Under the pieces are notes generated by a model that worked only from the letters and a program-made list of their open reading frames with translations, was not told where the DNA came from and did not search any database. A stretch of 64,000 nucleotides of DNA from Anthracocystis setariae (lineage: Eukaryota > Basidiomycota > Ustilaginomycetes > Ustilaginales > Ustilaginaceae), in the NCBI GenBank assembly GCA_928724745.1, contig CAKMXJ010000026.1:1-64000 (forward strand), in the 5' to 3' direction. How positions within the stretch are numbered: position 1 is the stretch's first letter; every line of letters starts with the position of its first letter. This document shows, one piece after another, positions 1 to 64,000 of the stretch. The translations under genes and the position numbers were made by a program.

Positions 1-47
1 ATTGCTAAGGTTAAAAGGATTCATTCCCACGGTAACACCAGCACCTA
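1..47. other. Leading sequence distal to telomere repeat
   Basis: These 47 bases precede the first CCCTAA array and resemble no other part of the window that I could find. If the contig ends here, unique sequence outside a telomere array is odd; it could be the proximal tail of a further block or an assembly artefact. Confidence 0.4.
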
Positions 48-197
48 CCCTAACCCTAACCCTAACCCTAACCCTAACCCTAACCCTAACCCTAACCCTA
101 ACCCTAACCCTAACCCTAACCCTAACCCTAACCCTAACCCTAACCCTAACCCTAACCCTAACCCTAACCCTAACCCTAACCCTAACCCTAACCCTAA
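48..197. repeat. Telomeric repeat array, 25 x CCCTAA
   Basis: There are 25 perfect CCCTAA units. The C-rich strand reads 5' to 3' on the plus strand, which is the orientation expected at a left chromosome end with TTAGGG telomeres. The array is fused directly to block X: the shared sequence with the second X copy starts at the last AA of the final unit (196 against 14166), so the telomere repeat replaces the spacer that continues in the other copy. Confidence 0.95.
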
Positions 198-753
198 ACT
201 ATACTTGGCACATACTTCAACTTCAAGTCACCCAGCTTGGACTCCATCAGAACACCCCAGCCAGCATCCAAGTTTGAGCTTCAACCCTCAGTCAACCTAC
301 CCTCAACTTAGGTCAACCCCACCCTCAACTTCGGTCAACCCTACTTGGACCCCATCTTCATACCTGGGCTGGCCGAACTTGGACCTAGGTTCAAGGTACC
401 TTGGTGTCAACTTTGAACCCCTGTAGCACCGCAACCACTTGCAATTTCACCACTCTTGACATGTGTACAGCCTCTCTATAGGTTCTTCTAGCTGTTCCAC
501 ACATTGCCTCCACCCTTCCTCCGCTTTGAAAAAAAAATATTCTTCCCCGACAGAATCCTGGCGGCAACTTCAAATGCCCGTATCTCCGTCAATAGAGTAA
601 ACTTTACCCCAAACTCAATGGTTTCTGGCAGCTCTCAGCCAGCTCTACAACTCTCATTAGTACAGATTTGATGGTGAAATTCATAGTCGCTGAGGAGAGC
701 CTTGTAACCTCTTCAAGATTGCACCCGACCTCAAGCAACCTCTCCTCAAGATC

Positions 754-2535
754 ATGGCCAACACCCACCTTGTCATCAAGCCGTCCACCTACCCCCTGGC
801 TCTCATCAAAGGCAAGCAGGCCATCGCTGTCGGTCAGCTTGTGGACTACCTCGTCAAGATAGGCTGCAACACCGTGCGCCTCCAAGTCTACGGGCAGAAA
901 CGTCGCCTCCTCAACCTCAAGGCCAACATGGGCAACCTCAACCACCCGCTTGCCCACCTCAACACCTTCGACCTCGGCTACATGCACGACGACGGCCGCA
1001 TCAACCTGGTCCAGCCCGTGCGCTACAACAACCCAGGCATGACGCTCTACCCCATGCTCCTCCCTGTCGGCATGGGCTACGGATCGGTCCACATGGACAT
1101 CCCTCTCGGTCCTGTCACATACCAGGTCAAGGCGTACCCCCGTCTGGTGCACTGCATCAAGGCAGAGTCAGGCAACCAGGCTCTGTGGGCACCAGACACC
1201 GTCAGGAGGGCCAGGACCAGGCACACCAACCTCAAGAAACAGGTGGAAGCGATGGACACGACCTCGCGCTGGATGATGGGTGGACTCCGACTGGAGGTCA
1301 CTGTCACTGCGCCTACGCTGGTCCATGCCAAGGACATCATCAAGCAGACTCCTCTGCTCAACCTGGACGCCTACCTCCACAACAGGCTGGAGATCATGCA
1401 GCCCTTCCAGCTCCGGGTCATCTCGATCACCAAGGGAGACTACCTGGCCAACCTCAAGCACATGCTGGCCAAGGCGGAGACCCTGAGGGCCTTCATGGGG
1501 GACGACCACGCCAGGCTCAGGCCCCACAAGAAGCAGATCATCGTCGATCTCTTCAACGCCCTGGGCTGGAACACGGGCCGCATGAAGGTGACTGCGTTCA
1601 ATGCCGCAGACGCCTGGTGGCTCGACGACGTGGAGGAGGTGCAGGCGCCAGCGCTGGCGGCACAGGTGGAGCCAGAGAGGCCTGCCCTCTTGCTGGACCA
1701 CATCAAGGGTGTGCCAGCCATGAAGGCGCTCTTCCTGGCCATCAGGAGTCAGCTCCCCTGCCACTCCTGCCCCGAGCCCGGCTACACCTTCAGCTGGGAT
1801 GGCCATGTGAAGCAGTTCAGGCTGAAGTGCACCCAGTGTGGTGCCAAGCTGAACCAGAAGCAGGCCAGGGAGTTCATCCTCCACCAGGTGGCCTCGGAGG
1901 AGTTGGAGCTACCGGAGGAGTTCCAGGCGCCTCCGCCGGAGAGGTCGCCCACGCCAGCCAACGGGCTGCCGGACATGGAGCGCGTGCCCACTCCGGACGC
2001 TCCAGCTGCCACGACCACCATGCAGCTGCGTCCCAGGGCCACAGTGGAGCGCTCTCCAGCCCTGGAGGTGGTGGTGGAGCTGCAGTGGACTCCGATGCTG
2101 GAGTGCCACTCCCCCCTGCCAGCCATGGTGGCTGTGCCGGGTCTGCCGGGGGTCCAGCGGTCGACCTCCATTGCCAAGGATGGCAACTGCATGTTCAGGG
2201 CTGTCAGCCAGCATGTGTATGGCACCCAGGACAGGCACATGGAGGCCAGGGCGATGGCGGTGGAGGTCCTGCGGGGCAGGCCACACTTGGTGGCTGCCTA
2301 CGCGGTGGAGGGTGCCGGACATCTTGGAGCCAAGGCCTGGCTCACTGAGATGGCCAAGATGGGCACCTGGGGGGACGAGCTGGCCCTCCTTGGGCTGGCA
2401 GAGGCCTACAGCAAGGCGCTGTGGGTCTTCTCTGACCAGCATGGTCAGCACTCCACCTATCCTGGTGGAGACAGTGGGCCGTACCTGGGGCTCATCCACC
2501 TGGGTGGCAACCACTATGAGATCCTGAGCCTGTGA
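754..2535 (+). CDS. OTU-domain cysteine protease family protein, intact copy
   Basis: The 593-residue product has a C-terminal OTU-type domain. The nucleophile motif DGNC is at residues 476-479 followed by MFR, there is a WGDE motif about 70 residues later, and the catalytic His is in NHYE (His 587). OTU proteins typically cleave ubiquitin or similar conjugates; the substrate here is unknown. A Cys-x2-Cys pair at 336/339 and another at 359/362 suggest a zinc ribbon. The N-terminal 300 residues, with signatures GLRLEVT and DLFNALGW, are shared only with the other members in this window. The ATG at 754 is the first usable start, but the frame is open and homologous back to 694, after a TGA at 691, so the longer family N-terminus has probably been lost. 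Function is inferred from the motifs; whether it is expressed is unknown. Confidence 0.85.
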   Translation: MANTHLVIKPSTYPLALIKGKQAIAVGQLVDYLVKIGCNTVRLQVYGQKRRLLNLKANMGNLNHPLAHLNTFDLGYMHDDGRINLVQPVRYNNPGMTLYPMLLPVGMGYGSVHMDIPLGPVTYQVKAYPRLVHCIKAESGNQALWAPDTVRRARTRHTNLKKQVEAMDTTSRWMMGGLRLEVTVTAPTLVHAKDIIKQTPLLNLDAYLHNRLEIMQPFQLRVISITKGDYLANLKHMLAKAETLRAFMGDDHARLRPHKKQIIVDLFNALGWNTGRMKVTAFNAADAWWLDDVEEVQAPALAAQVEPERPALLLDHIKGVPAMKALFLAIRSQLPCHSCPEPGYTFSWDGHVKQFRLKCTQCGAKLNQKQAREFILHQVASEELELPEEFQAPPPERSPTPANGLPDMERVPTPDAPAATTTMQLRPRATVERSPALEVVVELQWTPMLECHSPLPAMVAVPGLPGVQRSTSIAKDGNCMFRAVSQHVYGTQDRHMEARAMAVEVLRGRPHLVAAYAVEGAGHLGAKAWLTEMAKMGTWGDELALLGLAEAYSKALWVFSDQHGQHSTYPGGDSGPYLGLIHLGGNHYEILSL

Positions 2536-3446
2536 TGTGCCTGACCTGACCCTATGTATATAGTATAACACAAAAAACCCAAAAAAATACCTTGTAAATA
2601 GTTAACATACCGTGTGAGAGTGTGCAACATAGCTTGAGCAGCCACCGTGTGGAATCGGTGAGACTCGGAGTCACTGTAGCTGCCACACCAGAGACCGCCA
2701 GAGCCTGCGACTTTGGCTCCAGTGTCTCCTATAGTGCGTCACCAACTTCCATTAAGGTAGCGTAGAGATCCAATGACTTCAACTTTCACGTATCGGACTC
2801 GTGTTGGTATCGGTGAGACACGTAAGTGATCATACCACCGCACACACTCCACCAACTGCTCTGAAACTCTGATGCTGTCCTCTCCTAGCATATAGAAGGA
2901 AGTCTTATTAGTGTAGCGTAGAGATGGGAGGAGGTCCACCTCCAACGTCCCTGACATGGTCACGTAGGGTCAGGGTTGGGTCGGGGTCAAAACCCGAGTC
3001 ACCGTATCTCAGCAACCAGGGGTGCACTCCCTCTGAAACTTCACTGCTAGCATCTCCTAGCATGTGTGAGCAAGTTTGATTAAGCTAGCGTGGAGATTGG
3101 AGGTGGTCCATTTTCCCACTTTCAAAGGGGGGACCCTTGGAGCTTTGACCAAAATCTCCAAAAACAACAAGTCGGCCATAGCTCCACAACCACTTTGCGC
3201 CCTTCCATGGGAGTTTCAGGGTGTTCATTTGGGCCTATTTGAGCCATAGTTTACTATGGGTGCGTCCCTGAAAAGTGAAATTTTTGCCAACCCGAGTCGA
3301 GTCGGGCCGATATTGATGGAGCCGTACAGCAACATTTTATTATGCAACTTGCGTAGGGTTAAGTAATCAAATATACCTATTTTGGGTAGATGAACAACTT
3401 TTATTAAGCAACCCTACCCTGTTTGTAAAAGCACACCCCCTTGTAA
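2536..3446. other. Downstream region of block X with three degenerate repeats
   Basis: I see no gene. A short A/C-rich run (AACACAAAAAACCC) follows the OTU stop. Three copies of a degenerate unit with the core TAGCGTRGAGAT occur near 2758, 2914 and 3088, each linked to 'CTCCTAGCAT' or similar text and a variable spacer. They may be decayed tandem repeats or regulatory sequence. Confidence 0.5.
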
Positions 3447-3497
3447 CCCTAACCCTAACCCTAACCCTAACCCTAACCCTAACCCTAACCCTAACCC
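3447..3497. repeat. Interstitial telomere repeat, 8 x CCCTAA + CCC
   Basis: Eight perfect CCCTAA units plus CCC join the right end of block X to a Ty3 pol gene cut inside RNase H. The orientation matches the array at 48-197, so the join is not a head-to-head telomere fusion. Confidence 0.95.
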
Positions 3498-5790
3498 GAG
3501 AGCCATGCTCCACCGGGCCTGCCGCCTGTTAAGTTGCCGTTTCGTTTGGAAATATTGGAGGGCCTGGTGGTCGGTGAGCACCTCAAACGGCTCCTGGAGC
3601 CCGTGGAGATAATGTCTCCATTCCTGCAACGCGTCCACGATCGCTAGGAGCTCCTTATCGTGTATTTCGTAATTGCGCTCTGCGGGCTGCATTTTTCGCG
3701 ACCAATAGGCTACCGGGTGAAGCCGGTGGGTCGAGGGCCGGGGTGCGGCCCCGGGGTCGGTTCCTGGGATGGCATACCACTGGGAGAGTACGGCAGCCAC
3801 GACGTAATCGCTAGCATCTGTCTCGACCACGGTAAGCCGGGAAGGGTCGAAGTGTTGTAGGATTGGAGCAGCAGTGAAGGCTTCTTTGAGGCGGGTGAAC
3901 GCTTCCCGCTCCCGAGGCTCCAAGTTGATCTTACCGGCGGCCTTGTTCTTGAGCCGATCGGTGAGCGGGGATGCCACCCGGGAGTAGTGGCGGATAAAAC
4001 GACGATAGAAGTTGGCAAACCCTAGGAAAACCTGGATGTCCCGGATGGTGACCGGTTCTGGCCAGGACGTCACCGCGTCCACTTTACCGGGGTCCATGCT
4101 GATCCCTCCGGGGCTGACCCGGTACCCGAGGAATTCGACGGACGAGGTCCTGAAGTCGCATTTTCCGGGGCACAGTACAGCTTGTGGTCCCGGAGGCGCC
4201 TTAGCACCTCCCGGACGTGAGAGGTGTGTTCTGCGGGGTCACCCGAAAATATGAGGATATCGTCCAAATACACTATCACCGTGACATCCAAGAGGTCGTG
4301 GAGGACGTGGTTCATAAGACGCTGGAAGGTAGACGGAGCGTTACATAGTCCAAAAGGCATAACTAAGTATTCGTAGCTCCCGTACCTGGTCCGGAAGGCT
4401 GTTTTCCATTCGTCGCCCTCCGCGATGCGGACCAGATTGTAGGCCCCCTTAAGATCTAATTTCGTGTAAATCTTAGCCCGGGAGAGGCAGTCCAGGTGCT
4501 CGGAGATCAGGGGAATCGGGTACTTGTCTTTGACGGTGATGCTGTTGAGGGCCCGGTAGTCGACGCAAAGGCGGAGTTTGCCATCTTTCTTCGGGACGAA
4601 GATGATAGGGGCGGCTGCCGGGCTCTTGGATGGCCGGATGAATCCTATCTCAAGCATCTTATCAAGATAGGTCTTAAGTTCCTCCATTTCTCTCCCGGAG
4701 AGAGAGTATAGCGCGCCATGGGGGATCTGGGCTCCGGGAAGGAGATTAATCTGGTGGTCGTGAGGCCGGCGAGGCGGTAGCACGTCGGCGTTGGCCTCAT
4801 CGAACACGTCCGAGAAGTCCCGGTACTCTTCCGGGAGGCCTGGGGCCCGGGGTGGCTCCAAGGGGCTAGGGTGGATAGCGAAACAGTTCTCCCCCGGGAC
4901 GGGATCCTGTCCATTGGTAAGCAGCGGAGGGCCGGTAGGTTGGACCGGGGTGGTAGCGTAACCCCCTCCTCCCGGGAGCGGGAAGTGCATGGTTTGGGTT
5001 TGATAGTTGAGTACTGGTTCGGTCCTTTCAATCCAATCCATTCCGAGGATGATATCATAATCGGAGATGCGGGGTGCGACATAGAATTGATGATTCGGGG
5101 TAACCGGGACTCCCGCAAGGCTGACCGATGCCCTGAGAGTGTGGGTAATAGCCTCTGAGCGGGAATCGAAAGTTGCCGTGCGCACCGGGGCCTGGAGGGC
5201 CTCCGGGACGCCCACCTCCCGCTCCAGCATGGCCCTGTCCACAAAAGAAGCGGTAGCGCCCCCGTCAATTAGGGCCCGGGCCCGGCACCCGGCCAGCGTG
5301 ACCCAGCACTCATACACCGGGATGCTGGGGTGTCGGTGTACCCGGATGGTGTCCCCACTGATCACCGGCTCGGCGGGAGGGATGAGGGCCGCTACGTGGC
5401 TCCTGAGATCCACGAGTCCCGGATCCTGGCGAAGTTGGGCGATGTTGGCCCTCACCGGGGGAGATTGAGGATGGTCGGTGGACTCGGGGTCCCACTCCGG
5501 GTCATAGGACAGGATGGAACGGTCATCAGGTAGGTCATCCTCGCCATTGATGGGTGTGGCTTCGTCTTCCCCGGACCACCGGGTCTCCGGGACGTCCGGG
5601 ACCAGGGGTTGGACCAAAAGCTCGCCGTTGGCGGGGTCCAGGATAGCCACGTTGGCCCGGAGGGGCCGAGTCTGGGCGGCCTTTGGGCAGTCCCGGACTG
5701 CGTGAGGGCCCCCGCACCCGTAGCAGAGGTTGTTTTCCCGACGGTACTTGCGGACCTCGTCGGGGAGCTCCCGGCTGGCCAGCCCGGGCG
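3498..5790 (-). pseudogene. Ty3/gypsy pol fragment A: protease, RT, RNase H
   Basis: Reading leftwards on the minus strand: a zinc knuckle of CCHC type (CYGCGG...HAVRDC), a retropepsin motif ALIDGGA, a reverse transcriptase with VPKKDGKLRLCVDYR and the YLDD catalytic box, and a Ty3-type RNase H with ETDAS, KELLAI and LTDHQAL. One T is missing in a T run near 4160 relative to copy B, which splits RT from RNase H. The frame ends at RRQARWS, where a normal pol would continue to integrase, and then runs into telomere repeat encoding alternating Gly-Leu. It cannot give a complete polyprotein. Confidence 0.92.
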
Positions 5791-6831
5791 GGGCGGATCA
5801 CCCCGCTTGTTGGGGGCCTCGCGACGGGGTACCGTCGAAATTGGGTGAGCGACCGCCCCGAAGTTCGGGCGGCGTTCCGGGCGACCCGGGGTGTCCGAGT
5901 GACCCGGGGTCACCAAGCCGATTTCGTACATTCGCTGCTCGGTTCGGATAGCGGTGTCAATGTACTCGTGCAGGTCGTAGGTCTCCACGTGGAGGAGCTT
6001 CTGCCGGAGGCTCTCCCGGAGGCTAAGCTGGAAAGTCGTCAGCAATTGCTGATTATCGGTAGCGTTAGCCTTGGTGGCTAGGGCCAAGAACTCGGCAGCG
6101 TGAGCGCTGACGCTTCCCGATTGGCGCAGCCGCTGGAGCTTGACCCGGGCGGTGTGTCCCGGGTTAGGATCCCCGTAGGTGCGGCGGAGATCGGCGCAGA
6201 ACGTGTCCCACTTGTGGAACAGGTTGATTTCCGGGCGGGCCTGGCGCAGGTTGCGGAGCCGCTCCCGGGGTACACCCGAGATATGGGCTAGGGCCCATAA
6301 GACACGGCGGGGGTCGGAGGGGAAGCGTGCCGGGTTAAGATCGAAATGGAGGGTGCATTGTTCGATGAAAGCCTCCAGCTCATCGCGCTTACCGTCCCAG
6401 GAGGGGGCGGCAACGCTAACTTCCGGGGTCTTGACCCGGGAAGAATGGTCCTCCGTAAGGTCCCAGTTGGGAGCCACGACGGGAGCTCCCGGGGGCACCG
6501 GCTGGGGATTGGACCCGCGCTCGCCCATAAGGCGAGTAGCGCGGGCGTACCTTTCCTCCGAGGTCTCGCGTTCCGGAAAGGGGTCTCCCGGGTGCTCCAT
6601 GGGCGGAAGGCCCGGTTCTGCCGGGGTCGGGACGGCGGGGTCGGGGGCTCGGCCGCTGTTGAGCAGCCGGATCTGGTCGGCCAATCCTCCGACCAGGGCG
6701 GTTAGGCTCTGCACGGCGGCGACTAGCCCCTGGACGGGGTCGCCTCCTGAATCGGGACTTTCGGGGGTAGGGCTGCCCGAACTCGTAACTGAGTCCGGGG
6801 AGCCGGGACGATGCTGGCTACGGGTTTGCAT
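5785..6831 (-). pseudogene. Ty3/gypsy gag, copy A
   Basis: The minus-strand frame begins MQTRSQHRPGSP just inside the LTR and includes a retrotransposon gag core (region around WDTFCADLRRTYGDP). The open frame extends to 5452, but past about 5785 it no longer follows the family: the zinc knuckle and protease continue in another frame. A frameshift in a GC-rich run, programmed or mutational, therefore separates gag from pol. Gag would form the particle shell and bind element RNA. Confidence 0.8.
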
Positions 6832-6878
6832 GGTAGCTGGAGTCTCCGCGTTGGTGGCAACGGGGAGGTCGATTGTAA

Positions 6879-7236
6879 TGTTATGCTCCTGGGGTCTTAG
6901 AACCTCGGAACGTGGCGGTGCGTCTGTGTTGAGGCCAGGGGCGTGGTACCGGGTGTTGCTCCCGGGATCGTTGCCAAGATAGCGGAGCGGGCGAGCGGGA
7001 GATCGGGAGAAGGTCTGATATTTCCACCTACTAGAGTGAGTAAGCTAAAATACAATCGACGTCCTGTCGTGAGTGTGGTGGACTTAGGACGTGAGATTAT
7101 GTGGCCTCCCGGATACCCCCCGGGTGATGCCGCAGTCTGCCCCCGATCCCCGATCCGGGCGTCATCGGGGGGACCACTCCTGCCCGCTCTGATACTGAAA
7201 CCAATCACTAACTCTCCCGATATCCCAATCATAACA
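6879..7236 (-). repeat. Ty3 5' LTR, copy A (358 bp)
   Basis: Bounded by TGTTATG and CATAACA. The same 358-bp sequence occurs as solo LTRs with target duplications at 53863-54220 and 56532-56889, which fixes the ends. It lies directly upstream of gag on the minus strand. No 3' LTR is present because the element stops at telomere repeat. Confidence 0.93.
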
Positions 7237-8068
7237 CATAGAAGCTTCGTTGCCCGCTTCAAAAAAGCTCGCTTGCCAAGGCACGCAGCTACCATCCTCA
7301 TCTTCCAAACACGCCGTTCTCAGTGCTCTTTGGCGACACCGGATGTGTTCGATCAACGTCATCGACACAATCCGACACCGCAAAAAAGCGAGGATTTTGG
7401 ACATTCTTGAACATGTTAGATTGCGTTGAGTAGCATGTTCTGCATTGCAAAAAAAGCGGAAATTTTCCGACATTTCCAGATTTGTTAGATTGTGCCAATT
7501 AACACAATCTGTCATTGCAAAAAAGCGAAAAAAAATTTCCGACACGGAAACTCGGAAAATCACCTCGGGGAGCTCGGAATGCGTCGGAATAGCTCGGGAA
7601 GCTCGGGAAGCTCGGGATCCTCCATGAGTCAAACTTGACTCCCCATCTGCGGCCCCTACGCTGCAGCTACTGCACCAAGCCTTGGCATGCCAAAGTGTAC
7701 CCATATAGTGCACACACTGACCCCAAGCAGCCCCCAAAGTTTGGCTTGCTCACTGTCGCCACCAGCCAACATGTACGCGCAGACGTACATTTACGTCAAC
7801 TACGCCCGCTACGGTGCAGCCACCGTACCTGGTGTTTGTGTTCCCAAGTCTATCTATATACTGCACAAACTGACATAAAAAAACCCCCAGGGTTATGCTT
7901 CCTCATCGACGCCCCCAGCCAAAGTGTACGCGTGGACCTACGTTTACGTAATTTCGCAAAAAAGTATGCAAACGATTTCGCCAGAATTTTCTGATCACAA
8001 TCTACAAGAAAAGAGCTTTCCAATGGTACCAAATGATCACCATAACTCACACGGGGACCCATATGTAA
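7237..8068. other. Block Y tail A: decayed ~65-bp repeats and a degenerate duplication
   Basis: No gene is recognised. About three diverged units of 65 bp at 7345-7560 share 'GCAAAAAAGCGRAAWTTTYCGACA', distantly like the 70-bp repeats at 12808-13200. Between 7690 and 7960 an imperfect duplication repeats 'TATATAGTGCACACACTGAC' / 'TATATACTGCACAAACTGAC' followed by CCAGCCAA and GTACGCG-TACGT motifs. Confidence 0.55.
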
Positions 8069-8101
8069 CCCTAACCCTAACCCTAACCCTAACCCTAACC
8101 C
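8069..8101. repeat. Interstitial telomere repeat, 5 x CCCTAA + CCC
   Basis: Five perfect units separate the two tandem block Y copies, in the same orientation as the other arrays. Confidence 0.95.
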
Positions 8102-10222
8102 GAGAGCCATGCTCCACCGGGCCTGCCGCCTGTTAAGTTGCCGTTTCGTTTGGAAATATTGGAGGGCCTGGTGGTCGGTGAGCACCTCAAACGGCTCCTG
8201 GAGCCCGTGGAGATAATGTCTCCATTCCTGCAACGCGTCCACGATCGCTAGGAGCTCCTTATCGTGTATTTCGTAATTGCGCTCTGCGGGCTGCATTTTT
8301 CGCGACCAATAGGCTACCGGGTGAAGCCGGTGGGTCGAGGGCCGGGGTGCGGCCCCGGGGTCGGTTCCTGGGATGGCATACCACTGGGAGAGTACGGCAG
8401 CCACGACGTAATCGCTAGCATCTGTCTCGACCACGGTAAGCCGGGAAGGGTCGAAGTGTTGTAGGATTGGAGCAGCAGTGAAGGCTTCTTTGAGGCGGGT
8501 GAACGCTTCCCGCTCCCGAGGCTCCAAGTTGATCTTACCGGCGGCCTTGTTCTTGAGCCGATCGGTGAGCGGGGATGCCACCCGGGAGTAGTGGCGGATA
8601 AAACGACGATAGAAGTTGGCAAACCCTAGGAAAACCTGGATGTCCCGGATGGTGACCGGTTCTGGCCAGGACGTCACCGCGTCCACTTTACCGGGGTCCA
8701 TGCTGATCCCTCCGGGGCTGACCCGGTACCCGAGGAATTCGACGGACGAGGTCCTGAAGTCGCATTTTTCCGGGGCACAGTACAGCTTGTGGTCCCGGAG
8801 GCGCCTTAGCACCTCCCGGACGTGAGAGGTGTGTTCTGCGGGGTCACCCGAAAATATGAGGATATCGTCCAAATACACTATCACCGTGACATCCAAGAGG
8901 TCGTGGAGGACGTGGTTCATAAGACGCTGGAAGGTAGACGGAGCGTTACATAGTCCAAAAGGCATAACTAAGTATTCGTAGCTCCCGTACCTGGTCCGGA
9001 AGGCTGTTTTCCATTCGTCGCCCTCCGCGATGCGGACCAGATTGTAGGCCCCCTTAAGATCTAATTTCGTGTAAATCTTAGCCCGGGAGAGGCAGTCCAG
9101 GTGCTCGGAGATCAGGGGAATCGGGTACTTGTCTTTGACGGTGATGCTGTTGAGGGCCCGGTAGTCGACGCAAAGGCGGAGTTTGCCATCTTTCTTCGGG
9201 ACGAAGATGATAGGGGCGGCTGCCGGGCTCTTGGATGGCCGGATGAATCCTATCTCAAGCATCTTATCAAGATAGGTCTTAAGTTCCTCCATTTCTCTCC
9301 CGGAGAGAGAGTATAGCGCGCCATGGGGGATCTGGGCTCCGGGAAGGAGATTAATCTGGTGGTCGTGAGGCCGGCGAGGCGGTAGCACGTCGGCGTTGGC
9401 CTCATCGAACACGTCCGAGAAGTCCCGGTACTCTTCCGGGAGGCCTGGGGCCCGGGGTGGCTCCAAGGGGCTAGGGTGGATAGCGAAACAGTTCTCCCCC
9501 GGGACGGGATCCTGTCCATTGGTAAGCAGCGGAGGGCCGGTAGGTTGGACCGGGGTGGTAGCGTAACCCCCTCCTCCCGGGAGCGGGAAGTGCATGGTTT
9601 GGGTTTGATAGTTGAGTACCGGTTCGGTCCTTTCAATCCAATCCATTCCGAGGATGATATCATAATCGGAGATGCGGGGTGCGACATAGAATTGATGATT
9701 CGGGGTAACCGGGACTCCCGCAAGGCTGACCGATGCCCTGAGAGTGTGGGTAATAGCCTCTGAGCGGGAATCGAAAGTTGCCGTGCGCACCGGGGCCTGG
9801 AGGGCCTCCGGGACGCCCACCTCCCGCTCCAGCATGGCCCTGTCCACAAAAGAAGCGGTAGCGCCCCCGTCAATTAGGGCCCGGGCCCGGCACCCGGCCA
9901 GCGTGACCCAGCACTCATACACCGGGATGCTGGGGTGTCGGTGTACCCGGATGGTGTCCCCACTGATCACCGGCTCGGCGGGAGGGATGAGGGCCGCTAC
10001 GTGGCTCCTGAGATCCACGAGTCCCGGATCCTGGCGAAGTTGGGCGATGTTGGCCCTCACCGGGGGAGATTGAGGATGGTCGGTGGACTCGGGGTCCCAC
10101 TCCGGGTCATAGGACAGGATGGAACGGTCATCAGGTAGGTCATCCTCGCCATTGATGGGTGTGGCTTCGTCTTCCCCGGACCACCGGGTCTCCGGGACGT
10201 CCGGGACCAGGGGTTGGACCAA
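8102..10222 (-). pseudogene. Ty3/gypsy pol fragment B, uninterrupted protease-RT-RNase H
   Basis: Here protease (ALIDGGA), RT (YLDD) and RNase H are in a single frame. The open frame starts at 10222 and runs on through the telomere repeat as Gly-Leu dipeptides to a stop at 7850, giving a 790-residue chimeric reading frame. Integrase is absent. An extra A near 10225 breaks the link to the upstream zinc knuckle. Enzymatically plausible RT but not a self-sufficient element. Confidence 0.9.
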
Positions 10223-10389
10223 AAAGCTCGCCGTTGGCGGGGTCCAGGATAGCCACGTTGGCCCGGGAGGGGCCGAGTCTGGGCGGCCTTTGGGCAGTCC
10301 CGGACTGCGTGAGGGGCCCCCGCACCCGTAGCAGAGGTTGTTTTCCCGACGGTACTTGCGGACCTCGTCGGGGAGCTCCCGGCTGGCCA

Positions 10390-11441
10390 GCCCGGGCGGG
10401 GCGGATCACCCCGCTTGTTGGGGGCCTCGCGACGGGGTACCGTCGAATTGGGTGAGCGACCGCCCCGAAGTTCGGGGCGGCGTTCCGGGCGACCCGGGGT
10501 GTCCGAGTGACCCGGGGTCACCAAGCCGATTTCGTACATTCGCTGCTCGGTTCGGATAGCGGTGTCAATGTACTCGTGCAGGTCGTAGGTCTCCACGTGG
10601 AGGAGCTTCTGCCGGAGGCTCTCCCGGAGGCTAAGCTGGAAAGTCGTCAGCAATTGCTGATTATCGGTAGCGTTAGCCTTGGTGGCTAGGGCCAAGAACT
10701 CGGCAGCGTGAGCGCTGACGCTTCCCGAATGGCGCAGCCGCTGGAGCTTGACCCGGGCGGTGTGTCCCGGGTTAGGATCCCCGTAGGTGCGGCGGAGATC
10801 GGCGCAGAACGTGTCCCACTTGTGGAACAGGTTGATTTCCGGGCGGGCCTGGCGCAGGTTGCGGAGCCGCTCCCGGGGTACACCCGAGATATGGGCTAGG
10901 GCCCATAAGACACGGCGGGGGGTCGGAGGGGAAGCGTGCCGGGTTAAGATCGAAATGGAGGGTGCATTGTTCGATGAAAGCCTCCAGCTCATCGCGCTTA
11001 CCGTCCCAGGAGGGGGCGGCAACGCTAACTTCCGGGGTCTTGACCCGGGAAGAATGGTCCTCCGTAAGGTCCCAGTTGGGAGCCACGACGGGAGCTCCCG
11101 GGGGGCACCGGCTGGGGATTGGACCCGCGCTCGCCCATAAGGCGAGTAGCGCGGGCGTACCTTTCCTCCGAGGTCTCGCGTTCCGGAAAGGGGTCTCCCG
11201 GGTGCTCCATGGGCGGAAGGCCCGGTTCTGCCGGGGTCGGGACGGCGGGGTCGGGGGCTCGGCCGCTGTTGAGCAGCCGGATCTGGTCGGCCAATCCTCC
11301 GACCAGGGCGGTTAGGCTCTGCACGGCGGCGACTAGCCCCTGGACGGGGTCGCCTCCTGAATCGGGACTTTCGGGGGTAGGGCTGCCCGAACTCGTAACT
11401 GAGTCCGGGGAGCCGGGACGATGCTGGCTACGGGTTTGCAT
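10390..11441 (-). pseudogene. Ty3/gypsy gag, copy B, frameshifted
   Basis: Same gag as copy A but split by an extra G near 11100 and another near 10917, so the N-terminal segment (11025-11441) and the core (from about 11020 down) are in different frames. The gag core is otherwise intact. Confidence 0.82.
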
Positions 11442-11488
11442 GGTAGCTGGAGTCTCCGCGTTGGTGGCAACGGGGAGGTCGATTGTAA

Positions 11489-11846
11489 TGTTATGCTCCT
11501 GGGGTCTTAGAACCTCGGAACGTGGCGGTGCGTCTGTGTTGAGGCCAGGGGCGTGGTACCGGGTGTTGCTCCCGGGATCGTTGCCAAGATAGCGGAGCGG
11601 GCAAGCGGGAGATCGGGAGAAGGTCTGATATTTCCACCTACTAGAGTGAGTAAGCTAAAATACAATCGACGTCCTGTCGTGAGTGTGGTGGACTTAGGAC
11701 GTGAGATTATGTGGCCTCCCGGATACCCCCCGGGTGATGCCGCAGTCTGCCCCCGATCCCCGATCCGGGCGTCATCGGGGGGACCACTCCTGCCCGCTCT
11801 GATACTGAAACCAATCACTAACTCTCCCGATATCCCAATCATAACA
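11489..11846 (-). repeat. Ty3 5' LTR, copy B (358 bp)
   Basis: Identical in length to copy A, with TGTTATG and CATAACA ends; the few differences include G to A near 11603. Confidence 0.93.
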
Positions 11847-12678
11847 CATAGAAGCTTCGTTGCCCGCTTCAAAAAAGCTCGCTTGCCAAGGCACGCAGCT
11901 ACCATCCTCATCTTCCAAACACGCCGTTCTCAGTGCTCTTTGGCGACACCGGATGTGTTCGATCAACGTCATCGACACAATCCGACACCGCAAAAAAGCG
12001 AGGATTTTGGACATTCTTGAACATGTTAGATTGCGTTGAGTAGCATGTTCTGCATTGCAAAAAAAGCGGAAATTTTCCGACATTTCCAGATTTGTTAGAT
12101 TGTGCCAATTAACACAATCTGTCATTGCAAAAAAGCGAAAAAAAATTTCCGACACGGAAACTCGGAAAATCACCTCGGGGAGCTCGGAATGCGTCGGAAT
12201 AGCTCGGGAAGCTCGGGAAGCTCGGGATCCTCCATGAGTCAAACTTGACTCCCCATCTGCGGCCCCTACGCTGCAGCTACTGCACCAAGCCTTGGCATGC
12301 CAAAGTGTACCCATATAGTGCACACACTGACCCCAAGCAGCCCCCAAAGTTTGGCTTGCTCACTGTCGCCACCAGCCAACATGTACGCGCAGACGTACAT
12401 TTACGTCAACTACGCCCGCTACGGTGCAGCCACCGTACCTGGTGTTTGTGTTCCCAAGTCTATCTATATACTGCACAAACTGACATAAAAAAACCCCCAG
12501 GGTTATGCTTCCTCATCGACGCCCCCAGCCAAAGTGTACGCGTGGACCTACGTTTACGTAATTTCGCAAAAAAGTATGCAAACGATTTCGCCAGAATTTT
12601 CTGATCACAATCTACAAGAAAAGAGCTTTCCAATGGTACCAAATGATCACCATAACTCACACGGGGACCCATATGTAA
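11847..12678. other. Block Y tail B
   Basis: Same content as 7237-8068: decayed 65-bp repeats and a degenerate duplication. I see no gene. Confidence 0.5.
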
Positions 12679-12684
12679 CCCTAA
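12679..12684. repeat. Single telomere unit at block Y / minisatellite junction
   Basis: One CCCTAA remains between block Y and the hairpin-ended repeat that follows. Another single CCCTAA at 12802-12807 lies on the other side of that repeat. Confidence 0.7.
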
Positions 12685-12801
12685 TTTGTATTAGACCGTC
12701 TTATTTGTATTGGACCGTCTTCCAATTTGAATACAGACGCGTCTTCCAATTTTCAAATGGACCGTCTTCCGGAGCTGCCTAGCTGGGGATAAGCATTAGA
12801 A
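12685..12801 (+). repeat. Hairpin-ended repeat S, copy 1
   Basis: Begins TTTGTATTAGACCGTC, contains the GGACCGTCTTCC motif several times, then an imperfect hairpin (12769-12788) and the constant end ATAAGCATTAG (12789-12799) before AACCCTAA. It is flanked on both sides by a CCCTAA unit, as if inserted within telomere repeat. Confidence 0.75.
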
Positions 12802-12807
12802 CCCTAA

Positions 12808-13200
12808 GACACGTTCTGAACAAGCAAAAAAAGCAGGAATTTCCGACGTCTCCAAACGTGTTAGAACACGTGTTGTGACACGTACTGAACAAGCAGAAAA
12901 AAGCAGGAATTTCCGACGTCTCCGGACGTGTTAGAACATGTGTTGTGACACGTTCAGAACAAGCAAAAAAAGCAGGAATTTCCGACGTCTCTGGCTGTGT
13001 TAGATGACGTGTTGTGACACATGCGGAACAAGCAAAAAAGCAGAAATTTCGGACGCGTCCGGACGTGTTAGATCTGGTGTTGTGACACGTTCTGAACAAG
13101 CAAAAAAAGCAGGAATTTCGGACGCTTCCAGACGTGTTAGAACACGTGTTGTGACACGTTCTGAACAAGCAAAAAAAGCAGGAATTCCGGACGCGTCCGG
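12808..13200. repeat. ~69-bp minisatellite, five full units plus a partial
   Basis: Units start at 12808, 12877, 12947, 13016, 13084 and 13153 with GACACG or GACACA, and contain AACAAGCAAAAAAAGCAG and a GTGTTAGA core near their end. The short open frames across it are by-products of the repeat. A single unit recurs at 24509-24560. Confidence 0.92.
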
Positions 13201-13373
13201 TCTAATTTGTATTGGACCGTCTTAATTTGTATTGGACCGTCTTAATTTGTATTGGACCGTCTTAATTTGTATTGGACCGTCTTCCAATTTGAATACAAAA
13301 CACGTCTCAGATTTCAATTCCAATTTTCAAATGGACCGTCTTCCAGAGCTGCCTAGCTCTGGATAAGCATTAG
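13201..13373 (+). repeat. Hairpin-ended repeat S, copy 2
   Basis: Four exact 20-bp units (TAATTTGTATTGGACCGTCT) are followed by a conserved stretch and a perfect 8-bp hairpin, CCAGAGCT / AGCTCTGG with loop GCCT (13343-13362), then ATAAGCATTAG ending at 13373. The next bases enter the coding sequence of an OTU gene fragment, so the repeat end has cut that gene. Confidence 0.85.
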
Positions 13374-13381
13374 AACCCTGG

Positions 13382-13834
13382 ACCGAACTTCAAGGTACAG
13401 ACAACTACAGGATCACCTCTGGCTACATCAAGGGAGATGGCAACTGCCAGTTCAGGGTACTATCCAAGATCATCTATGGTACCCAAAGTAGCCATCAAAG
13501 GGTACGTTCAGAGGTGGTCAAGTACCTTGAACTTCACCACAACATGGTGGAAGCTATCCTGGCTACCAAGGAAGTACCCAAACACCCCTTCATATCCAAG
13601 GGGGAACCTCTGACAGTCAGAACCTACCTTTCTAAGATGGCCAGGCATGGTACATGGGGGGATGATGCTACTTTAAGTGCAGCAGTCTCCATCTTCAAGC
13701 TCAGTTTGGTGATCATCAACCCAGACAGATCCTACTTTGAAGTCAACAAAGTACCTGCTCCTACCCAGTGGCATGCCCTCTACTACACAGGCAACCACTA
13801 TGAGCTTGTACTGAAGTACAACTCAGAGGCATAG
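13382..13834 (+). pseudogene. 3' fragment of an OTU-family gene
   Basis: About 150 residues of OTU domain are open from the repeat junction: GDGNCQFR with the nucleophile Cys, WGDDATL, and GNHYELV with the catalytic His. It is closest to the copy at 21787-23759 (shared IINPD, WHALYYTGNHYELV). The N-terminal two-thirds is missing because the S repeat joins directly upstream. It lies head-to-tail with the next OTU gene (block X copy 2), about 0.9 kb downstream. Confidence 0.85.
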
Positions 13835-13899
13835 GTACTTGGACCGAAGTTTGTATATAGTTGGCTCCTAGTTGTACATAGTTCCTGAAGTTCCCATGG

Positions 13900-13955
13900 A
13901 CTTCATCTGAGGTTTTTTCATCCTCTTCACTGAGGGTTTTTCCTCACAATGAAGT
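13900..13955 (+). promoter_or_regulatory. Conserved hairpin downstream of OTU gene
   Basis: ACTTCAT (13900-13906) pairs with ATGAAGT (13949-13955), and GAGG pairs with CCTC inside, around T-rich strings. The same arrangement follows the OTU gene at 21787-23759 (23834-23900). Position just after the stop suggests a 3' UTR or processing element; function unproven. Confidence 0.55.
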
Positions 13956-14165
13956 ACCTTTCTCTTGATCAAAGTACCTTCCAACCTAGACTGAAGTAGG
14001 ATCAACCTCTGTGTACTGGCCCTTGAACCCTAGGCAGACCTCATCCAAGTATGTTGGAACCTGAGTCCAACCAGGTTCAAGTACATTGCCAAGCCATGGT
14101 TGAAGATAGGCAGAAGTACCATCAACCTTAGTTGAAGTGCAGGAAGTACAGTTCAAGCTCGGTCC

Positions 14166-17100
14166 AAACTATACTTGGCACATACTTCAACTTCAAGTCA
14201 CCCAGCTTGGACTCCATCAGAACACCCCAGCCAGCATCCAAGTTTGAGCTTCAACCCTCAGTCAACCTACCCTCAACTTAGGTCAACCCCACCCTCAACT
14301 TCGGTCAACCCTACTTGGACCCCATCTTCATACCTGGGCTGGCCGAACTTGGACCTAGGTTCAAGGTACCTTGGTGTCAACTTTGAACCCCTGTAGCACC
14401 GCAACCACTTGCAATTTCACCACTCTTGACATGTGTACAGCCTCTCTATAGGTTCTTCTAGCTGTTCCACACATTGCCTCCACCCTTCCTCCGCTTTGAA
14501 AAAAAAATATTCTTCCCCGACAGAATCCTGGCGGCAACTTCAAATGCCCGTATCTCCGTCAATAGAGTAAACTTTACCCCAAACTCAATGGTTTCTGGCA
14601 GCTCTCAGCCAGCTCTACAACTCTCATTAGTACAGATTTGATGGTGAAATTCATAGTCGCTGAGGAGAGCCTTGTAACCTCTTCAAGATTGCACCCGACC
14701 TCAAGCAACCTCTCCTCAAGATCATGGCCAACACCCACCTTGTCATCAAGCCGTCCACCTACCCCCTGGCTCTCATCAAAGGCAAGCAGGCCATCGCTGT
14801 CGGTCAGCTTGTGGACTACCTCGTCAAGATAGGCTGCAACACCGTGCGCCTCCAAGTCTACGGGCAGAAACGTCGCCTCCTCAACCTCAAGGCCAACATG
14901 GGCAACCTCAACCACCCGCTTGCCCACCTCAACACCTTCGACCTCGGCTACATGCACGACGACGGCCGCATCAACCTGGTCCAGCCCGTGCGCTACAACA
15001 ACCCAGGCATGACGCTCTACCCCATGCTCCTCCCTGTCGGCATGGGCTACGGATCGGTCCACATGGACATCCCTCTCGGTCCTGTCACATACCAGGTCAA
15101 GGCGTACCCCCGTCTGGTGCACTGCATCAAGGCAGAGTCAGGCAACCAGGCTCTGTGGGCACCAGACACCGTCAGGAGGGCCAGGACCAGGCACACCAAC
15201 CTCAAGAAACAGGTGGAAGCGATGGACACGACCTCGCGCTGGATGATGGGTGGACTCCGACTGGAGGTCACTGTCACTGCGCCTACGCTGGTCCATGCCA
15301 AGGACATCATCAAGCAGACTCCTCTGCTCAACCTGGACGCCTACCTCCACAACAGGCTGGAGATCATGCAGCCCTTCCAGCTCCGGGTCATCTCGATCAC
15401 CAAGGGAGACTACCTGGCCAACCTCAAGCACATGCTGGCCAAGGCGGAGACCCTGAGGGCCTTCATGGGGGACGACCACGCCAGGCTCAGGCCCCACAAG
15501 AAGCAGATCATCGTCGATCTCTTCAACGCCCTGGGCTGGAACACGGGCCGCATGAAGGTGACTGCGTTCAATGCCGCAGACGCCTGGTGGCTCGACGACG
15601 TGGAGGAGGTGCAGGCGCCAGCGCTGGCGGCACAGGTGGAGCCAGAGAGGCCTGCCCTCTTGCTGGACCACATCAAGGGTGTGCCAGCCATGAAGGCGCT
15701 CTTCCTGGCCATCAGGAGTCAGCTCCCCTGCCACTCCTGCCCCGAGCCCGGCTACACCTTCAGCTGGGATGGCCATGTGAAGCAGTTCAGGCTGAAGTGC
15801 ACCCAGTGTGGTGCCAAGCTGAACCAGAAGCAGGCCAGGGAGTTCATCCTCCACCAGGTGGCCTCGGAGGAGTTGGAGCTACCGGAGGAGTTCCAGGCGC
15901 CTCCGCCGGAGAGGTCGCCCACGCCAGCCAACGGGCTGCCGGACATGGAGCGCGTGCCCACTCCGGACGCTCCAGCTGCCACGACCACCATGCAGCTGCG
16001 TCCCAGGGCCACAGTGGAGCGCTCTCCAGCCCTGGAGGTGGTGGTGGAGCTGCAGTGGACTCCGATGCTGGAGTGCCACTCCCCCCTGCCAGCCATGGTG
16101 GCTGTGCCGGGTCTGCCGGGGGTCCAGCGGTCGACCTCCATTGCCAAGGATGGCAACTGCATGTTCAGGGCTGTCAGCCAGCATGTGTATGGCACCCAGG
16201 ACAGGCACATGGAGGCCAGGGCGATGGCGGTGGAGGTCCTGCGGGGCAGGCCACACTTGGTGGCTGCCTACGCGGTGGAGGGTGCCGGACATCTTGGAGC
16301 CAAGGCCTGGCTCACTGAGATGGCCAAGATGGGCACCGGGGGGACGAGCTGGCCCTCCTTGGGCTGGCAGAGGCCTACAGCAAGGCGCTGTGGGTCTTCT
16401 CTGACCAGCATGGTCAGCACTCCACCTATCCTGGTGGAGACAGTGGGCCGTACCTGGGGCTCATCCACCTGGGTGGCAACCACTATGAGATCCTGAGCCT
16501 GTGATGTGCCTGACCTGACCCTATGTATATAGTATAACACAAAAAACCCAAAAAAATACCTTGTAAATAGTTAACATACCGTGTGAGAGTGTGCAACATA
16601 GCTTGAGCAGCCACCGTGTGGAATCGGTGAGACTCGGAGTCACTGTAGCTGCCACACCAGAGACCGCCAGAGCCTGCGACTTTGGCTCCAGTGTCTCCTA
16701 TAGTGCGTCACCAACTTCCATTAAGGTAGCGTAGAGATCCAATGACTTCAACTTTCACGTATCGGACTCGTGTTGGTATCGGTGAGACACGTAAGTGATC
16801 ATACCACCGCACACACTCCACCAACTGCTCTGAAACTCTGATGCTGTCCTCTCCTAGCATATAGAAGGAAGTCTTATTAGTGTAGCGTAGAGATGGGAGG
16901 AGGTCCACCTCCAACGTCCCTGACATGGTCACGTAGGGTCAGGGGTTGGGTCGGGGTCAAAACCCGAGTCACCGTATCTCAGCAACCAGGGGTGCACTCC
17001 CTCTGAAACTTCACTGCTAGCATCTCCTAGCATGTGTGAGCAAGTTTGATTAAGCTAGCGTGGAGATTGGAGGTGGTCCATTTTCCCACTTTCAAAGGGG

Positions 17101-17416
17101 GGACCCTTGGAGCTTTGACCAAAATCTCCAAAAACAACAAGTCGGCCATAGCTCCACAACCACTTTGCGCCCTTCCATGGGAGTTTCAGGGTGTTCATTT
17201 GGGCCTATTTGAGCCATAGTTTACTATGGGTGCGTCCCTGAAAAGTGAAATTTTTGCCAACCCGAGTCGAGTCGGGCCGATATTGATGGAGCCGTACAGC
17301 AACATTTTATTATGCAACTTGCGTAGGGTTAAGTAATCAAATATACCTATTTTGGGTAGATGAACAACTTTTATTAAGCAACCCTACCCTGTTTGTAAAA
17401 GCACACCCCCTTGTAA
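14166..17416. repeat. Block X copy 2
   Basis: Second copy of 196-3446. Unlike copy 1, its left edge continues without a break into the spacer that follows the OTU fragment at 13382-13834, which probably shows the original gene-spacer-gene order. Confidence 0.93.
14724..16503 (+). pseudogene. OTU-family gene, copy 2, frameshifted before the catalytic His
   Basis: Matches the gene at 754-2535 almost base for base. A missing T near 16338 (CACCGGGG instead of CACCTGGGG) shifts the frame at the WGDE motif, so the 590-residue frame ending at 16496 has DGNC but loses WGDE and NHYE. The original frame's stop is near 16503. A protease from this copy should be inactive. A sequencing error in the G run is possible, although the missing base is the adjacent T. 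Confidence 0.85.
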
Positions 17417-17434
17417 CCCTAACCCTAACCCTAA
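17417..17434. repeat. Interstitial telomere repeat, 3 x CCCTAA
   Basis: Three perfect units after the right end of block X copy 2. This is the most internal multi-unit telomere array in the window. Confidence 0.93.
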
Positions 17435-19986
17435 TGACAAATTGACAAAGCCCAATAAATGATCACCACTTATTTTCAAAAATCTGACTTTCTCATTATG
17501 GACTAGTTGCCAAAATGTTGCCAGAAAATTTCACCGGCCCGTAAAACGGTGAAATCAGGTACCCAAAAGAGCATGATATTGGACCTGAGCAACTTTGGGA
17601 ACTCTGCACCATATGAATACATAAATGTTTGCAAGCTTCAGATTGAAAGTTGATTAGTAGGTTGTGGAGATAATGGATGTTAAAGTTGTCACGTGTCCAA
17701 CTTTGGACCCTTCCTGAGCTGGACCCTGTGATTCAAATTGTCTGTTTTTTCAGGACAATATTACCATTTTTGAGGACAATCCAAAACTTCTTCAGCTGGA
17801 CCTCCACATAGCCCAGGGGCCTCAATAATTTTGAACCCCAAACGTACCAATTCAATTTCAGGAAAATCCAAGACAGAAACTTGCAGGTAAAACATGGATT
17901 TATGGTGTCCCTTACGAGCCCTAAAAGTCTCATTATGGGCTGGAAGACCAGATCTCAAGTTTCAAAATGTCAACGGTGCCAAAAACGGTGATAAGAGCCA
18001 ACTTTGCACAACCAAGGATAAACTTGAGGTTGAGCTATGGAGGTGATAAAGATATGTACAGATAGCCCTGCATCAGGACAAGATGCTTGTCAGCGGTCGG
18101 GCGCCTGGTAAATAGGCCGATCTTGTTTCGAGAGCGGTGCGGTCCTGTTGGGCTGGGCCGCCGAGTTTGGGTTACGCGCCTGCGCAACTGGGAAGTACGA
18201 GGTGGGTTGCGCAGATACGTCGGCGGTCCGATAACGACGACTGGGCCGCACTCGACTCGACGGCGGTGGAGTGTGGGCCTCTCAACCGCGTTCGACCTAT
18301 TACCGACTGACGCTGTTGGCGCTCCGTTCAGCGGCAGCACGGCGTACTCGGTATTACGGTGTGTTAGCTTGGTGTCCCGCGAGCGCTCTTGACGAGACAG
18401 GAAGCTGTTTAGATGATTAGGTGAACACTGGGAGTGATCACCAAGCTGTTACGGCGACGGCTTAGGGCCTGACGTCCCGATGTCAGCTTGTAGGCAGCGT
18501 TTACGCGCTGCGGTGTCGATACCGGTATCGACGAGGTCTAGCTGTTCTCCGACTTGAACGGAGGCACGCGAGGAAGCTGCAATGCTACTTGTATTGCAAC
18601 TTACTGAACTAGAAACTGAATGATCGTGAAAACGTCGTTAAGAATAGATACTGAGCTGAAGACTGGTGTTGTAAGAAGTAGAGTGGATGAGGAGCTCATC
18701 CACTGTGAGCCAGAGGAGGGGGACTTAAGTATGACAGCTCCAAGCCCCTATGGCAAGGCCGTTCCGGCGCTAGCCTATTGTCCAGCTGCACGGCCTGCGT
18801 GTGTGCATGTACTGACCGTGGTACACGCAGCTGATCACCTCCAGGCCTCTGAGAACGTCCGAGATGGTGTCCCTCGACTGCTGGTAGCTCCGAGATGGCG
18901 TTGCCGCGATCCGGCGTCTCTGCGCTGTCGAACGATCGCAATCCAACCGTTATGGACGAGAACGGCTGGGAGAGACCCTTTGAGCCGCACTCACTCCAAA
19001 AGCGGCTGAGAAGCGTGTTTTCCACCGCTTCAACTTTGTCGCCCGTGAGTAGCGCCACTGCTAAATTCGGCGCACTGCTGGCCACGTGCCTCCCCTCACC
19101 CGAACGCGAGGGCGGTTGACTGTAGCCCTCTTAACCGCGCTTGAACCGAGGGCGGCCGAATAACCAGTTCTCTGCCGCCTCGGCTTCGCTGCCTGTAACA
19201 ATGCTCATATAAATCAAAATGCATGTTAGATCCACAGCCTCTGACTTGCTCTGATGGTGCGTTTGATGCACTTTGGCCAACTTTGAGCTGCTGCTGCGTG
19301 ATGAGCAGGAGGCCTAGGAACATAAGGCTTGGCAGGAAGATGCAGCACAAGAAAGACTATAAACTTACCAGGCTGACTGGCCTGGCTGCAAACCGTGTGC
19401 AGTGCCCAACCATGGCAATATTGGTTTTCAAGCTTTTTTGCATTTTTTTGGTCAAAATGTTAGGTTTTGAGCCGCAAAAAGTGGATAGCCTGAAAGTACT
19501 CAAAATTTGACACGTCATCAAGCAATCTGATTTCAAAGTTAGAATGAGGTTGTATTTCTACTCAAATACGAGTGCTTGGACCCTGACCCCAAGTACTCAC
19601 GCCAGAAGTTGATATGAACAACTTTTCTCAGCCAAATGGCAATGGCGACGGGACGTGCACACATGAAATTCAAGCTACAGAGCTGAGACCCACTTTTTTG
19701 GATGCGCAACGCAAAAAAACGCTTATGATTTTGCAACTTTGACAAAGGTTGACGATGGCGACGGGGCTTGTGACGCCTGTGGAGGTCCTTACAAGCCCTC
19801 TAGGATGGCATAGGATGGTGTCTGGGGGTGGGGGATGGTGTTGGAGGTGATCAGAGGTGGTACTGACGTCAGTTGGTGATGGTGAGGAACTACTATATAT
19901 TGCTATCACTTTGCTGGGTCTGCCTCCCAAGGCAACCTGACTTATCCAGGGGGTCAGGGCATGTTATGAACTAAGATACAAAGAGA
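17435..19986. other. Non-coding stretch
   Basis: No convincing gene. 17435-18050 is AT-rich; 18050-19200 is GC-richer with short overlapping frames in both directions and CTCAACCGCG-like motifs that recur near 18283 and 19130. I recognise no family. Confidence 0.4.
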
Positions 19987-20355
19987 CTAGAGAGCATTGA
20001 GGATGTCAAGGCATTGCTGAGCCTGACTGATGAGGATGTTCTTGGCAAGTGGGTTGTCCACTGCAGCATTGATGGAGGTGATCAGCACCTGGAGCTGGAC
20101 TCTAAGGGCCTGGATGGACGCTTGCTGGGCCTGGTTGGCAGGGGGGAGGGCAGGGGCAGGGCCAAGGGGCCTGTCAACTACTCTGCAAGGGGTGAGACCA
20201 TGGCGGATGCACCTGGTGCACTTGTAGGACCTGGCTGAGGGGTGTTGGATGCATTCCCTGCCAGCAGCAATGCAATGAGCACATGGGAAGACCACAGGGA
20301 GGTTGGCAGGAGCTCTGCCAGTGGGGGTGGGCCTGTTGGTAGGAGGGGAAGACAT
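19987..20355 (-). CDS. Small cysteine-cluster protein, Zn(II)2Cys6-like
   Basis: The 122-residue product has a Pro-rich N-terminus and six cysteines spaced C-x2-C-x6-C-x10-C-x2-C-x7-C at about residues 24-56 (CAHC...CTRC...C). This spacing fits the fungal Zn(II)2Cys6 binuclear cluster, a DNA-binding fold. A downstream segment with regular Gln and Leu (QAQQASIQALRVQLQVL) could form a short coiled coil, as in dimerising factors of that class. There is no large fungal regulatory domain, so it would be a minimal or truncated factor. It lies between OTU-family genes. Confidence 0.6.
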   Translation of the reverse strand: MSSPPTNRPTPTGRAPANLPVVFPCAHCIAAGRECIQHPSARSYKCTRCIRHGLTPCRVVDRPLGPAPALPPANQAQQASIQALRVQLQVLITSINAAVDNPLAKNILISQAQQCLDILNAL

Positions 20356-21786
20356 GGTGAAGGTTGGAAGAGGATGGGATGGTGGTGGTAGGGAAGGAAG
20401 ATGGAAAGGAAGGTTGGAGGGTTCAAATAGACATGGATGGACGTACAGAAGGCCTATTTAATGCCCACAGGGTGTTAGAGTGGATTCTGCAAAAGAGTTT
20501 GCAAAAAACGGTTGAGTTTTGGCTGAGATACAGCCGTAGAAGGGTCAAAACACAACCATTTTGGCCCGTTTTTGGCTCATTCTGACTGTGACCATCCAAA
20601 GAGCCTTGTGCATTGCTCATGTGTTGCATTCCAGCACATTACAGTGGATATAAATGGTATTGAAGTGGGCCTGGACAGTGGCATGGACTTTGCCAATGTT
20701 ACTTGAAGTCTACCCCAAGTTGCCTGGGGTTACCACCCACCTTGGCCCATTGTACATGAACTTGTGCTCCACAAGAAGTGCCTGAAGCTCTGTTCAACCT
20801 CTTTGAGCCTAGCTTGAGGGTACCTTCCCTAACCTTGTATGTTCTGGTCAAGTGCGGGTCCCACTGTTTGTGTACGCACAACTTGGTCCCAACCTGAGGT
20901 CAACCTGACTTGACCCCCACTTAAGCTGCTTGCACTGGAGTTTGGCAAACCTGTAGTATCTTGTCCTAGGTATCAGCCCTAGTATGGATGAGAGTGTGCC
21001 CATGTACAACCCAGTAGATGCATACCTGAACTTACTGGTAGCAACTTTGAACAAGTTCAAGATGGACCAAAGTACCCTGCATGCTAGGTTGCTCTTCACT
21101 TCCTGCACTTGGAGTGCAGCCAACCTCCCTTCAGCCTGGGCATCTTATGTTCACACCCCTCTTGGGTAGGTTCAACTGAGGCTGGACCCGTGTTCAAGTT
21201 AGGAAGGTGTAGATACATTCCACCTTGCCAGTGGCTGAACATGAAGGAAGGTGGGCACCAAGACTCTTCAACATGGGGTTACCAAAGGTCAAGTAGCTTT
21301 ACAGAAGTACAACTATTGTCAAGTGCAGGCCAGCTGAAGCCCATACCAAGGTATAGTGAGATATTGCCTCACTTGAGGTGGTTGTCCTAGGTCCGCTGGT
21401 ATCAAACTTTAGGAGAAGTTGTGTGAGGTGAGGCTCCACTTCAGTGGAGCTGAAGTTCCCTCCAGTAGCATGCAATTGTCTGAAGTTGCCCTCAATTGAA
21501 CCAAGGTTGGACTGTGGTACCCCCAGGTGAAGTTTCTGAAGGTATGTTGAAGTGCAGGGATCTGCTGTACACCTGCAGGAGCATCCCTTGGCAAACTTCC
21601 GCAATCAAATTCGCATTTTTGACCCTTGTGCAATGTTGTTTTGCATCCTGCCTTCCTATTTGTCACTCCTCCACATCTGAAGTTCCTCCCTCACTTCCCA
21701 GAGGTTGACCGGCAGTTCCACCAGTACCAGCACTTCAGCTTCCACTTCCTCCCCTTTCCCTCTTCTTCACCTTACCATTCCCCAAG
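20356..21786. other. GTAC-rich spacer upstream of OTU gene
   Basis: No gene seen. From about 20640 the sequence is rich in GTAC and in TTGAAG/CTTCAA strings, a composition shared with 13380-14160 and 21787-24190. It may be decayed OTU gene array or spacer. Confidence 0.4.
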
Positions 21787-23759
21787 ATGGTCTGGACCTA
21801 CAAAGGTCAGGAACTTGGGGATACCCAGTTCCCAGTTCAGTGGGACCCACCTTATCCTACCTTGGACAAGGATGTAGATGGGTTCAACTTCACCATAGAT
21901 CCTATCAACTTGGGGGACTACTTTGGAACCTTCACCCAAGTTCAGCTGGCCTCACATGCTCCTGCAGTTAGGGACCTTGACTACTACTCCAACTGGGTAT
22001 TCTTAGGTTCAGGTCCAGCACTCCTGAAGATACCGCCCCAGTTCAAGGTACCTCTACTGGAGGAGTTCTCACATACCCATACTATGCAGCCCTCCAACTT
22101 CCCCACAACTATGATAGAAGGTACCCAGCATGTTACCTTGCGCCAACTTGCCCAGAACTTGGCCAGGGTTGGCTGCACTTCAGTCAGGGTTCAAGCTTAT
22201 GGGATGAAGTACAACCTCCTCCTAGCTGAGGATCTCCCCAAGGACTACTACCCGGAACCAGCATCCCCTAAGTATTCACAACTTCTGGGACATTGGCCTC
22301 AACTTCCCCCCAACCTCACATCATCTTGGCCAAACCTCACAACATCAGCAAAGATAGTTGTACTACCTATCCTATGCTCATGCGCCTAGGGGAAGGGTAT
22401 GGTTCCCTGCAGTTGAACTGCCATTACCGGGGGGACAACTTCAAGATCAAGATGTACCCCCTACTTGTACATGCTATGAAGGCAACTTCCGGCAAGTTCA
22501 ACAACTTTGACCCTAGGACCATCCATACTTGTAGGTTGAAGGAGACCAACTTGCTGAACAGGCAGCTCAAGTTGTCCAACTTCAGCCCACTTAAACTGGG
22601 GGGACTTAGGGTGGAGGTAACTTCCTTTGCACCTAGCCTGGAAGAAGGTATGTACAAGGTACTGGAAGGCAGCTTCTTGGAACTTGAAGAGTGGTTGAAC
22701 CCCACCAAGCCCCACATGAAGGCACTTCAAGTAAGGCTCAAGTTCATCAAGAAGAGGGACTACCTCAGCAACTTCAACTCCCTCCTCAGTAAAGCTCAGG
22801 AACTGGGGGTCTTCAGAGGTAGAAACAACAAGAAACCTGGGAAGGTACGTAGGTACATACTTCAGGACCTGTTCAATGCCCTAGGTTGGAACCAAGGAAC
22901 TAGGACCAACCGCTGGGAAGGTGAGGCTGGTCCTTGGTGGAACTGGGAGCCAACCCAGGAAGACATAGACTCAGCCTTGGGAACCGAGGTACAACCTGAT
23001 GCCTACTTCAGGGATCCCCTACTTGAAGAGTCCCACCTGCAGGAGATCCTCAGATGTGTCAAGATCTTCAAGAGGGGTACCAAGTTCAGGGCAGTTGTAC
23101 ATGGGGAAGATGGGAAGAACCTTACCATTGGCTCCACTACATCCAAGTTGGAGTTGGGCAAGTTCCTCTTTGACAAGTACAAGTATCAGTGGACCAAGTA
23201 CTGCTACCTTGTAGAGGATCCCTTCCCCAGTTCATCCCAGTCCACAAACTTGGACCAGGAGTTGGCCAAGTACAACTTCTGGGAGACTGAGGCAATAGGT
23301 CCAATGGGCCTCTTCCATGAACTTCAAGGTTCCAAGAAGTACATGGTAACCCAGGGGTACATCAGGGGAGATGGTAACTGCCAGTTCAGAGTGGTGGCCA
23401 AGGTAGTATATGGTCACCAGAAGTTCCACACAAGGGTCAGGCAAGAGGTGGTCAACTACCTACAAGATCACAAAGATATGGTGGAAGCTATCCTAGCTGC
23501 AGATGGACCTCAGGTAAGTGCCTTCTCCAGACCTAGAACTGTGGATACCTACCTGGAAGGTATGCGGAACTTGGGGCACTGGGGGGATGATGCTACCTTA
23601 AGTGCAGCAGCAAGTATGTATGCCCTCAGTTTGGTCATCATCAACCCAGACAGAACCCACTTTGAACTTAACAAAGGATCAGGGGAACTTCAGTGGCATG
23701 CACTTTACTATACTGGCAACCACTATGAACTGGTGCTCAGGGTACCTCACTCCACTTGA
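21787..23759 (+). pseudogene. OTU-family gene, third member, two frameshifts near its middle
   Basis: The first frame (21787 to about 22250) carries the family N-terminus: NWVFLGS, FKVPLLEEF and GCTSVRVQAYG. The match then moves to a second frame for about 50 bases (HPLSIHNFWDIG, around 22258-22300) and to a third frame from about 22310 to the stop at 23759 (TTYPMLMRLG, GGLRVEVTSFAP, DLFNALGWN). The OTU domain is complete, with GDGNCQFR, WGDDATL and GNHYELV. The zinc-ribbon cysteines of the 754-2535 protein are not kept. Two single-base indels, one next to a C run, would explain the shifts; an unrecognised intron is less likely. Confidence 0.8.
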
Positions 23760-23833
23760 CCCTCACTTACCCCCCCACTTCCCTGTAGATAGCCTCCCTT
23801 GTAGATAGTTGCACCCAGGTTGTAGTCCACTGG

Positions 23834-23900
23834 ACTTCATCTGAGGTTTTTTCATCTCCAGTAACCCCCAGTAGCTGGAGGTTTTTCCTCACAATGAAGT
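23834..23900 (+). promoter_or_regulatory. Conserved hairpin downstream of OTU gene
   Basis: Counterpart of 13900-13955: ACTTCAT at 23834-23840 and ATGAAGT at 23894-23900 with inner GAGG/CCTC pairing and flanking GGTTTTT strings. The loop sequence differs between copies while the stem is kept. Confidence 0.55.
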
Positions 23901-24189
23901 CACTTTGCTCATGTTCATCCTCACTTGGCCTGTAGTTGCCTAAGCTTGACCCTCAGGCATGCCAGGTTTGCCTATCTTACCGCAGGTTGATGATAGTTGC
24001 CTGCAGTTGAAGTTGCAGCACCCAAGTTGGTACCCACTTGACCTTCAGTTGAACTTGGGGGCTGGTACCTCACCAATAGTTGCCAGTACTTGTTGGTACT
24101 TGCCTTGAGTCCCCTCACTTGTACTTTGGTTGACCCATGTTCATCCCAAGTTGCCCCCAGTTAACCCAAAGTTGGGAACTTCAGCTGGA

Positions 24190-24504
24190 CTTCAGGAAGA
24201 GGCACGTTTGACCCGCACTGCAGCCGTCACCAGGCATCTGAGCATCCTGGCGCTTTGCATACATACTCTCTGAACATCCCTCTGCACCTTGTATTATGGC
24301 TTCAACATCATTGAAGCACTTCCCAAAAAAAAAAATCTTCCCCGAGAGAATCTGGCTGTGGATCTTTGACGGTCTGTATCTCGGTGACCACGGAACATGG
24401 TTCCGTCAGACTTTGCATACATATAGTTCAGACCTATATCTACAACTCCCATTAGTACAGATTCTTGATCAAAGTGGTCTCCGGCGGGGAGGACCTTGTA
24501 ACAC
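24190..24504 (+). other. Upstream region of a further OTU gene copy, cut off
   Basis: This stretch resembles 430-705 of block X: an A run before ATCTTCCCCGAGAG, GTATCTCGGTGA, ATTAGTACAGATT and GACCTTGTAAC. In block X this leads into the OTU gene, but here a 69-bp minisatellite unit starts immediately after CCTTGTAAC. It is evidence of a former head-to-tail OTU gene at this site. Confidence 0.6.
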
Positions 24505-24692
24505 GTGTTGTGACACGTTCTGAACAAGCAAAAAAAGCAGGAATTTCGGACGCGTCCGGTCTAATCTGTATTGGACCGTCTTAATTTGTATTGGACCGTC
24601 TTCCAATTTGAATACAAAACGCGTCTCAGATTTCAATTCCGATTTTCAAATGGACCGTCTTCCAGAGCTGCCTAGCTCCGGATAAGCATTAG
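24505..24692 (+). repeat. Hairpin-ended repeat S, copy 3
   Basis: One 69-bp unit, two TTGTATTGGACCGTCTT units, a hairpin with one mismatch (CCAGAGCT / AGCTCCGG, 24662-24681) and ATAAGCATTAG ending at 24692, followed by AACCCTAA. Confidence 0.82.
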
Positions 24693-24900
24693 AACCCTAA
24701 CTCCGAGGAGATCAACCACTGAGCTAATAGCACTCTTGTTGCCGGTCTGGTCTCCTTTACCGTACATCAACCAATTTCTCTCACCATTGCTCACCGCTAA
24801 CCCATTCAGCTCACCACACGTACTTAACTCCTTCACCGCATTCAAGAAAAGGAATCCAAAATCACATCCCAAAATCACAGCACAAATTGGGAACACAAAA

Positions 24901-27741
24901 TCAACGTGAATGGACTACAATTTCATAGGCACCGCTATCCAACTTGACTACACCAAGGTACGGGCCAGAGCTGCCAACCGGGATGACCTGGCAAGAATAC
25001 AACTTCCGTGACAGCTGAATGTGTCCGATGCTGACATTGAATGCTCCAGCTACACCGTGCAGCAGCAGCACCTCCTCCTGCTTGGTCAACTCTCCATACC
25101 GTTCTGCCAGCTTCTCCAGTAGCGTGTATCCTGCAACTCTGCTCCGTGTGCCCAAGTGGTTCTCCACCGCCTGCCTGTTCTCTGCCAGCCATGCCACTGC
25201 TTGCTCCCTGATCTCCACCGGGTCTGGATTACCACGCCGGTCCTCCAGCAGGAAAGTGAGGCACTCCATCAGTGAGTCCCGTAGTTCTGCAAAGCCAGTG
25301 GTACGGCAGAGACCTGCCAGCTCCCTGCGTTGACTGAGCTGCCGCACAGGATTATCCTCCGGTACTGGTGCAAAGACCATGCGTGCAGGATCCACCACCA
25401 GTGCACGGATGTTGACTCCCAGCTGATTGCGTGTTGCCAGCGTGGCAATGTGGGAACGGAATTTCTGAGCGCCAAGTGAATTTCGGCATTGGCTGCACCG
25501 GACACGGAATTGATTTGCACCTCCACACAGCGTGTAGGTGCCCACACAGTGGCAGCCTTGGCACTGCACATGAAGCTGCACGTGTGTGAACAGGCTACGT
25601 GTGCCAATCGTAGTGTTGAAGTGCTCCAGCTCCTGTGCAATGTCCAGAGCTGCATCAGAGCTAGCCCACCACGCAGTTGGACTGTCCAATGCTGTAGGTC
25701 TCCTGCCAGGATGCCAGCCCATGGCATTGTACAGGTCAATGACGGCCTGCCGCTGCAGCTGAGAGGATGCCTTTGAGTGGCAACCACGGAAGATCTGCTT
25801 CTCCTCTGCCAATGCAAGCAACGCATTCAGGTCTGCAAACATGGCTGCCTTGGTGATTGTGTGCGTGAGGAGCTGCTGATCCCCAGCTGCTGCAGTGAAC
25901 AAGTGCCGGTGGTCCAAGAATTTGCTGGCCACGGCAATGTCCCTGGCTGCCTGCATGGTGGGGGCCTGTACCGTAACCTCCAGGCGTACTCCGCTTCCCA
26001 CCTCTGGAGCTGTGTTGACAATGCGGTCCCTCCAGCTCTGCAGCCTGGCAATGCGGTCCTGCACAATCTTGATGCTCATAGGCTGGCCTGCCTGTCCAGC
26101 GCCTGCAGCTCCTGCTTTGAGCAGATGCGTGAGCTTGGGATACCCTTTGAAATGAGAAATCCCATCCGGTCTGGATTTCCACTTCAATTCCACGCTGCCA
26201 AAGCCTCTGCCCACGCGCAGTGCCATAGGGTACTGCTTGTATTTCCCCTTTTTGGACTTGGGTGCAATGAGCGTGATGCAGCCTGTGTCCACTGTGCAGC
26301 CAATGTCAAAGACATTGGCATTACGCAAAGGGTGCTCACTGAGCATGGCTGGATCCAGGAAGCGGTCAATGGGCACCTTGATGCCATAAGCTCCCATGCG
26401 GATGCTCTGGCAGCCAATGTCCTGCAATGCTTCCACCATGATGCCCACATCCACACGCAGCTCTCCATAGGTGAGCACTGTGGCGTGCTCAGAGGGAATG
26501 AGGATGGCACGCTGTGGAGGCTGCTGCAGGCGTGCAATGAGCGGCAGCTTGAAGCGTGGCTCAAAGCGGAAATTAACCTTGAGCTCAGCAAAGTACACCC
26601 AATGATTGAACAGCTCAGCGTCCTTGAAATCAGGGGAGTAGCTGCACAAGCTCAGGTAGCAGCCAGCAGGGTAGATGCGCAGCAGGTCTGCGGGAGAGAT
26701 GGTCACCGCAAATGAATCCACATCGTACTCCACACAGCCATTCCAGTCAGTCACCGGGTTGAGAGCTGGAATGGGCGGCAAGGTTGCCCGCTCCTGCTGC
26801 CTAGCACTGTCAAGCAGGCTTACAGGCGGTGGTGCTGCTGGCTCCATGTCATCCAGATCCATTGCTGGGAGCAAGACCACAATGCCATCCACCGGCATGT
26901 CCTCCACTTCCTCCAACTGCAACTCTGGCTGCTGTTGCTGTTGCTCCGGCTGCTCTGGCACAGGTGCTGGCAGCTGCGGCAGTGTCTCCCCCTCTGCCTC
27001 TTCATCTGATGGGTCCTCCAATTCCTCCACCTGCTGCTCCAGAGACAGAATGGGGAAAGGATCCGGCACTTCACCAGAGGACGCGTCAGGCTGGAAAATA
27101 TTTTCCATTTCCTCAGCCTCTGGCTCCTGTGCCGGCACTAGCCCAGTCTCTCCGTCTGCCTCCTCTCCCAATTCTGCTGCCGCTTCCAGCTCAGCCTCTG
27201 CCTCTGCCTCCGCAAAGACCACATCCAAGTTGTCCTCCACAAGCGTCAGGGGAAAATCCTCTGAGCTCTCCACGCTAACCTCTGAATTTGAATTGGAATT
27301 CAATTCAATTGAACCCTCCTCTGCTAGAATTGCTGGATCCAACATGGCAAGGAAAGGGTTGGCACGTTGCTCTTCTGCCGCAGGCGCAGTTGCAAGCTCT
27401 GGACTCACCGCATCTTGAGTTACTGCATGTTGAGAGACTGCTGATGCTGATATTGTTGTTGTTGTTGTTGTTGCTGCTGGTGCTGATGCTGCCGGTGCTG
27501 GTGCAGGCGTAGGTTGAGCCTGACTTGATTGAGTTGCTGCACCTTGACATTTGCGGATGCCTTGATGCTTGAGGAGTGCTGCCGCATTCATCACAACTTG
27601 TCCGCAAGTACATGCTACAAGTCCTGCAGCTGCCGCTGCCTCTGGACTGACAGGCACACCACTGTGAGTCTTGCGCAAGTGGTTGGTGATGTTGCTTGCG
27701 GCATAGGCATAGTTGCATACAGGGCAGGTGATCTGTGACAT
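24901..27741 (-). CDS. Long OTU-family member with C2H2 finger and degenerate OTU domain
   Basis: The frame is open from 27975, but sequence above 27741 is minisatellite; MSQITCPVC at 27741 is the better start (946 residues). Domains: a C2H2 finger (C6, C9, H21, H26) and a second, irregular one (C44, C46, H59, C65), a pairing reminiscent of fungal OrsD-type N-termini; an acidic Glu-rich stretch about residues 130-370; the family core with FKLPLIARL, SGVRLEVTVQAP and DLYNAMGWHPG; a Cys pair array like the zinc ribbon (CQGCHC, CSQC); and a C-terminal OTU-like region. There DGNC is replaced by ELRDS and NHYE by GAYE, so catalysis is probably lost. It is the only complete-looking long member and may be a binding rather than a cleaving protein. 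Confidence 0.8.
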   Translation of the reverse strand: MSQITCPVCNYAYAASNITNHLRKTHSGVPVSPEAAAAAGLVACTCGQVVMNAAALLKHQGIRKCQGAATQSSQAQPTPAPAPAASAPAATTTTTTISASAVSQHAVTQDAVSPELATAPAAEEQRANPFLAMLDPAILAEEGSIELNSNSNSEVSVESSEDFPLTLVEDNLDVVFAEAEAEAELEAAAELGEEADGETGLVPAQEPEAEEMENIFQPDASSGEVPDPFPILSLEQQVEELEDPSDEEAEGETLPQLPAPVPEQPEQQQQQPELQLEEVEDMPVDGIVVLLPAMDLDDMEPAAPPPVSLLDSARQQERATLPPIPALNPVTDWNGCVEYDVDSFAVTISPADLLRIYPAGCYLSLCSYSPDFKDAELFNHWVYFAELKVNFRFEPRFKLPLIARLQQPPQRAILIPSEHATVLTYGELRVDVGIMVEALQDIGCQSIRMGAYGIKVPIDRFLDPAMLSEHPLRNANVFDIGCTVDTGCITLIAPKSKKGKYKQYPMALRVGRGFGSVELKWKSRPDGISHFKGYPKLTHLLKAGAAGAGQAGQPMSIKIVQDRIARLQSWRDRIVNTAPEVGSGVRLEVTVQAPTMQAARDIAVASKFLDHRHLFTAAAGDQQLLTHTITKAAMFADLNALLALAEEKQIFRGCHSKASSQLQRQAVIDLYNAMGWHPGRRPTALDSPTAWWASSDAALDIAQELEHFNTTIGTRSLFTHVQLHVQCQGCHCVGTYTLCGGANQFRVRCSQCRNSLGAQKFRSHIATLATRNQLGVNIRALVVDPARMVFAPVPEDNPVRQLSQRRELAGLCRTTGFAELRDSLMECLTFLLEDRRGNPDPVEIREQAVAWLAENRQAVENHLGTRSRVAGYTLLEKLAERYGELTKQEEVLLLHGVAGAFNVSIGHIQLSRKLYSCQVIPVGSSGPYLGVVKLDSGAYEIVVHSR

Positions 27742-27807
27742 GTTGATTGAGTATGATGAGCAGTTGTCAAAAAAGGAATGCAACGGTGTTGCAAATATCA
27801 AAGCTTT

Positions 27808-28345
27808 TGTAGTGGACCGTCTTGCTGTTGAAGCTGACCGTCTTCCAGTTCTAGTAGACTGTCTTGCAATTGTAGTGGACCGTCTCCAAATTGTAGTGTT
27901 GTAGTTGACCGTCTTCCAATTGTAGTTGACCGTCTTGGACTTGTAGTGGACCGTCTTCCAGTTGTAGCAGACCATCTTGGATTTGTAGTGGACCGTCTTG
28001 GACTTGTAGTGGACCGTCTTGGATTTGTAGTGGACCGTCTTGGATTTGTAGTGGGCCGTCTTCCAGTTGTAGCAGACCGTCTTGGAGTTGTATTTGCCCG
28101 TCTTGGACTTGTAGTTGACCGTCTTGGATTTGTAGTGGACCGTCTTGGATTTGTAGTGGACCGTCTTCCATTTGTAGCAGACCGTCTTGGATTTGTAGTA
28201 GACCGTCTTCCATTTGTAGTAGACCGTCTTGGAGTTGTAGTAGACCGTCTTGGACTTGTAGTTGACCGTCTTGGATTTGTAGTGGACCGTCTTCCAGTTG
28301 TAGTAGACCGTCTTCCATTTGTAGTAGACCGTCTTCCCTGCTCAG
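27808..28345. repeat. 21-bp minisatellite upstream of the long OTU-family gene
   Basis: About 25 units of roughly TTGTAGTGGACCGTCTTGGA with the core GACCGTCTT. Because 21 is a multiple of three, several frames stay open and encode heptad-like repeats on both strands; I regard these as by-products. The core is the same as in repeat S, so array and S probably share an origin. It lies upstream of the 24901-27741 gene and could affect its promoter. Confidence 0.92.
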
Positions 28346-28357
28346 CACGCTCAAAAA

Positions 28358-28516
28358 AGTTGAATTTGTATTGGACCGTCTTCCAATTTATATTGGACCG
28401 TCTTGCCAGATGAATACAGACGCGTCTCACAATTCAAATGAACCGTCTTCCAATTTTCAAATGGACCGTCTTCCAGAGGGCCAGACGCAAGCTGCCCACC
28501 TGGGGATAAGCATTAG
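28358..28516 (+). repeat. Hairpin-ended repeat S, copy 4
   Basis: GACCGTCTT units, the conserved GAATACAGACGCGTCT stretch, a degenerate hairpin region and ATAAGCATTAG at 28506-28516. It abuts the copia pol gene in mid-integrase, so the S end marks the breakpoint. Confidence 0.8.
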
Positions 28517-30258
28517 AAGTCGTCGGGCATTGGACCCACGACGTTGGTATGCACAAGTTCCAGGGGTTTTGTGGAACCCGACGTCGGGTTCCGGGAAAAC
28601 GGCTGTTTGTGCGATTTCCCGATCTGGCACGTCTCACACTTCGTGGGTGTGCGTGGATTGAGAGTCACTTGAGGAACGACCTTCGCAATCTCTTCCAAAC
28701 GTGCTTGACCAGGGTGACCGAGGCGTTTATGCCAATTTGTGGTGTTGGCCTTGTGTTCGGCTGCCATTCCGGCAAAGTCGGTGCCGACTTGATCGACATA
28801 CGTGAGGGGTCCAATATGGACACCTCTGCATGTAATTCTACCGTCTGTCGTTCGGGCAATGGTTTCACGGTCGTTTGTAACTATTTCCACCTTCTTCCTC
28901 ATCACTCCTGTGGAGAGGAGGTTGACGCCGAAGGATGGTATATAAGCCACGTTCGATAATGTAATTCGGTTTGTTTTTCCTCGTCCGATGTTAACTTTGA
29001 GGTCTACTGTGCCGAGTCCTTCGATTTTGACCGGAACTTCGTTTGCTACCCAGATGGGTCGCATCGTTACGCCGAGTTTAAGATCCCGAAATAGGGTCTT
29101 GTTACAACAGATGTGTTGACTGGCACCCGAGTCCATTAACCACATCGTTGACCGCGGATGTGTGAACTCGCTGGCGGAGTAGACATTATCGCGCCCGGGT
29201 TCACCAGTTTTGGTGTTCGGTTGAGAACCCGACGTCGGGTTCTTGGGTTTCGGGCATTTGTTCGCATAGTGCCCCTTTTCTTGACAATTGAAGCAAGTGA
29301 TCTTCTCGATTGGCGTTTTCGGCTTCGTCTTGGGGTTTCGCTTCGGGTTTTGTTGACCCTTCCGTTTGTTTTCTTGTCCGGCATAGTATGCCGATGACCC
29401 GACCCGGGTTCGCTGGTGCATGCCCTGAACGTTGATACCAAGGCGCAATTCCTCGCTTCGCAGGCGAGTAACGATGTTGTCGAGCTCAACCTTCTCGTTA
29501 ATGACGGCACTCTCGACAACCAGGGTCTCGACTTTGTTGTTGCCCCTTTGGACGATCATTTCGCTTGTCTCTCGGCGTGCTCGGTAGGTCTCCTCGATTT
29601 GTGCTCGGATGTTATCATATTCCTTGCGGAGACCCTTCATTAGTACGCTGTACTTCTTGTTGAAGCTAATTGTAACGCCTGCCATGGTCAGCTGGTCTGA
29701 CAGTTTGGTGATTTGGCTGACAAATCCGTCGATGGTTCGTCTATCTTGCTTGAGACTGTTGAGCTCCGTCTCCATTTCCTCAAGTTGCCATTTCATGGCT
29801 TTAGCGAACCGTTCTTCGAGGGTTTTCCAGATTGTGTGCGCGTCTTCAAGATCCGCAATGGTGTGCTTGATTTCACTTGAGAGGCTGCTTCGTAGCATGC
29901 CGCAAGCGGTAAAGTTGGCGTTAATCCACTCTCCGTATTTGGGGTCAGAGGCTTCAGGCCGGGGTAGGGTCCCCTTGATGATTCCATAGATTCGAGCCCC
30001 CTTTTGCATAATAATGTCGATGCATTGGTCCTTCCATTGGTAATAGTCGCGTGCCTGTGTCAACTTTGGCAATCCGGGGGAGTTATGCGGGACCCCGTCG
30101 ATGGATTGCATGATTTCTTCGGTATATTCGGAACCCGTCGTCGGGTTCGGTAAGTTTCTTTCGGGGTTTTCGTGTTCTCCGGTGATCGAATCGACTCGGG
30201 AGCGAGATCGAGTATTCAAGTATATGTCGTTCGAGTTTCCAGCAGGCGTTGGGCTCAT
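28517..30258 (-). pseudogene. Ty1/copia gag-protease, cut at the start of integrase
   Basis: The 581-residue frame starts MSPTPAGNSND and contains a UBN2-type gag, a CCHC knuckle (CFNCQEKGHYANKC), the copia protease motif WLMDSGASQHIC, the pre-integrase zinc region (WHKRLGHPG...CETCQIGK) and the first residues of the integrase core (PLELVHTNVVGPMP). It ends after DDF because repeat S supplies a TAA. Integrase, RT, RNase H and the 3' LTR are missing. The retained part is uninterrupted, which suggests a fairly recent element. Confidence 0.92.
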
Positions 30259-30262
30259 AACC

Positions 30263-31063
30263 TGTGAAATAATAGAATAATGTGAAAAGACGGCCTTACG
30301 GCAAAGCCAAGAATAAGTAGCTAATTATGGTCTAGAGCGTGACTTACGGAAGTAGGCGTCGGGTGATCAACCCCGACGTTGGGTTCTGACAAACTGCGGG
30401 TTTGTTAGAATCCCGGAAGTCTTAGGATATCCGAACGTTATCTTTGTTATTATTCCAAAGATCCACGTCGGGTTTCGTACGCTCACGTCGTTTTCGCAGA
30501 GGTGGGAAGCTCGAACGGTGAAATACTATAAGTACTTCGATGACTACTCAGCGAGTTGTCGGAGAGAAGGTATGATAAGAGTAAATGGGGAAAAGATTCG
30601 ATAATTTCCAAGAGCACTAACAAGTCATGGCGAGAGAGCACTTATATACACGTTGGGACTACTGGAAGATGCTTCCCAGTATTCGTACTGAGCATTCCTT
30701 GATGAATGCTACAGTGTTCATAGCGTGAACTTCTTGCTTGGTCGCTTGAGGCTTTCTCGCTTTCGTGTAGTGTGTACCTTGGTCGGGTCGGAACACTTCT
30801 GAATCCTTCCAGGTGACGCATCCGGAATTGTGAAACCCGACCGCGGGTCTTGGGATGATGTCTCGAACCTCCTGTCTTGGATCGTATGTCTCGGGCGCGT
30901 GTGTGGGTTTCGGGTGGTTTCTCGTGATAAGCGCCGTGGTTGTCCAAAACCGGCTAAGGGCGCGGACCCGCCGGCGGGCTGCAAAACCCGCCGTTGGGTT
31001 TTGTGGCCCAATAGTGAAATGCTCTAGGTGGGAGACGGAATATGGAACTTCTGCGTTCCAACA
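30263..31063 (-). repeat. Copia 5' LTR (about 801 bp)
   Basis: On the minus strand it runs from TGTTGGAACG to TTATTTCACA, directly before GGTTATGAGCCC, a possible primer-binding site overlapping the gag start. The ends are supported by a solo LTR of the same family at 59561-60348 with near-matching 5-bp flanks. The LTR is inserted into a mariner transposase gene. Confidence 0.75.
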
Positions 31064-31501
31064 CATCCTTGACTGGATCGCCGCCTCAGAGTTATGCTTG
31101 TCATGTTCAATTCCAACTCTCTTGATTGTTAGATGGCATTCTTCTTGAAGTGTGGCATGAAGAGCTGAACTTGAGATGCTGAGACCGGTCCAATCAAGCA
31201 GATGAGCTTGGATCTCCTCGATCATTGCACCGGGATGGAGGTAGACAAAGCTCTTGATCATGTTGACATGCTGTTGTTGTACTTGCTTACCACAGAAGGC
31301 TCCACCTTTCTTCCTTGTTGCTTCAACTATGCCTTCATCCTCGAACTTTTGGACAATGCTATCGACGGTTGACCACGGCAGCCGGTATTGCCTTGCTACC
31401 TTGGCTTTTGTGTGACCTCAATGCAGGAAGTCGTCCACAATCCATTCTTGGACGGCATCAGGAACACTGTTACGCTTCTTTCTGACTTGGGAGGCCGGCA
31501 T
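31064..31501 (-). pseudogene. Tc1/mariner (IS630-type) transposase N-terminus
   Basis: The minus strand from ATG at 31501 reads MPASQVRKKRNSVPDAVQ, then an in-frame TGA, then GHTKAKVARQYRLPWSTV and IQAHLLDWTGLSISSSALH, the two helix-turn-helix parts typical of fungal Tc1/IS630 transposases. The copia LTR interrupts it after RMCWNAE, before the DDE catalytic domain, and the remainder is not found in the window. Inactive. Confidence 0.82.
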
Positions 31502-32730
31502 GGCAAAGAGATGGTGTCATTATACACAGACAAGACAGCGACGACAACAAGATCTTTGGTGGAGGCCTGAGCGTCCCAATAACAACAGCACTAGTTCACA
31601 ATAACATTCAATTATAGCTCACAATGACATCATATCAATTCACAATCTGTTCAAGCTATCACGATGATGTCCAGCGATGTTTCCCAAAAATGTAACATTA
31701 ATTCACAAAGACATCTTGAAAAAGGAATAAACCCGGCCTCCCGGACCACTTGCAAGCATCAGGTACCTCCTCACCTGTTGGGGACTGGCTCCTTGTGATG
31801 TACTCACCCTTGTAATACGGTAACTGTGTGCACCAGCGCGCCGATGCTGTCTAATGGTACACCGGTAGGGTCACAGATTCTCATTCACATTAACACAAAT
31901 TTATTGTGCACATCAGTGAGATCCACTGTAACCCAACCTTAACGTGGATCCCACATTGCCCTGTGACACTGGCAAGGTGCTTCTGGTCAAAGCCGTGTGT
32001 TTAAACCTTTAGCTTGTTGCACAGGAAATGATGGAAATTGAACTCAAAATTTCCAAGAATTCACTGGTGTATGAAAAAAGTGAAAAAAGTATAAAAAAAA
32101 GGAGGTGGAAAATTGTAGGGGGGGACACGCTCAAAAAAAAAAGAAAAACGCGGAAAAAAGGGACAAGAAAATCAAAATATCGCCGCCGATTTTGTTTTTT
32201 TTTTTTTTTTCCTTCCAATTTGACTGAATTGCGAAATGTAACATGCATCCAAATCGAATTCAATTTTAATTTTCGTTTCGTCGTCACGCATGCACCTCTC
32301 AGCGGGTGTCATCACTACTACTACTACTGGCAGGTTTGCAGTTTGCAAAGCTGCCGGTTCGAGTCTCCCTGTTTGCTATTTTTTTTTTTGTTAAAGGCAT
32401 CTGGTTGATCTTGATGGCTAAGTCTCGGGGATCTCGAAAACGCGCAACTACAATTGGCGACATGCTGCAGCGGCGTTTGGATTTGTGTGGCTGGAATCCC
32501 CCACCCCACACCATCCATCGCATTGGCTAGCGAAAAAAAAAAAAATTTAACTTGGTCTAGAAAGCGCCCAACACGGTGCACTAAGAATGATCTCCCTCCT
32601 GAATTCAAACCAAAGAGTCCCATCATCGTCGGCGTCGTCGGCGGCACCAGCTACGCGTGTGTCCCAAGTGGCTAGCAACATACAGTACAATAGGCAGAGG
32701 TTCTGTGGGATTTACCTACGTATTTGGTGT
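31502..32730. other. Non-coding stretch with homopolymers
   Basis: No gene seen. T14 near 32195, T11 near 32378, A13 near 32534 and ACT microsatellite text near 32311. It separates the repeat-rich end from the gene-bearing part. Confidence 0.4.
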
Positions 32731-34851
32731 CTAGAACAAGAGGAGGTAGAGCAGATTGCGAGCACGACTCCATGCTGGATTCAGCATCTCCATCGCCAGC
32801 TGACGTGCCTGGTCTCGTGAGGTCGTGCTTCTCCATTCCGCAGTTTGATAGCCTAGATACCATCCACAACCGAACCACACAATCACAAAGAGACCAATCA
32901 AACAGTACAGCTTAGCACGGTCGCTGTCGCCTCGGTGCGCTCCAGCCGAAACAGAATCGGCTCTCTCGTCATCATCGTCGTCGTCGTCAGGTACAGGTAG
33001 CACTGCCAAGTCGCATTGGGTCGATACATGGCACAGCTGCTTCTCCTTTGGCCAAGCGTCGTAGCATGGCTCGCCACCATACAAGTCATCCATGTAGCCA
33101 TGAATCGAAGCACACCGATCATTTCCAACAGCGGTAGTTTCGCAAACCGTTTGCAATTGTGCTTGTCGCCGATCGATTTCATCGACTAGGTCATCACTGT
33201 TTGGCGATGCTGGAGCGTGTTCCTGTAGCGATTGCTCGTCGAAGGGATCGACATGCCATGAGATTGGCCCCTCCGACTCTTGCTCTTGCTCTTGCTCTTG
33301 CTGATCTACGTCCATGTCTGTTTGCACATGTTGGTGCTCATCGGCGACTTGGTGGTCAAGAGCGCAATCGCAATTTCGTCGTCGTTTGGGCTTGGGATGG
33401 TCGTAGTGGCTCTCCTTTGCGTACCTGCCACGTCGACGCGATACGGGCAGAGGTTGGGAATTGAGCCATTGTGAAAGCATCAAGCTTGTACGCGAGTGAT
33501 CGCGTGATACGGTGATAAAGCTGCCATCGTTGCACTCGTACACTTCAGGAGGATACGACGCTGAGATCTTTTTTGCGGATCGCTCGAGCCAATGTAGCGG
33601 ACGATCAACCGACATGCTCTCCAAGATTGGCTCATCCGACGCCACGATCATGGTCATGATTGCCTGCATGATAAAGTCTGCAAAATCGGCACCAAAGATC
33701 TGCAGATGCAGTTGCGCCAACTGCTTCAACAGCGACTGGTTGAGCTCGGTTTCGGACGAGCGGATGCACATGGCAAGATCGGCTTCGAGATTTGGCTGTT
33801 CAAGCCAATGATTGGGCGTAGGTTGGAAACGAAGCGCCGCAAGGCCATATCCCTCAAACGCAGTCATGATGATGTCGAGCACTCTATGCAAACCCAGGCT
33901 GTGGCAAGCCGACCAGATGGTGTCTGCGTACGCCGGAAGCATCGCCAACGTAGCGGCTTGGTTGTCGGTGTCGCGCAGCAACCGAAGTTGACCATCTTCG
34001 CTTACAAACAGAGCTTTGATACGGTCTGGACTTGCGACGACACAGTTGAGTGCACGCTTGAGCACACAGGATGAAGAGCCGGCATTCTTGTGCTGCTTCA
34101 TACCCGGCGGCTGTAAAGGCGGTGTGATGGCGCAAAAGGGGGCATTGACATTGCGTTGCGAGCAAAAGTCGCATTGGTCCGCAGCACGAATCGTCGACAC
34201 ACGGATCAGCGCTAGTGCATCAATCAGACGTCGAATCGAATCCTCCTCTCGACCAGAAAGCGTGGTTCGCGCCGAATCGGTACGGTAGTGCGACAATTCG
34301 GTGAAAAAACATCGACGACCAGGAAAGTATTGGCAAAACACCTTGAAAAAGTTGGGTAGCTTGGGTGCACTTGGGTCCGAACCACTAGAGCGAGCGTTCT
34401 TGCTCTGTTTAACTCGCCGCAGCGCTTTGCGATCATCTTTGCGTACCGGATGTTTTGAAAGCACCATTAGATGTGACGGTAATGGTGATGGAGTTGACAT
34501 CGGGCAAGGCGATGGTGAAAACGAACTAGAAGTACTAGGAGATACATCATCAGCGGAAACCGACAACGAGCAAGATGGCATTTGGAATTTTGATGGCTTG
34601 TGGCGCAGCATGCGCATCGGTTGGTCTTGAAAGTCACTTAAATGGTGGTCCGAGTCTGAATCAGCCAAAGCGGCAGGCGATGACGATGACGATGACGATG
34701 ATAGTGCGACGCGAAAGGTACGGACCATATTGGGGGTAACAGCGTCTTGCTTGAGATCGAGTGGAAGGAAGCGCGCAAGTGAGGTGGTGGAGATGAAGCA
34801 AATCACAAGACGAGAGCGCAAGTTTGCAAACTCGCGATTTGAACTGAGCAT
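32731..34851 (-). CDS. Uncharacterised protein with C-terminal membrane segment
   Basis: The 706-residue frame has a second possible start at 34728 (MVRTFRVALSSS, residue 42), which I prefer because the sequence then has the Ser-rich opening common in smut proteins. Features: low-complexity Ser and Pro stretches at the N-terminus, a Cys pair in QCDFCSQRN, an ordered middle region, a basic KRRR patch, a Gln-Glu run and an Asp run near the C-terminus, and one hydrophobic helix (LYCLIGLFVIVWFGCGWYLG) about 40 residues from the end. It may be a tail-anchored protein of the secretory system or nuclear envelope. I do not recognise a family. Confidence 0.65.
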   Translation of the reverse strand: MLSSNREFANLRSRLVICFISTTSLARFLPLDLKQDAVTPNMVRTFRVALSSSSSSSSPAALADSDSDHHLSDFQDQPMRMLRHKPSKFQMPSCSLSVSADDVSPSTSSSFSPSPCPMSTPSPLPSHLMVLSKHPVRKDDRKALRRVKQSKNARSSGSDPSAPKLPNFFKVFCQYFPGRRCFFTELSHYRTDSARTTLSGREEDSIRRLIDALALIRVSTIRAADQCDFCSQRNVNAPFCAITPPLQPPGMKQHKNAGSSSCVLKRALNCVVASPDRIKALFVSEDGQLRLLRDTDNQAATLAMLPAYADTIWSACHSLGLHRVLDIIMTAFEGYGLAALRFQPTPNHWLEQPNLEADLAMCIRSSETELNQSLLKQLAQLHLQIFGADFADFIMQAIMTMIVASDEPILESMSVDRPLHWLERSAKKISASYPPEVYECNDGSFITVSRDHSRTSLMLSQWLNSQPLPVSRRRGRYAKESHYDHPKPKRRRNCDCALDHQVADEHQHVQTDMDVDQQEQEQEQESEGPISWHVDPFDEQSLQEHAPASPNSDDLVDEIDRRQAQLQTVCETTAVGNDRCASIHGYMDDLYGGEPCYDAWPKEKQLCHVSTQCDLAVLPVPDDDDDDDERADSVSAGAHRGDSDRAKLYCLIGLFVIVWFGCGWYLGYQTAEWRSTTSRDQARQLAMEMLNPAWSRARNLLYLLLF

Positions 34852-35200
34852 GTGCTATGAAACAAGGTTGTTCGAGTTTGCGCAACTGACGGCTGACGAC
34901 GTGTGTGAACTAGTTTGCAGAGGTACTGTATTAGAAGACGAGTACAGGCGCTGTAGCGGATCACAAAATTGAACCAACGGACCAAACCCACCAACTTTGA
35001 CATATTATTCGCCTACATTTATTGGTTTGATTTTCTCTCTTGCTGGGTTCTGGGTTCTGGGTTCTGGCGCATCTGACATTTGAGTTCGCAAAGTGAATTG
35101 CGAAATGGAATGTAAAAAAGTGTGGGTGTGGAATCAATGTAAATGAAATCGAGACTGACAGCTGAACTAGTACAAGACGGAGTGCAAGGGGAGAGTGATT

Positions 35201-36259
35201 TTAAACGAGTAAGAGTAGTCGAATGGCCAGTAATCTGCAATAGTGTGCGCTTTGAGCGTTTGGCAAATGTTTGGCTTCGGCAGCACAGAGAGCTTCGAGC
35301 TCGGTGATGGTGATATGCTGAAAATTGGCTCCAAGTGCAAGTCGATGAAAGAGGTAGCGCAACAGGTGACACGTCAGGTCAAGCAGACGGTGCACAGAGT
35401 AGAAAGTGAGGCTCCACAAGACATGTTGAGCGACAATCGAAATGAAAAAGAGCGCAAAGTGCTGTGCAGTGATCGAGGGTTTGCTTGAGCTCAGGCTGGT
35501 CGGATGGATGCGCGGCTGTTGGTAATCTGGTGGTGCGCAAAGCGCCAGAATGCTAGCAGATGGGATCATGTTTCGTCGGCTCTGCATGTGATTGGGCTCG
35601 TGAAAGACACAATCAAGCCTAACAACAGCGATAAGCCCAACAACAGCGACAAAGGACATGTTCGAGACGCTGCTTGACCTTGTATCGTTCTCGGCCCGCG
35701 ATGGGTCAGGTACACCAATGGTGATAGGTCTACATACTATGATTCCTTGCTCATTGTCGTCGCCGTCGACATGCTCGTCGTCTTGGTCGTCTGCGTTGTT
35801 GTTGTGATTTTTGTTGAGAAGCATCAGTTTGGCCCAACGATCAGAGTCGCAGCGATACGAAAAGATGCCGAGTCCGAGTGCAAGTCCGAATTTGAGGCCT
35901 CGACGACTGGGTGGAAAGGAAGAGGATGATCTCGAATGTACTTGGCGGTACTGTTGTGGCTGGGGGTGATGGTTGGATTGCGCGTCAATATGGGATGACG
36001 ATGGCAGAGATGGGTCATGATAGAAAGTGATTTTGAAATGGACAATCTTGTCATGATTGGTAAGAGTTGCAAGCGCAAGCGTACGTTTCCTGCGCAATAT
36101 CGGACGCGGGACACCGAGATGGACGGAGGTGAATGCAGGCTTGTTGCAGCGGGGGAAAGGAATCCAAGAGGTTACCAGAATCGAAGCGTTGGCGTGAGCG
36201 GAAGCATCAAGATTACCTTGACTTTTACCATCCGCATTACCATTGCGATTATTGCTCAT
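35201..36259 (-). CDS. Uncharacterised protein, possibly membrane-associated
   Basis: A 352-residue frame starting MSNNRNGNADG, on the same strand as the gene at 32731-34851 and 350 bases upstream of it. It has an Asn-rich start, a basic RRKRT segment, an Asp-rich stretch (NNNADDQDDEHVDGDDNEQ) and two hydrophobic segments (MSFVAVVGLIAVV and FALFFISIVAQHVLW). No family recognised. Length and composition favour a real gene, but an unusual hydrophobic C-terminus leaves some doubt. Confidence 0.5.
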   Translation of the reverse strand: MSNNRNGNADGKSQGNLDASAHANASILVTSWIPFPRCNKPAFTSVHLGVPRPILRRKRTLALATLTNHDKIVHFKITFYHDPSLPSSSHIDAQSNHHPQPQQYRQVHSRSSSSFPPSRRGLKFGLALGLGIFSYRCDSDRWAKLMLLNKNHNNNADDQDDEHVDGDDNEQGIIVCRPITIGVPDPSRAENDTRSSSVSNMSFVAVVGLIAVVRLDCVFHEPNHMQSRRNMIPSASILALCAPPDYQQPRIHPTSLSSSKPSITAQHFALFFISIVAQHVLWSLTFYSVHRLLDLTCHLLRYLFHRLALGANFQHITITELEALCAAEAKHLPNAQSAHYCRLLAIRLLLLV

Positions 36260-36924
36260 GACTGATATGATAGACCGAGCCCAAGTCGGCTGGAACAGAA
36301 TGCGATAGGACGAGATGAGGTGAGGTCGAGTGATGATGATGATGATGATGACGATGATGACAAGGCCGAGCGAGTGAGTTTCGCTCCATGAAGCCTTTAA
36401 AGCCTTTGCTCGATGCGCATCTCATCGCCATTGCCAAGCACAAGCTGAAGCTGAAGCCGAAGCGCAAGTTGAAGCGCAAGTAGTGACTGATGTCGAGAGC
36501 AATCAGGCTCAGGCATGGCATAGCACAGCATAGCATAGCATAGCATAGCATAGCAGATACTTTTTGTGTACGCAAAACGGATGCCAAATTGGACGTACAG
36601 TAATGCAAAGTTTACAAAAATCCAAAATGTGCAAACGCGTGTCACCATGCAAACCAATAATAATCGTAGTTAGTAGTGTGTATATTTGTATAGTACGAAT
36701 CCACACGCATTTGTAGTTGGCAATACAATACTTGAGAAATGGCGCCGATATTTCAGATCTGCGCATTTGCGTGTTTGCGCGTTTGCAGATTTGGTAAAAA
36801 TGAGAGCGAATCGCCATCGTTATAAGAAAGAAAAGATTTTCGGATCGGTTCATTTCATTTCAAATCGGATCGGATCGGATCGGATCTCGGCTCAGAAAGG
36901 CTTGGGTGCGCAGCGGTGCCATGA
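36260..36924. promoter_or_regulatory. Divergent intergenic region with simple repeats
   Basis: Separates a minus-strand gene from the plus-strand gene at 36925. It contains a GATGAT run near 36335, AGCAT pentamers at 36522-36556 and a GGATC pentamer run at 36862-36885. It probably holds promoters in both directions; no specific site is recognised. Confidence 0.4.
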
Positions 36925-38517
36925 ATGAATCAAGGCTCAGTTCATCCAAACCAATTCACCAGCTCAGTTCAGTCTTACAGAATCAAAACTACCTGCAACG
37001 TGTCCAAGTGCCAAACAGCCAACCGTACGATAAAGTGCGGCGCTGACAAACTACCATCGCGGAATTACCGAACGTTGTATCATCATTTTTTTTCCATTAT
37101 CACCGTTATCACCACCACCATCATCATCATCATCACCAAGGGCGGATACAAGACACAGCGCGGCGATACTGCCAAAAATGAATCCTTCGGCGCTCGGGAT
37201 GGTACAATGCACGCGATGGATAACACCGATCACACCGTCTCGACTTCCACTACCACCAATAATAACGCTATCGACAGCGGAAATGAAGGTCATGGCGCCA
37301 ACGACGACGACGATTCGAACATCCAATTTGAAGCCCCTCTGCCCTCCTCCATTCTCGATGCAGTCTACATTGATCGTCAGGTCTGCCTTGACGCCCTCGA
37401 CGCCTTTGCGCGACACTCTGGCTTTCAGATCATCGTTCGCACTTCCAAGCCCACCGTCACCTATCTCGCCTGCCGTAGAGGTCGTCATCCTCCCAAGCTC
37501 AAATCTCGGCTCATCAAAAACCCAAACAACGCAAAAGATGCCGATCTCAACGGTGACAACCCATCATCGAAAACGTCGCGCACCTCAAGCTACACCTCTT
37601 TTACCGCATGTCCCTACAGTCTCAAGCTCGTCGAGTCGTCTACACACGGTGAACGCATCAGCGTCCAAATGCTGAATCCCATCCACAATCATGCTCCCAT
37701 GCCCGATCACATTGAACCTTTTGGGGGTCGCTCCTCGCTCAGGTCATCTCGCTCCACTTTTCAACAACCAGTCCACAAGCGCACTCGCACTCACATAGCC
37801 TCGTCGACTTTCCCAAATCCAATCCGACGCGATTCAGATCCCTTAGTCGCCGCCGTAGCAGCAAAAGCAGCAGCAGCAGCAACAGCAACAGCAGGGGCAG
37901 TTTCTTGCCGGCTCGATGCGTTTAGGTCGCCTGCTCCACCTTTGTCCGAGCTTTCCAGCCTTGCGCCAACGCGGTCGGATAGACCACTGTCTCAGATTGG
38001 CACACAACGTCCATCGTCGCCTACCTTGACCACCGCCTCATTCGGCTCCAGTGCTACCGCAGTACGCAATCTCATGGCACTCAGTGTGGCCCAGCCTTTG
38101 TCAAAGTCAATGTCAGCGCAAGTGCAAGTGCAAGTGGAAGCGGAAGCGGTGAATTGTGCCGGTGAAAGTCGGTGCGACTCGCTTATCGATTCGTCTTGTC
38201 GCGGTCGGGCTGAGCCAAGCGTTTCTGGTGCTCGGCTTGGAGCGACATGCGCGGTGCTACCTGTTGGGCCCACATTGCCGAATTCAATCATGCCAAGTTG
38301 TGATGTTGAGCGAGTCGATGATGCAGCTACCCGATCTACCCCGAGTCAAGCGCTAGATACGTTGGTGCACCATGCACTCGAAGCAGCTGAGTTGATTCAA
38401 GCATCCATGGCGCTCGACCATGTTCAGATCCATCAGGCACTCGAAAATATCGACAGAATTCGGCTTGTGCTCGAAACGCGCAAAGCTTGCTTGCTTGCGT
38501 CAAGTCCCACATCCTAG
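36925..38517 (+). CDS. FAR1-like DNA-binding domain protein
   Basis: The first ATG gives 530 residues, but a start at 37207 (MHAMDNTDHTV, 436 residues) is more likely: the sequence before it encodes a His and Ile-rich run from a CAT microsatellite. A FAR1/WRKY-GCM1-type zinc domain is visible: ALDAFARHSGFQIIVRTS, then VTYLACRRG, FTACPYSLKLVE and NPIHNHAP, giving a C...C...H-x-H ligand set. In fungi such domains occur in transcription regulators and in MULE-derived proteins. The rest is Ser/Ala-rich, ending in a helical segment (LDTLVHHALEAAELIQAS). Likely a nuclear regulator, perhaps of transposon origin. Confidence 0.7.
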   Translation: MNQGSVHPNQFTSSVQSYRIKTTCNVSKCQTANRTIKCGADKLPSRNYRTLYHHFFSIITVITTTIIIIITKGGYKTQRGDTAKNESFGARDGTMHAMDNTDHTVSTSTTTNNNAIDSGNEGHGANDDDDSNIQFEAPLPSSILDAVYIDRQVCLDALDAFARHSGFQIIVRTSKPTVTYLACRRGRHPPKLKSRLIKNPNNAKDADLNGDNPSSKTSRTSSYTSFTACPYSLKLVESSTHGERISVQMLNPIHNHAPMPDHIEPFGGRSSLRSSRSTFQQPVHKRTRTHIASSTFPNPIRRDSDPLVAAVAAKAAAAATATAGAVSCRLDAFRSPAPPLSELSSLAPTRSDRPLSQIGTQRPSSPTLTTASFGSSATAVRNLMALSVAQPLSKSMSAQVQVQVEAEAVNCAGESRCDSLIDSSCRGRAEPSVSGARLGATCAVLPVGPTLPNSIMPSCDVERVDDAATRSTPSQALDTLVHHALEAAELIQASMALDHVQIHQALENIDRIRLVLETRKACLLASSPTS

Positions 38518-41500
38518 CGTCTGAAATGCCCAAATCTCTGGTTCCTTTTTTTTGGGGGGGGGGTGGGGGGCAATGTGATACAACTGTATACAGTACAAAA
38601 CATCGATGGAGGGATAATTCAGCGATGCGATTGGGCATCAACGTATGATGATGGATTGGTGTCAAGCGCAAACGCGTACATGTACTGTACTCGATGAGGC
38701 TTGTGTTGCTATGTTATGGGGGTAATGCCAAAAAAAAAAAAAAAAAAAAAAAAATCTCAACAACGACTTTGGACTAAAATCAAGCTGGCTTTTTTCTGCC
38801 TTTGCCGGCAAACGCAAATCCATGATACTTGGGATACGATTCGATTCGATTCGCGAAAGAGCTCGCCGGTCGCACCGCTGCCACCAAGGCTGAGCTGGCT
38901 CCATAATGTCAGTCAATGTAATCGTATCCGAGGTCGAATGCGGATAACCAGCCAGGACTTGATCGAGAGACAAAGGTTGCTTCCAGGTAGTATGATTGCA
39001 GCTAGTGAGGTCTAAACAATACGGAGCGGCATCGAGACAGTCCTTGTCCATGTTGCCGCCAGTTTTGAGTACAGTTAGACAGCGTGACGAGCTCCTTGAT
39101 ACACCCCAAAGGTATCGCAGCTTGCCATTCCATTCGTATGCAGTGTCCTCTTGCGACGCATTCCAAGATTGCGAGTGGAGTCTTGCTGGTATCGAAGCTA
39201 AGGACCTTTTTGCTACTGATACACGTTGATGGCTTGACAGCAGTTGCCAACGATTGGGTCCAGGGTTGAGGAAACGCCACCCAAAGCCTGCCTTACGATC
39301 ATTCCCTCTTCTTGCTCGAGATGACGGGCCGGCCCCTTCGCCGCCTTTGTGTCGGCCATGATCACTGCCAGCAACAGCTTCGCGCCAAACCGTCAGTGCT
39401 GCCGGCCACATCGTCGCGATCCACTCGGGCCACCAAGATCGCTTCCACCTCGGTCACCATCGCCGTTTTGATCTTCGGTATCTTTGCTCTGATGAGGATC
39501 CTCACCGCCACCTGTTGCAGTCGAAGGTAGCGATTCTTCCTCCGCGTCGAATTCTCCCGATCTTCGAGTCCTTTACTCAAGCTGCGACCAAGTAGGCACA
39601 TGCCAAATGAAGTAATTCCACCCAAGCCTCACCCGCAAGCCTCACGTTCTTCCTCGTCTGTGCTTTGCACTTGGGACAGGCCCCGTAGTAGCGAAAAGAG
39701 AAAGCTCTCGAACAACAAAAACAGCTGCCAGCCGTTGATCTGCCGGTCTTGATCCTAGGCGGTCGGCGATGCTAATGCTGCTTAGATAAACGCGTAACTT
39801 GTCAGGGTGGCGAGCTTTCTCGGTCTTCTTCTTAGGCTTGTCGTTGGCCCGGGTTGTGGACGGCTTGTCCGATGACTTATTTGAAGACTCGGTCGATGCC
39901 TTGTTCGTCGACTTTCTCGAAGATTGGGCGGACGAAGGCTTGGAGGAGAAGGAGCTCGATATGGTAAAGCTAGCTCCGACCTCGGGCTTGGTCCTGAAAC
40001 GAACGAGAAAGAGAGTGTCAACATGGTCTCGGCATTCTTGCAAAGAGAGGAAGCTCTCTTGTCTCGCCTGTGCTTGCTCCTTGAGACGTCTTTCCTGCTG
40101 CTCCCTAGCCTCTGCTTCCTGCCTTAGGCGCTTCTCGACCTAGAATCGCAACAAGAGCTCAACGACAAGGGGGTTCGTTATCAGGTCTCTGGGCATGTCG
40201 TCGGACGGCCAAAATGGTATCCACGAGTGGTGCAGGGCGAATGAGATGCTGTGATTGAGGTTCGTCATGATTGCCTGTGCTAAGATAAAAGACTTGCGCG
40301 TCCGAAGTTTCCGAATCCTGGTGACGGCTGCCCGAAAAAGACGAACCGGTAGCTGGCGCCCCTCCACTGCACGTGTTGTGTATGTTGTCGAGGTTAGCTA
40401 CAATTTTCGACATTCGTTGGCACTTCAGATCGTAGCAGAGCCGTCCACGGCGAGCCGGGAGTCTAGAGCAAGGGGATCCGTTCGATGGCGAGATTTAGCT
40501 GAAGCGATCCAGGCTTGGAGATATCGGTGGTGGTACAGTAGGCAGCTTCAAGCTGCCCAAGTGTCGCGAGTCAGCCATGTGAGATATTTGCAAGCGGTCT
40601 GACCCAATCGGGTTGACAAGATCATGGAACTCCCCCTTGGGTTCGTCCGTACTGTAAGGCTTCGTATCAGGAATCAGATTGGGAGAGCCCGAGGCCAAAC
40701 ATTACGAGAGGTTGGTGTGAAGCTCGAGTGAGCAAGTGAAGACGAGACCTTATGTTGAGCTCGAGGCAGGTTGAAATCGCCAACCAGACCGGGGTCATGC
40801 GTCATGCGAGGCCAGATGAAATACTGTGCTGGAGTTCCATCCAAATGAATCCTCGCCGCAAATGAGGTGGGGATGGTGCCTGCTAAAGTGGGGCGCTTGC
40901 ATGCGAATGAAATCAAGATGCAGATGGCTGCAGTCGGGTGCGTTCATCGCGCGATCCCACGCACGGAGACGATGGATGCAATTCGGCTGTGCTTGAACTT
41001 GAGGACGTGTTGTCTTCAACGTCGTCGATACCGTTCTGGTCAGAGTTGGTGTTATACCCACCTGATTTCGAGATGATGTTTGCAGAAGAATCTTTTGTTG
41101 GGGAATGGTCAGCGTGGTGGCAATCCGCTTCTCGAGTCAAGCTGAGCGCGGATTTGTGGCCGCATCAGGTCACACTCGAACGTGGGCTCTGCCGACCGTT
41201 TTCCTATGTCACAATACCGCACATTTGGCCACATGACCACTTGTGACGGATCATGGTGGGTGCCCCGCCCGCAATTCGGTCATAAAGAGCTACTTTATGA
41301 TGATGTGATCTCAGCCAGAGGTCTGAAAACTTAAATCAGAGCCACGCCCGCAGAGGCGAGGGAAAGCACATTCTCCGACCTACTAGATCTGCGCAGTTCC
41401 GAAGTCGAGGACATGGTTCCGATCTGGCTCGATAAAGTCACTCTCGAAGGGTCAGCTCATGCCCATTTTGCCTTCTCTTCCGGCTCTTCCGTCGCAGCGG

Positions 41501-44500
41501 GGCATCTTTGCATAATCTAGGTGGCGCAAAGGCTCCACTGTGCGTAAAAAAAAGGGCTTTCCTTCCATGCGAAGCAGCCAAAGTAGTGTTAATAAACTTG
41601 GAATCAACAATCGCTCCATTCCGGTCTCGTAGGCGCCTGACCGCCATCCGCCGAGACTATCGCCTTCAAGGCGACAGCTGCCGGTGCGCCTTTCGGGCTG
41701 ATCGGCTGCAGTGGTAGAGTGACCACATTGCGTGTTTCCTCGGCTCATGTGCCATTCGCTGTAGACCCTCTCGTCCCAGTTCCAAGTTTGAGATCACCGA
41801 TATGAAGTTTGAAGATCACCTCGATATTTGCTCGAGCCACTCTTCCTGAAACAACTCCCCAAACCATCGAGCACATGAGCGCAAACCTTCAATTTTGAGG
41901 GAGTGCTGCTCTGTCAGTCGCGAGTGAATGCGATAGAAAAAAACAGCATCAGGTCCGCCGGCGGCTCGCGTCATTCCCAATTTTCGGAGAAATTTTTTGA
42001 GCTTGAGGCCGCGCCAATCTTTTCGCGGCGAGACTTCTGCCAATATGTAGGAGCTCAAGTGTCCGTAAACTTGCATATTGGGATTGACAAGCACCCAAAA
42101 AAAATTCAGTTGTGAGCATTGATGTTTGTTTGACACCACACATGCGGATCAATTGGTGTGCAACAGGATCATTGCTCAATTCGAGCCTGCCGAGTTTTCG
42201 AGTAACGCGGGTCTCCACCGATCTGGCCAACGCGAAAGTGTGTTTCCGTCACATTTCGAGAAGAAAATAAACTCTTGAAAAAAAGGGGGAAAAATGGGAG
42301 AGAAAAATAAATAAATAAAAATGTGAATTTGGCCACGTGATAGGTTGACGCTCGCTCCACGCGCAACAACCCATACCAAAGCGCCTTTGTAGACTGCTCT
42401 ACACCCACTCAATGTCTAGATATTGGAGCAGTTAGTGGTTAATATACATAGCTTGAGTAATGGTCCGGAGAATACTTGTGTTAAATTGCTACATATGCGG
42501 ACAAATTCAAGGTGTTATTGCAAAGCACCAGATTGTTTTATGCAATCTACCACGGTTGACAATGCTGAAAAGAGTGGACACGATGGCAGTCACGCACTAG
42601 GTTGAAGATTGCCTTGGGTATTCTCCCTAGACGCGCTTGCTCTACTGAGACGCCATCGGTCGGCGATGCAGATTTCTCACGGATCTGCTCGCCGGTGACA
42701 GCCAAGAAGGACGCGACGCGACGCGATACTGAGGCAAGAGCTCATTTGAAACCTCACACGCAGCCGCCTTGCAGGAGTTTCGAGATGCAGCAGACTCACA
42801 GCGCGCATTCGCCCACCGACGAATTTTTTTCTTTCTTTCCGAAAGAACGCGTTACGAGCGTGCCGCAGGGTGCATCCGAAAATTCTGGCTAGACGCGCAG
42901 CTAATTCTAAAAAGCTTGATTTTGGCCTGTGCGGGGCAGGCCAGCTCTTTTGCGACTTTTCTGGAAGAATTCCCCCCGTCATGCAAGAAGCTAGCAACAG
43001 AAGCCAAGTCAGGTACAGTACTGTTTTGCACGGTTGTGGAGTGCATCAAAGCTCAAATTCGCCCCTCCGCTGTCTGTTTGAGGCTCGCATGCAAAGGAGC
43101 TTGCTATCTATGAGAGAGTGACGACTGGCTGCTGGGATTGGAATGACCGAAAGCCCAACGAAAGCCACGACCAATTGAATCGAGTGCGCTACACCACGTC
43201 AAGCTACAGCTCAGTCATTTGTCAATCGTGTCGAATCAAACATTTTTCGAAAATATCACGTGCGCTCGGCCTGCGAAACCTTGAAATCGCATATGATCCA
43301 TATCAGCTCATCCACTTTGCACCTTTATCACTCTTCCAATTGTTCCTTTCTCTATTGACCGCATGTGAGTAGTTTCAAAGAACATTATCGCTGTTTCTGA
43401 TACAAAGGTGAATGTTGAGCAGTTTCATATATCAGAAATATGGACATTGGTATGCATCTGTCCTCCGAAGAAGAGGCCCGGTGCGATGCAGCTCAGCTTT
43501 CTAAAATTGCCAAGTCCACTTAACTTTACTCTGATGTATCACGCAAGCGCTTTACTCTTAAATATCACGCAAGCCCAACCATTCAGCTCGAAGCGAAGCG
43601 AAGCGCAGCGATGCAATCCGAGCAGAGCATTCGGGGCACAAGCCATCTTGTATTCTGTGACCGTGACGAGACTGTGACAGCACCTCCATTTTGAGCGAAA
43701 GCGGTCGGAGGCTTCTTCGACAGCGTTCGACGGCTGAGGCTTGCTTGGCCAACAGCCGAACCCTTTCGGCTCGCGAGCTCAGCTGCCGAAGCCAATGCAC
43801 CTTCTCAGTCAGTCACAGTGGTCCCACAGGCAGAAGAAGCATGAGCGAAAAACTGGCCCAATCACACCAAGCTTGTCCAGAGAGTGAGTGTGAGTGGTAA
43901 TAATGGTATCTGCGTTCTTCATGACGGAGGTGCCGAAATGAAAGGTTGGCGAGAATCGACAGTGACAGCGACAGTGACAGCAGAAGCAGAAAGAATCCAA
44001 TGTGTCAGTCCATTCCCATCCACGCCGACATTCCGAGTCAGCGGAAACGTTGTGCGCCGATCGGTCTCTATCGACCATTTGATCATTCACAGCAAAGCCA
44101 AAAGTCCAAGCAAGGCGCTCGGAAGGTACTCTGACCGAGCTCTTGCCGCGAGAAGTCACACGGTCGATGTGAATTGCTGCCCAGCGGCTGGTTAGCGCGC
44201 GCATCTTTTCAGATCGCCAAGAGTCGTCTGCGTGATAATTGCAAAAAAAGCGGCGTCACCGAAAACACACCGAAACACGCACATCGAGTGTTGGGATTCT
44301 GTTTCGGATTCTCTCATCTTGACTCTGCTCGCTCCATTCCAAAGTCGAATGTCACATTGGAGCCAACGGGCACAGCCACAGTACAGTACAGTCACAGTGA
44401 ACTGAGCATATTGATCGCCTGGCAGTTTCGCCCTCGAAGCGTTGGTCTTTGCGTCGTTGCTCGTCAGCAGACTGTCCCCGTGAGCGAAAGCAAGGCGAAA

Positions 44501-45068
44501 TCGCGATTCGACTTGAATTCGAGGAGGCGCTTCTTTCTCTCTTTGGTCTCACGATCTCACTTCTCACCACCATCATATTAGTAGCTCAGTTTGACGATAT
44601 CCGCATCGCTTTACAGTGGACGCGAGCGGCTTTCATCGATCGAATCTCTTCGAGCCGGCCTCAATCGATCGAGCGCAGCGCAGCGCAGCGACAACGAAAC
44701 GCTTCAAGCAAGGTGCGTCTGAACCTGCAAACTGCGCAGGACTAATCTCGGCGGGACGGCGCGGTGGGATTCTGTGGGCCATGGTAGAAACCGCATAACA
44801 GCCCACTTTGCGCATCGCCTCGGTTCCTTTGCCACCGGTGAGTGAGTTGGTCTTTTCCGCTAAGCTTTGTTCGCGTTGGCTCGTTCGTAACTGCGCAGAC
44901 TTCTAACTCTAGCTCGTCTCTTTGTTTCGCCCTTTCTTCGTTCTTGCTCTTTCTTTCTTCATTCTCCCTCTCTCCCTCTCACTCTCACATAAATACATAC
45001 ATCTGCTCATCGACTTGTCACCTTGGTATCGCTCACTTTACTTTTTCTCTTTGTCTCGGTTGTCCACC
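38518..45068. other. 6.5-kb stretch without a convincing gene
   Basis: Many short frames overlap but none shows a clear family. A-run of about 24 at 38731-38754. On the minus strand between about 40370 and 39640 a coherent frame with one in-frame TAG includes the coiled-coil-like REQQERRLKEQAQARQE and a Ser/Lys-rich tail, which may be a decayed gag or gene. Near 43590 a GAAGC repeat and near 44680 a CAGCG repeat occur. Probably decayed intergenic or pseudogene DNA. Confidence 0.4.
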
Positions 45069-47318
45069 ATGTCGACTCGCAGCGTGTCTGTACCTGTACT
45101 CAACAAGTACATTAGGGACGACTCTCACACCCACATCACAGCCCGCAGAGACCTCAATTTCAGAAGAGTCCAAGACCGAGACGCCAGAATGTACAGCATT
45201 GTCAGGCGACGCATCTCGAAACCTCGACACGTCACGCCAACCGCGCGCCTTTTCATACCAGCCACCATCAAAGCCATGAAGGTCGGCATCCTGGAGGCCA
45301 GCTTCGATGAATGCTATCGCGAATTCCGACACATCCTTGGCCCTCAAGCCGACAAATTGCTGGCCCAGACAAGAAACTTCCCCTCCATCCCCGAGATTCC
45401 CAACGAATCCAGCTATGTCGCTTTTGTCCGAGAGCGCTGCCTCAACGACGTTCTTCAGCTCCTCGAGGCCGCAAAAGCTCAAATCACCTGTTTGCAGTCC
45501 GAACCTTCTTCTCCCGATCGCGATGCTACCCTCAACCTGCCGATTGCCATCGCTTTGGCCAACATCCACCACTTTAATATCATCCACGAGAGAACCGTCC
45601 CCGCCCTGGCCACTCGCGATGCCTGCCTCGGTGGCCTTCTCGACGTCTTGCGAAACAATCCGGCTCTTCGCGAGCAGATAGGCGCACTCCCCACCAACCT
45701 TCTGGAAGGCGACGAGGTTCGTCCCATCAGCGATATCGAGCTGGTCTATCAGCCCGAGCTGGCTCAAACTGAGCAGTACAAGACTGCCCTCCTCATCGAA
45801 TTCAAGTACGATAGCTATATCACTTTTCAAGACATCGAACGGGCCTTGCAACTTTGGCGACAGCTGATGCTCAGCCAAGAGATTTGCGATCTCCTCCGAA
45901 GCTCGGACGTGGTGCCCTTGCGCAAAGTGCTTATGCAGTATGCTCACCTTCTCACCATTAACAGTAGGCACGTGCTCAGCGCCTTGGCCCAGACCAGCCA
46001 TAACATGGTGTATCGTTGTCAGCGTTTCAGCCTCACAACCTGGGGGGTTGCTTCCATTGTCAGCGAGCTCGACTGGGACCATGAGACCGAGCCTGGTCAG
46101 CACCTCACCTATCGCCTATTCACTGGCGATCCTTGGTCGGCTTCGCCCGCCTGGCAGCAACGCGATCCCGACCCCAGTCAGGCTCTTCCGCCCAATCCGA
46201 CCTACATTGCCCTCAATCTAGCGCTTCTCCATCTTCGAGACGGTCTTGTGCCCGCAGAGGTTGTCGATAGCTTTGTCGATAAGTACTACGAACCTGTCTC
46301 TGCCACTTCGAGCCAGGAGAGCGATGAACCAGATGATCCGGCTGACGGCGACTACCAACCACCCAGGGGTCATGGAGATGGCGGAAGCGATGGTCAAGGC
46401 ATGCCCGACGACAACCAAGATTCGAGCACTTCTCTTTGCCCACCACCTACTCCAGCTTCTCCTGGTCGTGATCCTCATGAAGGTGGCCTTGGTGGCAGTC
46501 GTCGACATGCTTTGGCGTCAGAGCTACTTGTTGCTTCGTCAGGCGTACTCTCAGCCGCCTCACAGCCTTTGCTGGACCGTCTCGGCGCTTCGTCTGGAGC
46601 ACTCGACTCTGTCAACAAAAACCAAGCCAACGAGGACGAGGACGAGGACGAGGACGCTGTGGACAACGCAATCTGCAAAAAAGTGCTGGATGCGGCAGAC
46701 GAGAATCAGAAGCCAAAAGTGGCCGAATACTTCAAACTGGATCGCAAAATGTGTATGCTCGCCGAGCCGGCGCAGCTGGTGGTGTACGCGGCCAAGGTGT
46801 TGGAGCGAGTGGCTCAAAAGAAAGACTTGACGGATGAAATGTTGGACAAGCTGCGACCGCGTGCGCTGAAATACGGTCCGGTGCCGATCGAGCTGAATGT
46901 ATGGCATGCGATCAATGATCCTCCGAGTGGTGATAGCTACCATCCGAGTGGCGGGGACAAGGGTCTGGAGGTACACGACGACGACGACAACAACAACAAG
47001 AGCGATGATGACAACGATGACGGGGGAGAGAGCAACCAGGATCAGCAGCCGCAGCAACAGCATTCGTTGGCAGTCGAGCTTGACACTGATACGCGAGTGC
47101 GTCAGCTCACAGTCGTGCTTGAGGAGGGAGACGAGAAGCGCGTCGTCGCCAAAAGGAGCCTAGAGGCCATCATCGAGAAGCATAAAAAGCGTCGCGCTCG
47201 AAGCTCGGATCAATCGTCGTCATCGTCGTCATCGGGTGACGGAAACGGTGAAAAGGAGAAGGAGAAGGAAGCAAACAAGAAGCGTTATGGCTGGAGGAGG
47301 CGTTGGATGGTGCGGTGA
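45069..47318 (+). CDS. Uncharacterised acidic protein, possible nuclease-like core
   Basis: The frame extends to 44922, but ATG at 45069 has a good context (CCACCATG) after a pyrimidine-rich leader and gives 749 residues. The N-terminal half is well ordered. It includes PISDIELVYQPEL and, 20 residues later, ALLIEFKYD; D...(I)ExK in this arrangement resembles PD-(D/E)XK nuclease folds, but I cannot confirm that. The second half is low-complexity, with DEDEDED, a DDDDNNNNKSDDD run, QQPQQQH, Ser runs and a Lys-rich tail that could be a nuclear localisation signal. A nuclear role is an inference. No family recognised. Confidence 0.72.
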   Translation: MSTRSVSVPVLNKYIRDDSHTHITARRDLNFRRVQDRDARMYSIVRRRISKPRHVTPTARLFIPATIKAMKVGILEASFDECYREFRHILGPQADKLLAQTRNFPSIPEIPNESSYVAFVRERCLNDVLQLLEAAKAQITCLQSEPSSPDRDATLNLPIAIALANIHHFNIIHERTVPALATRDACLGGLLDVLRNNPALREQIGALPTNLLEGDEVRPISDIELVYQPELAQTEQYKTALLIEFKYDSYITFQDIERALQLWRQLMLSQEICDLLRSSDVVPLRKVLMQYAHLLTINSRHVLSALAQTSHNMVYRCQRFSLTTWGVASIVSELDWDHETEPGQHLTYRLFTGDPWSASPAWQQRDPDPSQALPPNPTYIALNLALLHLRDGLVPAEVVDSFVDKYYEPVSATSSQESDEPDDPADGDYQPPRGHGDGGSDGQGMPDDNQDSSTSLCPPPTPASPGRDPHEGGLGGSRRHALASELLVASSGVLSAASQPLLDRLGASSGALDSVNKNQANEDEDEDEDAVDNAICKKVLDAADENQKPKVAEYFKLDRKMCMLAEPAQLVVYAAKVLERVAQKKDLTDEMLDKLRPRALKYGPVPIELNVWHAINDPPSGDSYHPSGGDKGLEVHDDDDNNNKSDDDNDDGGESNQDQQPQQQHSLAVELDTDTRVRQLTVVLEEGDEKRVVAKRSLEAIIEKHKKRRARSSDQSSSSSSSGDGNGEKEKEKEANKKRYGWRRRWMVR

Positions 47319-49203
47319 AGGCTGATCGGAGCCATGGCCAAAGGAAGGCCGTTTGACAAAGGTGTGGCATTCTGTGACTCTTAGGCTCAAGAAATACGAT
47401 GTTTTGCTCTTGAATACTTGCAAACATGAAACAAAGCGGTTAGAGTGAGTATGTGGGCGGCAACTACGTCTAGTCGGAAGCATAGCTATTCATCACGATG
47501 TAGAAGTGTGAGACATGTTGGCGATCCCGGCGTTGATCGGCTCTCGATCTTGGATCGCCGATGATGAGCAAATCGGCGATTCAGGGGGGGGGGGGGTCCC
47601 GTACAGGTTCTTGCTGGCCTCGTCCTTTTCTTGTCTGTCTTGTTGCAAGATAGAGCACCTAAAGAGAAGTGAGTGGGTTTAGCTAGCTAGACGTACTTGA
47701 CACTTACTACCACTGTCTCGACATATTTTGTTCCTAGCTGCGTTCCCTAATACTAGTGCTCTACCTCAACCTTTGTGCCGTTTCGATCATCTTTACCAAC
47801 AAGACATGATCCAGTAATCTTTCACATTTTCAGTGTTTGTTGCGGTCCACAAGGAGTGATGAAAGAGCATGGCTTAGGAGAGCACAGTAGTGGGTGCAAT
47901 CTCTCGGCTGTTGGTGGTAAGAGCAAGAGAGGGAAGAATTCAAGTCCACAAGTCCACAAAAGAGTTGTGCCCGGTCTTGGATGGTGACCAGGTCGCAAGT
48001 TTGGAAAATCAGCGCAGCTTTAACTTGGCGATGCGGGTCCAAGACTGATCAGTTGTGAGGATAAAAAGAGTTGCTACAGCCGCTACCATTATTATTGTAG
48101 CTACTCATATCGCAGACAAAGTCGCTCCGGTAGTGTTACGCCTCTGTAAAGGCGTGACCTTTCGCACGAGACTTGCCGCGCGAGTAAAGCTCTGTCATGG
48201 CGCATACGGGTTCCCAGCTCCTCGCCTTGGCATCTCGCCTTGGCATCGCTTGCTAGGAATAGGAATGCTGGCTGTTGAGCAACAACATTCACTCTAACAC
48301 CTCCAAAAGGTACTTAATCTCGCTCGCTCCTTTCGATCCTTTTCCCGTCGTAATCTCATCTCAATTCTCAGCGCACCGATACAGTACAAGGAACAATGCT
48401 CTAACAATATCGAAGTTGTAAAATTTGAGGACCATTGAGTATGCATCTCCTTCACCTAGGCAATCATCTCACGATCGCAAACCAAGACAATTTGAGTAGG
48501 AGATTGAAGGTGTTATAGATTGCAACAGATGCAGCCGAGAGTATGTCAAAGACTTGCAAGTGGCCTGAATGCCAGACAAAAGAGTCACATGTTGAATGGG
48601 CAATCGAGTGTCGCACAAGTCCGGTAGAGCACTTGATATTAAGGAACCGGACTAGGAACAAGGTAAGTAAGGACAGGAAAGAAATCGTATGACTTCCTTG
48701 AGATGTGCTCTACCCTATGACGAAACAGATGGGAAGATATGTATGTGCAGGTCACGGGCCCCTGCTGCAAGAGAATCCTGTGATCGCCGATTCTCCATCA
48801 TCGCTTATCGGTTAGCGCGAGCCGATCAGGCGCTAGGATCGCCAACTTTACACAGTCAATCCGTTCCACCTGATGACGATTGTAATGGTCAGATTGATGG
48901 ATGACACTTTGCCTGTTAAAGCGTTGATAAGGTCGTCTTTCAATGATGGTGTACTGCTCTTGTATGTTAAGGCCCAAGAATTTGACTATCGACAGGCAAC
49001 TCAGCTTTTCAGTTGCGTGTCAATGCGCTGATCAAAGTTACGACGCGTAGGACCTTTGTTCCTCTTTCGTTTCAACCACCACCACCACCACCACCACCAC
49101 CACCACCACCGCCGTCAATATTGTCAATATCGTCAAGATCTGTTTACGAGCGCCCGTGAGCGCTACTCGAGGATGGATACGAGCGCTCATGTGCACTGCA
49201 TCA
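47319..49203. other. Non-coding stretch with homopolymers
   Basis: No gene seen. G run of 13 near 47584-47596 and a CAC/ACC microsatellite at about 49077-49110. GATCGCCGAT-like strings recur near 47520-47580 and 48780. Confidence 0.4.
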
Positions 49204-51110
49204 CTGCCGACTCGGCCATCATGAACCCCATCAAGAAAATCATCGCTCTCAAGTCGGCGCAGCAACTTCAAATCTTCAACATCGAAGCCAAAGCGAAAAT
49301 CAAGTCTCATCTCAGGAACGTCATGAACCAAGATGTCACCTTCTGGAAGTGGATCAGCAACACCACCCTTGGTCTCGTCACTGAGACCGCCGTATACCAC
49401 TGGACCATGGACGGAGAATCGGCTCCCACCAAGGTCTTTGATCGTCACGTCAGCTTGCAAGGTACTCAGATCATCAACTACCGCGCCAGTGCAGATGGAA
49501 AATGGCTCGTTCTCTTTGGTATCTCTGGCAACACCTCCGGCGCCCCTAACGCCTTCCATGTCAAGGGTTCCATGCAGCTTTACTCGCGCGATTGTGGTGT
49601 CTCGCAACCCATCGACGGTCACGCAGCCGCCTTTGCAGAGCTCAAATCCGATTCAGCACCCAAACCGTTCAAGCTTTTCACTTTTGCCAACCGCACTTCC
49701 ACCGGCGCCAAGCTCCACGTCGTCCAAATCGATCACCAGAACGGCCAGCCCGCCTTCACCAACAAGGCGGTCGATGTCTTCTTCCCGCCAGAGGCCACCA
49801 ACGACTTCCCCGTCGCCATGCAGATCAGCAAGCGCTACGGCATCGTCTATTTCGTCACAAAGCACGGCTTCATCCACCTCTACGACCTCGAGAGCGGCGC
49901 TTGCATCTACATGAACCGCATCTCGGGCGACACCATCTTTGTCACTGCCGAGCACGAGTCCACCGGCGGTATCATCGGTATCAACCGCAAGGGTCAAGTC
50001 CTTTTGATTTCCGTCGACGAGAACACGGTCATCCCTTACATCCTCCGCACGCTCAACAACTCGGAGCTGGCCTTCAACCTTGCTTCGCGTGGTGACTTTC
50101 CAGGTGCCGATGATCTCTACCTCCAGCACTTCCACTCTCTCTTCTCCACAGGCCAGTACGCTGAGGCCGCCAAGATCGCTGCCAACTCGCCACGCGGCAT
50201 TCTTCGAACTTGCCAGACCATCAAGCAGTTCAAGCAGGTTTCCAATCAGCCCGACACTCTCTCACCTATCCTTCAGTACTTTGGCTTTCTGCTCGAAAAG
50301 GGTTCGCTCAACAAGTTCGAGTCGCTCGAGCTCGCACGTCCTGTCCTCAACCAGGGTGGCAAGCACTTGCTCGAGATGTGGCTCAAGGAGAGCAAGATCG
50401 AGTGCAGCGAGGAGCTCGGTGACATTGTTTGTCAGCACGACATCAACTTGGCTCTCAGCGTCTACCTCCGTGCCAACGTGCCCAACAAGGTGGTGGCCTG
50501 CTTCGCCGAGACCGGTCAGTTTGACAAGATCGTCCTCTACGCCAAAAAGGTTGGCTTACACACCCCTGACTATGCCGCTTTGCTCCAGCACATTCATCGT
50601 ACCAACCCAGAGAAGGGTACCGAGCTTGCTTGAGTTTGCCAGCAGTCTTGTTGGTGACAAGTCCGGTCCTCTTGTCGACATTGAGCGTGTCACCGATATC
50701 TTCATGAGCCAAAACATGATCCAGCAAGCTACCTCGTTCCTTTTCGACGCTCTCAAGGACAACAAGCCCGAGCAGGCTCATCTGCAGACCCGCCTTCTCG
50801 AAATGAATTTGGTCAACACCCCTCAGATCGCCGATGCCATCCTTGGCAACGAGATGTTCACCCACTACTACCGCCCTCGCCCCTCGTATCGCCAATCTTT
50901 GCGAGAAGGTCGGTCTTTTGCAGCGTGCGCTTGAGCACTACAAGGATGACGCCGACATCAAGCGTGTTGTCGTCCACACCAACTTTGCTCCAGGTGGATT
51001 GGCTTGTCAACTACTTTGGCAAACTTACCGTGGATGAGTCGCTCGAGTACCTGCGCAAAATGCTCAAAAAAAGGTCAACATCCCGCCACAACCTGCATTC
51101 CGCCGCTGCC
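49204..51110 (+). pseudogene. Clathrin heavy chain, truncated and frameshifted copy
   Basis: The reading frame matches clathrin heavy chain from [10 protein letters not shown] (about residue 60 of the family) through the terminal beta-propeller ([28 protein letters not shown]) into the ankle and distal leg ([14 protein letters not shown]). Clathrin heavy chain forms the coat of endocytic and Golgi vesicles and is about 1,680 residues long. Here the first 60 residues are missing, a 10-base insertion near 50627 stops the frame, further indels near 50885 and 50990 shift it, and the match ends about residue 650. The intact gene must lie elsewhere. High conservation before the first stop suggests a recent segmental copy. 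No introns are seen. Confidence 0.93.
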
Positions 51111-51299
51111 GCTGCCGCCATCACCACCAACCTCTCCCCCTCTCAGACGATATGAATACGATTTGATGGTTATACGACATTGTATTTGCGTTGCGTTTGT
51201 GTGCGTTTGTGAAAGAGAACCATATCGGGAGAAAAAAAAAATAACGGAAAGTTGAGTGCGCAAACCCATCCCCGTACCGGTCTAACATACTAGTGAGTT

Positions 51300-52800
51300 T
51301 TCGGACACCTCCTAGATGCGTACTGGAGGTGGTAGAAACAAGCTCAAAATCAAGGTCTGTTGCAATTGTGCATATCAAACCACCTCCAGGACAATTAAAA
51401 CTCCGTCTTGGAGGTGTGTGCTCCTATGTTCAACTACCCCCAGCATGCATCGAGGAGGTAGGCCAAATAGAATCAGTGAAACCCACCAGAAAAGTGTGTG
51501 TCTGTTGCCATTGGTGTGTGGTGTGAGTTTATTAGAATCTACACATTGGCTAGTCACTATTGCTTGGTGAGTAGGTGGCTGAATTTGAATCCAAACACGC
51601 AAGGACATGTGTTTACCACGGTCCTTGATTTACCTCCAGGTTGCAATCTGTTATGCTCCTGGGGTCTTAGAACCTCGGAACGTGGCGGTGCGTCTGTGTC
51701 GAGGCCAGGGGCGTGGTACCGGGTGTTGCTCCCGGGATCGTTGCCAAGATAGCGGAGCGGGTGAGCGGGAGATCGGGAGAAGGTCTGATATTTCCACCTA
51801 CTAGAGTGAGTAAGCTAAAATACAATTGACGTCTGAACATGAGTTAGTTGCAGGGGGGATCTTCGGTATGACTTCCGGGAGCCCCTCCCGGAGATTGCCG
51901 CAGTCCCACCCTGGACCCCGATTCCTGACCTGGATCGGGAAAGCCTCCTCCCGCTTGTCACACTGCTATATCCCTTTCCGGCGCTGATGTTCGTAACACA
52001 ATCTTGGAAGTGAGTTTGAAATTCACCAAGTCAATTGTCAAACTTCTTTGGCAGTGAAGCCAGCAAGGGTAGACTGGGGGAGTGACAACACTTGTCCAAG
52101 TGGGTGCAGTTGACTTGGAAGCTTGGTAGATTGCTATGTGAGGGATAAACACGCAAGCCTGCGTGTTTGTATACTTGGCTGTGTGTTGTGAGCACGCTTT
52201 GATAGTGGTTGATGATTCAATGAATTTCCAGTCACTATGTCATGCTGTTCAGCACAGACAAAGTGAGAATTGAGTGTGTAAGATGGTTGTATTCCGGAGA
52301 GAGGCCTAGCAGACGGACTGAGCGGGTTATGCCTGCTCAGTCGACTGTTAGGCCGACGAATAATCCACTAATTACACAGCGTGACGTGACGGGAACAAGA
52401 GCTCACAACACACTACAGAGTAGAATGCAGCCTCTAAATATACATTGTTGTGTGGATTATCGTATATGGCAAAGTGACAACCGTTGTTGCTGTAGCTGTA
52501 CTTCTGAACGTCTCATGATCAGTTGAGGGTTTGCTATTGGGCACGCACCCTTGCGTGTCTCTCCTTCTGGTTGAGGTTTCCCCGCACAAGTCATTTGTGG
52601 CTCTCCTCCAATTGGTTTGGTCCAATGTGATCGGCAAATGGGGCTCACCCTTGATTATGAGGGTGACCCATTATGGCCCCAGAAGGCTACTGCCTTTGTA
52701 TCCGACTCTGAGGTGATTGGTGAAGATTCATCAAGTGTTGCTTTTGGAACACGCAAGCTTGCGTGTGTAGTCCCTAATTTGCCTGAATAATGTCATGAGA
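51300..52800. repeat. Repeat P copy 1, with dispersed palindromes
   Basis: From about 51590 it aligns with 54380-55640: GGTCCTTGA..., AAGTCAATTGTCAA, GTGAAGCCAGCAAG, GGAAGCTTGGTAG, and GGGTGACCCATTRTG. It contains several copies of a palindrome of the form AACACGCAAGC-N-TGCGTGTT (near 51594, 52148, 52540, 52750). A Ty3 solo LTR is inserted in it. Family unknown; no coding frame is recognised. Confidence 0.6.
51649..51998 (-). repeat. Ty3 solo LTR in repeat P, TSD CAATC
   Basis: 350 bp from TGTTATGCTCC to CGTAACA, of the same family as the block Y LTR and in the same orientation. The 5-bp duplication CAATC is at 51644-51648 and 51999-52003. Its left two-thirds is nearly identical to block Y; the right third has diverged. 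Confidence 0.92.
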
Positions 52801-53862
52801 CGTCTCATTCCTATTACGCTTCCCAGATCGCCGATCCAAGCCCGATCCGCAGTATCGGGCTAACTCCTATTTTCGCTGGTTCCGCTTTCCCTGTAAATCT
52901 CGTCTCACTCTCACTGTCTCTATTGAAATGACATTGATCACTCATTTAGCTCAAGCTCACTGCACGTCAGACTTAACCTTAACTTGGTTATGACAAATAA
53001 CTGTCAATGTTTGTTAGTTTCTACAGTTTGTCTAATCACTATGGCGAGGTGGGTAGACATTCTGTTGGATTTGCCTTACGAATCAGCTTTTCATCTCACA
53101 ATCGGGCACATCACATATCGGCACACAACACTCACTACTGAGTGTTGTACACGCGACGGCGAATGTCAAGACACCGGTCCCAATGTTTGCCGGGCAGATT
53201 TAGACATTTTCCGTACCCACGCAACACCCGACAGTACTCTCATTGGTCCGTTGACAGGTCTCAACATTCGATACCAAATGTTGAGACCACTCGACAAACC
53301 ACAAACCTCAGTTACAAACCCACACACACATCGCCCAATGGCAGGACCGCATTAGAGGGATGGCAAACCGGTCCACCCCAAACGGAACCTTCTGCCTAGC
53401 ATGGAAGAGGAGAGAAGGACGGGCGGACGAGACCCGAACCAATCATGACTGAGGTACGAGGTTCAGTGGCGGAATAAGGGCCCACACAATGAAGAGAAAC
53501 ACTCAATAACAAGTGTTGGGGACATAGACGGAGGACAAGATAGTCACTATGGGAAACGCATAGGGTGTATAGCGAAGATGGGGACGCCTTCGCTGTACGA
53601 GTTAGGATCAAGACATATGTATATAAGACCCGGGACCAGCACCCGAGAAAGTGAATAGAATTCATCGAATCACTATCTTACTTAGCAACTTATAAGATCT
53701 GACGACTAGTATCAACATCCGATATTGGATGTTGATCTTCCTCGTTTGAATCCTTCAAAGCTTCTAACCGCTGCGCCCCGTTCAATATCAATATTGTCCT
53801 AGCACTACTAAGTCACAGACATCAAACTCTGTGATAGTTCGAGCACGGACTTAACGACTCAC
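52801..53862. other. Region of perfect hairpins, no gene
   Basis: Three perfect inverted repeats with CAACA in the left arm: 53125-53148, 53257-53288 and 53711-53736. TATATAAGACC near 53620 is TATA-like and could belong to a decayed LTR. No coding frame is recognised. Confidence 0.45.
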
Positions 53863-54220
53863 TGTTATGATTGGGATATTGGGAGAGTTAGTGATTGGTT
53901 TTAGTATCAGAGCGGGCAGGAGTGGTCCCCCCGATGACGCCCGGATCGGGGATCGGGGGCAGACTGCGGCATCACCCGGGGGGTATCCGGGGGGCCACAT
54001 AATCTCACGTCCTAAGTCCACCACACTCACGACAGGTCGTCGATTGTATTTTAGCTTACTCACTCTAGTAGGTGGAAATATCAGACCTTCTCCCAATCTC
54101 CCGCTCACCCGCTCCGCTATCTTGGCAACGATCCCGGGAGCAACACCCGGTACCACGCCCCTGGCCTCGTTACAGACGCACAGCCACGTTCCGAGGTTCC
54201 TAGACCCCAGGAGCTTAACA
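53863..54220 (+). repeat. Ty3 solo LTR, TSD CTCAC
   Basis: 358 bp, TGTTATGATTGGG to GGAGCTTAACA, opposite in orientation to the block Y LTRs. CTCAC flanks it at 53858-53862 and 54221-54225. Confidence 0.95.
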
Positions 54221-54379
54221 CTCACGACACTCTCCCAAGATTGCAACTTAGGAAATAGGACATTGGATGTCAAACACCCATTACCGAGTGTTGTAAGTTG
54301 TATCTAACATTGAATAAACTAACGCCGCGATAGCTACTTCGCATCGATTGACTTTTAGAATCTAATACATTCGAGTGTG

Positions 54380-55650
54380 ATTGCAAACACGCAAGGACGC
54401 TGTTACGGCTGGACGGAGGTTCTCAGCCAGTGCGCCATGAGAACACTGCCCAATGGCTGTGCAGGGGAAAAGGTGCGCCGCGCAATGTAAGGACATTAGG
54501 GGCACGCGGCGCGGTACGCATGTGAAGGGAGGGGCGTGCTGCGCGTTGCTTGACACTGAGGTTCACGTCGTAAGTCAAGATTGCGTGCAGCCTACGCTCC
54601 TGGAGGAGGTGCGCGCCGCGTGGCACGCGTGATGCTTTATAAGGTGGTAGCCGCGTGCCACCTCCCTGTTGTCCGCTTGTCGATTGTATTCTTAGTTACC
54701 TTGAGTAATAGTGAATATCAGACCCAACGGTAGAACCGTTAACCTCAGGATTGTGCTTGGTGACTCTTGTGGCCACCACTCCCGCCACGCGCTCTCAAGC
54801 CCAAGCCTCGCTCACCGCGCGCTGCGCCGCACAGTCAAGAGGTTGTCAGACCCTTGGCGCTTAACAGACGCGTGTTCACCATGGTCCTTGAATTACTTCA
54901 AGCTGCAATCTTGGAGGTGTGTTTGAAACCACTAAGTCAATTGTCAATCCTCTTTGGCGGTGAAGCCAGCAAGAGCGAGCTGAGATTGACAGCACTTGTC
55001 TGAGTAGGCGCCGTAGGCTAGGAAGCTTGGTAGGTTACTACGTAAAAGACAAACACGCAAGCCTGCTTGTTAGTATACTTAGTTGTATGTTAGGGACACA
55101 CTTCGTTAGTTGATTATTCAATAATATTACAATCACTGTAGGGTGTCTTGCGGTCTCTATATATACATGTGGCGCTGATTCTCAAATACGGCTAAGTGAC
55201 TTCCCTTGTTGCTGTAGCCATACTTCATAATGTTCCATGTTGACTGAGATTGTGCTTCTACACACGCAACCTTGCATGTATCCTTGCCATTCTGGGACTA
55301 TTCCCCGGCAGTCTATTAGTAGCTTACCTCTGATTTGTTTGTGGCAACATTGTCCGCAAATGGGGTTCACCCTGGATTATAAGGGTGACCCATTGTGACC
55401 CTTAAGTGTTGTTTGTATTGTAAACCCCAACTTGAGGTGATTGGTTGGTCATGCAAAGGGTCACCAGGAGTTGTCTCCTTAACACGCAACGCTGCGTGTG
55501 AAGGATCCAACTTGACTTGATGTATGCGGCATTGCATTTTGAGGATTTACCCTTATTTTCCAAATGGGGCTCGATTATTATTTCCCATTACTTTGCGCGC
55601 GTGTTACTTCCGTTATTCATCTCTTGCATCTGAACACGCAAGCCTGCATG
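54380..55650. repeat. Repeat P copy 2
   Basis: Aligns with repeat P copy 1 and shows the same series of palindromes (near 54386, 55051, 55262, 55482 and 55633). A solo LTR of another family is inserted near its left edge. No coding frame. Confidence 0.6.
54401..54866 (+). repeat. Solo LTR of a second family (TGTTACGG...TTAACA), TSD GACGC
   Basis: 466 bp with TGTTA/TTAACA ends and a 5-bp duplication GACGC at 54396-54400 and 54867-54871. Related copies are at 59551-60840 (interrupted) and from 63791 to the window end. It contains repeated GCGCCGCGC-type motifs. Confidence 0.92.
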
Positions 55651-56411
55651 TTAAGTACCGGTAATTGAAATACTCTAAGTACGAGATGACTTTTGGATCA
55701 GTATGATCCAACATTGGGTGATCAACCCTGACGTCAGGTTCTGACAAATGGCGGGTTTGTTAGAATCCCAGAAGTCTGAGGATATCCAAACGTTGTCTTT
55801 GCTGTTATACCAAAGACCGCGTTGGGTTTCTTATGTTCACATTGTTTTGCAGAGGTTGGAAAGCTTGAACAAGGAATACTATGAATACTTGACAACTACT
55901 TGAGAGTTGTTGGAGAAGAGGTTGTATCAGAGTGAATGGGGGAAAGATTCGATGAATTCCAAGAACACAAATGGATCATGATGGAGGCAGACTAATATAC
56001 ACGTTGTGGCTTGTGATATTGTTCTATAGCGTGAGCGTCAAACATCCTTCAGTGGAGGATGCAGTGCTTGCAGCGTGGTCCTCTCACTTGGCCATTGTGA
56101 CGTCTTTCCATCTGTGAAGTGTGTTCTTTGGTTGCGTTGAGAAGGCCCATGACTCTCTTGTATGACGCATTCAGAGTCATTAAACCCAACTGCAGGGCTT
56201 TGAGATGGTGTCTCAAACTTTGTGTCTTGAATTGTGTGTCTTGAGCGCATATGGTAATTTTGGCCAATTTCCATAAATTTGGTTGTGATTGTCCATATCT
56301 GGCTAAGGTAGAAAATCTGCATGCAGGTTACAAAACCCAACCGTGGGTTTTGTGGCCAAAGGGTGAAATGTCCTAAGTGTGAGACAATGTATGGAACTCT
56401 GGGTTCGAACA
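55650..56411 (-). repeat. Copia LTR fragment
   Basis: Reverse orientation, ending TTCGAACA at 56411, with matches to 30263-31063 such as GGTGATCAACCC, TTCTGACAAA, GGGTTTGTTAGAATCCC and AACCCAACCGTGGG. The left end is unclear and no target duplication was found. Confidence 0.7.
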
Positions 56412-56531
56412 GGTTCTGGGGCGCAGTAGATGGTACCATCTGACCAATTGCAATGCCTGTTGTCGACCAGGAAGACTTGTACAATAGACATAAGCAGGTT
56501 CACGTTCTGAAATACCAATTCATTGCAACAC

Positions 56532-56889
56532 TGTTATGAATGGGATTATCGGGAGAAGTGGTAAGGAGGTTTGGCATCTAAGTGGTTGGGAGGAGTAACC
56601 CCGATTAGACGCCAGATTGGGGATTGGGGTAGGCTGCGGCATCTCCCGGGGGTATCCAGGAGACCACATATCCTCACAACCTGGCCCCAGCACACTCACG
56701 ACAGGACGTCGATTGTATTTTAGCTTACTCACTCTAGTAGGTGGAAATACCAGACCTTCTCCCGCTCCCCTGCTCTCCCGTTCCGCTATCTTGGCAACAA
56801 TCCCGGGAGCAACACCCGGTACCATGCCCCTGGCCTCGATACAGACGCACAGCCACGTTCCAAGGTTCTAAGACCCCAGGAGCATAACA
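56532..56889 (+). repeat. Ty3 solo LTR, TSD AACAC
   Basis: 358 bp, TGTTATGAATGGG to GGAGCATAACA, flanked by AACAC at 56527-56531 and 56890-56894. Confidence 0.95.
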
Positions 56890-56905
56890 AACACCAGATG
56901 GTCTA

Positions 56906-57181
56906 TTGTTTGTCTCACCCCTGTATCCTGGACGCCAAGCAGATGGCTACATGGTGTTGGAGGAGAGGCTTGTACAATGGGCAATCACATTGGCACAAGG
57001 AGTAGATGGGACTCCACAATATCTATATGGCAACCAGGCATACAGCTCCTTGTCAGCAATCATCTGCCCATACAAGGGTAACTTCATCACACCGGACAAG
57101 TTCCTCACCAATCAGATCATGAGTAAGTATTGCATTATTGTGGAGTGGGGTATTGGCCATGTATTAATGCAGTGGAGCTGA
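56906..57181 (+). pseudogene. PIF/Harbinger transposase, C-terminal fragment
   Basis: About 90 residues of a DDE_4 (Harbinger) nuclease domain: SPLYPGRQADGYMV, then YLYGNQAYSS, where the family has GDxAY and the catalytic Asp is replaced by Asn, and EWGIGHVLMQW, the last catalytic region around the final acidic residue. The first two-thirds of the enzyme is absent. Inactive. Confidence 0.75.
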
Positions 57182-57580
57182 TTCTGAGACAAGCAATGGC
57201 AGCAAACAGGACTCACGCCATGTGGATGGGGACTTTATGGTGGGCACACTGCTGAGGAATGCAAGGACATGCTACAATGGGGGCAATCAGATATCATTCA
57301 AACTATGTTGTCGGCCGCCAACTCTGGAGGAGTACTTCTCCCCAGCAAGAGTAGTATCACCTTGCATGGATCACAAGGAGGCAGAGGCAGAAGTGGAGGC
57401 ACATGTATCTCAGGATTGCAACAAAGTTCATGCTTCTCATGTGGACCAAGGACTGTGATTGCAATACAAAGAGACTGTGACTATATACATGGACGCTTCC
57501 TGGGTCTGTCTTGTTTGTTGGCGTTTGCTTGGAGAAGCGTGTGGTGTGGCGGTGGAAGCTTTGGATGCAATTGAAGATGA

Positions 57581-58345
57581 TTAGGTAACTTGTTGAGCTT
57601 GTGGTGTGCGTGGATCCTCAGCAATGGGTGGAACAGATGCCTCAACTGATGTATCTGGATGTTGAATGGATGCGTTTGGCGGTTGAGACGGTACAAGTTG
57701 ACTAACCATACCCACCAACAACAAGATAGCGGCCTCAAAGCGATCCAAATGCTTGTTGTTCTTGTCAGAGCGCCCTTTCAGATCCTTGACATTGCTGGAA
57801 ATACCATTGACAAGGCTTGTTCCAAGAGTGATGAACCATTCCTGCATTTCCATTGCCTTGAGCTTGTGGTCAGCATCCACCTGTAGCTGCTGCTCCTGCA
57901 GCTGAATTGTCTTTGCCTGATGCTGCATATCTGCACGCCGGTTGATGGCATCTTGAGCAAGCATGGCATCCAAGACATTGTCAGACAATGCACCCTTCTG
58001 TTTGCGTGAGAATGTTGTGACTCCAAAGTTGATGTTGTCCAACTCCAGGCCCGGCAATGGTGATGACAATGTGGCCGGAACGTCTGCAGCTTGCTTGGAT
58101 CTTGAAGACATCAAGCAAGATGCAGCAGTTCTGCCGGCATTGACAGACAAGGAGGCTCTATGAGCTAGAGCTTCCTCTTGGCCCATGGCTGCAGCGGCGT
58201 GACCTGCCTCAGCTTCCAAAATGCCCTTGATCATGCGTTCCAACACCATCTGTGGTGCCTCAGCAATACCAGATGCTTGTCTTGATGATTGCTTCTTTGT
58301 TTTGTAGCTGGAAGCAATTTGGTTCCACTTGTCCTTGATGCCCTT
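57581..58345 (-). pseudogene. Harbinger-associated Myb/SANT-like protein
   Basis: On the minus strand GIKDKWNQIASSYK (near 58330) is the third helix region of a Myb/SANT-like domain, followed by a long helical, Gln-rich segment (QLQEQQLQVDADHKLKAMEMQ) and a tail ending at 57581. The open frame with an ATG starts at 58249, after the DNA-binding part; upstream exon-like pieces (KFNNKNADKG near 58390) are in another frame. PIF/Harbinger elements usually carry such a second gene, which helps the transposase enter the nucleus and bind DNA, and the transposase fragment lies 400 bases away. Confidence 0.65.
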
Positions 58346-59299
58346 GGGTTTGCAAGGAGAAGGCCCTTGTCAGCATTCTTGTTGTTGAACTTGACCACCA
58401 CAAGCTTCCACACCTGGCCTTATTGTATGTTGCCCTTGTATTTCTTTGGGTTGTGGTGGTCCATTGCTCAAATCAAATACTCCTCTTCCTCCTGGCTGAA
58501 GCATGTTGACTGTCTGCCCTTTGCATTTGACAAGGTTGCTCTTCCAGCTCTTGGTCTTCTCATTGACGCTTGAGATGCAGATGGCACAGACGGGTTCTGG
58601 GACCATTGAAAAAGAGGCTGTGATTGCAAAGAGAGTACTTGAGAGGGCAAAGTATCTACAAACAGCAATGGAGACAGTGGCTGCAGAGGAGGAGACCAGA
58701 AGAGGGTAGGTTCAGGCGCAGGGCTGCTCAAGAATGCTGGAGAAGCTTTGGCAGCATTGGGAAGTTGGAGGTATTTGTGTTGTGGCAGCGTTGGCAAGGA
58801 AAATGCTTGGGTGGGATCGATGATGTCTGCCATCATCTTGTTGGTGATGCTTGCCGCCGTCACTACACCCAGTCCATGCTGCATATGACAAGAGTCAAGG
58901 TTGTGATGGAGCTGCTGCATTGTACAGTGATGTATAGCAACATATAGCAACAGGAACGCAGGAAGATGGTATCAAACGTCAATAAGACAGCTTCATTTTG
59001 GAGAAATGTGGCAAGTTCATGATTGCAACAAGCAGGAGTGCTACCATCTGGGCAAATGCGGGTGATCTCACTCATATTGGCTTGAACTTTGGCCCGATGG
59101 TCTCAGAATCACTCTTTTGGCCTAAAGAAAGCATCACATGCAGGGTTAAAAATTTTGATCAATTTGAACTCAGCACCACCACCACCAGTACGCTCCAAAC
59201 AACCATCGTCCACCTCCTATAGGAGGTGCTCACTACCAGCTCTGACAAGCTCTACAACCACCTCCACCACCAGGACGCCGAAAACTCCCTACTGTTCAG
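58346..59299. other. Remainder of the decayed Harbinger element
   Basis: Minus-strand pieces such as NKMMADIIDPTQAFSLPTLP (near 58830) read like protein and probably belong to the N-terminus of the Myb-like gene. I see no separate gene. Confidence 0.35.
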
Positions 59300-59550
59300 T
59301 GATTGATGGCTACAATGACAGCGATGGTTCAAACGTTTGATTGCAGATCACAGATTGGTGTTGGGAGCTTGCTGGTATTGCAGTTAGTGTGATCAGGTCA
59401 TACAATCCTCCAATCCAGTCCTTGCCATCCAAACCAAGCCTTACTCTTTGCCATCCTAACCAAACAGACATTCAATCATGTTGAGCATTGAACAAAGAAT
59501 GAGACCACCTTGATGCTGTCCGCAAAGCTGTGAGAGAACAGCCGTGTAGA
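59300..59550. repeat. Repeat Z copy 1, left part
   Basis: Aligns with 62250-62440: ATGGTTCAAA, TTGCTGGTATTGCA, CTACAATCCTCCAATC, TTGAGCATTGAACAAAGAA and GAGAGAACAGCCGTGT. It is separated from its continuation at 60841 by an LTR of the TGTTACGG family. Confidence 0.6.
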
Positions 59551-60840
59551 TGTTATGGTTTGTTGGAACTTGGGTTCCATATGTTGTCTCACACTTAGAA
59601 CATTTCACCCTTCAGTAACAAAACGGGTTTTGTAACCCGCATGCAGGTTCACTGATTTTGCTAAATTTGGCAAACCGCAACAAGATTCACAATAAATTAC
59701 CCAAAACTCCCACACACGTTCAAGACATATGGTTCAAGACAAAAAGGGGCAAGACATCACCTCAAAACCCGCAGTTGGGTTTCACAAATTCCGGATGCGT
59801 CATTAAAGAGAGTTGTGGACTGCCCTAACCCAACCAAAGAAAACACTCCATGGGCAATAAACCATCTCGACAACCAAGAGAGAGGATCACGCTATAGACA
59901 TTGTAGCATTCACCAAGGAACAGTTGGTGCTTACGCAGGAAAGCATCTCTACAAGCCTCAACATGTATATAAGTACCCCTTTATCATGACCCATTAGTGT
60001 TCTCAGAATACATCAAATCTTTCCCCTATTCACTCTGATACCACCTTTTCTCCAACAACTCTCAAGTAGTCATTGAGATATTCATAGTATTCCTTGTTCA
60101 AGCTTCCAACCTCTGCAAAACAACATGAACATCAGGAACCCAATGTGGGTCTTTGAAATAATAACAAAGACAACATTTGGATACCTTTAGACTTCCGGGA
60201 TTCCAACAAACCCGCTGTTTGTCAGAACCTGACATTGGGGTTGATCACCTGATGCCTACTTCCATAAGTCATGCTCAAAAGTCAAGACTGACCATTTGTC
60301 TTGGCTTTGCCACCAAATTGTAGTTTCACTGTTACATATCCTTTCACACGGTTGTAGCAAGGAGGCCTGGCCAGTGCTATGCTGGGGTGCTATCAGGCAG
60401 CCACACCAGAGAGGGGTATGCTGCGCGTCATACTATCAATGTGGATGCGCCATGTGTTACACTGTTGGACAAGAAGGTGCGCTGCGCATTGCCCTGTGAG
60501 AAGGGCCGCGCTGCACAACACCCTGCTGAGGAGGCCCGCCACTTGTGTCACATGGCAAAGTGCATGCCAAGCACACCTTCTGGAGAAGGCATGTGCTGTG
60601 CACAAGGCCTTATAAGGTGCAAGCCGCACGCTGCACCCCTTTTGTTTCCTTGTCAATTGCATTCTTAGCTACCTCAGAGTAATAGTGAATATCAGACCCA
60701 ACGGTAGAACTGTTAACCTCAGGATTGTGCTCGGTGACTCTTGTGGCCACCCCTCCAGCCACGTGCCCTCAAGCCCAAGCCTCACACACCATGCGCTGCG
60801 CTACACAGTCAGGAGGTTGTCAGACCCTTGGCGCTTAACA
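59551..60840 (+). repeat. LTR of the TGTTACGG family, split by a copia solo LTR
   Basis: Starts TGTTATGGTT at 59551, is interrupted by a copia solo LTR, resumes near 60354 with GTAGCAAGGAGGCCTGGCC and ends CGCTTAACA at 60840. The joined order matches 54401-54866. The flanks (GTAGA, AAGAG) do not match, so it is not a simple solo insertion; relative to repeat Z copy 2 about 170 bp is also missing here. Confidence 0.7.
59561..60348 (+). repeat. Copia solo LTR nested in another LTR
   Basis: 788 bp from TGTTGGAACTTGGG to CTTTCACA. Flanks are TGGTT (59556-59560) and CGGTT (60349-60353), a target duplication with one change. It gives independent support for the copia LTR ends at 30263-31063. Confidence 0.82.
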
Positions 60841-61980
60841 AAGAGCTGCCACAATCCTGTCCATGGCTCCTGTACAGCTGTTCCTGCTGTGTCTTGATGT
60901 CTTGATGTCGATGATCCATGTACAAATGATGAGACAAGGCAGAAGCACAAGGTGGAGCTGCTTAGTTGAGAACTGCCAATGTTAATGAAGATTGTGCGTT
61001 GGCAAGCACAGAAGGGTTGAGAGGAGCAGCTGGTTGTGCAACGGCTGTCAACGTCGACAAAACAGGAGAGGGAGTATGAGAGGAGCAACTGCTTGTTTGA
61101 GGATTGCCAACATTGATCATCAAACAAGCTATAAACAAGGCAAGCGCAGAAGAGAGCCGTGGCTGCAGAATCGAAGACACGGAGATCAACAGCACAGGAG
61201 AGAGACGTGTGTGTGCATTTGTGGCGGATGTTGAGCAGCAGACATTGAGAACCGCGGAGGAGGAGGAAGAGGAGGAGGAGGAGCGGAAGCGGAAGCATGC
61301 GGAAGTGTGCAGCTGCAGAGGCACAAGGAGCTCCACGCATCATGCTCCTCCTCCTCCGTGAACAAGCGGTCTTTGTCAATGAAACTAGAGTGTGTCAAAT
61401 CTCATTTGTGCAGAGAGCATCAGAGGTTCTTCAGCCCAGACAGCTTTTGGCTGTTGGCCATGAAAGGCACAACAACAAGCTGATGGGCATAGCTCTCAAT
61501 GCTGACCACTCTTACTTTGCCATAGTCATTTCCATTGTTGACTGCAAGTTGAATTCCCATCTCACAATCCAGAGAGTGGCTGGGAAAGCGGTTGCCAAGT
61601 GCCTGCAAAGACACCTCCGTCAGAAGTTGGATGTGCATGAACGTGTGTGGTACAACGTCAAGAGCACTTGCAGACACTCTGACAGGCTTCCTGAAGATCC
61701 AAAGGATCTTTGCCAGCTGCAATATTCCATTGATTGTGACAAGGCACCAGCAGTTCTGTCATTTCTCTTGTCCACCTTGCCCAACACCACTAACCTTGAC
61801 ATTGCACAGAGTTCTGTTCATAGTGGTGGTACAAATGAACTTGGCACTTGAATCAAGCCGCGCTACATTGCACAGAGTTCTGTTCATAGTGGTGGTACAA
61901 ATGAACTCGGCACTTGAATCAAGCCGCGCTACATTGCAGTGGGTATGGCAAGTAGCGCACAGGCGGGGCAGGGTTAATGT
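60841..61980. repeat. Repeat Z copy 1, right part
   Basis: Aligns with about 62600-63530. Shared text includes GCCACAATCCTGT, TTGATGTCGATGATCC, a run of GAGGAG, ACAAGCGGTC, GTTGGCCATGAAAGGCAC and GACAAGGCACCAGCAGTTC. Frames are open on both strands (for example 61297-61851 plus), and I cannot tell which, if any, was coding. Confidence 0.5.
61801..61932. repeat. 66-bp tandem duplication
   Basis: 61801-61866 is repeated at 61867-61932 with one difference (CTTGG against CTCGG). Confidence 0.95.
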
Positions 61981-62139
61981 CAGGTTGGTGAGCAGAAGTG
62001 CTCACTCTAGATGAGCAGCATCACATTGATTGAGATGGTTGATGAGCAGACCAAAGGTGTTGTTATTGAGCAACTTCTTCTTGAGACAAGTGTCCAGAGT
62101 GGACAAGTCACATCATAAAAAATGGAAAGTTGAGTCCCC

Positions 62140-62223
62140 AAACCCACCCTCTCACCCACCTGGGGTGGTTGCTGGGTGGTTTCAAGCCGCAACCACCCCC
62201 CGGGGTGGGTGAGGGGATGGGTT
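62140..62223. repeat. Inverted repeat with ~34-bp arms
   Basis: The left arm (62140-62172, AAACCCACCCTCTCACCCAC...) pairs with the right arm (62189-62223) with few mismatches and a 16-base loop. A related GGAAAGTTGAGT...CCCCGTAC motif occurs near 51245-51290. It could be a foldback transposon or the end of a MITE. Confidence 0.8.
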
Positions 62224-62249
62224 TGCAAACCCACCCCCGTACTTGTCTA

Positions 62250-63790
62250 ACAGTAGCCACACAATGACAGCAATGGTTCAAATATTTAGATTGCAGATCT
62301 TGCTGGTATTGCAATTACAGTGATTGGGTCCTACAATCCTCCAATCTAGTCCTCGCCGTCCAAACCAAGCCAATCAGGTTGAGCATTGAACAAAGAAGGA
62401 GATCATTTTGTCGCTGCCTTCAAACCTGTGAGAGAACAGCCGTGTTGAGCTGTTGGTTGGTAGATTGCAATTGCTGCCGGCCGTGTGAACAATGGCCACC
62501 AAGCTGAGGCCAGACCAGTTGTGGAGGAGCTTGAGGGTGAGGGGAGAGATCTCAATGCTCCAGGAGAACTTGGCCCAGACGTTGTAGGCAAGAAAGGCAA
62601 GAAATGCCACAATCCTGTTCATCATTCTTGTGATGTTGGGTCTGTCTTGATGTCGATGATCCGTGTATTGTCGACAAGACAAGGCAAGAAGCCAGAGGAG
62701 GGGGAGGAGCTGCCAACGTTGTTGGTTGTGTGTCGGCAAGCTGGTTGTGTGAAGGCTGTCAACGTTGACAAGACAAGCAGGAGAGGGAGTACAAGAGACT
62801 GCTTGTTTGAGAGCTGCCAATGTTGAGAAAAGCAAACGCAGAAGAGAGCTGCGGATGCGGAATTGAAGAGGCGGAAATCAACACCACAGGAGAGAGACAC
62901 GTGTGTGTGATTGTGGGTGTTATGGCAACGACAACAACGACGAGGAGGAGGAGGAGGAGGAGAGGGAGCGGAAGCGTGAAGCCGCAGAAGCACAAGGAGC
63001 TCCACTATCACGCTCCTCCTCCTCCTCTGCAAACAAGCGGTCCTTGGCAATGAGACTAGAGTGTGTTGAATCTTAGTGCGGAAAGCATCAGAGGCTCCAG
63101 CTTTCGGCCGTTGGCCATGAAAGGCACTATGGCAAGCTGATGGGCATAGCTTTTGATGCCAACCACTCGCTCTTCTCCGTAGTCATTGCCGTTTTCAACT
63201 GCAAGCCAAATCCCCATGCCGCAGATGAGCTCTCAACTGGGGTGGTGGCGACCAAGCACATCCAAAGGCTCTTCCACAAGCAATTGGATGTGCATGAACA
63301 TCAGCAACACAACATTGAGCGCAGCTGCAGATGGCCAAAGAGACTTGGTAAAGATCCAAAGTATCTTTGCCGGCCGCAGCACATCATCGATTGCGACAAG
63401 GCACCAGCAGTTCCGTCAATTGTCACGCCCGCCTTGCCCAACACCACCAACCTTGACATTGCGCGGAGTTCTATTCATGGTGGTGGTACAAATGAACTTG
63501 GCGCTGCAATCAAGGCACACAGCTCCGCCAGGGGCCTCCCTGGCCCAGAAAGGAGCGTAGCGTTGAGGTGGTGGGCGGACACTGCGATCGCTGCCGGCAG
63601 AGAGAGGCGAGGCCACATCACCACGTCAATTGAGGTGATTGAGCAGCAAGCGGAGAGAGTTACAATCAAGCTCCTTCTTCTTGAGCCAGGTGTCCAGGGT
63701 GGACAAGTTGGAGGGATGATGGCCCTCGATTGACTGCAAAAGCCCCATCTCAAAGAAGGGCACACCACTGTGTGCCAGCAGCCTTTGTAC
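62250..63790. repeat. Repeat Z copy 2
   Basis: Diverged direct repeat of copy 1. On the minus strand a coherent piece, NLSTLDTWLKKKELD (near 63690), matches DLSTLDTCLKKKLLN (near 62090), so a protein of unknown family was probably once encoded on that strand. Confidence 0.5.
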
Positions 63791-64000
63791 TGTTACGGCT
63801 GGGCGAAGGCTCTCAGCCAGCGTGCTGTCCGACGGCCGCGCTGGGGAGAGGGCGTGCCACGCGGGGTGTTACCATTAAGGGGCGAGCTACGGGGGATGCT
63901 GGGAATGGAGGAGCGCGCCGCGCGTCGTTTCCTGAAGAGGGAGGCGCGCCGCGCAGCGTTCGACACAGGGGGCCCAACCCATATGTCGTGAGTTGGGGCC
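63791..64000 (+). repeat. Start of a TGTTACGG-family LTR, running out of the window
   Basis: TGTTACGGCTGGGCGAAGG matches the start at 54401. GC-rich text with GCGCCGCGC motifs follows to the window end. Confidence 0.75.

Follow-up and report, generated by a model that had tools for sequence, protein, structure and literature searches.

The window analysed here is the 64,000-nucleotide stretch at the start of contig C25 (C25:1-64000), in an assembly of 21,467,743 bases and 36 contigs. It opens with leftover adapter letters which we take to be Oxford Nanopore native barcode 07; identical letters stand at the start of contig C8 (L039), likewise directly outside telomere repeats, and a longer form is found at the start of C24 (L055). 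If this assignment is right, the start of C25 is a physical chromosome end. Seven of the 35 other contig starts have at least three perfect telomere repeats inside their first 600 bases, and shorter repeats open several others. From the tip inward the window shows telomere, an A3 tail, the sequence TAACC, a truncated A1 element, (TAACCC)9 and a truncated retroelement (Table 1). The A3 tail (200-706), which forms the 5' flank of the first gene copy, is the 3' UTR of A3, since in L016 and L018 the A3 gene runs on into this sequence. The retroelement is part of a 4.6-kb tandem duplication (3462-8074 versus 8066-12684, 99.8%), is cut at the same point in both halves and gives RVT_1 matches at 4166-4597 and 8720-9202; this telomere-capped duplication (3462-12684) resembles a healed chromosome break that was later copied. 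Tandem repeats of 20-21 bp around the motif GGACCGTCTT occur at 27806-28335, 12684-12770, 13203-13283 and 24562-24602 and are partly read in frame upstream of the B1 gene.

Table 1. Features of the first 28 kb of the window
Feature	Position	Strand	Remark
Leftover sequencing adapter and barcode	1..46	+	directly outside telomere repeat
Terminal telomere array, 25.2 copies of ACCCTA	47..197	+
5'-truncated A3 element, 3' UTR only, end ...GAGCCTTG	198..704	+	46 genome matches, fixed right end
5-nt telomere seed TAACC joining A3 tail to A1 element	705..709	+
5'-truncated A1 element, end ...CCCCCTTG	710..3443	+	67 genome matches to 2540-3440
Copy 1 reading frame: truncated core, zinc ribbon, OTU	754..2535	+	frame open from 694
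Zinc-ribbon-like CxxC...CxxC	1759..1839	+	seen in translation; Pfam zinc matches weak only
OTU domain with DGNC and NHYE	2170..2532	+	Pfam E 5.6e-8; OTUD5/OTUD1 sequence matches
Interstitial telomere array (TAACCC)9	3444..3497	+
Interstitial telomere array (TAACCC)6 inside retroelement tandem duplication	8066..8101	+
OTU-only piece of 5'-truncated A3 element, tail reaching 14674	13382..13834	+
Duplicated block: A3 tail, TAACC, A1 element, telomere array 17414-17434	14166..17434	+	versus 196-3464, 99.94%
A1 copy, one frameshift	14724..16503	+	duplicate of copy 1
A4 copy, two overlapping frames, one frameshift	21709..23759	+
A4 element 3' end: CCTTG up to 24498, then TAAC	24498..24502	+
B1 gene: full-length core, degenerate OTU	24901..27741	-	reads toward telomere
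B1 N-terminal core taken for structure model	25633..26751	-

All five gene copies or pieces of the initial annotation are present. They had been said to share an N-terminal core, which is true of four, but the piece at 13382-13834 consists of OTU only. The motifs DGNC and NHYE were indeed found in four copies, the NHYE of the 14724 copy lying in another frame. None of the four OTU-bearing copies is intact, copy 1 and the 13382 piece being 5'-truncated and the 14724 and 21787 copies frameshifted; the OTU of the 24901 copy is degenerate. The frame of copy 1 opens just past a CCTTG|TAACC junction (705-709) and, counted from each first Met, is 86 residues shorter than the 99%-identical copy that lies at the end of contig C20 (712-aa frame). 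The frameshift in 14724-16503 is a one-base indel adjoining a run of G and possibly a sequencing error. The frameshift-broken copy at 21787-23759 belongs to a subfamily other than that of copy 1, and an open 683-aa A4 frame (L023) is found at the other end of the same contig. The B1 gene represents a further lineage and retains all 14 core residues that were checked. Elsewhere in the genome the subfamilies of these copies do have uninterrupted frames, for example L002 (712 aa, C20), L016 (725), L023 (683) and L025 (764).

The Pfam OTU profile (PF02338) matches 754-2532 (E 5.6e-8), 13382-13831 (2.6e-10) and 22272-23756 (3.8e-10), and the piece 14724-16316 below the curated cut-off (4.9e-4); the same search gave no match for the B1 gene (24904-27741). 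The OTU fold, which the initial annotation had made decisive for its reading, was obtained in a model of a 77% identical homolog (P0001). The catalytic motifs DGNC and [NQ]HYE are found in the A lineages but not in B1-B3, whose OTU is degenerate. Identity in the OTU exceeds that of the rest of the protein in five of five A-lineage pairs, with dN/dS of 0.26-0.44 for the OTU versus 0.27-0.34 for the rest; judged from these sequence comparisons the A-lineage OTU is conserved no less well than the remainder. A core without precomputed OTU was found in 63 of 74 homologous proteins, many of them on short contigs. The description as a family that is telomere-linked and fast-evolving and has a true OTU fold is upheld. 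That it is at its root an OTU protease family finds no support, and the protease was rejected as the sole defining trait since some homologs lack it and in B1-B3 it is degenerate. In the B4 proteins (L014, L017, L019, L021), core proteins that read toward the telomere, the OTU motif was looked for and none was found. Across the family dN/dS lies between 0.13 and 0.37 in 13 of 14 pairs, rough ratios since most dS exceed 1, and reaches 0.68 in the close B4 pair L017/L019. The closest named relatives of the protein come from Kalmanozyma brasiliensis, Pseudozyma flocculosa, Ustilago hordei, Ustilago loliicola and Testicularia cyperi; Trichosporon, Tremella and Kwoniella have homologs too.

The genome was searched with copy 1 (90 candidates, 74 scored, so that counts are lower bounds), which gave at least 101 matches clustering into at least 64 places. 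All 52 places on the 25 contigs longer than 100 kb lie within 40 kb of a contig end, so that in this genome the homologs are not mostly internal, an outcome that would have weighed against the annotation; no Pfam match puts them into a known transposon class. As many as 47 of the 52 lie within 25 kb of an end (6% expected) and 31 within 10 kb, and 31 of the 50 ends of these contigs bear a copy. Of the 64 places, 33 are oriented away from the nearest end and 31 in the opposite sense. Among the 16 own-genome copies placed on the tree, all seven of A1-A5 read away from the end and all nine of B1-B4 and A6 toward it; an orientation fixed by subfamily is unlike what random insertion would lead one to expect.

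The ends of the elements are precise on one side only. The 67 matches to the A1 tail (2540-3440) have their right ends at 889 (40), 901 (23), 899 (3) and 859 (1), so that 63 of 67 stop at 889 or 901, versus 42 different left starts; the 46 matches to the A3 tail (200-706) end at 507 (31), 478 (13) and 477 (2), 44 of them thus at 507 or 478, versus 14 different left starts. By their coordinates all these matches are at most 28 kb from a contig end. The tails of A1, A1b, A3, A4 and A5 all end in CCTTG, with TAAC(CC)n directly behind it. On its 5' side, which faces the chromosome end, the element is cut at many different points, and adjoining elements are joined head to tail via telomere repeats which are often only 4-8 nt long. 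Among 71 distinct CCTTG|TAAC junctions the telomere repeat measures 4-8 nt in 32, 9-18 nt in 21 and more (up to 60) in 18, and the 39 right flanks that could be identified are an A element in the same orientation in 33 cases, the retroelement in five and B1 in one. Sorted by their final 12 bases, the tails make up 15 types, of which two are telomere-like.

A motif-independent check used distinct telomere arrays of at least 12 nt in fetched own-genome loci, which had partly been chosen around known matches. It gave 50 distinct arrays (two terminal), preceded by CCTTG in 31, ATTAG in five, CTATG in four and other letters in the rest; the first-listed instance of each is oriented as at a chromosome end. 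Other arrays follow fixed ends of their own, GGGGATAAGCATTAG|AACCCT in five arrays and CCCCCTATG|TAACCC in four (L036, L112, L031, L115, L006; L008, L009, L117), which suggests further telomere-anchored element types.

The sequence evidence supports the view that the OTU-bearing copies act like a telomere-attached mobile element and not like an ordinary duplicated gene. We give even chances to the reading that the OTU genes are carried by telomere-anchored mobile elements which are joined by their 3' end to the chromosome end. The free G-strand (...GGGTTA-3') at a chromosome end would receive the 3' end of a new copy, which would then be copied or delivered outward from there, often incompletely, and would afterwards be capped by telomerase.

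An ordinary subtelomeric gene family of the TLH type, spread passively by erosion, telomere healing and break-induced replication via interstitial repeats, is possible but rather doubtful. Such processes are documented for MoTeR arrays in the available part of PMC7367193, and multi-element blocks have been copied together here as well. The B lineages moreover are conserved although they have no active OTU, and reading frames about 1620 aa long that match Helicase_C, presumably telomere-linked (TLH-like) helicases, are found in the same subtelomeres, near the ends of C6, C7, C10, C15, C18 and C26. Passive spread leaves unexplained, however, why subfamilies of about 40-60% protein identity, with differing sequence before it, share the same CCTTG|TAAC terminus, and the 32 junctions with at most 8 nt of telomere repeat offer too little sequence for homologous invasion, unless longer tracts have since shrunk. 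The common end at this degree of divergence, together with the many junctions of 4-8 nt, favours active end joining over passive copying, without proving it.

The joining could also be the work of a reverse transcriptase. A non-autonomous telomeric retroelement, whose RNA ending in ...CCUUGUAACCC would anneal to the G overhang and be copied in trans by the enzyme of a LINE or by telomerase, must be considered, and we regard it as conceivable yet on the unlikely side; in that case the part of the core would be to bind RNA or telomeric DNA. The anatomy (5' end facing the terminus, TAACCC behind the 3' end, an excess of truncated copies) is that of FoTeR and MoTeR, short telomere seeds suit priming, and RVT_1 matches number at least 150 genome-wide. 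An element lacking reverse transcriptase has a precedent in MoTeR2, as reported in the accessible text of PMC7367193. Yet no telomeric reverse transcriptase with the same 3' end was found. Pfam gave no RVT match in the element proteins, the elements being covered to about 1.2 kb upstream, and of the 150 scored RVT_1 matches (206 candidates) none falls between the right ends of C18, C20 and C25 and the uninterrupted copies there. The chain of two elements copied as one (196-3464 and 14166-17434) would require a read-through transcript; DNA copying fits this block better than a single transcript does, although this is no proof. Finally, an enzyme-like core would be left without a role.

This core, and not the protease, is the most widespread part of the family, and it is enzyme-like. 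Four residues follow one another in fixed linear order, D12 (68 of 70), D149 (76 of 76), Y204 (74 of 75) and E258 (76 of 76), and the set D, D, Y and RxE is accompanied by ten further polar positions that are nearly invariant. In RepDE the residues D46, D142, Y191 and E214 come together in space. The core is probably catalytic. In the VIA list for the core model Rep_trans comes first and TBP second, the fold match being weak. Attempts to establish kinship with Rep_trans by sequence failed: PF02486 was not found in 26 members at E values up to 10 or in further Pfam searches, and hhalign gave P 0.4 for core against Rep_trans and 0.27 for the reversed control, the experimentally linked pair Rep_trans-DUF7845 also failing (P 0.8). 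When 149 Bacillota genomes were searched for Rep_trans three matched, two viral scans gave one locus each, and the replication protein of phage Pf1, considered as a further source, had no Pfam match.

Going by the model, the core may cut and join DNA. With less certainty than the anchoring itself, we suggest that the joining would be done by the element's own core as a TBP-fold, Rep_trans-like enzyme, whose tyrosine would cut a donor at GTTA/CAAGG and hand the strand over to the 3'-OH of the telomere. As an accessory, the OTU could free proteins of repair, replication or the telomere from ubiquitin, a role also proposed for the OTU ORFs of Helentrons. The full version, a telomere-specific transposon free of reverse transcriptase in which a eukaryotic Rep_trans-like (TBP-fold) tyrosine nickase fused to an OTU cuts GTTA/CAAGG at the 3' end and transfers the strand to the 3' overhang of another chromosome end, we consider unlikely.

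Helitrons have the 3' end CTRR. The element ends in CTTG, followed by T as for a Helitron, and neither a Helitron HUH Rep nor a helicase was matched in Pfam. Nor was there a general 3' hairpin in the 12 tails folded (z -1.76 to 0.92). Although Helentrons bear OTU ORFs according to the consulted sections of PMC4067079, a Helitron-like rolling-circle transposon with OTU is therefore highly improbable.

What was read as a family of protease genes is thus probably better understood as a telomere-anchored mobile element, the most widely spread part of which is a probably catalytic core. To our knowledge all known telomere-targeting elements use reverse transcription. Here a telomere-targeting element would be found in no fewer than 64 places of a 21.5-Mb genome, its coding part being an unnamed conserved domain and an OTU. 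Should the core join DNA to telomeres, this would be a new mechanism of end extension and would place the Rep_trans group in eukaryotes, the nickase-OTU reading, if true, describing the first eukaryotic member of this nickase group. Otherwise Ustilaginomycetes and Tremellomycetes still have in common a protein family whose exact end sequences and conserved residues make the question of mechanism directly testable, and which bears on how fungal chromosome ends remain variable. Among the titles and abstracts listed on fungal OTU proteins with telomeres, subtelomeres or transposons no telomere-anchored OTU element was described, which does not prove its absence.

Among known systems the smut TLH genes (telomere-linked RecQ helicases) are, as far as the available text goes, likewise a subtelomeric multigene family, but the proteins described here have no helicase domain by Pfam and the elements have precise 3' junctions. 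The mitochondrial homing endonuclease remnant at Ustilago maydis telomeres, as presented in the part of PMC7593156 at hand, bears no resemblance to the OTU/core family. Helentrons, in the same excerpt of PMC4067079, share an OTU that accompanies a rolling-circle replication protein, but there the parts are separate ORFs with HUH Rep, helicase and endonuclease, and the targets are T-rich. Unlike in OTUD-type deubiquitinases, the OTU is fused to a new core and is degenerate or missing in several lineages. With the Rep_trans/MOBT nickases (PF02486) and the archaeal Rep-Arvir (DUF7845) the core shares the order of D, D, Y (with two basic residues) and RxE, but sequence similarity is not detectable and the fold match is weak; Rep_trans has been called restricted to bacteria and archaeal relatives were found in 2026 (PMC13107129, in the portion available). 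The closest anatomical parallel is offered by the non-LTR retrotransposons MoTeR of Magnaporthe and FoTeR of Fusarium, which in the accessible passages (PMC12857005, PMC7367193) are found at telomeres only, with the 5' end to the terminus and TAACCC after the 3' end, in head-to-tail arrays with many truncated copies and helicase genes alongside. For FoTeR the outward 5' end, the TAACCC and the excess of truncated copies are explained by target-primed reverse transcription (PMC12857005). A1-A5 show the same confinement to telomeres and outward 5' end, and in A1, A3, A4 and A5 the 3' end is likewise followed by TAACCC; but MoTeR and FoTeR encode reverse transcriptase, and in the elements described here, where none was found, its place is taken by core, zinc ribbon and OTU.
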